From Apostichopus japonicus (Eukaryota > Echinodermata > Holothuroidea > Aspidochirotida > Stichopodidae), in NCBI RefSeq assembly GCF_037975245.1, contig NC_092566.1:8722001-8786000 (forward strand): 64,000 nucleotides of DNA, given 5' to 3'. Made by a program: the position numbers and the translations under genes. The notes under the pieces were generated by a model that worked only from the letters and a program-made list of their open reading frames with translations, was not told the origin of the DNA and did not search any database. The number at the start of each line of letters is the position of its first letter. Within the stretch, counting starts at the first letter, position 1. This document shows, in pieces, positions 1-64,000 of the stretch.

Positions 1-303
1 AAATTTATTACACAAAATTTGACTAAAAAAATGATGATTTTCTGGGCTCATAGTGTCACCAAAAGTTTGATACGGAGTGCCATTTTGTTTTTTCGCTATC
101 TGAAACTGAGAATTCCCATGTGCTTTTGATTCTCTTTATATACGTACACAACCAAGCAGTACTTTGGCAATGAAAGCAAATCTCATTAGACCAACAAAGT
201 TACTGCCAAAATGGAACCAAAATTGATTATATTTATGATTTCGTTACCCTGAATATAAAGGGACAGTATTATTATTTGTCCATCCATTCTTTGGATTCCT
301 TAG

Positions 304-514
304 GAGCATTGTCTGATGGGCATCAAGGGGACCGTCCGTAGATCCACAGACGGGGATTTCATCCACGCCAACGTCGACCTGGATGTCATCATCACGGAAG
401 AACCACCGCAGGGAAGTCTAGACAAACCGGAAGAAATATTCCACATAATGGAGCATTTCTGCCTCGGTCGAAGGCGACTGCACGTCTTTGGAGAAGACCA
501 CACCGTCCGACCAG
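304..514 (+). CDS. METTL14: METTL14 penultimate coding exon
   Basis: Starts in phase 0 with GAG CAT TGT after the TTAG acceptor. It ends CCA G before the donor GTTAGA, leaving one base of a Gly codon. Encodes the conserved end of the methyltransferase-like fold. Confidence 0.93.
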
Positions 515-1736
515 GTTAGAGGCTTTTTGAAAAAAGTACCAGTAAAAGTTGGTTCTCAATATGCTTTTTTCTTCTTTCTTGGGTTTTTTAAACATAAAAA
601 GCAAATCTAGGTAAGAGGGATGAAGTAAAAAAATGTCTTATAGTCACTGTTAAAGATTCATAAAAAGTGTGCAGCTTCGTCTTGTTCTGACTCAAAAAAA
701 AAGAAGAAAATGTGAGATTGAAATGGGAACTGGGCTTTCCCAAACCTGTGGACCTGATTAGAATTTGCTTGTCTGGTCTGAAGATACAAGGTTTGGTATT
801 AAATGTTCTATGACGAAAACAGTATTTAGGAGGTTTTGCTCTTTTGTCGAAAGCAAAATCTTGTTGATTTTTGTTTCGAGTGTACAGGCAACATTCAGGT
901 TATACCAAGCCGTATCCTTTAACAGCGAAATACAGATCTTTTATGGTAGTTCTGAAAAGTTCTTCGTTGAGTTTACCAGTGTATTCATGTAACACAAGTA
1001 CTATGTGTCCACTTCCTGTTGATTTATAACTGCAATGTCACAAATTATGCCTTCATTGTGATCGATAGGAAACCATTAATGCTAGTTAATTGTAAAATGC
1101 TTTTTTTCGTTTATGACGTGTACATCAAATTTTTTTGTGTATAATACGCAATAAGACATGTTCAGTGAGTAAATGATTGAAATAACATTCTTCGTTTTCT
1201 ATGTCATGGTGGTGAAATTTTGAAGGGGTTACTCTTAGGGTCTTTCATCACGGTAAATGAAACCATTAAATTGATATATTCTCTTTCCTTTCCCTGTCCT
1301 CCCTCCCTCCCCACCCCCCTTCTCTTAAGTTCTTGAAGAGTATGGCCATAGCCTACAGTACACTGTGTAGAAATTTGTGATAGGAAGCAACTGGAGAAAA
1401 CGTTCTTTTTTTCTTTCTTAAACAGGATGGTTAAGCGTAGGACCTCAGTTGACCAATAGCAACTACTCCAAGGAAACATTTCAGACATTTTTCAACAAAT
1501 CACAAACTGATTGCCTCACAGGCTGCTCAGATGAAATAGAGAGACTCAGGCCCAAGTCTCCCCCATCAAAGAACAAAGGCGGTGGGCCGGGTGGGCAGAG
1601 AGGTAGAGGGGGGAGAGGTGGTCCACAAGGGAGAGGTATGGGTGGACCAAGAGGGGGTATGGGCAGGGGAGGATTCGGGGGAAGAGGCAGAGGTGGTCAC
1701 ATGGGACCACATAGGGGTGGTATGTCACAACACTGA
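304..1736 (+). CDS. METTL14: METTL14, C-terminal part (last two coding exons)
   Basis: Non-catalytic subunit of the nuclear m6A mRNA methyltransferase; it partners METTL3 and helps bind RNA. Two exons, 304-514 and 1426-1736, splice in phase (522 nt, 173 codons plus stop). Acceptors are TTAG before 304 and ACAG before 1426; the donor GTTAGA starts at 515. The first exon encodes the end of the MT-A70 domain, with [18 protein letters not shown] and [20 protein letters not shown] nearly matching the vertebrate protein. The second has [17 protein letters not shown] and then about 50 residues rich in RGG/GRG, ending MSQH. That RGG tail is the family's RNA-binding tail. Earlier exons, including the EPPL motif region, lie left of the window. 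The 515-1425 intron shows nothing coding. The gene converges with the EF-hand gene on the other strand. Identification is secure. Confidence 0.95.
1426..1736 (+). CDS. METTL14: METTL14 last coding exon with RGG tail
   Basis: Begins GA TGG TTA after a pyrimidine-rich AACAG acceptor and completes the split Gly codon, giving the GWLSVGP match. Stop TGA is at 1734-1736. The purine-rich stretch 1580-1720 encodes the RGG repeats. Open reading frames in the other frames here are shadows of that skewed composition. Confidence 0.94.
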
Positions 1737-4700
1737 TGAGAATACTCTGTTTTATGTAGTTTTAGAGAATGACTCAAAGGCATAGCATTAATGTTGATAT
1801 ATTGAAGACCATTAAAATAACAACCAGGGAAAGTTTATACTTCTAACAGGAAAAGAACAAAACAAATGTTTTTTGAGTTTATAATATGAGTGGCAAAATG
1901 GGTACATAACCTAGACCACTGACAAGCTTTATGTGGCTCTTGTTGCATTGTTAGTTTGTATCTTTATGGGAAATAATAATGGGAGACTGGCTTTAAAAGT
2001 GAACACACTTGGATTGATTTTTAATATACTGTAGAAGGCTCTGTGATTGGAGAAAGATGGCGGCTGATGAATTAAAATGAAACTGATTTTTGGTTTAAAG
2101 GCATAAATTGTTTTAATCTAGTGTAAAATGTGTTGTACAGTAGTGGTTCCAGGATTTCAAAAAGGATGTTGGTGTGGTTGTGTTGTTGTTGAAGTCATAT
2201 CTCATGTGGGGATGGGGGGGGGGTGGGGTGAAGTTTAGGGCTAACCTCCAGAAAAATTTAAATGATTGGATGATTCATTCTGACTATAAATTAAGGCTAT
2301 AAATTAAGTCGACGTGCAAGGTTTTTTCTAATATCAAAGCTACTTTTAACTGTTTCCTCGTGTGGTTGAAAAAGGGTGCCAGGGGTGGGGGGTGGAGGGG
2401 GTGGTTGTACCCTCTTACACACTCCTTTGGGTCTGCCCTTGATAAAAGTGAAAAGGGGCTGACTTCACAGTGAAGCAAATAGAAGCAACGCAACTTAGCA
2501 AAGACTGCTGCGTTCAGTGAATATCGAAATGTAAACTTGTGTACTGAGAAACTGTCACACCTGTAAGGTTACCGTGGAAATGATGCTTTGAAGTGGTGGA
2601 AGTTGCTTAGAAGTTTCTTTTAAGTTGGTGAACATCTGTTGTCCATTTTAATCTTTCTAGCAGTGTTTTTTTTTATGCCATAATGTAGACCACTTAAAAT
2701 ACATTTACACAGGGAGAGGCAACGATACAGATGGCTGGCATTTCAGGTATAATTCATTAGGACGTCGACGTTACAACCGATGTCTTTTCCATGTGCAAAA
2801 CTTTTGCAACAATTGTTATTAAAATGTCAATGTTTTAGCCGTATATTTAGCCATAGGCATGTTTTTAATTGGTTCTGTTGATTTTTTCGTTGTGAAAAAG
2901 GGTATCAAAGAAACTATGCAACCTTTAAAAGTTAAAGTTTGATTCCACCTGATTTAATGTGTATGACGAGATGCCTTTGAATAGGCACCAATTCCTGCGT
3001 GTTTTAATCAAATTGGAGGGTGATGAAACGTTGAAGAAGTCTCTAGGAGTAAGGTTCAAAACATTAAGGTTTTTCTTCCTTTCTAAATGAGTAGATTCTG
3101 TCAACATGTCAAAGGTGCACTCATAAACTAAGGCACTGAAGCCCCTTCCACCCCCCCCCCCCCCCGACAAGATATTTCTGTGAAACTTTGGGCAACATGC
3201 TGATATTGTTTCCGACACTGCAGAAAGACTGAAATAATCTTGTTTGATAAGAGTCAGTAGTTCAGTAGACAAAAACGAAGCCTCGGGTATTTAGATCAAC
3301 GTTCTAGGCATGCCCGACTAATCTGACGTTGATGTTGCTTAGTTTTGACACACTTTGCACTCCATGCTTTCTTTCTCTGTCCAAGACGATGTTATGATAT
3401 GTATCACTGTTGGCATTCCTTGTTACGAAGTCGAATTTACTTCCAATGTTAGCACCATTATGCAGCTACTTACCCTTAATTTGGTCTAAAAAAATGTCAA
3501 AGGTGAGGGGGATCTCACCAGTACGCCCTCCATATTGGTTACATTTTTCGGGCGTTAACATCTTTTAGTCAGTTTAACATTCAAGCTTTTCCTCACGGTC
3601 ATTGTAATTCTTTTGTAATGAAATCACCAAATTTAGTTCTGAAGTGAGTCAGGTTAAGTTTCTTTTTCAATAATGAGCCATATTTTTTTTTATACACTGT
3701 ATTGCAATTTCATTGACTTGTCTTTTTGATTAAATTGAAAATTGTCAGCAACAAGATCTTCTACTTTTTGTTACTTTTCACTTTAATCACCATCGTAAGA
3801 AAAAAAAAGAGGTGGATTTTGAACTTGGGGTGTGACTTATTCTAACCAAGTAAACGTGTAATATCCACTCAAAACTTGGGTACCCCTCTGATGCAGAGAT
3901 CTGTGATTTCAACCATTTGACTGCTTGTCATTAGTAAAACTGCTAAACGTTTTGTGCAGTGCACAAAAAAAAGAAAAGGTTATCCCCTTCCCCCCAAACC
4001 AGAGTTAATTGCAATTTGTTCAGTTATATATGTTATTGTCATGAAATAGACTAACACTGCCCAGCATCAGGCTGATAGACAGCGTCTGGTATATCTGTAA
4101 TGACGGTAGCATAGTTGAATATTAGTGCAAGTTTCAAAGAGAAAGGGGTGGGATCTTTTTCTATAGTTGTGCAGGCTCCTTTGATGTTACTACTAACCCC
4201 CACCCGTCCCCCCCCCCCCATCTGAGCTATTGCTTAGCACACGACATACCTTATTAACAGATCAGTCTATCACAGGAAACGAAATGAGCAAATCAGTTTT
4301 AAAGTTTTGGGAGTTATCTAGTTAAGTCATATTGCAAGTTATGATACTTTCACCTTTTTATGTTTATCTGGCCATGGAAGGTTCAGTCTGAGTATGATAG
4401 TATATTATTGCCTAATCAATACATTGATACTTTAAGGGTATTTGATATTTGTACTATTGGATTTGTGGGATAGGAAGTAGCAAGCTGCACTCACAGCAAA
4501 CAGCTTTAATAAGGATATAGCAGGTCAGTTCTCTAGGGACTAGCAAGCACCTGAGCCTGCCTGGTCTATACATTAATACTTTAAGGGTATCGAATATTTG
4601 TACTATTGGATTTGTGGGATGAGAAGTAGCAAGCTGCACTCACAGCAAACAGCTTAAATAAGGATATAGCAGGTCAGTTCTCTAGGGACTAGCAAGCACC

Positions 4701-7123
4701 TGAGCCTGCCTAGTCTATACATTAATACTTTTAAGGGTATTAAATATTTATACTATTGGTTTGTGGGATGGGAAGTGGCAAGCTGCACTCACAGCAAACA
4801 GCTTAAATAAGGAGATAGCAGGTGAGATCTTTAGGGACTAGCAAGTACCTGAGCTATCTATTTGGGGGGGGGGGGGTTGGCTCGGGGGATGAATAAAGGC
4901 ACATAAACAGAAATAAGGATTTAAACCTCCATTTAGTGTTTTTCAGTAACTCATAATATTTACAGCAGACCCAGGTAGATTACAAGCTTTACACAGTCAT
5001 TCATTCACACAAATATTTAAACATTGCAAGAATTATAGATTAAAGAGCATTATAGTTACATTAATTTACAAACAAATTGATATACATAGACGGTCTGTAT
5101 AGAATAGTAATATATCCATGTTCATGTAATTACTGTACTACAGTGCATTTCAATTCATCATACACATGATCCTTTGAAAAAGTCTAAAACCCAGACGACA
5201 TCCATATCCAGGACAAGAATCTCACAATTTTTAGCCACTCGATAAAAATTGCCAGTGCATATAAAATCTACTAGCTAAAGTCAATTAATCCCCACAGACG
5301 TGTATTGGCGACGGCAAAATCCTCTGGCATTAAACCATTAAATAGCCTGAAATTCAAATCCTGATACCCACAATAATAATCCATGCAATTATTCAACGTA
5401 CACGACCCTTGAAAGTATCTCAAACAACTTGAATATACTCATTTAGAATACTTACACATGTGACAGACCAGGATAAAAAAAACTTTGTAGAAAAAATATA
5501 CTTTTGTATTTAACTTATAGTTCACCAACCAAATATTAGCCTCAAAAGTTCAGCACAGCTTTAAAAATGGAATTATTTTAAAAAATGGACGGAATAAAAC
5601 GAGAATCAAGACCAAAACAGTAACTATGGAAGAACTGAACACGATCGATCCTTAAGACTAAGTAATAATTTTAACCCAAAGAACTTAGATTTTGAAAGCA
5701 CACAATCATGTTGCGCAATTAAATGTACGGAACGGTAAATAAATTCTTTTGTACCAAAATAAACTGTATAGATGACAAAGTAATGAAAACAGCCTCTCAA
5801 CTCAGCACAGTTTAAATATGAAGTAGGGATGGGTTGTAGAAAGTTAAAGATTAAGAATCAATAAAACTTTTATATCAATTTATAACCTATAAAATACAGA
5901 AAATAGACTTTACAGTATCATTTACAAATCCAAATCCATAAATTTATAAAGCGGATTCACGATCAAACAATCTTTGAATGCGCCTCCATACAACAGTAAG
6001 AAGATAGAAATATACACACAATACAGTCCTGCTAGGCAATTCACAGTACTTTTGTAATGAATATGTTTCCAACAGAATACCTCAGAAACGTCCATAAAAG
6101 ATGAGAAACTTTTCGGGTGCAAATAGTAAATGATTCGAAATGTATTTAAATTGTCTTTGCTTAAAGAAGGCACTTCACCATTGTAGATTTGACTGCAGTG
6201 TACTTCAAGCAAACAATGTTTAAATTTAAGAAGTAATGACGTAATTTGTCGATATGAAAATATTGTTTTCTAAAAAGTATCTGAAATTAATTTTAACATT
6301 CCTTTATTGACAATCAATGTTCTTTATTTTTCATGATATGATTACAGACGACTAAGATCTAATTGACTGTTAAATTTCAAACTCCACATGTCTCTTTTTT
6401 ATTCTGAACTTTCTTTCTCAAAAAGCAGTACCGTTTAACTTTTCAGTCATAATACATATTTCTTTGTAGGACTACTTTTCTGCATCACTGATTATTTTTT
6501 AATATGAAATATAGAATGTCGCTTTCTTATATATATTTGATAAAACTATGATCTTACCAAAGAAAACAGAATTGAAAATATGAAAAATGTTTGATACAAT
6601 TTATAATTTCCAAAATTTGGTATACAATGTCACTGTAGTAATGTAAAACTTTGAATACAAAATATGAATAAAGTGTAAGAATGCACTGAAGGTAATAGGT
6701 TTTCGAAATTCATGCATAATTAGCAAAATATATTTACAAAGGAAAAAATATTAATTGCAAGAAATACCAATAAAGTTTGATTTGAAGAAGATCAGAAGAT
6801 CATAACATATCATTCTACAAAAGCTAACTTCATTAATATGTCAAATAAAGAGCATTAAAATATTTCGTCTTGCCAAGTATGGACAAAATATTGCCTCTTG
6901 TCATTTTCCTTCTTCTAACTTGCCATAATTTTTGTAGTGTCATATTTTATCCAGAAATATGATCCTATTTCACACTCTGCAGAGACAAAAACTAAGTGAT
7001 TGTATGTTTGCCGTAGATGTTTCTAAACTCTGGAAAGTGCGTATAACCTCTGCTGTGCTATTGAATGATTCTTTCACCTTAATATTAGAGGAGGAGGAGG
7101 AATTTACAAGAGACAATCTAAAT
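1737..7123. other. Intergenic region between METTL14 and the EFCAB6-like gene
   Basis: No supportable gene. The left part should hold the METTL14 3' UTR; an ATTAAA at 1811 is a weak poly(A) signal candidate. The right part should hold the 3' UTR of the - strand gene. Homopolymer G or C runs occur near 2214, 3149-3166, 4210 and 4863-4875. The 149-bp tandem repeat is annotated separately. Confidence 0.6.
4431..4862. repeat. Tandem repeat, ~149-bp unit, about 2.9 copies
   Basis: The block starting TTTAAGGGTA recurs at 4431, 4580 and 4730, so the period is 149-150. Each copy contains GGGATAGGAAGTAGCAAGCT-like sequence and a CAGCAAACAGCTT segment. The third copy is more diverged and runs into a G13 tract. 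No coding potential is seen. Confidence 0.85.
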
Positions 7124-7342
7124 TTATCCTTGACTGAATGTCTCCGAAAGAAACTTTTTGTAACTTATCTTGTCCTCCATTTTCTCGTCGAACTCGGACA
7201 TGACGTGATAGACTTCGTCTTCCGTCAGAATTAGATTGCACAAAGCCAAGACTTGTCGGAACTCTTGCAGTGACAGATAGCCGGTGTTATCTGGGTCCAG
7301 TTTCTTAAAAGCTCTGCGTAGGTTTCGCCAGTCTCCGACCAG
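7124..7342 (-). CDS. EFCAB6: EFCAB6-like exon 16 (last, stop codon)
   Basis: 219 nt; encodes LVGDWRNLRRAFKKLDPDNT followed by GYLSLQEF, the most canonical EF-hand of the gene, then a degenerate one (DEKMEDKISYKKF). Stop TAA is at 7126-7124. Acceptor TTTTGCAG. Confidence 0.9.
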   Translation of the reverse strand: MVGDWRNLRRAFKKLDPDNTGYLSLQEFRQVLALCNLILTEDEVYHVMSEFDEKMEDKISYKKFLSETFSQG

Positions 7343-10300
7343 CTGCAAAAATGAAATTTTAACGAGACATTTCAAACGAGACGTCTAAGCTGCGTATTTG
7401 ACGATCTTTGATAAGATAAAGTTGCTAAATTGCTTAGGCCTTGTTACGACTCTTGCATGATACTGACACTTGAATCATACTGTTGGTTGCAGGATAGAAC
7501 TATGAAAGTTTAGCCACTCTACGGGTGTTGTGAAATATGCTTGGTAATTACTTTAATCGACAATGTTTGGCAGTTAGTTGAACCATTTACCAAATTAGCT
7601 TGGTAAGTACTTTAATCGACAATGTTTGGCAGTTTAGTTGAACCATTTACCAAATAAGCACCTAATAAAACACTATAAGCAGCATTTATTTTGAAAGACA
7701 TGTTATGCATTTTTTCCCCCTTTGGGAGGGAAGTTGGGGGGGGGATGCTAGGTATAGGGGCATGGAGAGGAGGGCATGAGAGGGAAGGGCTGTTGGAAAA
7801 TATAGGTCGTCAAATTAAGATTCATAACTGTAACAGCAACCTCCTTACTAGCTGTGTTGGCAAAATAACGCTGGAATCATGTCTTTGTAAGACATCCAAT
7901 ATCATGGAATTTTTGTGGGATTCTTGTTTGATCATCGTTTCTTGTGTAAAGATTAGACGAAAAATGAGTGTGGGGATGGGTGGTTGGGCGTGTTTGTACC
8001 ACTAGGCACACTGCCATGAGAAAGTCATATCTTAGCAGCTTACCCTCTGTCTTAGTCTTGCTTTGAGACTGTTTGTTGTGTGAAGATTAGAAAATTGATT
8101 AAAAAAAGGTGGTACAGAGGAGTGTGGGGGTGGATGGGTGGGAGGGTGGGTATGTGTGTAGCAGCTTACCCTCTGTCTGAGTCTTGCGGTGAGACCGTTC
8201 AAACCTTTGTGCGGTTCATCAACTATGGGGGCGATAGGGATCTCTGACTGGGGGTGCGTCAACAAACCCAGCATGTTGTTTCCATATTTGTAGGTCTGTT
8301 TTCTCGCTGCAAACGGCTTCAAGAACTCCACGTAGGAGACCCTGAAAATGGAAATAAAATAGCATTGATGAAAGTGTTTGCATGCAGTTAAGTGTTGGGG
8401 TAGAATAAAGTATTATATAACTTCATTTGCTGAATGGGAGTTGGACATTTGTTTGCACTTAAACTTTCTCTGGGTACAAATGGTAAAACTGACTTTGACT
8501 GGAACCCTTCCCCCATCCCCACCCTCATGCTAAAGAGGGGTTTTGCTAAGGATAATGTAAAACAAATCCTTGTAAGCTACAGTAAAACAATAATGAGATA
8601 ATAAAATCATTTTACAGAAATTCAAGTATATTCCATTTGACTTGTTACAAATTTTACCTTAGAAAGTAACATAAGACAAGGACACTTTACATAACTTTGC
8701 ATCTCAAAACTTAAGAGAATTGACTTGTCACTGCATACCTTCCATCATTGTTGGTATCAAATTTCTTACACAGCATCTCTAGCTCGTAGTAGTTTAAGTG
8801 AACACAGAGCTCTTGAAGAACTTCCCTGTACTCTTCCTGACTGATGAACCCTGTTCCGAACTTATCCAACTCCAGAAATTCTCGCCTCAAATCATCCCAT
8901 CTGTAGTCGACCTGAGAGAAATGAAAAGAGATCAGCGAATGGCATTTAGTTGGAATCTAATGAAAACATGGAGCAAGAAATGATCAAAGGATTGACCCTA
9001 TTATGGGCACTATTACTGACCCTATTACACCCACTTTCTAAACTATATAACACCCACTTTTGCTTACCCTATTACACCCACTTTTGCTTACCTTATTACA
9101 CCCACTTTTGCTTACCCTTTTACACCCACTTTTGCTTACCCTAACACACCCACTTTTGCTTACCCTATTACACCCACTTTCTTTACCCTATAATACCCAC
9201 TTTTGCTTACCCTTTTACACTCACTTTTGCTTACCTTATTACACCCACTTTTGCTTACCCTTTACACTCACTTTTGCTTACCTTATTACACCCACTTTTG
9301 CTTACCCTGTTACACTAACTTTTGCTTACCTTATTACACTCACTTTTGCTGACCCTTTACACTCACTTTTGCTGACCCCATTACACTCACTTTTGCTTAC
9401 CTTATTACACCCACTTTCTTTACCCTATAACATCCACTTTTGCTGACCCTACTACACCCACTTTTGCTGACCCTACTACACCCACTTTTCAGTTACCCTA
9501 TTTCACCCACTTTTGCTTACCTTATTACACCCACTTTCTTTACCCTATTACACCCACTTTCCCTACCCCATTACACCCACTTCTGCTTACCCTATAACAC
9601 CCACTTTTGACCCACTTTAGCTTATCCTATTACACCCACTTTTGCTGACCCTTTTACACCCACTTTTGCTTACCCTTTTACACCCAGGTTTGCTTACCCT
9701 AGATCCGATAAATATAAAAGGGTGGTCTCCCTGTGCAGATGGTACATTACATATTTAAATTTGTTAGCCAAATTGTACAAAAGTTTTAACCTTAAGAAAA
9801 TGGTTTTTTACGGTTTCCTCACCTTTGATCTCAAATTGTCTTCCAACATATCAGCAGCACAGTTGAGCTTTCTTGATCTTATCAAGAAATCTGAGTCTCC
9901 TCGTTTAGGTGGGGAGAGTTTGGCGTTGGGGAAGGCTGCAGACCGGACCGAATATCCAAAGAACCGGATGAATTCTTGAAAGTTTAGGAAACCGTTATGT
10001 GTCGTGATAAAGCTGCCCCACACTCTTCTGATCTCGCCACGGGAAATTTCTGGTCTTATGTTTAACCTGAAATTATTTATGGAAAATAAATTATTTATGA
10101 TATTAAATATTTGTTACAAATTTCACAAGGACAAGTCAAAAACCAGAAAGTGAACCAAAAGGAAAAGATATTTTGATAGTTGTGAAATTAAATGAAATGA
10201 CAACCTTACTCTGCACTTCATCATATGTCTCACAGTTACAAACTAACAAAGCTATAAAAAAATTTTTTAAATGCAACACTGAGAAAATAGTTCAGATATG

Positions 10301-13300
10301 CTATAATGGTGTCAAAAAGGTTTGGATACTTGCAGCAAGAGAGTATTGAAATATCTTGAGGTCACTGTCCAGATTCTAATCAAACGTGTTTTTTAAATTT
10401 GAAGCAATTTTGTAAGCTCCTTTTTTTTAAATTCTGTAGGATTCTGAAATATCCTGTGGTGCCCCCTTCTGGGATTCAAGTTTCATCTTGTACAAAGTAT
10501 TGGCTAAATATTTTAAAGTTAAAAGTATTGATAATTGCTCATGTCTTGAACTTTGACAATGACAACAATTTATCATATGTATTGAATTTTGATGTGTGAA
10601 CCAGCCTCCATCATCGCTTTTCTCCACCACAACTATTCCAGTCTAAATTAGTGATTTATTAACAAAATATTAAAAAGTACAGAAGTACACTAACAGACTT
10701 TTACAATTGACCATAGAGTCGCTGAATAGGAATATCCATGTAAGCCATGTAAAAACAAGAATCATCTCTAAGACCAGATCTATCATACAAAATGCTTATA
10801 TTGAAGCTAAAATACAACACAGATTGAAAAGTTAAGGTTTCCATGTACAGTCAAAAAGCAGTGAAACAAAACTGATCACACTAGGCGGAATTTGCGAACC
10901 TTCTAAAGAGCTGAAACATGGTTTCTTGCGACAGCTTGCTCGAGTTGTTTTCGTCGATCTCATGGAAACAGGTTTCAAGTTCTGCAGCTCTGTTCACGAC
11001 TATCTGCTTCATAATTTGAAGAATCTAAACAATTAAAATAAGAAATGAGATGAGTTGATTTGATTAAGCTGCTCATAAAACAATGAAAGACTTATTAAAA
11101 TCATTCAAAATAAAAACACAGAGAACTATGACAGAGATCAAAATCAATGATTCAGAGAATGAGAATGAGAATGAAAGAATGTGTGGTGTTATGAAATAAT
11201 TTACATAAATTAAACCTATTGTCCTATCATAAGCCAGGCTCAGTGTTATTCTAACAGCTGCAACACTTTTCATCCACAAGTTTTGAAGTCAGTTTATAAA
11301 TGGTGTGTTTGAGAGATTTGTCAGAACCACTTGGTACAAAAAAAATTTTTGTTTTTAAATGATTCAAATACCTCTGCACTTGTTCTGTTCTTCTTAAACT
11401 CTTGGAAGTCCATTGGTTCATCTGCGACCAAATCTTCCTCCGGTCTTGAGGGGTTGTACAATGACTTAGCATCAAACAGACTGGGAGCTGGCCTGAATTG
11501 AATGAGGGAGGAAATTAAATTTAACACTAAATTACAGTGTGCACTGCATCCTTTTAACACATTCTTGACCTTAATATACATGAATACGATCAGATGGTAA
11601 AGCTAGATCTAACTGTTGGAATAAAGTTCCCCTTATCTGAGACATGTAGACATAAGGGAGCAAAAGTAAGAAGCCCAAATATGGAAAATATAGTGTCACT
11701 GGTTGTCTTATGTTTCTTCATTTCTTCTTGTTATTTCACTCTTACGGCTCTCTTGGCTGTAATCACACGCTTCTGATTTGAGACCAATTTGGGATCGACT
11801 TCTGATTGTCACTAGCGAGAGATGCCATGTTACTCCCACATACAGCCTTTTCCCCATCCAACCATCCCACCCCCCCTCCGAATTTATTTCCTGGCTCCCT
11901 TTTCAGTTAATTAGATTGCTGACATCAAAATCCTTTCAAAACTTAATCTTACCTGGCATCAAACTGTGACATGAAGTCTTGGTATTGTACTTTGCCCTCA
12001 TCGTCTAACGGCACACTATCCATAAACTGTTCAAATTCGATATCCGATAGATTCAGGTTGAATTGACTTTCCATCGCAGCTCTAAACTCCTCCTGGCTAA
12101 TCACTCTCTCCCCAAATTTATCGATTTTTCTGTAAATTGAGAGCAAAAAAAAAAAGAACCATAGTTGGTGATTGCCTTTGTCATGGTCAAAAGGTTGTTT
12201 ACCTACTTCATCCTACTTTGTTTACAACGAAAGGACATTCAAGCTTGCCATCCGTAAAGTAGATTGCATTGTAAAGGATATTGAAGCTTGTCATCCGTAC
12301 AGTAGATTGCATTGTAAAGGACATTCAAGCTTGCCATCAGTACAGTAGATTGCATCACAAAGGACATTCAAGCTTGCCATGAGTACAGGAGATTGCAAAG
12401 GACTTTCAAGCTTGCCATCCGTACAGTAGATAGCATTGTAAAGGATATTGAAGCTTATCATTTGCACAGTAGATTGCATTGTAAAGGACATTCAAGCTTG
12501 CCATGAGTACAGGAGATTGCAAATGACTTTCAAGCTTGCCATCCATACAGTAGATAGCATTGCAAAGGTCATTTGAGCTTGCCATCAGTACAGTAGATTG
12601 CATTACAAAGGATATTCAGGCTTGCCATCAGTACAGTAGATTGCATTACAAAGGACATTCAAGCTTGCCATCAGTACAGTAGATTGCATTACAAAGGATA
12701 TTCAAGCTGCCATCCGTACAGTAGATAGCATTGTAAAGGATATTGAAGCTTGTCATTCGTACAGTAGATTGCATTGCAAAAGACATTCAAGCTTGCCATC
12801 AGTACAGTAGACTGCATTGCAAAGAACATTCAAGTTTGCCATCAATACAGTAGATTGCATTGCAAAGGATATTCAGGCTTGCTATCAGTACAGTAGATTG
12901 CATTGCAAATGACATTCAAGCTTGCCATCAGTACAGTAGATTGCATTACAAAGGACATTCCAGCTTGCCATCCGTACAGTAGATTGCATTACAAAGGACA
13001 TTCAAGCTTGCCATCCGTAGATTGCATTGCAAAGGATATTCAAGCTTGCCATCAGTACAGTAGACTGCATTGCAAAGAACATTCAAGTTTGCCATCAATA
13101 CAGTAGATTGCATTGCAAAGGATATTCAGGCTTGCTATCAGTACAGTAGACTGCATTGCAAAGAACATTCAAGCTTGCCATCAGTACAGTAGACTGCATT
13201 GCAAAGGACATTCAAGCTTGCCAAACATACAGTACATTTCATTGCAAAGGATATTCCAGCTTGCCATCCGTACAGTAGATTTCATAGCAAAGGTAGTTAC

Positions 13301-16300
13301 TACGTAAAAATCGTTAGTTAACTTAAGTCTTATTTCACTTGAGATTACGTAAATATGTTCATATCAAAAAGTCGATGAAATGCTGAGAACTGAATGGTAC
13401 TAACTTTCAGTTTCATTTGATGAGAAAATCTTGGAGAGGGTCTTAGTCTGATCAATTACAATCTTTTTTATTGAGTAATACTCTGAGATAACTTTCATAA
13501 GCAGTGCTATGATTCAGTGAATATAGGCTGTGGTATAAGAAGCAATGAAGCCTAGCATCTGGGACATTTGTGGGTTCGAGTCCTGAATGGTTCAAGTCAC
13601 GTGGATTTTTTTATCCTGGACAAATACACAGTGTTTTTACATCTGAAATGGTCTTTCAAAGTGTAAACATAATTCAAAATACAAGAGCTAATCCTGTAAA
13701 TTGGGAAGCAGCCCAACGTGCAGTGTAAATTAAAAGTGTATATATATAGTTATTGCCTCATGGAAATGATTATTCTATGCTCAATGCAATAAAAATTTGA
13801 TTAACAAAGACATTGGTTGGTTGAACTACAAAAACAAAACTTAATAGCTAGAAGGAGTTTTGATGGTCAAAACTTACTGGAACACTCCCAAGAGAGACAG
13901 GTACTCGGACTGGAATAAATTGACGAGGGTGGCTTCAACTCCAGATATGGACCCTTGATCTGCTGTGGGATTACCTTCCTTGTTATTATATCTAGAGGCA
14001 AAAAGAATAGAAAAAGAAACCATGAACTGAAGCCCGAGCAAGTTGATTTCATGGTTCATGATCACCACACCCAAAGAAAAAAAAATCAGCACCCTAAAAT
14101 TTGGCAACTTAAAGCCACCCTATATGATAATATATGGATCTAGTGCAGAAGGAGGAGAAGGGTGGGGGGAGTTGGGTTGGGACCTAACTCCAGCAACTAT
14201 AACATTAATTCATACATTCAAAGACATAAGAGTTAAAGGCATTGAAGACTCGCCCCAAACCGCACTCTGAAAAAGGTAACTTTCCTTTGCTTGCAAGTGA
14301 AGTTTCCATTTTGTCGCTACAAAATTCGGACAGTCATAAAACGTGATACCTTGTTATCTTTATCAAGACCTGAGCTGTCCATCGCTGCTATCCGTACACT
14401 GTGTTGTGGGTACTGAACGCAGCTGTATGTATTGACTGTACACTAGTGTCTAATTACCGACGGTAGCAAGCTGTGTGTGTATTTTCTGGGTTCGATGGTG
14501 GTGTCTTACACTTCTGTTACACCTCATTCGAAAAATAGGTCAGATTACCGTCATGAGACGTTTCTTTGTGTGCGAGCCTTCACACCCTTTAAGCAGACAA
14601 AACGGGTTTCATGACTCGGCCCTATCGATTTAATTAGTTACAAACTTACCGGTGTTTTGGGTCGGCTAAGATCTTGTTTGGCATGCCAGAGGTACTCCTG
14701 TCCTGGAATCGTTGCAGGAATTCTCGATAAGAGACCTTTCCGCCTGGTCTCATGGTCATGTTACAACGTGTCAAGAAGCTCTCTAACTGTTTGTTTTCAA
14801 GCTTGAGCCCAAATTTATCAAGAACGAAAAGAAATTTGTCTGCTGCCACCTAAAAGAAAGAAAGAAAAACACATTAAATATAAAAGTTGGCCAGATAGAT
14901 AAACAAATAGAGCAAAAATTAAAGGATACAATTATAATTGCCATTATATATGGTAAAGATGTGTGATGGACAAGATCTATAGACCGCACTAGAACATATA
15001 TGAAAATCAAGATTTCAAACTTTTCAAGGTTTAAGATGTTCACCATTCCTTTTTCATCATTTCAACAACAAATTTTGGCAAGAGGTTGTTGCATTATTTA
15101 CCATTCCTTTCCTTTCATTGTCCAGAGTCTCAAATTCCTTCTTCATATTTTTACAACCTTCACGGAATTTATCTTTCAGCCACCTCTCAACATCTAGAGA
15201 CTTTGTCCTCTCCATTTCTGACTGTTTCAGAGATCTTCGAGCTGGTTTGGGGAAAACAATAAAACATCATTTTACTGTGTTAAAGAGCTGCTTAAAGGGT
15301 GTGAAGACTCCCGCAAAAAGAAACGTCTAATGCTGGTAATCTGACCTAGTTTCGAATGAGGTGTAACAGAACTGTTTAGGACCCACCATCGATCGCAGAA
15401 AATACACACACAGCTTGCTACCTTCTGTAATTAGACACTAGTGTACAGTCAGTACATACAGCTGCGGTCAATATCCACAGCACTGTGTACAAAAAATACA
15501 GTGATGGACATCTCAGGTCCAGCTAAAGATAACAAGGTAACACATATCATTACTGTACTTTCTGCATTTTGTAGCGACAAGAACAAAACGTCACTTGCAA
15601 GCAACGGAAAGTTAACTTTTTCAGATGGCCGCACGCGGTTTGGGGGCGAGTCTTTCAATGCCTTTAAAGGAACTAGTAGGCAGAGGAAATGTTGAAACTG
15701 ATTTTGAAAGGACCCACTATACTCAAGCCCTCGTAAACATTCAAGGATGCAAAACCCTTGTTTAGACATCTCATCATTCGTATCTTGTCATTCGACATAA
15801 GTAGTAATACTGTGAAACTATGCTGCTATGTGAACTCAAGGGATGAACTTTATGTCGTACTCAAGATGTTTTAAAATTTTGAAAACTTACGAGACTGTTT
15901 CTCTCTTGGACTGCCGTTAGGGCTCCTGATGGCCTCAGCTGACCTCTTGCCTGGTTGTACACTGCCCTCTCTCAGGCTGATTCCCAATTTATTTAGGAAA
16001 CGTTCGCCATTTACCACTCCATGTCCGTCTTGGTCATATCTGCAATAGAAATAATGACAAAGTTTAGCAAAGATGTACAGTATATATATATATATAAATA
16101 TAAATATATATATTTTAAAACAACTCAATTTTGAGAACAAAACATTGCACATGTACAACAGCAGAACTAACATTAAAATGCTTCTAGAAAAGCAAACAAG
16201 CATGTTATCAAGATTTCGATCTTCTAAAAGAATGAAAATGAAGCAAAATAATTGGTAAACAGTAAGTTTTTTGTGCAATCCAACGATTAGGAAAGAAAGT

Positions 16301-19300
16301 ACAACTCAACAATAGAATCGATATTGCTAAATATAATTAGAGTACAATTGTAATATTTTTGGCACGTTTCACATAAAAAATAAACCCAAATCCCACAAAC
16401 TGTCAATGTTAATTCCACAGTGTCAATGAATATTACATGTTAATTTTATACAGCCGCATAACACATATTATCGATACTATTCAATATATTTGTGATGCCC
16501 ATAGTGACTAGATCTTGTCTAATACTTACTTTGACCAGAGCTTATCAAATTCATGTTCATCCATAAAGAAGAGCATCTTGTTGAGAGTGTTCCTGAATTC
16601 GGGTTTTAAGATACGTCCTGTTCCTCCTGGGTTTATCTGTGGAATCATTCCGGCCAAGTCCACAAATCTGTAGGAAGAAAAAGTGTATTTTAAGTAAACC
16701 CATCTACATTGAATACTATGAATCACTAAAATGTTGTATCGCTATCGTTAAAAATACTCAAAAATATTCATTTAATTTGCAGAATCTGTTTTAATTCATT
16801 TTCTTGAACCCATGAATACCTTTCAGAGAGGTAACATACACCCAAGTTCTGTTAAAGTTTGTTAAAGTTCAATTATTTTCTTTCAGGGAGAAAAGCAATT
16901 TTATATGTATATGATGTCCAACAGTAGAAACAAGTGGTAGTAAGCTACTGTGGACAACAGAAGTAACTACTATGGTTAAGGACCTGTGATCACCTTTCAG
17001 GGAGCTAACATACAACCAAGTACTTTCTCATTTGAAATATCTTCCATATGGTATAAACAACATTCAAAAGTGTACAAAACACTGTAAATTTGATAGCCAC
17101 TTGACGTAAAGTGTTGTAAGTCGTAAAGCATGTAGGGCTTCTCCAAATGGTTGAATAGCATTTTGTAGTAACTGCATACCAGGCCGACTTGGTTTAGATT
17201 GTCACATACATGTACTTAAATTCTTCTGTTAAGTACTTCATTTTTCAATCATAATTGGAATGGAGATAAATTACAAAGCAAATGCAACCAGTTATTTGAA
17301 AACTGTGACCATTTTGAAGAACATTAAAACCTAAATAAGTATTGTCCTTATTTACCTTTCCTTTGCCTTTTCCTTCAGTTGAAGGTGAACCTGACTGGCT
17401 GTCATGGTAACCTTGTCATTTTCACGATTCACAGGGTCCATCCACTCTGGCATTCCGTCCTTCTCTTGTGATCGGAATGCGGCATAAAACTCTTCCAGAC
17501 TTATCACCTGTCTCTCGCCAAAGTGGAGTCTGCAATGAAAAAAAATGTAAAAAGTAAACACAAATTATGGAAGAAAACCCTAGAATTATATTTAGTGCTA
17601 TATATGCATATTCATTGCTGCTCAAAAAGGGGCTCTGTTTTAATGGGTAAGGAAAAATGTACCAATACCAGCCCAGACATTTTCTGTTTTTTGGGAAGAA
17701 GTCATGTAAATTCAATGTAAATGAAATGGTTATACCCCTGAGCCTCAGTTTGACTGCTAAGACCTCAGTGGAACACAGATAGTTTTACACAATGTCTTTG
17801 GCGATCTGCTAGATTTAGAGGACTTTGAAGAATAAAATTTGTACTGTATGATGTGATTGTGTACTGCTACCAGACTACAAGTATCATGAAAAGTTGAAAA
17901 GAATGAAATTTAAAATGTTCCAGATTACTATTTCATGACTCGTTTATCAGGCTGTTCGTCATTATAACTGGTTTGGTGATTGTAAAAATCATTTTTATGT
18001 CTTATATATGATTTCTATGAGCAGATTTGGTGAGCAAAATCAAGAACAATCCACACTATTTTTGATTGCTCTACAAAAACTGTACTTTTCAATTGAGCTT
18101 TTCTGATTTTGTTGGGGTTTGTTTGGCTTTTCAAAGTTTGTGTCATTGGAAGTTTGTAATGTAGATCTGTCCATTACATAGAGAGATTCTTGAAGCTGAA
18201 TGAAACCAGATGTCAGATGTGATCCTGCTATTGCAACTACTGTATACAAAAGCAAAAGTATTCCATCCTTTACTAAAGTGCAATGAAGTTAAGTGAAATG
18301 TTGACTTAGCTACTCACTCAATCCTAGTTAAAGGGGGTACTGAGACAGTACGTAGCACAAATTTACCTGTTCATTAACAAGTTAAACTGCTTCAAGCTGA
18401 CAAACTTCCCTAGAAAACTGATGACGATCCTGGCTAGGGCATCCCTGGTTACGTTTCCTCTCCCCTCGGGATCGTTTGCGAGGAACAGTTTACGAAGCTC
18501 AAAGTAATTCTTCTTTATTCTTTCCTTTATTAACATTTCCAGCTTCATAAAAAAAAAATTAAATAAAAATTAAAAACAAATTGAAAACCAATTTTTTTTT
18601 TTTTTTGGGGGGGGGGAGGTGGTTTAATTTCATTTTTATGATTCAGAATAGGAGCATGATATAAAAGCCATAATGATGCAATGAACATGAAAGAGAAAAG
18701 TATGATCCTCTGAAAACATAAGCAAAGGTACTGTTAATGACCATAGTTAAAGTCTGTGTATACGTAGGAGTTTGCCATACAATAACACATTTCAATAACA
18801 GTTTCTACAAATTTTATATAAATCATGGGAGGTGGCGATCATCATTTGTATGCAAAACAACATTTGCAAAATGATACGAAAACATGTTTCCCTCCTTTGG
18901 TATAATTTTTTTCTTTTTATTACGGTGGAAACCACAACCAAATCTACTTAGTGACTTATAAACAGCTCCTACAGGTGCAAAAACTGCAAATGAATAATCA
19001 AATTACTGATAAAGTAAACTTTTTGATATGTTCATACACCTATTATCAGCCTAGTAAAATATTTGACAATTTTGTTTACATAGTTTGATACTGATACTTT
19101 TAAGTGCTGTTTCGTGGTTTCATCTTTCAAGGTTCCACAAGTTGACCTATTCGTGCATGACTTTTAGTACATGGTTTCATGATGTACAGTACACTCATGA
19201 CCCAGTTTAAAGTTCATTTTCCACTTCATTGTGAACTAAGCTTTAAACATAAGTATAAAATAGCATATCATTGAGGGGAAAATATTTACCTCAGTCAATC

Positions 19301-20574
19301 ATGTCTTACGTACATTCTGGTTGTCTGAACAGCAAATTTTATGGCCCATAAACATGTACCAAAATTAAAAATGACCAATATGTACACTGTTGGAGAAATG
19401 TGTGTGTTGAGGAATAGAACACCAATGATGGGATGATACCAACTAATAATTTAACCTATTTGCATCAAGGGGGAAGGGGGGGGGTATTTTGTTACAATTG
19501 ATCGATAATAAAAACTTCCACTGCTGATTTTGTTTGTTTGAACAGAATCTTTTATATTCTCGGATGACTGGACTACCATTTAAACTTTGTTTGATGCCGT
19601 AAACACATTACTGTGACCTTACCTCATCTACCTCCAATCTAGACTGGGTACTGGGCCTGGACTGACTACGAGACACCATACTGATGCAACTCTCTGCCCT
19701 GCTAACTATGTCTGCTCTGGCACCTGAAAATGAAAAAAAAACTAACCTGACTGACACTTTCTAGCACCTGCATATTATTACCACTTTTAGGTTTACTATA
19801 AACTTCAATACTTTGCAAGTTTAAGCTGTACCAACCCCATTTAGGTTAGGCTTTAAACAATACAAGCAATAGACTATATACTTTGATGGCTAAATAGTCA
19901 CATGCCTGAATTGATTCTTTCACACTAAACTTTCAGCTTCAGACAAATTTCGCACAGGACACCAGAAAGTCAAGTTGCAAACATAGATTCAGCACGTTTG
20001 GGGCTCTTTTCACATCACTGAAGAGAATTGTAACATCTAGGGCTAGGATAATTACATTTGCACAAAGTAGGATAACCCAAGATGTAAGAAATTCTTTATT
20101 GTCATGACCTTATGTTATTATATGTGGATATCATATGAAGGTATCAATTATTGGACATAAGCTAAACGTGGGCCTATCGTAACGTTCTAACCTAACCGGT
20201 GCTTTTCTGATCTTACCAAAAATGGGTAACTTTGCTTTGCTACCATCGGTACTATGGATCACTTCGACTCCTTCGGGGATCGACTGAAAAGGTTGTGGAA
20301 TTCTTGGCAAAGATTTTGAAACTCCCGAATTGCCATTTCGTCCAGCAGACGAGCGCGATATCCTCGGAGTTATGGTACTAAAAGGTATTTCACCAGGTTT
20401 GGTCGGGTTGGAGTTGGGCCTTCCATGACTGCTAGACAAACCACGCACATTTAATTTGTCCGGATTTCCAAGACGGGACAGGGGATGTTGTATTTCTGGC
20501 AAATTCGGAACACCCGGTTGTCTAGACACAGATCCAATTTGTGACGCTGGTCGCGACGTTAAAATCTGCGACAT
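7124..20574 (-). CDS. EFCAB6: EFCAB6-like multi-EF-hand protein (16 exons, 926 aa)
   Basis: Assembled exons, 5' to 3' on the - strand: 20574-20217, 19723-19623, 18542-18367, 17529-17356, 16667-16530, 16039-15891, 15241-15102, 14849-14650, 13991-13878, 12129-11953, 11492-11372, 11024-10900, 10066-9823, 8911-8739, 8341-8170, 7342-7124. Every junction is GT-AG and keeps phase; the total is 2781 nt including stop. The first ~150 residues are Ser/Pro/Arg-rich and look disordered. The rest is a train of EF-hand-like units. Most loops are degenerate; the best calcium-binding loops are DTNNDGRVSYVE (split by exons 14/15) and DPDNTGYLSLQE (last exon). EFCAB6 (DJ-1-binding protein) is a vertebrate testis/cilium-associated protein of about 1500 aa, so this copy is shorter or an internal exon was missed. 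Family assignment comes from the EF-hand layout and exon pattern; the symbol is probable, not certain. Confidence 0.8.
8035..8180. repeat. Tandem duplication of exon 15 end and donor, offset 126 bp
   Basis: The string GCAGCTTACCCTCTGTCT occurs at 8035 and again at 8161, followed in both by GAGTCTTGC-like sequence. The flanking GTGTGGGG-rich intron sequence is also doubled. On the - strand this repeats the codons ARLRQR and the GGTAAGC donor inside the intron. Confidence 0.85.
8170..8341 (-). CDS. EFCAB6: EFCAB6-like exon 15
   Basis: 172 nt; encodes VSYVEFLKPFAARKQTYKYG and ends LTARLRQR before donor AGG|GTAAGC. The last codons plus donor are duplicated 126 bp downstream and the frame between them is open (see findings). 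Confidence 0.86.
8739..8911 (-). CDS. EFCAB6: EFCAB6-like exon 14
   Basis: 173 nt; encodes DDLRREFLELDKFGTGFISQ and then a helix ending MLCKKFDTNNDGR. The canonical loop is completed in exon 15. Acceptor TCTCAG, donor AG|GTATGC. Confidence 0.85.
8997..9700. repeat. Minisatellite, ~24-bp unit, about 28 copies
   Basis: The unit is close to CCCTATTACACCCACTTTTG plus CTTA, with variants such as CTTTACCC and GCTGACCC. It lies in the intron between exons 13 and 14 of the EFCAB6-like gene. Open frames across it are products of the repeat, not genes. Confidence 0.95.
9823..10066 (-). CDS. EFCAB6: EFCAB6-like exon 13
   Basis: 244 nt, the longest internal exon; encodes LNIRPEISRGEIRRVWGSFI and then HNGFLNFQEFIRFFGY, followed by a basic linker. 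Acceptor TTTCAG, donor AAG|GTGAGG. The following intron holds the 24-bp minisatellite. Confidence 0.84.
10900..11024 (-). CDS. EFCAB6: EFCAB6-like exon 12
   Basis: 125 nt; encodes an EF-like unit with CFHEIDENNSSKLSQETMFQ. Acceptor TGTTTAG, donor AG|GTTCGC. Phase runs into exon 13 (LFRRLNIRPEIS). Confidence 0.75.
11372..11492 (-). CDS. EFCAB6: EFCAB6-like exon 11
   Basis: 121 nt; a linker with PAPSLFDAKSLYNPSRPEED and an acidic stretch, no EF loop. The acceptor AATTCAG is good. The donor GAG|GTATTT is weaker than the others, so this 3' edge is the least certain in the gene. Confidence 0.7.
11953..12129 (-). CDS. EFCAB6: EFCAB6-like exon 10
   Basis: 177 nt; encodes KIDKFGERVISQEEFRAAME and a second EF-like loop near PLDDEGKVQYQDF. 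Acceptor TTTACAG, donor G|GTAAGA. Confidence 0.86.
12231..13292. repeat. Minisatellite, ~43-bp unit, about 24 copies
   Basis: The unit has the core ATTCAAGCTTGCCATCAGTA followed by CAGTAGATTGCATTGCAAAGGAC. Many units keep an AAGCTT. Some copies are shortened (near 12390, 12520 and 13016). It lies in the intron between exons 9 and 10. Open frames in it are shadows. Confidence 0.95.
13878..13991 (-). CDS. EFCAB6: EFCAB6-like exon 9
   Basis: 114 nt; encodes YNNKEGNPTADQGSISGVEA and then TLVNLFQSEYLSLLGVF. The donor A|GTAAGT splits a Gln codon completed by exon 10 (Q-KIDKFGERVISQEEF). Confidence 0.82.
14237..14588 (-). mobile_element. piggyBac-like MITE copy 1 (inverted), TTAA flanks
   Basis: Bounded by TTAA at 14233-14236 and 14589-14592. 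Termini are AGGCATTGAAGACTCGCC and, reverse-complemented, AGGGTGTGAAGGCTCGCA. It is the reverse complement of the copies at 15296, 21958, 32007 and 45512. Non-coding. Lies in the intron between exons 8 and 9. Confidence 0.85.
14650..14849 (-). CDS. EFCAB6: EFCAB6-like exon 8
   Basis: 200 nt; encodes VAADKFLFVLDKFGLKLENK and then GGKVSYREFLQRFQDRS, a degenerate EF-hand. Acceptor CTTTTAG after a CTTT-rich tract, donor G|GTAAGT. Confidence 0.85.
15102..15241 (-). CDS. EFCAB6: EFCAB6-like exon 7
   Basis: 140 nt; encodes RRSLKQSEMERTKSLDVERW and then a helix ending ETLDNERKGM. The next exon completes this EF-hand with VAADKFLFVLDKFG. Acceptor AAACCAG, donor G|GTAAAT. It begins about 50 bp from a MITE. 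Confidence 0.8.
15296..15663 (+). mobile_element. piggyBac-like MITE copy 2, TTAA flanks
   Basis: Bounded by TTAA at 15292-15295 and 15664-15667. Termini are AGGGTGTGAAGACTC and, reverse-complemented, AGGCATTGAAAGACTCGCC. About 368 bp, non-coding, in the intron between exons 6 and 7. Opposite orientation to copy 1. Confidence 0.87.
15891..16039 (-). CDS. EFCAB6: EFCAB6-like exon 6
   Basis: 149 nt; encodes YDQDGHGVVNGERFLNKLGI, an EF-hand loop whose last ligand position is Arg instead of Glu. A basic Ser/Pro linker follows. Acceptor TTGCAG, donor C|GTAAGT. A (TA)n tract lies just upstream, around 16080-16115. Confidence 0.82.
16079..16118. repeat. TA-rich microsatellite
   Basis: A (TA)n run followed by TATAAATA-type repeats, in the intron upstream of exon 6 of the EFCAB6-like gene. 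Confidence 0.85.
16530..16667 (-). CDS. EFCAB6: EFCAB6-like exon 5
   Basis: 138 nt; encodes FVDLAGMIPQINPGGTGRIL and a following helix ending DEHEFDKLWSK. Acceptor CCTACAG, donor A|GTAAGT. Confidence 0.82.
17356..17529 (-). CDS. EFCAB6: EFCAB6-like exon 4
   Basis: 174 nt; encodes LHFGERQVISLEEFYAAFRS with the EF-hand E-F pair, followed by a charged stretch. Acceptor ATTGCAG, donor AAG|GTAAAT. Confidence 0.82.
18367..18542 (-). CDS. EFCAB6: EFCAB6-like exon 3
   Basis: 176 nt; encodes LEMLIKERIKKNYFELRKLF and a degenerate EF-hand loop around NDPEGRGNVTRDAL. The acceptor follows a T-rich tract and ATGAAG; the donor is G|GTAAAT. Confidence 0.8.
19623..19723 (-). CDS. EFCAB6: EFCAB6-like exon 2
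   Basis: 101 nt between TTTTCAG and G|GTAAGG. Encodes ARADIVSRAESCISMVSRSQ and then SRPSTQSRLEVDE. Joins exon 1 through a split Gly codon and ends in phase 0. Confidence 0.8.
20217..20574 (-). CDS. EFCAB6: EFCAB6-like exon 1 (start codon)
   Basis: ATG at 20574-20572 opens MSQILTSRPASQIGS, a Ser/Pro/Arg-rich N-terminus of 119 codons plus one base. The donor is G|GTAAGA at 20216-20215. The open frame continues past it to 20131, but the strong donor fits the phase of exon 2. Confidence 0.82.
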
Positions 20575-21404
20575 ATTTCTGTTAAAACAGGTCTTTCGAT
20601 ATATACTTCCAAATTAGTCAAAGAAAATTCAGTTTACACCTCTCGTATTCCCATAACACAATAACTTTCAGCAGTAGGCTGGGTAGTAACTTCGATTATA
20701 GTAACGTACGTGTGTGTACAACAACAATGTCATAGCACTCGGCGCGTTGTCAGTGGGAGGTGCGTAACTATGGGAACCGTAAGGTAATGTATTGTCATGT
20801 AAATTGATCTGAAAGGGACAGTGTCATCCCAGGACTTAGGGGAAAGCAGTGTGATGTGAGAGTTAGTTGATTTGGGATATAGGCTACGCTCTCCACACAG
20901 CAAGCGTCGCAATATATCTCTAATCAAACACGGCTCTATGTGTTGTTATGCCTTTCCTTATAACTACTCATTTTGACTCACGGAAAGCGCAAAACACTGT
21001 GTTAAGGTAAGGAATGCGAGCGTACGTAGGCCTAATGAATGCATCATTTTCAAGTTGGTGCAAAATGTTCAGTTGACAAGATTAAATATATGATCAATTT
21101 ATCATTTAAATGATGACTTTCTGGTGCCAGTGCATAATTTATCATTATCGTTGCAATATATGTTGAGTTTTGAAATATATTCAGAGATTACTTATAACTT
21201 GTCTGTAAATTGCATATTAAATTCATGACATTTAATAGCTTCATTTCCTGTGTTGAGTTCTTTTCTTATTAAAGGAATTTAAACATTTTCCTGCAAATTG
21301 ATATGATAGCTTTTATCAACTCAACTGATTTAATCATTTACGGTTGAAAATGTTACTGTATTTACGAAAAGATCTTTAACATTTTGACGGCACTTAAAAT
21401 TTCT
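20575..21404. other. 5' flank of the EFCAB6-like gene
   Basis: No gene is seen. It should contain the 5' UTR and promoter of the - strand gene; no confident TATA or initiator could be assigned. It ends where the first TRIM-array unit begins with GAGGGAGGACGTAAATTG. Confidence 0.5.
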
Positions 21405-21957
21405 ATATGAGGGAGGACGTAAATTGCACCTACTTATGACAAAAGTTCAAATTTGATAATGAGATCACCGGGGACACGGAGAGCAACCCCCCCCCCCCCT
21501 TAACAGTCTGGTCTCCCAAAAACTACAGATATTCAATTTTACAAAAATGGATATTTCTGATTTATTAGCAATACTATGTCAAAATGTCTCCTTTGGGTTC
21601 GTATTTATGACCCAATTTGACACGCACACAAACTCACACAATTTTTTTTAACCCAACCTTAAATATTGTACTAAGTCCATCCAATGTTATCGTGTAACCC
21701 TATGCTTGGGGTAAAACCTACTGACACTTGATTTGGTCTGCGTCCCCTCCGTACGTGTTCCAATGGGGTCCAAAATGTAGAGCAGTGGCGAAGAAAGCTA
21801 TACCAAAACGTGAAGGAGCAGAAATCGGAGGGGTTTGGGGTATAATCCAGCTATTCTCAGGCCAAGCTATATACATAAAAAAACACATACAAATGGGATG
21901 ATGGAAATTTCAATATTTTTATTTTCAAATTTCAACACTTTCGGAAGTTCTACTTAA

Positions 21958-22282
21958 AGGGAGTGAAGACTCGAGCACAAAGAAATGTTTCATGCAGGTA
22001 ATCTGACCTAGTTTCGAATGAGGTGTAACATAAGTGTTATAGACACCACCGTCGATCCTATAAAATACGCACACAGCTTGCTAACGTGGGTAATTAGACA
22101 ATAGTGTACAGTCAAATATACAGGCTGCGGTCAATACCCACAACACAGTGTACATGCGATGGACTGCTCAGGTCCAGCTAAAGATAACAAGGTATCGCGT
22201 TTCATTACTGTCTGCATTTTGTAGCGACAAGAAAAACTTTTTTAGAGGGCGGCACGCGGTTTGGGGCGAGTCTTCGATGCCT
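21958..22282 (+). mobile_element. piggyBac-like MITE in unit A
   Basis: TTAA flanks at 21954-21957 and 22283-22286. Termini are AGGGAGTGAAGACTCG and, reverse-complemented, AGGCATCGAAGACTCGCC. The homologous site in unit E (54674-54677) is empty. Confidence 0.9.
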
Positions 22283-23662
22283 TTAAATGGTATATGGAAA
22301 CGTCAACTTTTCACCTTCAAATATCCTTCTGTTCGATTTCATTATCATGTTATATCGTAATTTCGACTTGTCCCTTTAAATGTCGACCTTGTAATTTCGA
22401 CGTGTTATATTCGCCTTCCGCTTGCACAATTTTTTGTTTTCATAGTTTGACCTTTTTACCAAATTTCAAAGTTTTGTCTCAAATTTGGATTTTTTTTTTA
22501 TATCTATACAGTTCAATTATTAACTCTTTATTAATAGTATTTTTTTTTTACCGAACATTTTCGATATAAAAAATCGAATTAGTAGGACCATTTTAGACAA
22601 TAGTACAACATTCAAGTTCGAATTGAGCTGTTTGAACTGTTGTTGTCTCAAAATGGAGAGAGTATGGTAGTAACATTTTCAGTGATTTGCAAATAATGCC
22701 TTCGAATGACTTAAAATGACTTTGAAAATAACCGAAACACCTCTCTTCGGTCATAAACTCCAAACTCTATATTTTCACCAATTTTCATTGTCATAATGAT
22801 CTAAAGTTGAGTGAATGAGAGCATTTTAAGCGCTGCTGCCGCAAACATTCTTGACAAAAAATGCCTCTCGATCATAATACCTTATAATCCATTCTAGCCC
22901 GTTCAACAGTTACCGTAATCATACTACAGGAAGAAATTTGTAACTGGTATCCAAAATACATACCGTACCAAATCGTTACAACCTTTATAAAAGATAATTA
23001 AGATATTATATTTTAGCGTAATGCATCCATCATTTGGTTCAAAACGTGTATAGGTAACCAATTTATAGTAAAAAACAGAAGAGAACTCGAAACAGACAAA
23101 TATGTTGAAAGAAACTCCCTGGCTTAATTCTCAAGTCAATAACTTGCTCCGTTACTAAGGTATTTCTATATGTGTACAATTTAGCAAACATGCAGTCTCC
23201 AAAAAAAAAAAACATGTTACGTAATGTTCGGTGACGTCATTGATTATAATACATTCACTTGACTTAACTGTTCTTGGGGTGTGACAATGGGGTTTCACAA
23301 TGAAATAAACTTACATCATAAGGTGTTAAAATAAGTTTTAGACATCAAATGTTACACTCATGACGTAGATTAGACTATAAAAATTAAGGCTGTAATTAGG
23401 TCTTTACACGTAAGGTTGTGCCAAATATTGCTTCTTTTATTTATTTATTTTTGTGTTGGGTTGACAAGGGGTTGGGAATGTATTTTCCACCCTACTCAGC
23501 AGCTGGAACTATCTTTGGTTTCACGCCACGTAATTTAGCGTATCATTGTTATTTTAGAAGCAAAGAACTAACTAAATCGAAGGTATACGAAGGTATACTG
23601 AGTAATGAAACCCTGCCGAATGTTGAATGATAGTACCGTTTAGTATATGAGAAAAATAAATG

Positions 23663-25858
23663 TCAATTCCTATGCAGGTCAAAGACATGCATCATTGCAG
23701 ACTGAAAGGTAATTACTACGAGCTTAAGCTTTGATTTGGCGATTTTCAAGCCTGATGCTACACATAAAGACACCGCATCCGAGAAAAATGGCTGAAATTC
23801 CATGGTTAGGTCACTGTTGTCTCCTCTGTACTGAACAACAACACAACGCTGTTCACACGAGAATTGTTTTTCCCTCCATAGAATATAAATGAAGCCCTTC
23901 CCGTCTGAGCAAATACTGACAGGTATTTTGCACTTATTGCTGACCTCTGGCATTTTAAATTTGTGAATCTCTTCACCTTTCCTATTTATAGCCCACGCTT
24001 GTCTCCTTTCTTTATCACAAACTAAGATGTTTGAATTGTGGACAATTAGATCGACTGGCCACGCTATTCTCTCTGGAAGTCGTATGGTGTGCTTATAATT
24101 TAAGCTCTCATCAAGCACGTACAGATTTCTGTTGTTATAGATGCCTAGAATGATGCAGTTGCTCACAGAATCCGTAGCGATGCATGCAACTCTCAGTTTT
24201 GACCGTGACCACCCTCGGATAAAATCGCCCAGGTGCTTGCTTAAATATGAACCATCACTAATACCATACAGAGCTATTCCATCTTCTTGCCAGGCAACAG
24301 CAATTTTTAACTTATTGACAGGAGCACAGTAACAGCCAGGTGAGAAAAGTATTGAATTGAAATGTGTGCCAAGCTCAAAACTTAAAACTTTGCCTGTCAT
24401 ATCTATTAAACTGATATAGATTTGTTTGTCTGATGTACCTCCACTGATAACGATTCCACCATTCCATATACATGCTATATTATTGATATACAAGCCGGCA
24501 GCTTTGATACGATCAAAGTGAACCACAGTGGCTTCACTGCTGCATAAGTATTCTTTTTCTTGCTGTCTCCCTACATCAATTGCCAGTTTTGCCACATTGA
24601 AATAGTCCCTTTGCATTTCCTGAATCAACGGCTCTGTGGCTTGGCAGATAGCTTCAATACTATGCGCTGCAGCCCAATCATCCTGACTTGAAAGAACGTT
24701 TTCGGCTGTTTTTGTAACATTTTCAAATTTTTTAACCGTACTATTTATTTCTGAAGAAAATTTCTCCCACTTTAGAAGCTTCTCTCTCTTCTCAGATTCT
24801 ATTTTGTTACAAACTTCTTGTAAATCCAGAGCGAGTTGGTTGCGTTTGTCATTTGCATCCTTTTGAGCTTGTTTTGAAAGTGTCATTAAGGCGTTCGATT
24901 TTTTAGTTGCCTCTGTGTGATGATTGCTTTTAATTTGTTCGTATTTCTTTCGAATTTGCTCTATATCCCGTGCCATTTCCATGTCTGTATGTCTAATATT
25001 TTCTTCTAGTTTCCGTGTGATTTTCTTTTCTTCAACCTCTATCTTTCGTTGAATATCTCGCTGTGTACTTTCCAGACTACTCTTCGTTTCATTGTATTTC
25101 TCTGTACTTTCGTCCAAATAATTGGCGGCATTAGAGAAAATTTCGTCTTTAGTCATTTTTATTTGGGAGAGTGTTTCATAAACTCTCTCTTTCCACTCAT
25201 CAAGGGCCTTTAACTGCCTCTTTAATTTCTCTCTTTCTGATTTGGCAAGTTCTGTGACGTCATAAATATCATGATTCTTGTGTTCTCCGTAGGTACAGAT
25301 CAAACAAATTGGGCGGTTTGCGCAAGATTTACAACATAACTGTGACTGATTCTGAGGATGAGTCTGGCACCTGGGAGCTTCCTTCAATATGGATAACTTT
25401 TCAAGAGTGATATTTTTGGCTTCAACATCTTCCAGTGATAGGATATGTGGCCTATGTTCCTGTAAACTTTTCCTGCTCAAGTGATATGTATGACAGTCCT
25501 CGCACAGGAAGCCAGTGCACTTGAAGCAGTATGCTGAAGATTTGGTTTGCTTGGAACAATCACCGCAAGTAAGAATTTGATCCTCTCTCAGAGACTTTTT
25601 AACTTTAATATACTCTAGAATTTCGTTCATGTTAAAGTCTGACTTAAAGCCCTCTACGCCATTTTTGGGAACATCGATCTTTTCCTGACATAACGGACAT
25701 TTGAAATCATGAGGATTTTTTTCGATCATTTTCTCCAAGCATTCTGTACAGTATCTATGGAGACATTGTAGTTGCCTTGGTTTCTTATATTGTTCAAAGC
25801 AAACACAACACTGACAAAACTTTTCATCGATATCATCCAACACTTTAGCAGTGGCCAT
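23663..25858 (-). CDS. TRIM-A: intact TRIM-type E3 ubiquitin ligase
   Basis: Intronless CDS of 731 aa starting MATAKVLDD. RING C3HC4: C17, C20, C32, H34, C37, C40, C54, C57. B-box1: C98, C101, C111, C114, C119, C122, H126 and H135. B-box2: C164, H167, C176, C179, C185, C188, H193, H196. A long Lys/Glu coiled coil spans about 203-400. The last ~290 residues look propeller-like, with repeats such as SNILVCDKERRQAWAINRKG (NHL-like; not SPRY). The family transfers ubiquitin through the RING; the C-terminus picks substrate. The start is fixed by agreement with the other copies, since the upstream frame is not conserved. T-rich AATAAA candidates on the - strand lie at 23436-23449. The target is unknown; innate immunity is a family-level guess. 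Confidence 0.92.
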   Translation of the reverse strand: MATAKVLDDIDEKFCQCCVCFEQYKKPRQLQCLHRYCTECLEKMIEKNPHDFKCPLCQEKIDVPKNGVEGFKSDFNMNEILEYIKVKKSLREDQILTCGDCSKQTKSSAYCFKCTGFLCEDCHTYHLSRKSLQEHRPHILSLEDVEAKNITLEKLSILKEAPRCQTHPQNQSQLCCKSCANRPICLICTYGEHKNHDIYDVTELAKSEREKLKRQLKALDEWKERVYETLSQIKMTKDEIFSNAANYLDESTEKYNETKSSLESTQRDIQRKIEVEEKKITRKLEENIRHTDMEMARDIEQIRKKYEQIKSNHHTEATKKSNALMTLSKQAQKDANDKRNQLALDLQEVCNKIESEKREKLLKWEKFSSEINSTVKKFENVTKTAENVLSSQDDWAAAHSIEAICQATEPLIQEMQRDYFNVAKLAIDVGRQQEKEYLCSSEATVVHFDRIKAAGLYINNIACIWNGGIVISGGTSDKQIYISLIDMTGKVLSFELGTHFNSILFSPGCYCAPVNKLKIAVAWQEDGIALYGISDGSYLSKHLGDFIRGWSRSKLRVACIATDSVSNCIILGIYNNRNLYVLDESLNYKHTIRLPERIAWPVDLIVHNSNILVCDKERRQAWAINRKGEEIHKFKMPEVSNKCKIPVSICSDGKGFIYILWREKQFSCEQRCVVVQYRGDNSDLTMEFQPFFSDAVSLCVASGLKIAKSKLKLVVITFQSAMMHVFDLHRN

Positions 25859-26360
25859 TTTGTGATATAAACTCGCTGTTGAAAAAAAAACATTGACAAC
25901 TTATATTTGTTGAAAGTATAACCAGAATGCCATCGCCTGACCTCGCCAATTTCCATAGGCTTACACACCCAATACAGTGCACTAACAAACAAATATGAAG
26001 TTCATATACCATATGTAGTACTTTGGACTAGTGTAAAATCTGAACAAGAACAAATATAAGGTATAAGTGTAATACAAGGAATAAAGTATTCAAAGTACAA
26101 TGATAATTCTTTTGTTCAAGACCTCGATCCGAATGCAAAACAGTAAAGAGCACACATAAACATGCACACATATATACCATCACTATCGCAAACATTCCAT
26201 TTGCCGTCTATAAGGAATCAATCAGTAAACCGAACGGTTTAGCGATACCATGCCATATGTTATATGATAGTATTGAACACTGCACACTGCACACAAGATT
26301 TGTAAGTGCATTTGACGTCAAGTGTTCAGCAAGTATTAATGCGGACATACATGTCAACTA

Positions 26361-27316
26361 GTTTTTCACACTTACCATTCCACTAAACCCAAACTAAAAC
26401 TTATCTTGAACAACACAATTATACATGAAACAGAAAACGTTAAGTTCCTTGGAATTCAACTTGACCCACTCTTAAGCTGGAAAACTCACATTGATTATAT
26501 TTGTACTAAAGTACTGTCTAAGACGATTGGCATTCTTTATAAAATTAGGCTTCAGGTTTCTCATCAGGTATTATTATCTTTTTATTATACATTTGTTTAT
26601 CCTCATCTTTCGTTTTGTAATATTCTCTGGGGCAATGCGCAAACTGTTCACCTGAATAGATTATTTGTGCTCCAAAAGAAGTTGATGCGACTGATTAGCA
26701 AATCAGATTATCTAAGTCATTCTACTCCTTTTTTTAAAGAATTTAAGTATTTTAACAGTTTTTGACATATATCAACTCCAGCTTGGAACCTTTGTTTTCA
26801 AATATCTTCATGAATTACTTCCACCTCCGTTTAAGTTTTTTTTTTAATTTAAATAATCAACTCCATAGTCATAATACTAGACACTCAACTACCATTCATT
26901 TTGATTACCCACGATTAGTTTTAAATACTAAATCTGCAAGATTTACTGGTGCCACATTTTGGAATACCCTCGAACCCAAACTTAAAAAATGACAAACCTT
27001 ATCAATATTCATAAAGCAACTGAAGCTATATTTGTTAAACAATGGTTTGTAATATATACGTTCAAGTTATCATATTTAATAATGCTACCTGTGCTTCACG
27101 TTTGGGAAGTGGGGAGGGGAGGGGTGGGGGGTGGGGTGTAGTTAGCGTATTGTATTTAATTTTTTTCATGGTGAATCTGCACTTTATGAGTGTATAAGCG
27201 TAGCTTTTTCAGATTTTCCATGATTTTTTTCTTTCTTTGACATTGGTATTATTCATTATTGTAAATGTAATTGTAAAAAAGAAAAAAAGTGAAATAAACA
27301 AAAGAAACGAAACGAA
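26361..27316 (+). mobile_element. 5'-truncated non-LTR retrotransposon fragment in unit A
   Basis: Encodes the C-terminal part of a reverse transcriptase ORF2: VKFLGIQLDPLLSWKTHIDY, then YPHLSFCNILWGNAQ, then TGATFWNTLEPKLKK. Frameshifts occur at T runs near 26760 and 26838, so it is dead. Flanked by AACTA at 26356-26360 and 27317-27321. Units B, C and E are uninterrupted here. The tail is A-rich. Confidence 0.85.
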
Positions 27317-27665
27317 AACTATATACAGTTCATTGGCATCTACATACAAGTGAACCTCCATTCCAAGTAAGAACTTTAAGGAAGATGCACTTTTTGTGTT
27401 ATCATGTTAGGAAGGTTTCATTATTTGACCTATGTTAACCACAAATGATCTTTGACCAGCACTTATATCGACAAGGTTTTGTACTTTCCAAAGTATCTAT
27501 CTATCAAGTATGGACTTCAACCAAGATGTACTTTGCGAATAAAGGTGCTAACATAGTTTTGAATGTTAACGTTGTTGCCTCGAATGACCTTTGACATTCA
27601 CTACTTTCGATAAGGTTCTTGCGCTTACCATGGAGAATCTTTCACTTGCTAATGTATAATTATGT

Positions 27666-27678
27666 TGACCTTTGACCT
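27666..27678 (-). promoter_or_regulatory. DR1-type motif upstream of TRIM-A
   Basis: TGACCTTTGACCT, the reverse complement of AGGTCA-A-AGGTCA. It is about 1.8 kb upstream of the ATG, or about 0.85 kb once the 956-bp retrotransposon is subtracted. Related weaker motifs lie at 27446 and 27585. Function is inferred only. Confidence 0.4.
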
Positions 27679-28530
27679 CAACTATCAATAATACGCCTTT
27701 ACTTACAATGGAGGATGTACCTATACCAAGTACTGTCTGAACGTCAAACAATAATGTTGACTTCGGCCAAGGAGATTCTGCAAGGTCCTTGTTGAACCAC
27801 CTTGCTTCGGCAAAATAAATCAAAGTTAAGATCGGACTGTTGTCGTGTTCTCGAGAACGCACTATTTTATAACCAAGCATTGCTTTCACGTGCATATAAG
27901 TTGTGTATTGATACTATACTATAGTTGCCTAAGCCAATATAACAGTACTGTGATTATACTGTCTCTATATAACAACTGTTTAAGTTCATTAGAAGTGCAT
28001 ATTATGTTATAAACTATACCAGGTAGCTTTTATGACTGGAATAACTTAAACTCACCTGAGAACGGGTTTTCGTGTTGGATATGATGTTGTAAAACAGGTT
28101 TCCTCACATCCACTTTCCGCACATTTCTGCGAATACAACTGCGTGTGTTACTGTCTACTTGTTCGTTAATTACACGTTCGCAAGTGTACTATACTCATGT
28201 GCTAGGCGAAACCGGTATTTTCCAACAGGATAAAAATAGAATTGTACAGTCCACCGCATATATTATCGCATCCCAACACGTACTGAGGATGAGATGTTGT
28301 ACTTTGTTAATTATATGCGGCGGGTACATTATTTTTAAATAGAGATACTGCAAAAAAAAACAAAAAAAAAACTTACATATTGAGGGCCTATATATGAAGA
28401 AATATGATAAAGATTCATATTCATATTATATATGTTAAGTTATTCTTTTCTCATCCCCATACAAGTAGTGTACTTAAGATGAGATATTGTAATCTTAAGC
28501 AGTATATGAAACTGTTGCCCACATCACACT

Positions 28531-29491
28531 ACTTATAGTCATAGGTTCTAAGCAACAATTGGCTAAACTTCCTGATTTTTCTTTTCAAGTGGGGGCGGCA
28601 ACAATTCATACAGTTGATAAGGTTCGTAATTTGGGTATTATTTTTGATGAAAGTCTTTCACTTGACTTACATGTTGCAAATGTGTGTAGAAAAGCAAATT
28701 TTAGTATTCATAAGCTTTGGCATATTCGTAGTTACTTGGATGATACCTCATGTAAATCACTTGTTCATGCATTTGTTACGTCACACATAGATTACTGCAA
28801 TTCATTATACTGTAACTTACCTTCACATCTCATAGATAAACTTCAGAAAATCCAAAATGCTGCTGCCAGACTTGTAACGGGTACTTCCAAATATGATCAT
28901 ATAAAACCCGTCCTACATAACTTGCATTGGCTTCCAGTTAGAGAAAGAATATCTTATAAGATTTTATTACTCACTTTTAAATGTATTTACAATATTGCAC
29001 CGCAGTACCTTTGTGATTTAATTTCTCTTTACACACCCTCTAGACCGCTGCGTTCCTCGTCCCGTCTGCTTTTAACTGTTCCTAACATAAGAACTGCAAA
29101 ATTTGGACAGAGATCTTTTAGCTATGCTTCGCCAGTTTTATGGAATTCACTCCCTGAGGTTTTAAGAAAAATTGAAAGTTTTACCCTGTTTAAATCCAAA
29201 CTTAAGACTCATTTATACTGCAAAGCTTATAATATCTGAATTCATTTTATGTATTATTATTTCGTTAATTGCTTTCTTGTTATATATTTATTTTACTGTT
29301 TATCATGTAATTATTATATTCTTTTATCCACTATTTTTCTTAACTTAATTTAACTTAATTTAACTTGATTTGTTTTGTTTTTTAATTCTACTTATTTTTG
29401 TTTTATTCTTCATCATGTAAAGCGCATTTGAATATACATTTGTCATAGTATTTGCGCTATATAAGGATCCATAATAATAATAATGATAATA
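28531..29491 (+). mobile_element. 5'-truncated CR1/L2-like non-LTR retrotransposon in unit A
   Basis: Open frame 28559-29239 (226 codons) encodes an RT C-terminus: VRNLGIIFDESLSLDLHVAN, HIDYCNSLYCNLP, RLVTGTSKYDHI, then SPVLWNSLPEVLRK. The 3' end has GCGCTATATAAGGATCC and an (ATA)n tail typical of this group. In units B and E the site reads CACTACTTGAAATTTAAACT without it. 5' truncation means it is not autonomous. The clade is tentative. Confidence 0.85.
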
Positions 29492-32006
29492 ATACTTGAT
29501 ATTTGTACTGGGTGAGTTCATATGACTTAACAGGAGAAGGGATGGGGGGGGGGGGATGGGTGTTCCACAAGGTTGCACAATAACATGGGGTAGACTTACC
29601 ATATTTGAATAAGTGGTCAAGAAGTAATGTGTATCCGTGTGTGCATGTAAATGTGTGAGTAAACAGGCGTGTCACGAACTCCTCCTAAACCGTAAGGCCG
29701 ATTGACTTCAAAACTTGCTGTGTGTGTATGCATGGGAATGGGTAGTCTTGGCCAAGTCGTTTGTAATACTCTTTTTCTCGCGTACAAACTGTTTATGCCT
29801 CAGAGTGCGTTTCTGCCTACCACGAATGTGCTTGCCCACTGTATTTTACATGCCAGAGGTTATGTCCGATACAAACGTCTTGGACATTTCTCCAAAGAGG
29901 GGGCGTGAAACCAAAATCTTTATTCATATTATTATTACAAAATTGCGAGTCATGTGAGATCATGTTTCTTCCACAGCAATTAGCAACCGGCTCGCAGTGA
30001 TCAAACCAATCTAAGCCCACGCGATTGTTCACTGCGGGAAGCAGGGCTTGAATAAACATTTTGGGGGAAGTGGGCCCAAATAGCAAACCTCATTGGCTTC
30101 TTCGCTTTTCCGAAGCAAATCTGTCAAAAATCAAAGGAAAACATAAGATAGCTTGGGAGAAATGTGCTAGACCCTAGTATCAATCTAGTGCTCGGGTGTT
30201 CTCTACGGGCAGTACAGCAAATAGATACGGGAAAATAGCTTTGTGAGAAAGAAAGGTACACTAGGCTGTTCATACTAGGTTCTTAACAAGACTAGGGAAT
30301 GGGATGTGGAGCCTCCGTGACTTATGACGTCACAGACAAAGGTCAAATAACTAAAAACATCATTGTGGTCATTAAATAAAATAACAGTGTGGCCCAATAC
30401 TTCATACGCAATTAGGTTATCACAGACTGTATTTATATCCACGGTGTGGAAATTGGTATTAAAACGCCAAAGCCCACACGATCATAGGAGGTCAAAGTTT
30501 AACATTTTAAACTTGTACGTAAAAGCGTTTTGCAAGCAACTCCTCCACTTGGTACGCAGTATGTGCCTGCGCATGTGCTGTTGCCCTTTGTGATCAATAG
30601 CGTCATTGGATCAAAGGTCAAGTAACCAAAAACAGCGTTGAGCCATTACACGTACACTAGAAAGACAGTATGATACAATACTTCAAACGTAAGTGGGTTA
30701 TCACAAACTATATATAATTAATATTTCTATACGTTAAGATGTCTTAAAAGATATAGCAAAATATGTAACAATTATTATTGTAGGACAATCTCTTATCATC
30801 TTTGTTTAAAAATACATAATAGCATTATCGGATTAACTATATCTTATACCAGACGAAAATGGACATTAAACACTACAAAGAGGCTACTTGCTCGAATTTG
30901 TTTGGGATTATAAGGCAGAAACTGTTCAATGCAATGAAAGTGAAATGTTTATAGGAGTTGAAAATACATAACTGGCTGTGAACTTCGACTACAGCTACTT
31001 CTTCGCAGTTTCCTTCGATCGAGCACCTTCATCATATATTTTCGTATAATTTGATCTTATTGCTCGTATTTGTGAGAATATAACAGGAAAAATTCACACT
31101 CCAACATCTTCGTCTCCTGACTCATTATCATGTATCAATTAATCAATATGATTCAGGATTCTGCAGTTTAACGGAAAATACATTGCGAATATATGAACCT
31201 TTGATCATAATATTTCACTAGTTGCCTTATCCCGATAATGAAGTGTACGGTGCTGTTGGGCAATACTCAAACAACTCAGTTATCCTGAGTTTCATGCACA
31301 TACAATAAGCGCAGTGAGGGAACTATACCTTGACTGTTCTCACATAAAAATAAAAAAGTTCAAGATCGGGTTTCTAGTTAATTTTTAACACGCATCCCGA
31401 ACACCCCGGGGCGTTACAATATCAGGGACGACATAAATTGCATCTGCTTATGACAAAAGCTCAAATTTGAAAATGAGATCACCGTGGGACACGGAGAGCA
31501 ACCCCCCCCCCCCCCCCCCCTTTACAGTCTCGCCTCCCAAAAACTACAGATATTCAATTTTACAAAAATGGATATGTCTGATTTATTAGCAATACTATGT
31601 CAAAATGTCTCTTTTTGGTTCGTATTATTGACCCAATTTGACACGCACACAAACTCACAACTTTTTTTTTTTTACCCAACCTTAAATATTGTCCTAAGTC
31701 CATCCAATGATATTGTGTTACCCTATGTTTTGGATAAAACCTACTGACACTGTTGATTTGGTCCGCGTTTTTCCCTACGTGTTCCAATGGGGTCCAAAAT
31801 GCAGAGGAGTGGCGAAGAAAGCTATACCAAAACGTCAAGGAGCAGAAATTGGAGGGGTCTGGGGGTATTCTCCAGCTATTCTCAGGCCAAGCTATACATA
31901 ACAGACAAATACATAAAAAAAACAAAAAAAAAAACATACAAATGGGATGATGGAAAATTCAATATTTTTATTTTCAACTTTCAATACTTTCGGAAGTTTC
32001 ACTTAA

Positions 32007-32336
32007 AGGGAGTGAAAGACTCGCGCACAAAGAAACGTCTCATGCCGGTAATCTGACCTAGTTTCGAATGAGGTGTAACAGCAGTGTTAGACTCCACAAT
32101 CGATCCCAGGAAATACACACACAACTTGCTACCGGCGGTAATTAGACACTAGTGTACCTTCAATACATACAGGCTGCGGTCAATACCCAAAACACAGTGT
32201 AATAGCAGCGATGGACAGCTCAGGTCCAGCTAAAGATAACAAGGTATCGCGTTTCATTACTGTCTGCATTTTGTAGCGACAAGAAAAACTTTTTTTCAGA
32301 GGGCGGCACGCGGTTTGGGACGAGTCTTCAATGCCT
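32007..32336 (+). mobile_element. piggyBac-like MITE in unit B
   Basis: TTAA flanks at 32003-32006 and 32337-32340. Termini match the other copies, with AGGGAGTGAAAGACTCGCGC on the left. Confidence 0.9.
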
Positions 32337-35300
32337 TTAATTGGTATATGGAAACGTCAGCTTTTCACCTTCAAAAGTCCTTCTGATTCGATTTCATTAT
32401 CATCTTATATCGATATTTCGACTAGTCCCTTTAAATGTCGACCTTGTAATTTCGACGTGTTATATTCGTCTTCCCCTTGTTTAATTTTTTGTTTTCATAG
32501 TTTCAACTCTTTACCAAATTTCAAAGATTTGTCTCAAAGTTGGATTATTTTATATCTATAAAGTTCAATAAAGTTCAACTCTTTATTAATAGTCTGTATT
32601 TTTTACCGACCTTTTTCCATATAAAAAATTCGAATTAGTAGGACCATTTTGGACAATAGCACAACATTCAAGTTCGAATTGAGCTGTTCGAACTGTTGTT
32701 GTATCAAAATGGAGTGAGCAGTAATATTTTCAGTGAATTGCAAATAATGCCTTCGAATGACTTAAAATGACCTGGAAAATAATCGAAACACTTCGGTCAT
32801 AAACTCCAAACTCTATACTTTCACCAATTTTCATTGTCATAATGATCTAAAGTTGAGTGAATGAGATCATTTTAAGCGCTGCTGCTGCTGCAAACATTCT
32901 TGACAAAAAATGCCTCTTGATCATAATACCTCATAATCCATTCTAGATCGTTTAATAGTTAATAATTTACTACAAGACAAAATTTGTAACTTGTATCAAA
33001 ATACATACCGTACCAAATCGTTACAGCCTTTATAAAAGATAATTAAGATATTATATTTTGGCGTAATGTATCCATCATTTGGTTCAAAACGTGTATAGGA
33101 AACCAATTTATAGTAAAAAAAGAAAGAAGAGAACTCGAAACAGACAAATATGTTGAAAGAAACTCCTTGGCTTAATTCTCAAGTCAATAACTTGCTCCGT
33201 TACTAAGATATTGCTATATATATGTGTACAATTTAGCAAACATGCAGTCTCAAAAAAATGTGTAACGTAATGTTCGGTGACGTCATTGATTATATTACAT
33301 TCACTTGACTTAACTGTTCTTGGGGTGTGGCAATGGGGTTGCACAGTGAAATAAACTTACATCATAAGGGGTTAACATCAGTTTTAGACATCAAATGTTA
33401 CACTCATGAGGTAGACTGTAAAACTCAAGGCTGTAATTAGGTCTTTACACGTAAGGCAAATATTGCTGCTTTGTTTTTCTCTTCTAAATTGTGTGTGTGG
33501 GGATTGAAAATGGTTGGGGAATGTATTTTCCACCCAACGTACTCTGAGCAGCAGCTGGAAATATTTGGTTCCATGCACGCTACGTAAGTTAGTGTATCAT
33601 TGTTATGTTAGAAGCAAAGTAATGACTAAATCGAAGGTATATACGAAGGTATAGGAGTAATGAAACCCTGTCGCATGTTGAATGATATAGTACCGTTTAG
33701 TATGATTGAGAAAAATAAATGTTAATTGCGCCTTGCGCAGTCACTTTTCACCCATTCAGGTCAAAGATATGCATCATTGCAGACTGAAAGGTAATTACTA
33801 AGAGCTTAGGCTTGAAGTGTGGTGTTACACATACAGACACCGCATCCGAGAAAAATGGCATAAATTCTTTGGTTATGTCACTGTTGTCTCCTCTGTACTG
33901 AACAACAACACAACACTGTTCACACGGGAATTGTTCCTCCCTCCATAGAATATAAATGAAGCCCTTCCCGTCTGAGCAAATACTGACAGGTATGTTGCAC
34001 TTTTTGCTGACCTCTGGTTTTTGGAATTCGTGAATTTGTGCACCTTTCTTGTTTATAGCCCATGCTTGTCTCCCTCCTATATCACAAACGAAGATGTTTG
34101 AATTGTGGACAATTAGATCGGCTGGCCACCAGCTTATTGCCCATGGAAGTCGTATGGTGTATTTATAATTTAATCTCTCGTCAAGCACGTACATATCTCT
34201 ATTGTTATAGATGCATAGAAAGATGGAGTTAGTTACAGAATCCGTAGCGATGCATGTAACTCGCTGTTTTGACCGTGACCACCCTCGGATGAAATCGCCC
34301 AGGTGCTTGCTTAAATATGAACCATCAATAATATCATACAGAGCTATTCCATTTTCTTGGCAGGCAACAGTAATTTTAAACTCATTGACAGGAGCACAGT
34401 AGCAGCCAGGTGAGGAAAGTACTGAATTGAAATGTATACCTAGCTTAGAACTTAAATTTTTGCCTGTCATGTCTATAAAACTGATATAGTTTTGTTTGTC
34501 TGATGTACCTCCACTGATAACGATTTTACCATTCCATGTACATGCTATACTATTGATATACAAGCCGGCAGTTTTGATACCATCAATGTGAACCACAGTG
34601 GCTTCAGTGCTGCATAAGTGTCCTTTTTCTCGCTGTTTCCCTACATAAATTGCTATTTTTGCGACACTGGAATAGTCCCTTTTCATTTCCTGAATCAACG
34701 GCTCTGTGGCTTGGCAGATAACTTCAATATTATGCGCTGCAGTCCAATCATCCTGACTCGAAAGAACGTTTTCGGCTGTGTTTGTGACATTTTCAAATTT
34801 TCTAACCGTACTATTTATTTTTGAAGAAAACTTCTCCCAGTTTAAAAGCTTCTCTCTCTTCTCAGATTCTATTTCGGTACGAACTTTTTGCAACTCCAGA
34901 GCGAGTTGTTTGCGTTTCGCATTTGCATCTTCTTGAGCTTGTTTTGAACGTGTCTTTAAGGCGTTCGATTTTTTAGTTGCATCTGTGTGATGATTGCTTT
35001 TAATTTGTTCGTATTTCTTTCGAATTTGCTTTATATCCCGTGCCATTTCCATGTCTGTATGTCTAACATTTTCTTCTAGTTTCCGTGTGACTGTCTGTTC
35101 TTCAACCTTAATCTTTCGTTGAATATTTAGCTGTGAACTTTCCAGACTACTCTTCGTTTCATTGTATTTCTTTGTACTTTCGTCCAAATAATTGTCGGCA
35201 TTAGTGAAAATTTCGTCTTTTGTCTTTTTTATTTGGGAGAATGTTTCATAAACTCTGTCTTTCCACTCATCAAGGGCCTTTAACTGCCTCTTTAATTTCT

Positions 35301-35836
35301 CTCTTTCTGATTTGGCAAGTTCTGTGACGTCATACATATCATGATTCCTGTGTTCTCCGTAGGTACAGGTCAAACAAATTGGGCGGTTTGCGCAAGATTT
35401 ACAACATAACTGTGACTGATTGTGAGGATGAGTCTGGCACCTGGGAGCTTCCTTCAAAATGGATAACTTTTCAAGGGTGATATTTTTGGCTTCAACATCT
35501 TCCAGTGATAGGATATGCGGCCTATGTTCCTGTAAACTTTTCCTGCTCAAGTGATATGTATGACAATCCTCGCACAGGAAGTTAGTACATTTGAAGCAGC
35601 ATGCTGAAGATTTTGTTTGCTTAAAACAATCACCGCAAGTAAGAATTTGATCCTCTTTCAGAGACTATTTTACTTTAATATAATCTAGGATTTCATTCAT
35701 GTAAAAGTCTGTCTTAAAGCCCTCTACACCATTTATTGGAACCCCGGTCTTTTCCTGACATATCGGGCATTTGAAATCATTAGGATCTTTGGCGATCAGT
35801 TTCTCCAAACATTCTGTACAGTATCTATGGAGACAT

Positions 35837-37797
35837 CAGGTGCGTATCCAGGGGGGCGTTGGGGGCGCGCGCCCCCCGGGTAAGGAAAAGAGGAGAGAAA
35901 AAAAGAGAAGAAAAAAGGGAAAAGGAGGGGGAAAAAGAAAAGGAGGAGAGAAAGGAAGGGAAAAGAAAAAGAAAAGAGAGAAAAAGGAGAAAAGGAGGGA
36001 GTAGAAGATAACTTCGCCAAGACCTCGGGAAGAGAAAGAGGAACAGTCATAGTTAAAGCGCTGATCCCAATTATGTACACAGGGTAGCCAGTGACAGATC
36101 AAGGATTACGGAGAGAGTGTGCGCATCACCCTACCCCTTACACCGACAGCTCCATTTTTGACGTTTCCATTTTTCCTCTCTCACTAATGTATCTATATAA
36201 ATACTATATATCGTCTATCATAACGCGTGTGTGTGTATGGACTATGGACGCCTTAACAATTGTACAATTGTGCTATATGGAACCAACTGTGGCTGGTCTT
36301 GAACTCGACCGAGTCGTCGGGGAACATGACGCATTTCGGGAAGGGGGCGACCGCCCCCCCCCCCCCGAGCAAATTTTCTTTACGACATCGCTAGTAATTT
36401 CAAAATAGACAATGCTTAGATGCAACTTACAAGGCCTGGGAAGTGTCATTTTCAGCGATCTTGGAGGCATTTTCGGCCAAAATTTTTCTTGTACGCTTCG
36501 CGCCAACTCATGGTGGCGCTTCGCTTAGATAGTTTGCCTACAGGCTTCGCCCCTCTCTTGGCATTACTCGCTACACGCCTGTTCGAATTTGTAAAGCAAA
36601 GAGCAGATATAACATCATATCAGTGAGCACTGAAATGCATGTTCCACGATGAACAGCCTCAAAAACTGTCTATGTGTGTAGTCAAAGGCGTAGGAGCCAA
36701 ATTGGATTCGGGGCTGTAACGACTTGCCCGAAAAAAAAGCTAAAATTGTTCGCGCGCGTAGCGCGCGTTCAACATATCGATGCCAATATCATATAAGCAA
36801 GCATCGGTCATTACATTGCATGGCATCGTGTGCCTTAAGATCCGTAAAAGTTGCACAGTATACCGCCGGATGCTAATGTAAACAACCAAATGTATATGTA
36901 GATGGAGAAAAAGCATACAGATCCATTTATGTCAAAACTCTCTTTTACAGTAGTAATGTCGGCCGAGCTTAGAACTTTATTTTAATTACCAAGGAGATCA
37001 TTTTTAAGCTATTCATTGCTATTTATTTTTTTCAGTAGGTGCCCGAAAAAATGGGAAAAATTTGGTTGCGGGAAGGGGGGGGGGCTGCAGCCCCGCCTCC
37101 TACGGGACCTACGCCTATGTGTGTAGTGTTCGGTTTCGATATACCTGATATCGGAAATATCTGCTATTTGTCATTTCCTTCAACCAAGTTTTATAATAGC
37201 CATTATTAGAGGTTGCAATATTTCTACACCAATAAATTAACTGTGTCGGAATTTTCGAAACTTTCCTCACCAACATTCTTCATCATACTTCCCTCTACTC
37301 GTGCAATTTTGACCTGTCTATTAGGGGTTCAAGGAGGTTTTTCTATATTGGTTGTCCATAGATAGAATTTTGTGCAACATTATGGGTATGTTTTGAAGTG
37401 ATTTTTATTCACGAGAAATGGGAATTTTCAAATTCTCAACAAATAATGGGCTTAAAACCTTGAAAAGTGGGGCTTTCGGATATTGTGGGCCGTGACGTAG
37501 AATCACCTTCAAAAGCAATGATCCATGGGACATGCAATGAGGTCGAACATGATGTGTTACTGATGACAATCTTCAAAAAGGTTATGGATGGAAAAAAAAA
37601 ATTTTGGGAAATACTTGGTTCTCAGGCAAAAGTGTACATCTGGTTGGTCATTTTCAAGCCCGAGAAGTGCCATTTCCGGTGATCTGGGGGGTATCAAAAC
37701 CAGAAATTTTCTTGTACGCTCCGCGCCAACCGATGGTGGCGCTCCGCTTAGATAGTAATTCGCACCCCCGGGTTAGAAAATCCTGGATACGCGCCTG
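35837..37797 (-). mobile_element. hAT-like non-autonomous element, ~1.96 kb (5-bp TSD family)
   Basis: Left terminus CAGGTGCGTATCCAGG; right terminus, reverse-complemented, CAGGCGCGTATCCAGG. Same family as 59646-61598, where it lies in the other orientation. Contains a polypurine tract (35878-36005) and the 43-bp cassette at 36491 and 37714. No transposase frame is seen. Confidence 0.85.
35878..36005 (+). repeat. Polypurine tract inside the hAT-like element
   Basis: About 128 bases of almost only A and G on the + strand. The mirror polypyrimidine tract of the sister element is at 61440-61555. Open frames across both are low-complexity artefacts. Confidence 0.85.
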
Positions 37798-38911
37798 GTA
37801 CATATATACTATATATGGTCTATCATAACGCGTATGTGTGTATATGAAACCTGCTATGAAACCAACTGTGGCTGGTCTCGAGTTCGACCGTGTCGTCGGG
37901 GAACATGACGCATTTCGGGAAGGGGGTGACTGCCCCCCCCCCCCATTGAGCATATATTTTTATGATATCGTTAGTAATTTCAAAATAAAAAATGCTTAGA
38001 TGCAACTTATAAGGCCGGGGAAGTGTCATTTCCAGCGACCTTGGAGGTACTTTCGGCCAAAATTTGCTTGTACGCTTCGCGCCAACAAATGGTCCTGGGT
38101 AGTGCCATTTCCAGCGATCTGGGAGGCATTTTTTCGGCCAAAAATTTTCTTGTACGCTTCGCGCCAACACATGGTGGCGCTACGCTTAGATAGTTTGATA
38201 ACAGGCTTCGCCCCTCACTTGGCAAACTCCTCGCTACGCGCCTGCTCGAATTTGTAAAGCAAACAGCAGATATCACCTTATATCAATGAGCATGAAAATG
38301 GTGTTCCAAGATGAACAGCCTCAAAAATGTCTGTGTGAAGTCATGGGCGTAAGAGCCCAATTTGATTTGGGGCTGTAACGACTTGCCCGAAAAAATAACC
38401 AAAAATTTTCAAGCGCTCCGCGCGCGTTGAACATGTTACTGTCAATATCATATAAGCCAGCATAGGTTATTACATCGTATGCCATCCTGTACCTTACGAT
38501 CCGTGATAGTTGCGCAGTATACCGCGGGATGCTAATGTAAACAACGAAATGTCTAATGTAGATGGGGAAAACCTTGAAAAGTGGGGATGACAGGTATTGT
38601 GGGCCGCGACGTAGAATCACCTACACAAGCAATGATCCACAGGACATGCGATCAGGTCGAATATGATTTGTGACTGCTGACAATCTTAAAAAAGGTTATG
38701 GATAAAAAAAACACTATTGGGAAATACTTGGTTCTCAGGCAAAAGTGTACATCTGGTTGGTCATTTTTAAGCCTGAGAAGTGCCATTTCCGGTGATCTAG
38801 GGGGTATCAAAACCAGAAAATTTTCTTGTACGCTGCGCGCCAACCGATGGTGGCGCTCCGCTTAGTTAGTAATTGGCGCCCCCGGGTCAGAAAATCCTGG
38901 ATACGCGCCTG
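37798..38911 (-). mobile_element. Partial second copy of the 5-bp-TSD hAT-like element
   Basis: Begins mid-element (compare the TCTATCATAACGCG motif near 36215 and 37820) and ends with a second right terminus, CCTGGATACGCGCCTG. GACAT flanks the whole 35837-38911 composite (35832-35836 and 38912-38916), so both copies sit as one insertion. Carries 43-bp cassettes at 38152 and 38828 and a truncated one near 38070. Confidence 0.8.
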
Positions 38912-39868
38912 GACATTGTAGTTGCCTTGGTTTCTTATATTGTTCAAAGCAAACACAACACTGACAAAACTTCTCATCGATATCATCCAACACTTTAGCA
39001 GCGGCCATTTTGTAATATAACCTTGCTGTTGAAAAAAAAACATGAAAACTGATTATTTGTTAAAAGTATAGCCAGAATGCCATTGTCTTACCTTTTGCCA
39101 ATTTCCATAGGCTTACATACCCAATTGGATGTACTAACAAACAAAATATTAAGTTCATATACCATATGTACTTAAGTTGGACTAGTGTCAAATCTGGACA
39201 AGTACAAATATAAGACACATAGCCTAAGTGTAATACAAGGAATAAAGTAGTCAAGTACAATGAGAACTCCTTTGTTCAAGTCCTCGGTCCGAATGCTTAA
39301 CAGTAAAGAGCACACATAAACATGCACAAACGTATACCATCACTATTGCAAACATTCCATTTGTCGTCGATAAGGAATCAGTCAGTAGGCCGAACTGTTT
39401 AGCGATTCCATGCCATGTGTTATATGATAGTATTGAACGCTGACACTGCACACAAGATTTGTCAGTGCCTTTGACTTCAAGTGTTCAGCAAGTACTATGA
39501 ATGCGGACATACATATCAACTATATACATTTCATGGACATCAACATACAATCGAACCTACATTCCAAGTATGAACTTCAAGGAAGATGCACTTTTTGTGT
39601 TATCATGTTAGGAAGGTTTTCATAATTTGACCTATGTTGCCACAAATGATCTTTGACCTCCACTTATATCGACAAGGACTTATGCCACAGTATGTATCTA
39701 CCAAGTATATGTGAACTTCAACCAAGATTTACTTTGTGATTAATGGTGCTAACATAGTTTTGAAAAGCTAACGTTGTTGCCTCGAATGACCTTTAACATT
39801 TACTTCTTTCGATAAGGTTCTTGCGCTTACCATGGAGAATCTATCTACTTGCTAATGTATAATTATGC

Positions 39869-39881
39869 TGACCTTTGACCT
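39869..39881 (-). promoter_or_regulatory. DR1-type motif upstream of TRIM-B
   Basis: Same perfect TGACCTTTGACCT, about 0.86 kb upstream of the TRIM-B start; a TGATCTTTGACCT variant lies near 39645. Confidence 0.38.
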
Positions 39882-41087
39882 CAACAATCAATAATACGCC
39901 TTTATTTACAATGGAGGATCTACCTATACCAAGTAGCCTACTGTCTGAACGTCAAACAATAATGTTGACTTCGGACAAGGAGATTCTTGAACCTCCATGC
40001 TTCGGCAAAATATCAAAGTTGAGATCGGGCTGTTGTCGTGTTCTCGAGAAAGCACTATTTTATAACGAAGCATTGCTTTCACGTGCATATGTTGTATATT
40101 GATACTATATAGTAGTTGCCTAAGCCAATATAGCAGTACTGTGATTATACTGTCTCTATATACCAGCTGTACAGGTACAGCAGAAGTGCACATTATCTTA
40201 TTAAACTTTACCAGGTACAGACCTGTCAACCTGTTTGACTCCAAAATAGGGAGAATAACATTTTTTCAGGGCAAAAAAATAGGGAGCACAAGGGGAAAAT
40301 AGGGATAATTTCAACAGAAATGACATGAATACTCCTAAATAAGTTCATTCTACCTATGCAATGCAGTGAGAGAATCATCCAATCAGTGTTTCTTGTTGTA
40401 GTTTACAGCAGCTCGCTTCGCTTTCTACAGGGTTTCTTTAGTAGGCTTCCATTTGAAACAGGGAACAGTGGACTCTGGGTACTGTGACTTCATGTCTAGT
40501 ATGCTAGATGAAGTCCAATCAAGCTTGAGACTTGACCGACTGTGTCTTGTTCTTGCGAACTACACTGAATAGCCTTTCCTGTTCAGCTTTACTGTGGGGG
40601 CATAGGACTAATTATTGGCTATTTTCAGAAATGTCGCAAGTGATGAAACATTAATAAAAAAACGGAAGAATAGAATATGAAACCGGGAGGCCGGGAGAAT
40701 CGGGTAAAAACCGGGAGAGTTGACGGGTCTGCAGGTAGCTGTCATGACTGCAATAACTCCTGAGAACGGGTTTTTGTGTTGCGTTTAATGATGTAAATCG
40801 GGTTTCCTCACATCTTCTTTCCGCAGATTTCGCAATACAACTTTGTGTGCTATACTATCCTGTGTTTCTGTTCGCTAATTACACGTACGCAAGTGTACTA
40901 TACTTATGTGCTAGGCGAAACCGGTATTTTCCAACAGGATAAAAATAGAATTTTACAGTCCACGCATAATATCGCATCCCAACACGTACTGTATTGAGGA
41001 TGAGATGTTTTACTTTGTCAATTATATGCGAGGGATATATTATTTTTAAATAGAGATGTGCAAAAAACCAAAAAAAAAACCAGCAAC

Positions 41088-42760
41088 CAGTGGCGTAGCC
41101 AGACTTTTCCATCTGGGGGGCAAAGGGGGGCGAAGGGTCTGATTGGTGGGGCAGACTAAGCTAGTACAAAAGACATACCAAACAGTTTGCATGACAAACT
41201 GTGGCAAATCGGGTATTGTGTCAGCAATGAAGGGTACAGATGGTCACTCTAGTTAGCTGATGTTTTATGTTATTTCCACATAGGTATTATAAACGATAAA
41301 ACAGATCACTGAAAAAGTCATCGATAATTCTCTTTAAAAATCTGAATAGACTATGCTCTTTCTGTCAGTATTCAAAGATGATCGGCATGATATCTGACTT
41401 GCCTGGGAGTGTAACCACCCCCCCCCCCAATCAACAAAAGATGTTATCATTCCCCCTTCGGGCCCTTCTTTTGCACTTTCTAGGGCTCACTCAAACAGTC
41501 TAGCGAAGGTTAATTCGCCTATTCTGATGACTGTCTGCGAACTTATCGACGAATTTCACGCCCTATTAGTTAAGGTGACCATATTTTCGTGACTGAAATC
41601 GGGGACATTTATTGCGTGACTGATATGGGGGAGGGGTTTAAGGGGAGGGGCTGGCCCTCCCCTTTGGAAAATTTTCAAGTGCCTAAGGTGCTTAGATGTA
41701 AAATGGTGATACTTTGAAGCACTTTTTAAATCAATTTTATTTTCAAAAAATGTAGCTTTTTCGTAAATGAAATCCACTTACTTTACGTGGTTCTTTGAGA
41801 GCTTGTGATTTGCTCATGCTCACACTATAAGTGTCGTTGTGTCGCCGTAGTTGCCTATTTATACGGTCGAAAGAGTGCTAGGCTAGATCGATCTAGCATA
41901 TTTTTAACAGTGTTTCCACTTTACACTGGCCCACCTGAAATACTGGTTATAAGTTCCGTTCTGCGACTGCACACTTGACTAAATTTTGTTTTTACAATTA
42001 TTTTACTAATAATGTGGGATATTTTCGAAATTCCTGAACATTTTGACGAATCGGGGACATTTTCGGGGACACTTGTTCATCGGGGACAGCACACTGTAAT
42101 CGGGGATTGTCCCCGAAAATCGGGGACGTCTGGTCACCTCGGGCCTATGAGCTCACTACGGAAATACAAATGTATATAGACTACTAGGCTGTTCTGTGTA
42201 TACCTAACCCAAGAAACACATCGCGATTGGTCGCGTAGGCGTAGCAAAACATGTTGTAAGTTTCAGTCAAAATGCAAATTGTTTCTAAATACTGTGATAT
42301 TCATTCTGCCATACACGTCACTCACGTGTGAATCATTTCGGAACACAATCCAGGGATCAGGGATAACCATGTGAACATAAACTGAACGTAGCCTCCGCTT
42401 ATGAGTGCCGCGGAGTCCGTTTAATTAAATTGCCAACCCGTTTCCACATATGACAATACAGAGACAGTGGCGTTTTTTGCGCTGCTGCTTGGGTCAAATT
42501 CTTTTTCAAGGCAATGTTCCCATGGAAGTGATTTTTATTTTGGCCATCCAATTTCGCAGATAGAGAATTAGGTAAAAGGTAAAGAATAAAAATTGCATAA
42601 AAACCATGTTAATATGCACATAGGCCCAGCACCATATTTAGTGTGCATTCAAGTTTTTTTTTCACAGTCAATAATTCCATTTGGGGGGCAAGTGGGGGGC
42701 GAGCATTTCAACTGGGGGGCTCCCGCCCCTGCCCCCCCCCCCCCGCTGGCTACGCCACTG
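41088..42760. mobile_element. hAT-type non-autonomous element, 8-bp TSD
   Basis: Termini CAGTGGCGTAGCCAG and, reverse-complemented, CAGTGGCGTAGCCAGC. Exact 8-bp duplication CCAGCAAC at 41080-41087 and 42761-42768. Unit E has the empty site near 61804. 1673 bp with no transposase, and another element nested inside. Confidence 0.92.
41570..42143. mobile_element. Nested MITE-like element inside the hAT element
   Basis: Inverted ends carry AGGTGACCA, with repeated TCGGGGACA motifs inside. Flanks CCTATTAG (41562-41569) and CCTATGAG (42144-42151) are probably an 8-bp duplication with one change. Exact outer bases are uncertain. Confidence 0.6.
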
Positions 42761-44256
42761 CCAGCAACTAACAAATTGAGGGCCTATTTTATGTAGAATT
42801 ATGATAATTATTCATATGTATTATATATAGGTTAAGTTATTATTTTCTCACCCCTACGTGTACCGTAGCTGTACTTGGGATGAGATATTGTAATCTGAAA
42901 TTAAGCAGTACCGGTATATGAAATTGTTGCCCACATCACACTACTTGAAATTTAAACTGGGTGAGTTCATCTGACTTAAGGGGAGAAGGGGGGGGGGGTT
43001 CCATAGGGTGCACAATAACATGGAGTAGACTTACCATATTTGAAGTAGTGGTCAAGAAGTAATTGTGTATTCGTGTGTGCGAGTAAATGTGTGAGTAAAA
43101 AGGGGTATCACGAACTCCTAAATCGTAAGGCCGATTGACTTCAAAGCCTGGTGTGCGTGTGCGTTTGTTTTTCTATCTGACCGAGGACTTGAACAAAAGC
43201 ATTCCAGGTCCTCGGTTGTGATTTCTAAAGAATCACCACGTCCTCGGAAGAACTCTATTGTATGGGTTATTGTTAAGGTTAGGGTACGAAGATTTGAACA
43301 ATGGAAAATACAATGGGGTCCTCGGTTGGAATGAAATACAAACATGCGTGTGTGTGTATGTGTGTGTATGCATGGGAATGGGTAGTCTTGGCCAAGTCGT
43401 TTGTAATACTCTTTTTCTCGCGTACAAACTGTTTATGCCTCAGAGTGCGTTTCTGCCTACCACGAATGTTCTTGCCCACTGTATTTTACATGCCAGAGGT
43501 TCTGTCCGATACAAACGTCTTGGACATTTCTCCGAAGAGGGGGCGTGAAACCAAAATCTTTATTCATATTATTATTACAAAATTGCGTGTCATGTCAGAT
43601 CATGTTTCTTCCACAGCAATTAGCGACCGTCTCGCAGTGAACAAAACAATCTAAGGCCAAGTGATTGTTCACTACGGGAGGCAGGACTTGAATAAACATT
43701 TTGGGGGAAGTGGGCCCAATTGGCAAACCTCATTGGCTTCTTCGCTTTTCCGAAGCAAATCTGCCAAAAATCAAAGAAAAACATGAGGTAGCTTGGGATA
43801 AATGTGCAAGACCCATAGTATCAAGCTAAAGCGTTGCCGTCGGTGTTCTCTGGGCAGTAGAGCAAAAAAGATTCCGGAAAATAGCTTTATTGAAAAGAAA
43901 GGTACACTAGGCTGTTCATACTAAGACTAGGGAATGGGACGTAGAGCATCCGTGACTTATGACGTCATAGACAAAGGAAGAGACCGGTCAAATAAAAAAT
44001 AAAATAAAAAAAACAGCATTGTGGTCTTAAAATGAAGAACAGTATGGCTCAATACTTGATACACAAGTGTTATCACAGACTGTATATCCACGGTGTGGAA
44101 ATTAGTTTAAAAAGCCAAAGCTCACGCAATCAAAGGAAGTCAAAGTTCAACATTTTTAATCTTGTACGTAAAAGCGTTTTGCAAGCAACTCCTTCCTCGT
44201 AAGGCCGATGGACTTCAAACTTGGTACGCATGTGCCTGGGCATGGGTGGTTGCGCC

Positions 44257-44627
44257 CAAGGGCGTAGGAACCGGGGGGGCTAGCGGGGGCGCCAGCCCCC
44301 CAGTGAAAAATATGGGGGGGGCGGAAGTATCATTCCGCCCCCCCCCCCGCTCCGCAAGTCAGAAAACCCCTTTTTCATTTCCAAATGAGAAAAAAATCTC
44401 ATTTGGAGCACCAAATTGCATTTAAGGCCAGGTGAAAATGCAAAATTCTTTACAAAATGGAGTGGGAGTTGAAGTGTGCTATATTGCACCAAATTGCATC
44501 TGAGGCCACCTGGAAATACAAAAAAATTCCAAAGGGGAGGGGGACACCCCCTCCCCTTAGACCCCTCCCCCAGGCCGGCCATCAGTCTTCAGCCCCCCCA
44601 ACTCAAAAGTATCTTCCTACGCCACTG
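44257..44627. mobile_element. hAT-type MITE, 371 bp, 8-bp TSD
   Basis: Termini CAAGGGCGTAGGAA and, reverse-complemented, CAGTGGCGTAGGAA. Exact duplication GTTGCGCC at 44249-44256 and 44628-44635. Contains a GGGGAGGGGG/CCCCCTCCCC hairpin near 44537. Lies in the 5' block of unit B. Confidence 0.9.
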
Positions 44628-45511
44628 GTTGCGCCTGTGTGACCAACAGCGTCATAGGATCAAAGGTCAAGTAACCAAAAACAGCGCTGTAACCATTACA
44701 CGTACACTAAAAAGACTTCAAACGTTAGTAAGTTATCACAAACTATATATAATTAACATTTCTATACGTTAAGATGTCTTAAAAGATATAGCAAAATATG
44801 TAAAAATGAAAAAAATAAATAAACAACTGATTCTGAGTTTCATGCACATACAATAAGCGCAGTGAGGGAACTATACTATGAATGTACACACACAATAAAA
44901 AAAAAAAATATCAAGAAAGGTTTCTAGTTAATATTTAACACGTATCCCGAACACCCCAGGGTGTAACAATATCAGGGACGACGTTAATTGCATCTGCTTA
45001 TGACAAAAGTTCAAATTTGATAATGAGATCACCGTGGGACATGGAGAACAAACGCAACCCTCCCCTCAACAGTCTGGTCTCCCAAAAACTAAAGATTTTC
45101 AGTTTTAAAATGATGGATATTTCTGATTTATTAGCAATACTATGTCAAAATGTCTCCTTTGGTTCGCATGATTGACCCAATTTGACGCGCACACAAACTC
45201 ACACAAATTGTTGTTTGAACCCCACCTCATATATTGTTCTAAGTCCATCCAATTTTATTGTGTTTTTCTATGTTTGGGATTAAACCTGCTGACACTGTTG
45301 ATGTGGTCCGCGTCCCTCCCGTACGTGTTCCAATGGGGTCCAAAATACAGAGCAGTGACGAAGAAAGCTATATCAAGAAGTGAAAGAGGGGTTTGGGGTA
45401 TTCTACAGCTATTCTCAGGCCAAGCTAAAAATAACAGATACATACAAATGAGATGATGGAAATTTCAATATATTTATTTTCAAATTTCAATACTTTCGGA
45501 TGTTCCACTAA

Positions 45512-45859
45512 AGGGAGTGAAGACTCGCGCACAAAGAAATGTCCGATGCCGGTAATTTGACCTAGTTTCGAATGAGGTGTAACAGCAGTGCTAGACACCA
45601 CCATCGATCCCAGAAAATACACACACAGCTTGCTACCGTCGGTAATTAGACACTAGTGTACAGTCAATACATACAGGCTGAGGTAAATACTCACAACACA
45701 GTGTACATAGCAGCGATGGACAGCTCAGGTCCAGCTAAAGATAACAAGGTATCGCGTTTCATTACTGTCTGCATTTTGTAGCGACAAGAAGAAAAAACTT
45801 CAACGCAAAGTTAACTTTTCAGAGGGCGGCACACGATTTGTGGCGAGTCTTCCATGCCT
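45512..45859 (+). mobile_element. piggyBac-like MITE in unit C
   Basis: The left flank is now CTAA (45508-45511); the right flank is TTAA (45860-45863). Termini AGGGAGTGAAGACTCGCGC and, reverse-complemented, AGGCATGGAAGACTCGCC. Confidence 0.87.
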
Positions 45860-46731
45860 TTAACTGGTATATGGAAACGTCAAATTTTCACCTTCAAAAG
45901 TCCCTCTGATTCGATTTCATTATCATGTTTATCGAAATTTCGACTTGTCCCTTTAAATGTCGACCTTGCAATTTCGACGTATTATATTCGTCTACCGCTT
46001 GCTTAACTTTTTGTTTTCATAGTTTGACCTTTTTACCAAATTTTAAAGTTTTGTCTCAAATTTGGAGTTTTTATATCTATACAGTTCAATTATTACCTCT
46101 TTATTAATAGTCTGCAATTTTTGACCGAACTTTTTCGATATAAATATTTGAATAAGTAGGACCATTTTAGACAATAGTAGAACATTCAAGTTCGAATTAA
46201 GCTGTTTGAACTGTTGTTGCCTCAAAATGGAGAGAGTAGTAACATTTTCAGTGAATTGCAAATAATGCCTTCGAATGACATCAAATGACCTTAAGAATGG
46301 CCGAAATACCTCACTTCGGTCATAAACTCCAAACTCTATATTTTCACCAATTTTCATAGTCAAAATGATCTAAAGTTGAGTGAATGAGAGCATTTTAAGC
46401 GCTGCTGCCGCAAACATTCTTGACAAAAAATGCCTCTTGATCACAATACCTCATAATCCATTCTAGCTCGTTTAATAGTTAATCACTTACTACAGGACTA
46501 AATTTGTAACCGGTATCCAAAATACAGACCGGATCCAAATCGTTATAGCCTTTATGAAAGATAACTAAGATATTATATTTTGGCGTAACGCTACTGTACG
46601 TAATTTAGCGTATCATTATTATGTTAGAAGCAAAGTACTAACTAAATCGAAGGTATACGATGGTTTAGGAGTAATGAAACCCTGCAGAATGTTGAATGAT
46701 AGTACCGTTTAGTACTGAGAAAAAATAAATG

Positions 46732-48924
46732 TCAATTCCCATTCAGGTCAAAGATATGCATCCTTGCAGACCGAAAGGTAATTACCAAGAGCTTAGGCTT
46801 TGATTTTTCGATTTTCGAGCCTGATGCTACACATAAAGACACCGCATCCGAGAAAAATGGCATAAATTCTTTGGTTATGGCACTGTTGTCTCCTCTGTAC
46901 TGAACAACGACACAACGCTGTTCACAGGAGAATTGTTTCTCCCTCCATAGAATATAAATGAAGCCCTTCCCGTCTGAGCAAACACTGACAGGTATGTTGC
47001 ACTTATTACTGACCTCTGGTTTTTGAAATTCGTGAATTGTATCACCTTTCATATTTATAGCCCACGCTTGTCTCCCTTCTTTATCACAAACGAAGATGTT
47101 TGAATTGTGGACAATTAGATCGGCTGGCCACGCTATTATCTCTGGAAGTCGTATGGTGTGCTTATAAGTTAAGCTCTCATCAAGCACGTACAGATTTCTG
47201 TTCTTATAGATGCCTAGAATGATGGAGTTGCTGACAGAATCTGAAGCGATGCATGCAACTCGCTGTTTTGATCGTGACCATCCTCGGATGAAATCACCCA
47301 GGTGCTTGTTCAAATATGAACCATCACTTATACCAAACAGAGCTATTCCATCTTCTTGGCAGGCAACAGCAATTTTTAACTTATGGACAAGAGCACAGTA
47401 ACAGCCAGGTGAGAAAAGTATTGAATTGAAATGTGTGCCAAGCTTAGAACTTACAATTTTGCCTGTCATGTCCATTAAACTGATATAGTTTTGTTTGTCT
47501 GATGTACCTCCACTGATAACGATTCTATCATTCCGTGTACATGCTATACTATTGATATACAAGCCGGCAGCTTTGATACCATCAACGTGAACCACAGTGG
47601 CTTCAGTGCTGCATAAGTGTCCTTTTTCTCGCTGTTTCTCATAAATTGCTAGTTTTGCCACATTGGAATAGTCCTTTTTCATATCCTGAATCAACGGCTC
47701 TGTGGCTTGGCAGATAGCTTCAATATTATGCGCTGCATTCCAATCATCCTGACTCGAAAGAACGTTTTCGGCTGTTTTAGTGACATTTTCAAATTTTCTA
47801 ATCGCACAATTTGTTTCCGAAAATTGTTTCTCCAATTTAAGAAGCTTCTCTCTCTTCTCAGATTCTATTTCGGTACAAACTTTTTGCAACTCCTGATCGA
47901 GTTGGTTGAGTTTTGCATTTACAACCTCTTGTTCTTGTTTTGAACGTTTCTTCAATGCGTTTGACTTTATAGTTGCCTCTGTGCGATGATTGCTTTTAAT
48001 TTGTTCGTATTTCTTTCGAATTTGCTTTATGTCCCGTGCCATTTCCTGGTCTGTATGTGTAACATTTTCTTCTAGTTTCCGTGTGATTATTCTTCTTTCA
48101 AACTCTATCTTTCGTTGAATATCTCGCTGTGTACTTTCCAGACGACTCTTCCTTTCATTGTATTTCTTTGTACTATCGTCCAAATGTTTGGCGGCATTAG
48201 TGACAATTTCGTCTTCAGTCAGTTTTATTTGGGAGAATGTTTCATAAACTCTGTCTTTCCACTCATCAAGGGCCTTTAACTGCCTCTTTAATTTCTCTCT
48301 TTCTGATTTGGCAAGTTCTGTGACGTCATAAATATCATGATTCTTGTGTTCTCCGTAGGTACAGGTCAAACAAATTGGGCGGTTTGCGCAAGATTTACAA
48401 CATAACTGTGACTGATTCTGAGGATGAGTCTGGCACCTGGGAGCTTCCTTCAAAATGGATAACTTTTCAAGGGTGATATTTTTGGCTTCAACATCTTCCA
48501 GTGATAGGATATGCGGCCTATGTTCCTGTAAACTTTTCCTGCTCAAGTGATATTCATGACAATCCTCGCACAAGAAATCAGTACACTTGAAGCAGTATGC
48601 TGAAGATTTGGTTTGCTTAGAACAATCACCGCAAATAAGAATTTGATCTTCAATCAGAGACTTTTTAACTTTAATATAATCTAGAATTTCGTTCATGTAA
48701 AAGTCTGACTTAAAGCCCTCTACGCCATTTTTTGGAACATCGATCTTTTCCTGACATAACGGACATTTGAAATCAGTAGGATTTTTGTCGATCATTTTCT
48801 CCAAGCATTCTGTACAGTATCTATGGAGACATTGTAGTTGCCTTGGTTTCTTATATTGTTCAAAGCAAACACAACACTGACAAAACTTCTCATCGATATC
48901 ATCCAACACTTTCGCAGTGGCCAT
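46732..48924 (-). CDS. TRIM-C: intact TRIM-type E3 ubiquitin ligase
   Basis: Intronless CDS of 730 aa when started at MATAKVLDD (48924), the start shared by all copies. RING, B-box1 and B-box2 ligands are all present as in TRIM-A, followed by the coiled coil and propeller-like C-terminus ending HIFDLNGN. It has one net residue fewer than A, within an IYEKQREKGHL segment. Unlike A, the frame stays open upstream to an ATG at 49074 (50 more residues); I treat that as 5' leader because the frame is not kept in A, B or E. It sits about 0.8 kb from a DR1-type motif at 49742. Likely a ubiquitin ligase of unknown target. Substitutions against A are spread through the coiled coil. Confidence 0.92.
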   Translation of the reverse strand: MATAKVLDDIDEKFCQCCVCFEQYKKPRQLQCLHRYCTECLEKMIDKNPTDFKCPLCQEKIDVPKNGVEGFKSDFYMNEILDYIKVKKSLIEDQILICGDCSKQTKSSAYCFKCTDFLCEDCHEYHLSRKSLQEHRPHILSLEDVEAKNITLEKLSILKEAPRCQTHPQNQSQLCCKSCANRPICLTCTYGEHKNHDIYDVTELAKSEREKLKRQLKALDEWKDRVYETFSQIKLTEDEIVTNAAKHLDDSTKKYNERKSRLESTQRDIQRKIEFERRIITRKLEENVTHTDQEMARDIKQIRKKYEQIKSNHRTEATIKSNALKKRSKQEQEVVNAKLNQLDQELQKVCTEIESEKREKLLKLEKQFSETNCAIRKFENVTKTAENVLSSQDDWNAAHNIEAICQATEPLIQDMKKDYSNVAKLAIYEKQREKGHLCSTEATVVHVDGIKAAGLYINSIACTRNDRIVISGGTSDKQNYISLMDMTGKIVSSKLGTHFNSILFSPGCYCALVHKLKIAVACQEDGIALFGISDGSYLNKHLGDFIRGWSRSKQRVACIASDSVSNSIILGIYKNRNLYVLDESLTYKHTIRLPEIIAWPADLIVHNSNIFVCDKEGRQAWAINMKGDTIHEFQKPEVSNKCNIPVSVCSDGKGFIYILWREKQFSCEQRCVVVQYRGDNSAITKEFMPFFSDAVSLCVASGSKIEKSKPKLLVITFRSARMHIFDLNGN

Positions 48925-49741
48925 TTTGTGATATAAACTCGCTGTCGAAAGAAAAATATACATTGACAACTTATATTTGTTGAAAGTATAACCAGAATGC
49001 CATTGCCTGACCTCGTCAATTTCCATAGGCTTACACACCCAATAGAGTGCACTAACATGAAGTTCATATACCAAATGTAGTACTTTGGACTAGTGTAAAA
49101 TCTGAACAAGTACAAATATAAGATACATAAGTGTAATACAAGAATTCTTTTGTTCAAGTCCTCGGTCCGAATGCAAAACAGTAAAGAGCACACATAAACA
49201 TGTACATATATATCACCACTATCGCAAACATTCCAACTGCCGTCTATAAGGAATCAACCAGTTAATCGAACGGTTTAGCGATACCATGCCATATGTTATA
49301 TGATAGTATTGAAAACTGCACACAGCTGTACACAAGGTTTGTAAGTGCATTTGACTTCAAGTGTTCAGCAAGTATTAATTCGGACTTACATATCAACTAT
49401 GTACAGTTCATTGACATCTGCATACAAGTGAACCTCCATTCCAAGTATGAACTTCAAGGAAGATGTACTTTTTGTATTATCACGTTAGGAAGGTTTTTAT
49501 AATACCTATGTTGACCACAAATGATCTTTGACCTCCACTTATAAGGTTATGTACTTATATCACAGTATTTATTGATCAAATATGGACTTCAACCAAGATG
49601 AACATTTTGATTAAAAGTGCTCACATAGTTTTAAAATGTAAACGTTTTTGCCTCTAATGCCCTTTGACATTAATTACTTTCGATAATGTTTTTGCGCTTA
49701 CCATGGAGAATCTATCTACTTGCCGCTATGTATAATTATGT

Positions 49742-49754
49742 TGACCTTTGACCT
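49742..49754 (-). promoter_or_regulatory. DR1-type motif upstream of TRIM-C
   Basis: Perfect TGACCTTTGACCT about 0.82 kb upstream of the intact TRIM-C start. Confidence 0.4.
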
Positions 49755-51747
49755 TAACTATCAATAATACGTCTTTACTTACAATGGAGGATCTACCTAT
49801 ACCAAGTTACTGTCTGAATTTCAAACAATAATGTTGACTCCGGCCAAAGAGAATCTGCAAGGTCCTTGTTGAACCACCTTGCTTCGGCAAAAAAATCAAA
49901 GTTGAGATCGGACTGTTGTCGTGTTCTCGAGAAAGCATTATTTTATAACCAAACATTGCTTTCACGTGCATATTTTGTCTATTGATACTATACTATAGTT
50001 ACCTAAGCTAATATAACAGTACTGTGAGTATACTGTCTCTATGATAACAACTGTATGGGTACAGCAGAAGTGCACATTATCTTAATATAAAACTTAACCA
50101 GGTAGCTTTCATGACTGGAATAACTTAACTCACCTGAGAACGGATTTTCGTGTTTGAGTGGATGGTGTTAAACGGGTTTCCTCACATCCACTTTCCGCAC
50201 GTGTCCGCAAATACAACTTCGTGTGCTTCTTACCTTGTGTTTCTGTTCGCTAATTACACGTAGGCCTACGCAAGTGTACTATACTTATGTGCTAGGCAAA
50301 ACCGGTATTTTCAACAGGATAAAAATAGATGGACTTCAAACTTGGTATATACACGTGCCTGGATATGGGTTGTTGCGCCTGTGTGGCCAATAATGTCATA
50401 GGATCAATTGTCAAGTAACCAAAAACAGCATTGCAACCATTACACGTACACTAAAATAGCAATATGGCAAAATACTTCTTCAAAAACAAGTAGGTTATCC
50501 CAGACTATAAGTCTACAGTGTATTAATTCAAGCTACATGCAGTTTCTTCCAAACAAAAGCACAAAGACTATTATATTGTTTTGTCTCTGTGTGTGGTGTT
50601 TTCTGTATTTAAGTTTCCATCATTCTACTTTTCCTCCTGTTGACCCGAATCTTCCGGTAACGCACTGCATATATGTAAGGGTGACGTTTTACAATGTAAT
50701 TGTTTATGACCTATAATCAACTGAAACAACCGACTGCACAATAATCTCAGTGGTGTTTGAATATCATACCTCTAAATGGCGTAGGGAGGTACGTAGAATG
50801 TTTCAGGTGTATTATCATAAAGGTGTAAAAACATTCCTGAAGTATGAACTTGCATGGGGACAATAACACAACTTTCTAGCACATTAATGTGCTGCAGGGG
50901 CAGTGACATACGCACTGTAGTAATCTTGTACTAACGGCTACTTCTTATCATGAACCTTCATCATTTTGTTTACGTAATATATTCCCGTGAATTTTGGTCT
51001 TATTGCTCGAATTTGTGAGAATATGGCAGGTGAATTTCACACTGCAACATCTTCATCTCCCGACTCATTATCATGCATCAAGTAACCAATATTATATAGG
51101 ATTCTGCAGTTAAATAGGAAAATACATTGCAAATATATGAACCTTTGATCAAAATATTTCACTAGTTGCCTTATCCCGATAATGAAGTGAACGGTGCTGT
51201 TGGGCAATATTTATGAACAAGTGGTCCTGAGTTTCATGCACATAAGCGCAGTGAGGGAACTAAACCTTGACTGTTCACACATAAAATAAAAAAAGTTCAA
51301 AATCGGTTTTCTAGTTTATTTTTAACACGCATCCCGAACACCACGGGGCGTAACAATATTAGGGAGGACGTTAATTGCAACTGCTTATGACAGAAGTTAA
51401 AAATTTGATAATGAGATCACCGGAGAGCAACTCCCACCCCGTCCTTCCACATTAAGAGTCTGGTCTCCCAAAAACTAAAGATTTTCAATTGACGATAATG
51501 GATATTTCTGATTTATTAGCAATACCATGTCAAAATGTCTCTTTTGGTTCGTATTATTGACCAAATTTTACGCGAACACAAACTCACACCAATTATTTTT
51601 TGAACCCGACTTCAAATATTGTTCTCAGTCTATCCAATGTTATTGTGTTACCCTATGTTTGGGATAAAACCTACTGACACTATTGATTTGGTCTGCGTCC
51701 CTCCCGTACGTGTTCCAATAGGGTCCAAAATACAAAACGTCAAGGAG

Positions 51748-53395
51748 CTATTCCATCTTCATGGCAGGCAACAGCAATTTTTAACTTATTGACATGAGCA
51801 CAGTAACAGCCAGGTGAGGAAAATATTGAATTGAAATGTGTGCCAAGCTTAGAACTTACAACTTTGCCTTTCATATCTATTAAACTGATATAGTTTTGTT
51901 TGTCTGGTGTACCTCCACTGATAACGATTCCACCATTCCATGTACATGCTATACTATTGATATACAAGCCGGCAGCTTTGATATAATCAATGTGAACCAC
52001 AGTGGCTTCAGTGCTGCATAAGTGTTCTTGTTTTAGCTGTCTCCCTACATAAATTGCCACTTTTGCCACATTAGAATAATCCTTTTTCATATCCTGAATC
52101 AACGGCTCTGTGGCTTTGCAGATAGCTTCAATATTATACGCTGCTGTCCAATCATCCTGACTCGAAAGAACGTTTTCATGTGTGTTTGTGACATTTTCAA
52201 ATTTTCTAACCGTACTGTTTACTTCTGAAGAAAACTTCTCCCAGTTTAGAAGCTTCTTTTATTTCGGTACAAACTTTTTGCAACTCCAGAGCGATTCGGT
52301 TGCGTTTCGCATTTGCATCCTCTTCACTCGCGGATCCAAGGGGGGGGGGGGGCAAGGGGGGCCATGGCCCCCCAAAGGTGAGCCAAAAAGTGTTTTCGAA
52401 CATCCGCTAAATCATATGATTGGAAATTAAAAAAATCGAGAGGAATAGCAGTGGTAGACTAGTCTAAACCTTTTCGTTTTCTGGTTTAAAATTAAATGCA
52501 GAGCTCCCAACTGACCCGCAATTCGCGGGAATTAGACCCGCATTCTAACACCCAAACCCGCTGACCCTCACAAGCGTCCGAAAAAACCGCATTGTAATTG
52601 TCAAGTATACATAAAAAAAATTGCATCAAATTTTGACTTAGCAACCACCATTTCTTTAGCATTTAGCATAATAGAGTATAAAACCTCCTTTACAGCATCA
52701 TTTGAACCTCAAATTAGCCTATATTTCTTTTCATTGGGGCGAGCAGCGAACATTTTCATGCCACGGGAAAGAATGAATTATCACCTACTATTCAATTTAT
52801 TGATGTTACACACAAAAAAATGCATATTTCTCAGAAAATTTTGGGTGACAAAAGCCTTTCTAAGTGCCACCATTTTACATGTAGGCATCACCAGGATTCC
52901 AAAAAAAATCAAAAGGGGAGGGGGTCACCCCCTCCCCTTATACCCCTCCCCAGGACGGCGATTTGTGGCATGGACCAGTACTTGCCTTTTCAAGAGTTGG
53001 GAGCTATGTAAATGTATGAGCATGAGGATTTACAGTTTAACACCATTTTGCAGTTACAGGCTGGTTGTAAGAAATTTATAACCTATGAGAAATAATTTTT
53101 TTTGAGAAAGATTTTTGAGAACTTTTTTTCATAAATATTTTAGAAAATTACACCTGGGAAACATTTTTTTTAGAAGTAAATTAACATCACCATTGTACAC
53201 TTTTGTCGCACCAAATTGCATCTGAGGGCATTCAGCAATAGGAAATTTTCCAAAGGGGAGGGTGGCATCCCCTCCCCTTAGACCCCTCCCCCATATCACT
53301 CTAATGCCACTTTGGCCCCTCCCAAGCAAAGGCCCTGGATCCGCCAGTGATCCTCTTGAGCTTGTTTTGAGCGTGTCTTTTTTTGAACGTGTCAA
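51748..53395 (-). pseudogene. TRIM-D: internal TRIM fragment, deleted and interrupted
   Basis: Only the coiled-coil end and the start of the propeller-like region remain (for example YINSIACTWNGGIVISGGTP). No RING, B-box or C-terminus. A hAT element splits it at 52325-53349. The right edge has a short duplicated TTTTGA-CGTGTC stretch before switching to 5'-block sequence. Confidence 0.92.
52325..53349. mobile_element. hAT-type element, 1025 bp, 8-bp TSD, within TRIM-D
   Basis: Termini CACTCGCGGATCCAAGG and, reverse-complemented, CACTGGCGGATCCAGGG. Exact duplication ATCCTCTT at 52317-52324 and 53350-53357. Contains two GGGGAGGG/CCCTCCCC hairpins (near 52916 and 53256). No transposase frame. 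Confidence 0.92.
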
Positions 53396-54673
53396 AGATA
53401 TAGCAAAATATGTAAAAATTTATTGTAGGACAATCTCTTATCATCTTTGTTTAAAAATACATAATAGCATTATCGGAAAAACTATATCTTATACCAGACG
53501 AAACTGGACATTAAACACTACAAAGTCTACTTAATCGAATTTGTGTGAGTCTATAAGGCAGAAACTGTTCAATGCAATGAAATGAAATGTTTATAGGAGT
53601 TGAAAATAGATAACTTACTGTAAACTTCGACAACAGCTACTTCTTCGAAGTTTTGCCTCGATCGTGCACTTTCATCATATATTTTCGTATAATTTGGTCT
53701 TATTGCTCGTATTTATAAGAATATGACAGGAACACACTGCAACATCTTCGTCTCCTGGCTCATTATCATTGTATCAATTAATCAATATTTTTCAGAATTC
53801 TGCAGTTTAATGGGAAACACACTTTGCGAATATATGAACCTTTGATCATAATATTTCACTAGTTGCCTTATCCCGGTAATGAAGTAAACGGTGCTGTTGA
53901 GCAATATTTATGAACAACTGATCCTGAGTTTCATGCACATAAGCGCAGTGAGGGAACTATACCTTGACTGTACACACTCAAAATAAAAAGATCAAGATTT
54001 GGTTTCTATTTTTAACACACATCCCGAACACCCCGGGGCGTAACAATATCAGGGAGGACGTAAATTGCATCTGCTTATGACAAAAGTTAAAAATTTGATA
54101 ATGAGATCACCGGAGAGCAACTCCCACCCCCTCCCTCCCCCTTAACAGTCTGGTCTCCCAAAAACTAAAGATTTTCAATTTGACAAAAATGGATATTTCT
54201 GATTTATTAGCAATACTATGTAAAAATGTCTCTTTTTGGTTCGTATTTTTGACCCAATTTGACACGCACACAAACACACAAAATATTTTTGGAACCCCAC
54301 CTCAAATATTGTACTAAGTCCATCCAATTTTATTGCGTTACCCTATGTTGGGGATAAAACCTACTGACACTGTTGATTTGGTCCGCGTTCCCCTCCTACG
54401 TGTTCCAATGGGGTCCAAAATACAGAGCAGTGGCAAAGAAAGCTAAACCAAAACGTCAAGGAGCAGATCTCGGGTGTTTTAGGGTATTCTCCACTATTCT
54501 CAGGCCAAGCTATACATGTTTTTAGGTTGTACATTTATAAAGCGCTTTGAGCAGCTTTGCTGATTATGCGCTATTTAAATATTACTTATTATTATAACAG
54601 ATACATATACAAATGGGATGATGGAAATTTCAATATTTTTATTTTCAAGCATCAACACTTTCGGAAGTTCCAC

Positions 54674-54677
54674 TTAA
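54674..54677. other. Empty MITE target site (TTAA)
   Basis: The flank reads GGAAGTTCCACTTAATTGGT, exactly the sequence that brackets the MITE in units A and B, with a single TTAA. Confidence 0.9.
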
Positions 54678-56087
54678 TTGGTATATCGAAATGTCAATTT
54701 TTCACCTTCAAAACATGATTCGATTTCATGATCATGTAATATCGAAATTTCGACATATCCCTTTAAATGTCGACCTTGTAATTTCGACGTGTTATATACG
54801 TCTTCCGCTTGTTTAATTGTTTTTTATTTCAGTTTCAACTTTTTACAAAATTTCAAAGATTTTGTCTGAAATTTGGATTATTTTATATCTATAAAGTTCA
54901 ATTATTGATTCTTTATTAATAGTCTGCATTTTTTACCGAACTTTTTCAATAAAAAAAAATGGAATTAGTAGGACCATTTTAGACAAAAGTAAAACATTCA
55001 AGTTCGAATTGAGCTGTTCGAACTGTTGTTGTCTCAAAATGGAGAGAGTAGTAACATTTTCAGTGAATTGCAAATAATGCCTTCGAATGACATCAAATGA
55101 CCTTGAGAATGGCCGAAATCACCTCGGTCAAAACTCCAAACCCTATATTTTCACCAATTTTCATTTTCATAAAAATCTAAAGTTAAGTGAATGAGAGCAT
55201 TTAAAGCGCTGCTGCCGCAAACATTCTTGACAAAAAATGCCTCTCGATCATAATACCTCATAATCCATTCTAGTCCGTTTAACAGTTAATCATAGTACAG
55301 GACGAAATTTGTAACCGGTATCCAAAATACATACCGAACCAAATCGTTACAGCCTTTATAAAAGATAATTAGGATATTATATGTGGGCGTAATGCATCCA
55401 TCATTTGGTTCAAAACGTGTATAGGAAACCAATTTATAGTAAAAAACAGAAGAGAACTCGAAACAGACAAATATGTTCAAAGAAACTCCCTGGCTTAATT
55501 CTCAAGTCAATAACTTGCTCCGTTACTAAGATATTGCTATATGTATACAATTTAGCAAACATTCAGTCTAAAAAAATGTATTATGTAAATGTTTGGTGAC
55601 GTCATTGATTATAAAACATTCACTTGACCTTACTGTTCTTAGGGTGTGGCAGAGGGGTTGCATAGTGAAATAAACTTACACCATAAGGCGTTAACACTGA
55701 TAAGTTTTAAACCTGTAATGCTACTCTCATGAGGTAGATTATACTATAAAAATTAAGGCTGTAGGCCTTTACACGTAAGGTTGTGCAAAATGCTGCTTCT
55801 TTTATTGATTTAGGCTACTTATTAATTTTTGTGTGGGATTGAAAAGGTGTTAGGAATGTATTTTCTACACCACTCTGGGTCAGCAGCTGTAAATATTATT
55901 TGCTTTCACGCTACGTTATTTAGCGTATTATGTTATGTTAGAAGCAACGGTAATGACTAATTCGATGGTATATACAAAGGTATAGGAAGCATAACGAAAC
56001 CCTACCGCATGTTGAATGTCTGAATGATAGTACCGTTTAGTATAATTGAGAAAAATAAATGTCAATTGCGTCTTGCGCAGTCCCTTT

Positions 56088-58329
56088 TCACCCATTCAGG
56101 TCAAAGATATGCATCATTGCAGACTGAAAGGTAATTACTAAGAGCTTAGGCTTGAAGTCTGACGTTACACATAAAGACACCGCATCCGAGAAAAACAGCG
56201 GAAATTCTTTGGTTATGTCACTGTTCTCTCCTCTGTACTGAACAACAACACAACACTGTTCACACGGGGTTTGTTTCTCCCTCCAAAGAATATAAATGAA
56301 GCCCTTCCCGTCTGAGCAAATACTGACAGGTATGTTGCACCTTTTGCTGACCTCTGGTTTTTGGAATTCGTGAATTTGTGCATCTTTCATGTTTATAGCC
56401 CATGCTTGTCTCCCTCCTATATCACAAACGAAGATGTTTGAATTGTGGACAATTAGATCGACTGGCCACAGGCTTATGTCCCATGGAAGTCGTATGGTGT
56501 CTTTATAATTTAAGCTCTCGTCAAGCACGTGCATATCTCTGTTGTTATAGATGCATAGAAAGATGGAGTTAGTTACAGAATCCGTAGCGATGCATGTAAC
56601 TCGCTGTTTTGACTGTGACCACCCTGGGATGAAATCGCCCAGGTGCTTGCTTAAATATGAACCATCAATAATATCATACAGAGCTATTCCATTTTCTTGA
56701 CAAGCAACAGCAATTTTTAACTCATTGACAGGAGCACAGTAACAGCCAGGTTCGGAAAGTACTGATTTGAAATGTTTACCTAGCTTAGAATTTAAAACTC
56801 TGCCTGTCATGTGTATAAAACTGATATAGTTTTGTTTGTCTGATGTACCCCCACTGATAACGATTCTACCATTCCATGTACATGCTATACCAGGGAGCTG
56901 CTACTAGAGTAGCAGCTCCCTGGCTATACTATTGATATACAAGCCGGCAGCTTTGATACCAGCAATGTGAACCACAGTGGCTTCAGTGCTGCATAACTGT
57001 TCTTGTTTAGCTGTCGCCCTACATAAATTGCTAGTTTTGCCACATTGGAGTAGTCCCTTTTCATATCCCGAATCAACGGCTCTGTGGCTTGGCAGATAGC
57101 TTCAATATTATGCGCTGCAGTCCAATCATCCTGACTCGAAAGAACGTTTTCAGCTGTGTTTGTGACATATTCAAATTTTCTAACCGTACTATTTACTTCT
57201 GAAGAAAACTTCTCCCAGGTTAGAAGCTTCTCTCTCTTCTCAGATTCTATTTCGGTACAATCTTTTTGCAACTCCAGAGCGAGTTGTTTGCGTTTCGCAT
57301 TTGCATCTTCTTGAGCTTGTTTTGAACGTTTCTTTAAGGCATTCGAGGTTTTAGTTGCCTCTGTGCGATGATTGATTTCAATTAGTTTGTAATTCTCTCG
57401 AATTTGTTGAATTTCCCTTTCTATTTCCTTGTCTTTACGTGAAATATTTTCTTCAAGTTCCTGTGTTATTTCATTTTCTTCAACCTCAATCTTTCGTTGA
57501 ATATCTCGCTGTGTACTTTCCAGACTACTCTTCGTTTCATTGTTTTTCTTTGTACTTGCGTCCAAATGTTTGGCGGCATTAGAGAAAATTTCGTCTTTAG
57601 CCATTTTTATTTGGGAGAGTGTTTCATAAACTCTGTCTTTAAACTCATCAAGGGCCTTTGACTGCCTCTTTAATTTCTTTCTTTCTGATTTGGCAATTTC
57701 TTTCTTTCTGATTTGGCAAGTTCTGTGACGTCATACATATCATGATTTCTGTGTTCTCCGTAGGTACAGGTTAAACAAATTGGGCGGTTTGCGCAAGATT
57801 TACAACATAACTGTGACTGATTCTGAGGATGAGTCTGGCACCTGGGAGCTTCCTTTAATATGGATAACTTTCCGAGAGTGATATTTTTGGCTTCAACATC
57901 TTCCAGTGATAGGATATGTGGCCTATGTTCCTGTAAACTTTTCCTGCTCAAGTGATATTCATGACAATCCTCGCACAGAAAATCAGTACACTTGAAGCAG
58001 TATGCTGAAGATTTGGTTTGCTTGGAACAATCACCGCAAGTAAGAATTTGATCCTTTTTCAGAGACTTTTTTACTTTAATATAATCTAGGATTCCAATCA
58101 TGTAAAAGTCTGACTTAGAGCCCTCTACGCCATTTTTTGGAACATCGATCTTTTCCTGACATAATGGACACTTGATATCAGTAGGATCTTTGGCGATCAT
58201 TTTCTCCAAGCATTCTGTACAGTATCTATAGAGACATTGTAGTTGCCTTGGTTTCTTATATTGTTCAAAGCAAACACAACACTGACAAAACTTCTCATCG
58301 ATATCATCCACAACTCTAGCAGCGGCCAT
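56088..58329 (-). pseudogene. TRIM-E: TRIM pseudogene with several lesions
   Basis: Starts MAAARVVDD at 58329. RING, B-box1 and B-box2 are intact through TYGEHRNHDMYDVTELAKSE. A 23-bp tandem duplication of the TTTCTTTCTGATTTGGCAA region (about 57690-57735) then shifts the frame, and the product stops at 57670. A second frameshift lies near 57005, and a 32-bp palindrome at 56891 adds an in-frame TAG. The last 240 codons (56810-56088) are open again and match TRIM-B, sharing features such as NSIFLCIYNNRDM. A short RING/B-box peptide of 219 aa is the only intact product possible. Confidence 0.9.
56891..56922. mobile_element. 32-bp perfect palindrome with 7-bp target duplication
   Basis: Two back-to-back CAGGGAGCTGCTACTA arms (16 bp each) with nothing between. 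Flanked by GCTATAC at 56884-56890 and 56923-56929; all other TRIM copies have one GCTATAC. Looks like a pair of transposon ends without an interior. Confidence 0.85.
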
Positions 58330-59172
58330 TTTGTGATATAACTAATTAGCTGTTGAAAAAAAAACATATGAAATAAAATTGTTTGTTGAAAGTATAACCA
58401 GAATGCCATTGTCTGACCTCTGCTAATTTCCATAGGCTTACACACCCAATAGGGTGCACTTAAAGTTTATATATCATACATGTACTTTGGACTAGTGTAA
58501 AATCTTAACAAGTACAAATATGAGATACACAAGTGTAATAACAGGAATAAATAAACAAAGCAAAATCATAATTTCTTTGTTCAAGTCCGAATGCAAAACA
58601 ATAAAGAGCAAACTCAAACATGCACATATATACATACCGTCACTTTCGCAAACATTTCTTTTGCCGTCGATAAGGAATCAATCAGTACGCCGAACTATTT
58701 AGCGATTCCATGCCATGGTATAATAGTATTTAACACTGACACTGCACACAAGATTTGTAAGTGCCTTTGACTTCAAGTGTTCAGCAAGTACTATTAATGC
58801 GGACATACATATCAACTATATACAGTTTTGACAAATACATACAAGTTAACCTCCATTCCAAGTATGAACTTCAAGGAAGATGTACTTTTTGTGTTATCGT
58901 GTTAGGAAGGTTTTCATAATTGACCTATGTTGACCACAAATGATCTTTGACCTCGATGCTTATATCGACAAGGTTTTATACTTACCAAAGTATCTATCTA
59001 TCTATCAATCAAGTATGGACTTCAACCAAGATTTACTTTGCAAGTAAAGGTGCTAAAATAGTTTTGAAATGTTAATGTTATTGTCTCGAATGCCCTTTAA
59101 CATTCACTACTTTCGATAATGTTCTTGCCCTTACCACGGAGAATCTATCTACTTGGTAATGAATTATTATGT

Positions 59173-59185
59173 TGACCTTTGACCT
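59173..59185 (-). promoter_or_regulatory. DR1-type motif upstream of TRIM-E
   Basis: Perfect TGACCTTTGACCT about 0.84 kb upstream of the TRIM-E start. Confidence 0.38.
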
Positions 59186-59645
59186 CAACTATCAATAATA
59201 CGCATTTACTTACCATGGAGGATATATCTATACCAAGTACTGTCTGAACGTCAAATAATAATGTTGACTTCGGCCAAGGAGATTTGCAAGGTCCTTGTTG
59301 AACCACCTAATTGCTTCAGCAAAATATCAAAGTTGAGATCGGACTGTTGTCGTGTTCTCGAGAAAGCACTATTTTATAACCAAGCATTGCTTTCACGTGC
59401 ATATGTTGTAAATTGATAACATACTATAGTTGCCAAAGCCAATATAACAGTACTGTGAGTATACTGTCTCTATATAACAACTGTTTAAGTTCAGCAGAAG
59501 TGCACATTATCTTATAAAACTTAACCAGGTAGCTTTCATGACTGGAATAACTTCAACTCACATGAGAATGGGTTTTCGTGTTGGATATGATGGTGAAAAA
59601 CAGGTTTCCTCACATCCACTTTCCGCACATTTCTGCGTGTGTTAC

Positions 59646-61598
59646 CAGGCGCGTATCCAGGATTTTCTAACCCGGGGCGCGAATTACTATCTAAGTGGAG
59701 CGCCACCATCGGTTGGCGCGGAGCGTACAAGAAAATTTCTGGTTTTGATACCCCCCAGATCACCGGAAATGACACTTCTCGGGCTTGAAAATGACCAACC
59801 AAATGTACACTTTTGCCTGAGAACCAAGTATTTCTCAATTTTTTTTCCATCCATAACCTTTTTGAAGATTGTCACCCGTCACATTTCATGTTCGACCTCA
59901 TTGCATGTCCTATGGATCATTGCTTTTGTAGGCGATTCTACGTCACGGCCCACAATATCCGAAAGCCCCACTTTTCAAGGTTTTAAGCCCATTATTTGTT
60001 GAGAATTTGAAAATTCAGATTTCTCGTGAATAAAAATCACTTCAAAACATACCCATAATGTTGCACAAAATTCAATCTATGGACAACCAATAGGAAAAAA
60101 CCTCCTTCAACCCCTAATAGACAGGTACAAATTGCACGAGTAGAGGAAAGTATGATGAAGAATGTTGGTGAGGAAAGTTTCGAAAATTCAGACACAGTTA
60201 ATTTATTGGTGTAGAAATATTGCAACCTCTTATTATGGCTATTATAAAACTTGGTTGAAGGAAATGAAAAATAGCAGATATTTCCGATATCAGGTATATC
60301 GAAACCGAACACTACACACATAGGCGTAGGTCCCGTAGGAGGCGGGGCTGCAGACCCACCCCCCCTTGCCCCGCAACCAATTTTTTCCAAATTTTTCGGG
60401 TACCTACTGAGAGAAAAATAGATAGCAATGAATAGCTTAAAAATGATCTCCTTGGTAATTAAAATAAAGTTCTAAGATTGGCCGACATTACTACTGTAAA
60501 AGAGAGTTTGACATAAATGGATCTGTATGGTTTTTCTCCATCTACATAAGACATTTGGTTGTTTACATTAGCATCCGGCGGTATACTGTGCTACTTTCAC
60601 GGACCGTAAGGTACACGATGCAATGCAATGTAATGACCGATGCTTGCTTATATGATATTGGCATCGATATGTTGAACGCGCGCTCGGCGCGCGAAAAATT
60701 TTGGCTTTTTTTCGGGCAAGTCGTTACAGCCCCAAATCCAATTGGGCTACGCCTTCGACGACACACATAGACAGTTTTTGAGGCTGTTCATCGTGGAACA
60801 GGCATTTCAATGCTCACTGATATGATGTTATATCTGCTCTTTGCTTTACAAATTCGAACAGGCGTGTAGCGAGTAATTGCCAAGGGAGGGGCGAAGCCTG
60901 TATGCAAACTATCTAAGCGAAGCGCCACCATGAGTTGGCGCGAAGCGTACAAGAAAAATTTTGGCCGAAAATGCCTCCCTGCAGATCACTGGAAATGACA
61001 CTTCCCATGCCTTGTAAGTTGCACCTAAGCATTGTCTATTTTGAAATTACTAGCGATGTCATAAAGAAAATTTACTCGGGGGGGGGGGGGGGCGGTCGCC
61101 CCCTTCCCGAAATGCGTCATGTTCCCGACGACCCCGTCGAGTTCAAGACCAGCCACAGTTGGTTCCATATAGCACAATTGTACAATTGTTTAAGGCGTCC
61201 ATACACACACACGCGTTATGATAGACCATATATAGTATTTATATAGATACATTAGTGAGAGAGGGGCAAAAAACGTCAAATATGGAGTTGTTGGTGTAAG
61301 GGGTAGGGTGAGGCGCACACTGCCTCCGTAATCCTTGATCTGTCACTGGCTACCCTGTGTATATAATAGGGATCAGCGCTTTAACTATGACTGTTCCTCT
61401 TTCTCTTCCCGAAGTCTTGGCTATCTTCTACTCCCTCCCTTTCTCCTTTTTCTCTCTTTTTTCTTCTTCTTTTCCCTTCCTTTCTCTCCTCCTTTTCTTT
61501 TTCCCCCCTCCTTTTCCCTTTTTTCTTCTCTTTTTTTCTCTCCTCTTTTTCTTACCCGGGGGGCGCGCGCCCCCAACGCCCCCCTGGATACGCACCTG
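59646..61598 (+). mobile_element. hAT-like non-autonomous element, 1.95 kb, 5-bp TSD
   Basis: Termini CAGGCGCGTATCCAGG and, reverse-complemented, CAGGTGCGTATCCAGG. Flanks GTTAC (59641-59645) and GTTAT (61599-61603); unit A has the single site GTTACTGTCTA near 28145. Reverse complement of 35837-37797. Has 43-bp cassettes at 59686 and 60908 and a polypyrimidine tract at 61440-61555. Confidence 0.88.
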
Positions 61599-62141
61599 GT
61601 TATTGTCTACCTGTTCGCAAATTACACATACGCAAGTGTACTTTACTGATATGCTAGGCTAAACCGGTATTTTCCAACAGGATAAAAATAGAATTTTACA
61701 GTCCACCGCATATATTATCGCATCCCAACACGTACTGAGGATGTTGAACTTTGTTAATTATATGCGGGGGTACATTATTTTTAAATAGAGATGTGCGAAA
61801 AAACAGCAACTAACAAATTGAGGGCCTATTTTATGTAGAAGCATGATAATAATTCATATGCATATTATATAGGTTAAGTTATTACTTTCTCATCCCTTGG
61901 TGTAAGTAGTGTACTTGGGATGAGATATTGTAATCTTAAGCAGTATATGAAATTGTTGCCCACTTCATACTACTTGAAATTTAAACTGGGTGAGTACATC
62001 CGACTTAACGGGGGAAGGGGGAGGGGTCCATAGGGTGCACAATTACATGGAGTAGACTTACCATATTTGAATGAGTGGTCAATAAGTAATTGTGTATCCG
62101 TGTGTGCGAGTAAATGTGTGAGTAAAAGAGGGTGCCGCGAA

Positions 62142-62985
62142 CATGGGCGGCGATCCGTACTTCCGAGTGGGGGGGGGGGGGGATATGACCTTGTTGACTA
62201 TCTAAGCGTAGCGCCACCATAAGTTGGCGCGAAGCGTACAGGAAAATTTTGGGATTTACAAACCCTCTAGATGGCCGGAAACGGCACTTCCTGAGGTTTC
62301 CAAGCGGATTATACCCAACTTTAAAATAGGGATATCATGTCCGAAATATCTCATAATCAGGATCCTAAATACTTTTTTTTTTAATTTCGGGTGTTATTTT
62401 GGGAAAATTGCCCCTGTCAATCTTGTTTCAGGCGCTACGTTAGAATGTTCGAGAGCTCTTTTATATTATTCGATGAAGAAATGGCCTCAGGCTATTATAG
62501 GCCTATACACATGCAATACACAATTACACATAGTTACATTCCTAGGTACCGATTGCTAGGGCATCCAGGTGAAACGTGTATTAAGCATTACCCTGGTAAC
62601 ATGAGATTCTCAGCTATTCGAGGGAACATGTACGTGTGTAGGCCTACTATAGGGCCTATATGAATACTATGAGGGTGCATATATGTACTATATCAATACC
62701 GTGGGCGCAATAATACATTTTGTTGTTATAGGGCCAATGAAGCCTACAGTCAACTATTCTTGCTTTATAACGACGGTTTATTTGAAAAGATCGCACTGCG
62801 TTTATGGTAGGCGAGAAATGAAGCTAAAAAAGAGCCGTACATTCACGATGATGCATAAATGTAGGCATGAAAATATTCTTATCCCTGGCATTTGGTGGGG
62901 GGGGGGGGGATATGGTGTATTACATTCCCTCCACCCATTTTCATGGGCGGATATATCCCCCCTTCCCCCAGGATCGCCGCCCATG
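62142..62985. mobile_element. hAT-type element, 844 bp, 8-bp TSD
   Basis: Termini are perfect inverted repeats of CATGGGCGGCGATCC. Flanks GCCGCGAA (62134-62141) and GTCGCGAA (62986-62993) match at 7 of 8. Carries the 43-bp cassette at 62197. No transposase. Confidence 0.85.
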
Positions 62986-63158
62986 GTCGCGAACTCCTAA
63001 ATCGTAAGGCCGATTGACTTCAAAACTTGGTGTGTGTGTATGCATGGGAATGGGTAGTCTTGGCCAAGTCGTTTGTTATACTCTTTTCTCGCGTACAAAC
63101 TGTACATGCCTCAGAGTCCGTTTCTGCCTACCACGAATGTGATTGTCCACTGTATTTT

Positions 63159-64000
63159 AGCCAGGATTTTTTTTCAGTGGGGAGGGGCGCTGGGGAGCTT
63201 GAACATTTCCGGGGGGGGGGGGCTTGACCATTTCCTTGTTACTATCTAAGCGGAGCGCCACCATGAGTTGGCGCGCAGCGTACCGAAAATTTTTAGCTAA
63301 AAAGGCCTCCTAGATCGTTGGAAATGACACTTCCCAGGCCTTATAAGCTGCTCTAAAGATTTCTCAACATCCTTTATTTTGAGATCCCATGTTTTGATAT
63401 GGTCATCAAATAGTTTAGTGAAATAGAAAAACAAAAATCTGGTAAGTTACTTTGAAATATCATGACATATCTTTTGTAAGTTTGACACCGGCATTGACAT
63501 TTTTCGACAAATCTGCAAATTGCGCGTGGAAAATAAAGAAAGATTGATTGGGCTTTTCACCCAAGTAACATACTGACATGACCAAACTATATGTCAAACT
63601 GACATCAAAGATTGCGTCTGAAATATTATCAGGGTCATAGACTGATTGGCCGGCAGTGGCGGAGCTAGGGGTATTGATCAGGGGGCGAGAATGGCCTGTA
63701 GGGGCGCCTTCGACACCATCTAAGCGGAGCGCCACCATAGGTTGGCGCGGAGCGAACAAACTTTTTTTGAGTAAAGATATTCCCTAGATCGCCGCAACAA
63801 ATGAGTTTCGTACAACAGAATTAAGTCCCGATAAATTAAATACCTCCGTACGTTTAGAGCATTTTGTCAGCAAACTACACCAACAAAATGTGACAAATGC
63901 CAATCGGTAGATGAGAGTGCAATAAAAAAGTCAATAATCGCAAATAAGTAAAAAGTGCTAAAAAGCTGAAAAGGTCGCCAGCAGTCCATTTGAGTCCGTC
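63159..64000. mobile_element. Right-edge transposon cluster (incomplete)
   Basis: After unit E homology ends, two more element starts appear: one near 63160 (CCAGGATTTTTTTTCAGTGG) with a 43-bp cassette at 63241, and one near 63655 (CAGTGGCGGAGCTAGGG, hAT-like end) with a cassette at 63714. Right ends are not in view. No gene is seen. Confidence 0.55.

Follow-up and report, generated by a model that had tools for sequence, protein, structure and literature searches.

A conserved two-box subterminal module, a candidate recognition domain, at one end of hAT-like transposons with different termini in Apostichopus japonicus

The 64,000-nucleotide stretch of the Apostichopus japonicus genome analysed here (the window) carries nine copies of a 43-bp cassette (ACTATCTAAGCGnAGCGCCACCATnnGTTGGCGCGnAGCGTAC). 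A pattern search against a shuffled control recovered all nine copies reported in an earlier note on this DNA, with nine exact GCGCCACCATnnGTTGGCGC cores where shuffling predicts 0.03; eight of the nine start positions agree with that report, and the last is 63715 rather than 63714. Each cassette holds two GCGnAGCG repeats, 23 bp apart, that flank the inverted repeat GCGCCA/TGGCGC. The first four copies lie on the minus strand and the remaining five on the plus strand. The cassettes, the elements that carry them and the associated motifs are as follows.

35837–38911 (−): family A composite element, internally duplicated, with four cassettes and a truncated one (TIR/TSD search; repeats shared with 59646–61598)
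36491–36533 (−): 43-bp cassette (box 1), type G, internal to family A
37714–37756 (−): 43-bp cassette (box 1), family A left-end type
38018–38175 (−): 82-bp tandem duplication inside the module, source of the truncated cassette (TRF)
38152–38194 (−): 43-bp cassette (box 1), type G
38828–38870 (−): 43-bp cassette (box 1), family A left-end type
59646–61598 (+): family A element, TIR CAGGCGCGTATCCAGG ... CCTGGATACGCACCTG, with two cassettes
59686–59728 (+): 43-bp cassette (box 1), in the family A element
59758–59784 (+): box 2 (GATCACCGGAAATGACACTTCTCGGGC)
60859–60907 (+): G-type left-end-like sequence (CAGGCGTGTAGCGAG...), directly outside the second cassette of 59646–61598
60908–60950 (+): 43-bp cassette (box 1), second in the family A element
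60984–61010 (+): box 2 (GATCACTGGAAATGACACTTCCCATGC)
62142–62985 (+): family E element, TIR CATGGGCGGCGATCC ... GGATCGCCGCCCATG
62197–62239 (+): 43-bp cassette (box 1), in the family E element
62270–62296 (+): box 2 (GATGGCCGGAAACGGCACTTCCTGAGG)
63175–63240 (+): family J left end (CAGTGGGGAGGGGCG...)
63241–63283 (+): 43-bp cassette (box 1), beside the family J left end
63654–63714 (+): family I left end (CAGTGGCGGAGCTAGG...)
63715–63757 (+): 43-bp cassette (box 1), beside the family I left end

Six of the nine cassettes sit in two insertions of one composite element, family A. The first insertion (35837–38911) is bounded on both sides by a perfect 5-bp target site duplication (TSD), GACAT, and has its left, module-bearing terminal inverted repeat (TIR) at 38896–38911, an inner left-type TIR at 37782–37797 and its right TIR at 35837–35852. 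The truncated copy previously noticed near 38070 proved to be one unit of the 82-bp tandem duplication within this insertion. The TSD of the second insertion (59646–61598) is also 5 bp long and is imperfect (GTTAC/GTTAT). The family E element has an 8-bp TSD (GCCGCGAA/GTCGCGAA) with 7 of 8 positions matching. As family I copies elsewhere measure 375–404 bp, the right end of the copy at 63654 probably lies beyond the window edge. A structured RNA or a known SINE was rejected as the identity of these sequences, since an Rfam search of 59600–64000 returned no match near the gathering score.

The 43-bp unit, first described as the whole cassette, is box 1 of a module of about 100 bp, which consists of box 1, a 29–30 bp spacer and a second box. 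Box 1 is followed by AAGAAAATTTT, then by a variable stretch, and then by box 2 (GATnGCCGGAAAYGGCACTTCCCGGG), which holds the quasi-palindrome GGAAAYGnCAYTTCC. The earlier note had described a box in most copies some 25–30 bp further in; box 2 lies at 29–30 bp. A Kozak-like reading of CCACCATG was rejected, as the ATG is absent from most copies.

We searched the genome (671,581,487 bases in 35 contigs) for the core, as the earlier note had proposed for the 43-mer, and found 17,799 places (8823 + 8976) at no more than one mismatch; a reversed-pattern control gave none. When the spacer within the pattern was left free between 0 and 8 bp, 11,655 exact places were found, and in the first 100 of these the spacer measured 2 bp (n = 89), 1 bp (n = 8, mostly CATGGTTGG), 0 bp (n = 2) or 3 bp (n = 1). 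The 43-bp length is thus a strong mode rather than the fixed rule that had been claimed. Viral contigs yielded one exact core (L101) without the remainder of the module (15.9 bits over about 30 bp), which we take as chance and not as spread of the module beyond this genome.

To characterise the carriers, we sampled 30 loci and a further 40 at the start of contig C1, chosen by an exact core and hence drawn from one end of one contig, and tabulated terminus families for 95 cassettes, window copies included. A recognisable hAT-like TIR lies near 85 of the 95 cassettes, in 14 end-types, with the module placed 37–76 bp inside one end. By eye, most of the remaining 10 resemble these end-types in a decayed, truncated or rearranged state. 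Nearness to a terminus, previously described for four copies, holds for more than those four. The TIRs of all 14 end-types start with CAG or CAT and have a GGCG-like continuation, in agreement with the CA(G/T) start of hAT elements. Complete elements of families B, C, D, E, F′, I and K have perfect 8-bp TSDs and matching TIRs, and families A (TAGAG, GAAGT, CTATA, GTGTA and ATGTC) and F (one copy, ACAAA) have 5-bp TSDs; none of the carriers shows the TTAA duplication of piggyBac elements. The opposite ends consist of a TIR, usually with a G tract and a GC-rich palindrome such as GGGGGGGACATGTCCCCCCC, and lack the cassette, so that the two ends of an element are built differently. The cassette is accordingly a subterminal part of the elements and not an independent insert. 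The best copies of families A, C and F are 98–100% identical to their consensus, which indicates recent amplification, and among the sampled ends no transposase was linked to the ends of these three families.

The earlier note asked whether the cassette evolves more slowly than its surroundings. We compared rates between families, because copies decay neutrally after insertion and a within-family test is little informative. Since the 20-bp core had served to pick the loci, it was left out of the test, and the other 23 positions of box 1 mismatched the between-family majority in 20 of 322 cases (6%), or in 8 of 294 without the two n columns. The spacer gave 21/182 in one half and 50/182 in the other, box 2 gave 54/351 and the TIR 66/224 (29%); the figures beyond the module were 177/390 for the 30 bp that follow box 2 and 122/224 (54%) for the 16 bp outside box 1. 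Fisher p values for the box-1 flanks against the other blocks range from 1e-10 to 9e-38 and are too small, since the pairs A/B, F/F′ and G/H are not independent. The contrast between box 1 and its surroundings is nevertheless large despite these partly dependent families, and the slower evolution of the cassette is borne out at this level.

The termini of the carriers do differ, as claimed, and they fall into fewer lineages than their ends suggest. Alignments of family B to D, E and M start at position 1 and so take in the TIR (71–75% identity), and the left ends of B, D, E, K and M can be aligned over their full length. On these alignments the five 8-bp carriers are best seen as one clan whose ends have diverged. 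Families A (5-bp TSD) and B (8-bp TSD) share 583 + 212 bp at 84–86% identity and differ in their first 33 and 53 bp and in their right ends. Family F (5-bp TSD) is contained almost whole within F′ (8-bp TSD), which lacks only the first 14 bp of F. These common interiors under different ends show terminus replacement, and F′ is most simply explained as an element that captured another. Module exchange between hAT families, which had been suggested, thus occurs.

Transposon ends are usually classified by their TIRs. Here the TIR is less well conserved than the subterminal domain, which also occurs in both TSD classes, so that grouping by TIR would break a single clan up into many families and overlook the swapping of ends.

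In a search of the sampled loci with open reading frames (ORFs) from hAT loci, one locus (L074) revealed a transposase fragment inward of the module-bearing end (tblastn E = 6e-9 and 1e-8). Together with the adjoining L108 it forms an element of about 2,350 bp (CATGGGCGTCAATCCGGGGG...CGGATTGACGCCCCTG), here called family M, with a TSD matching at 6 of 8 positions, the palindrome end 5′ of the transposase and the module end 3′ of it. Its last ORF matches PF05699 with E = 3.1e-4 and 20.9 bits, just under the cut-off of 21.4. Among the sampled loci, family M is the only carrier for which a hAT transposase and a match to its C-terminal dimerisation domain were detected. The earlier note proposed looking for an autonomous hAT with the cassette; a coding hAT carrier is found, with a transposase that is degenerate and broken in frame. 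The best-preserved relative of this transposase (C14:3452785), 89% identical over the fragment, lies within an 802-aa open frame.

We paired the best-scoring genome matches to the family M fragment (150 scored places) with those to its module end (40 scored places). Thirteen of the 40 ends have a transposase place within 1.3–4.2 kb, all of them inward and reading toward the module; other arrangements numbered zero, and random shifts gave a mean of 0.14 pairs and at most 2. This convergent pairing places the module at the 3′ end in a clan of hAT elements. Among the 30 best hAT dimer-domain matches, the cassette adjoins only L059, where it belongs to a separate D-type insertion, and the coding hAT loci L044, L049, L050, L052, L054 and L058, extended upstream, have no module of their own, only separate insertions. 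Because these other coding hAT loci lack it, the module is not a general hAT requirement.

We consider it probable that the cassette is box 1 of a subterminal recognition domain of about 100 bp, located at the 3′, transposase-downstream end of a hAT clan and of its non-coding derivatives. The simplest interpretation is a bound site, as the earlier note proposed with a transposase or host factor in mind, and we infer from the sequence pattern that a transposase or helper protein most likely grips the DNA of the module. Box 1, with its GCGnAGCG repeats 23 bp (about two helical turns) apart, and box 2 would be held by fingers of several transposase subunits. As described for Hermes, these subunits would load on the module end and only afterwards capture the other, module-free end by its TIR. 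The domain would persist in non-coding copies because copies that lose it are no longer mobilised. The TIRs would drift with the transposase of each lineage, and new TIRs may also be gained when one element is captured inside another, an event that would carry the domain across families, including from the 8-bp to the 5-bp TSD class. The asymmetric ends, the paired repeats and the retention in non-coding copies fit with a loading end. Some observations count against a recognition domain: box 1, with about 39 of its 43 positions near-invariant, is longer than would be expected of a single site, other coding hAT loci in the genome do without the module, and none of the sampled ends of families A, C and F could be placed in a coding element.

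A further, rather unlikely possibility is that transposases of at least two catalytic types, producing 8-bp and 5-bp duplications, share the domain. Unrelated hAT lineages would then compete for, or co-mobilise, one pool of non-coding elements in which the TIR is exchangeable.

The main rival holds that an architectural or zinc-finger factor of the host binds the module, or that the module controls transcription, and that several unrelated transposases exploit it. Its standing comes from the two TSD classes, which imply different transposases and yet share the module; the direct and inverted repeats also resemble a multi-finger site, and non-coding copies retain the module. The argument from TSD classes is weakened by terminus replacement, which alone can move the module between them. 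A host factor also leaves unexplained why nearly all sampled copies have the module in one orientation and at a single end, close to a TIR, and why it belongs to a transposase-coding family (M); a transcriptional role would be superfluous in non-coding copies. We regard this alternative as unlikely.

Less probable still is that the module has no function and was inherited from a recent common ancestor, its ends having diverged or been replaced by nested insertion. Many carriers do form one clan, given that the left ends of B, D, E, K and M are alignable throughout, TIR included, and the interiors shared by A with B and by F with F′ could simply hitch-hike. Inheritance of this kind predicts even divergence, whereas box 1 and box 2 are conserved and the intervening spacer and both flanks are not. 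It is very improbable that the module is a small mobile element inserting near hAT ends: despite its sharp left boundary at ACTATCTAAGCG and occasional tandem TIR-module-TIR-module units, it always has the same orientation and side relative to the TIR, neither a target duplication nor terminal repeats bound it, and in C, G, H, J, D, L and E a residual homology fades out past box 2.

Subterminal repeats and asymmetric recognition of the two ends are familiar from the hAT elements Tol2 and Ac/Ds. The Hermes transposase octamer attaches to the left end, which includes a quasi-palindrome, with several of its BED fingers and to the right end with none (PMC10368747). The Herves transposase likewise binds subterminal sites, and hAT transposases are described in the same paper as binding different sequences in their own elements (PMC3143072). 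The favored recognition domain resembles these systems in having a sequence-specific region with a quasi-palindrome at one end, inside short TIRs and with 8-bp TSDs, and in having two ends that are built differently, an asymmetry of the Hermes type known here from end sequences. Unlike scattered short subterminal repeats, it is one module of about 100 bp with two fixed boxes, is common to at least 14 end-types and is better conserved than the TIRs. Families A and F, with hAT-like TIRs and 5-bp duplications, appear hAT5-like in these two features; hAT elements with 5-bp duplications are described as hAT5 in the passage of PMC12730594 that cites Kapitonov and Jurka (2007).

An internal region better conserved than the TIRs has a precedent in the coral CMITEs, non-coding families with different TIRs that share a 75-bp internal region, more conserved than those TIRs, for which a role in transposition was proposed (PMC2872659). 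The CMITEs are about 100 bp long, piggyBac-like and flanked by TTAA, whereas the carriers here are hAT elements of 0.25–3 kb with 8- or 5-bp duplications, have the module at one end only and include an identified coding carrier. Highly conserved domains of SINEs, such as the V domain, are also common to otherwise different mobile-element families (PMC6887750). They offer an analogy only, since they occur in retrotransposons with tRNA- or 5S-like heads and the carriers here are DNA transposons with TIRs. In the literature searched we found no report of a hAT module of this kind, and the families may be catalogued in Repbase or Dfam. With thousands of copies, some nearly identical, the genome offers a natural data set on which part of a hAT end is recognised, and with the same copies it can be asked how new non-coding families arise.

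The window also contains a minisatellite with a 43-bp period at 12230–13293, which matches the cassette by mere coincidence of length. The family A element at 59646–61598 contains a nested CATAGGCGTAGG-type element, and a half-motif (GCGCGnAGCG...GAAAAATTTTGG) is found at the termini of elements of this type, a suggestive, weak observation.

At the right ends of complete elements, where the module (the subterminal unit of box 1, spacer and box 2) is absent, a G tract precedes a palindrome (sampled genome loci L001, L008, L019, L066 and others). The palindrome is a perfect G5-7/C5-7 repeat whose centre differs by family. The G tract and G5-7/C5-7 palindrome are a second feature common to the carrier elements.

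At the opposite, module-bearing end, 8/40 ends of family M, the carrier encoding a degenerate hAT transposase, have a second module immediately outside the TIR, indicating that TIR-module units can repeat in tandem. A core variant shorter by 1 bp, GCGCCACCATGGTTGGCGC, occupies 7 of the first 100 exact places examined with the spacer left free and may represent a subfamily with changed spacing. Examples on genome contigs C1 to C3 are as follows.

C2:20615121-20615486, family M end with second module outside the TIR
C3:4028324-4028687, family M end with second module outside the TIR
C1:64856, 1002931, 1381846 and 1643833, among others, shortened core GCGCCACCATGGTTGGCGC

Two carrier families are chimeric: family B (L003/L004) has a family A interior but other ends and another TSD class, and family F' (L025/L070/L073) encloses an almost complete F element. 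Family A also hosts a nested CATAGGCGTAGG-type element (approximately 60320-60770 of the window). A related coding locus, L050, has an 801-aa open frame and a CATAGGCGTAGG terminus; close to its 3′ end (near 1880-1976) lies GCGCGnAGCGcgcGAAAAATTTTGG, which resembles the second half of box 1 and is inverted relative to the TIR. At L044 and L052, CAAGGGCGGCGGAAC elements have inserted at hAT transposase remnants and in turn contain a CATAGGCGTAGG-type insertion.

The surroundings of the transposons in the window include two further features.

23669-25900, minus strand, TRIM-like gene for a RING and B-box protein, in one repeat unit
12230-13293, minisatellite, period 43 bp, about 25 copies

Segments of 21487-59239 repeat at ~9-13.5 kb spacing and, because they recur and one unit encodes the RING/B-box protein, this region looks like a tandem gene cluster hosting the transposons. 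The minisatellite shares its 43-bp period with the length of the cassette (box 1), but the two sequences are unrelated.
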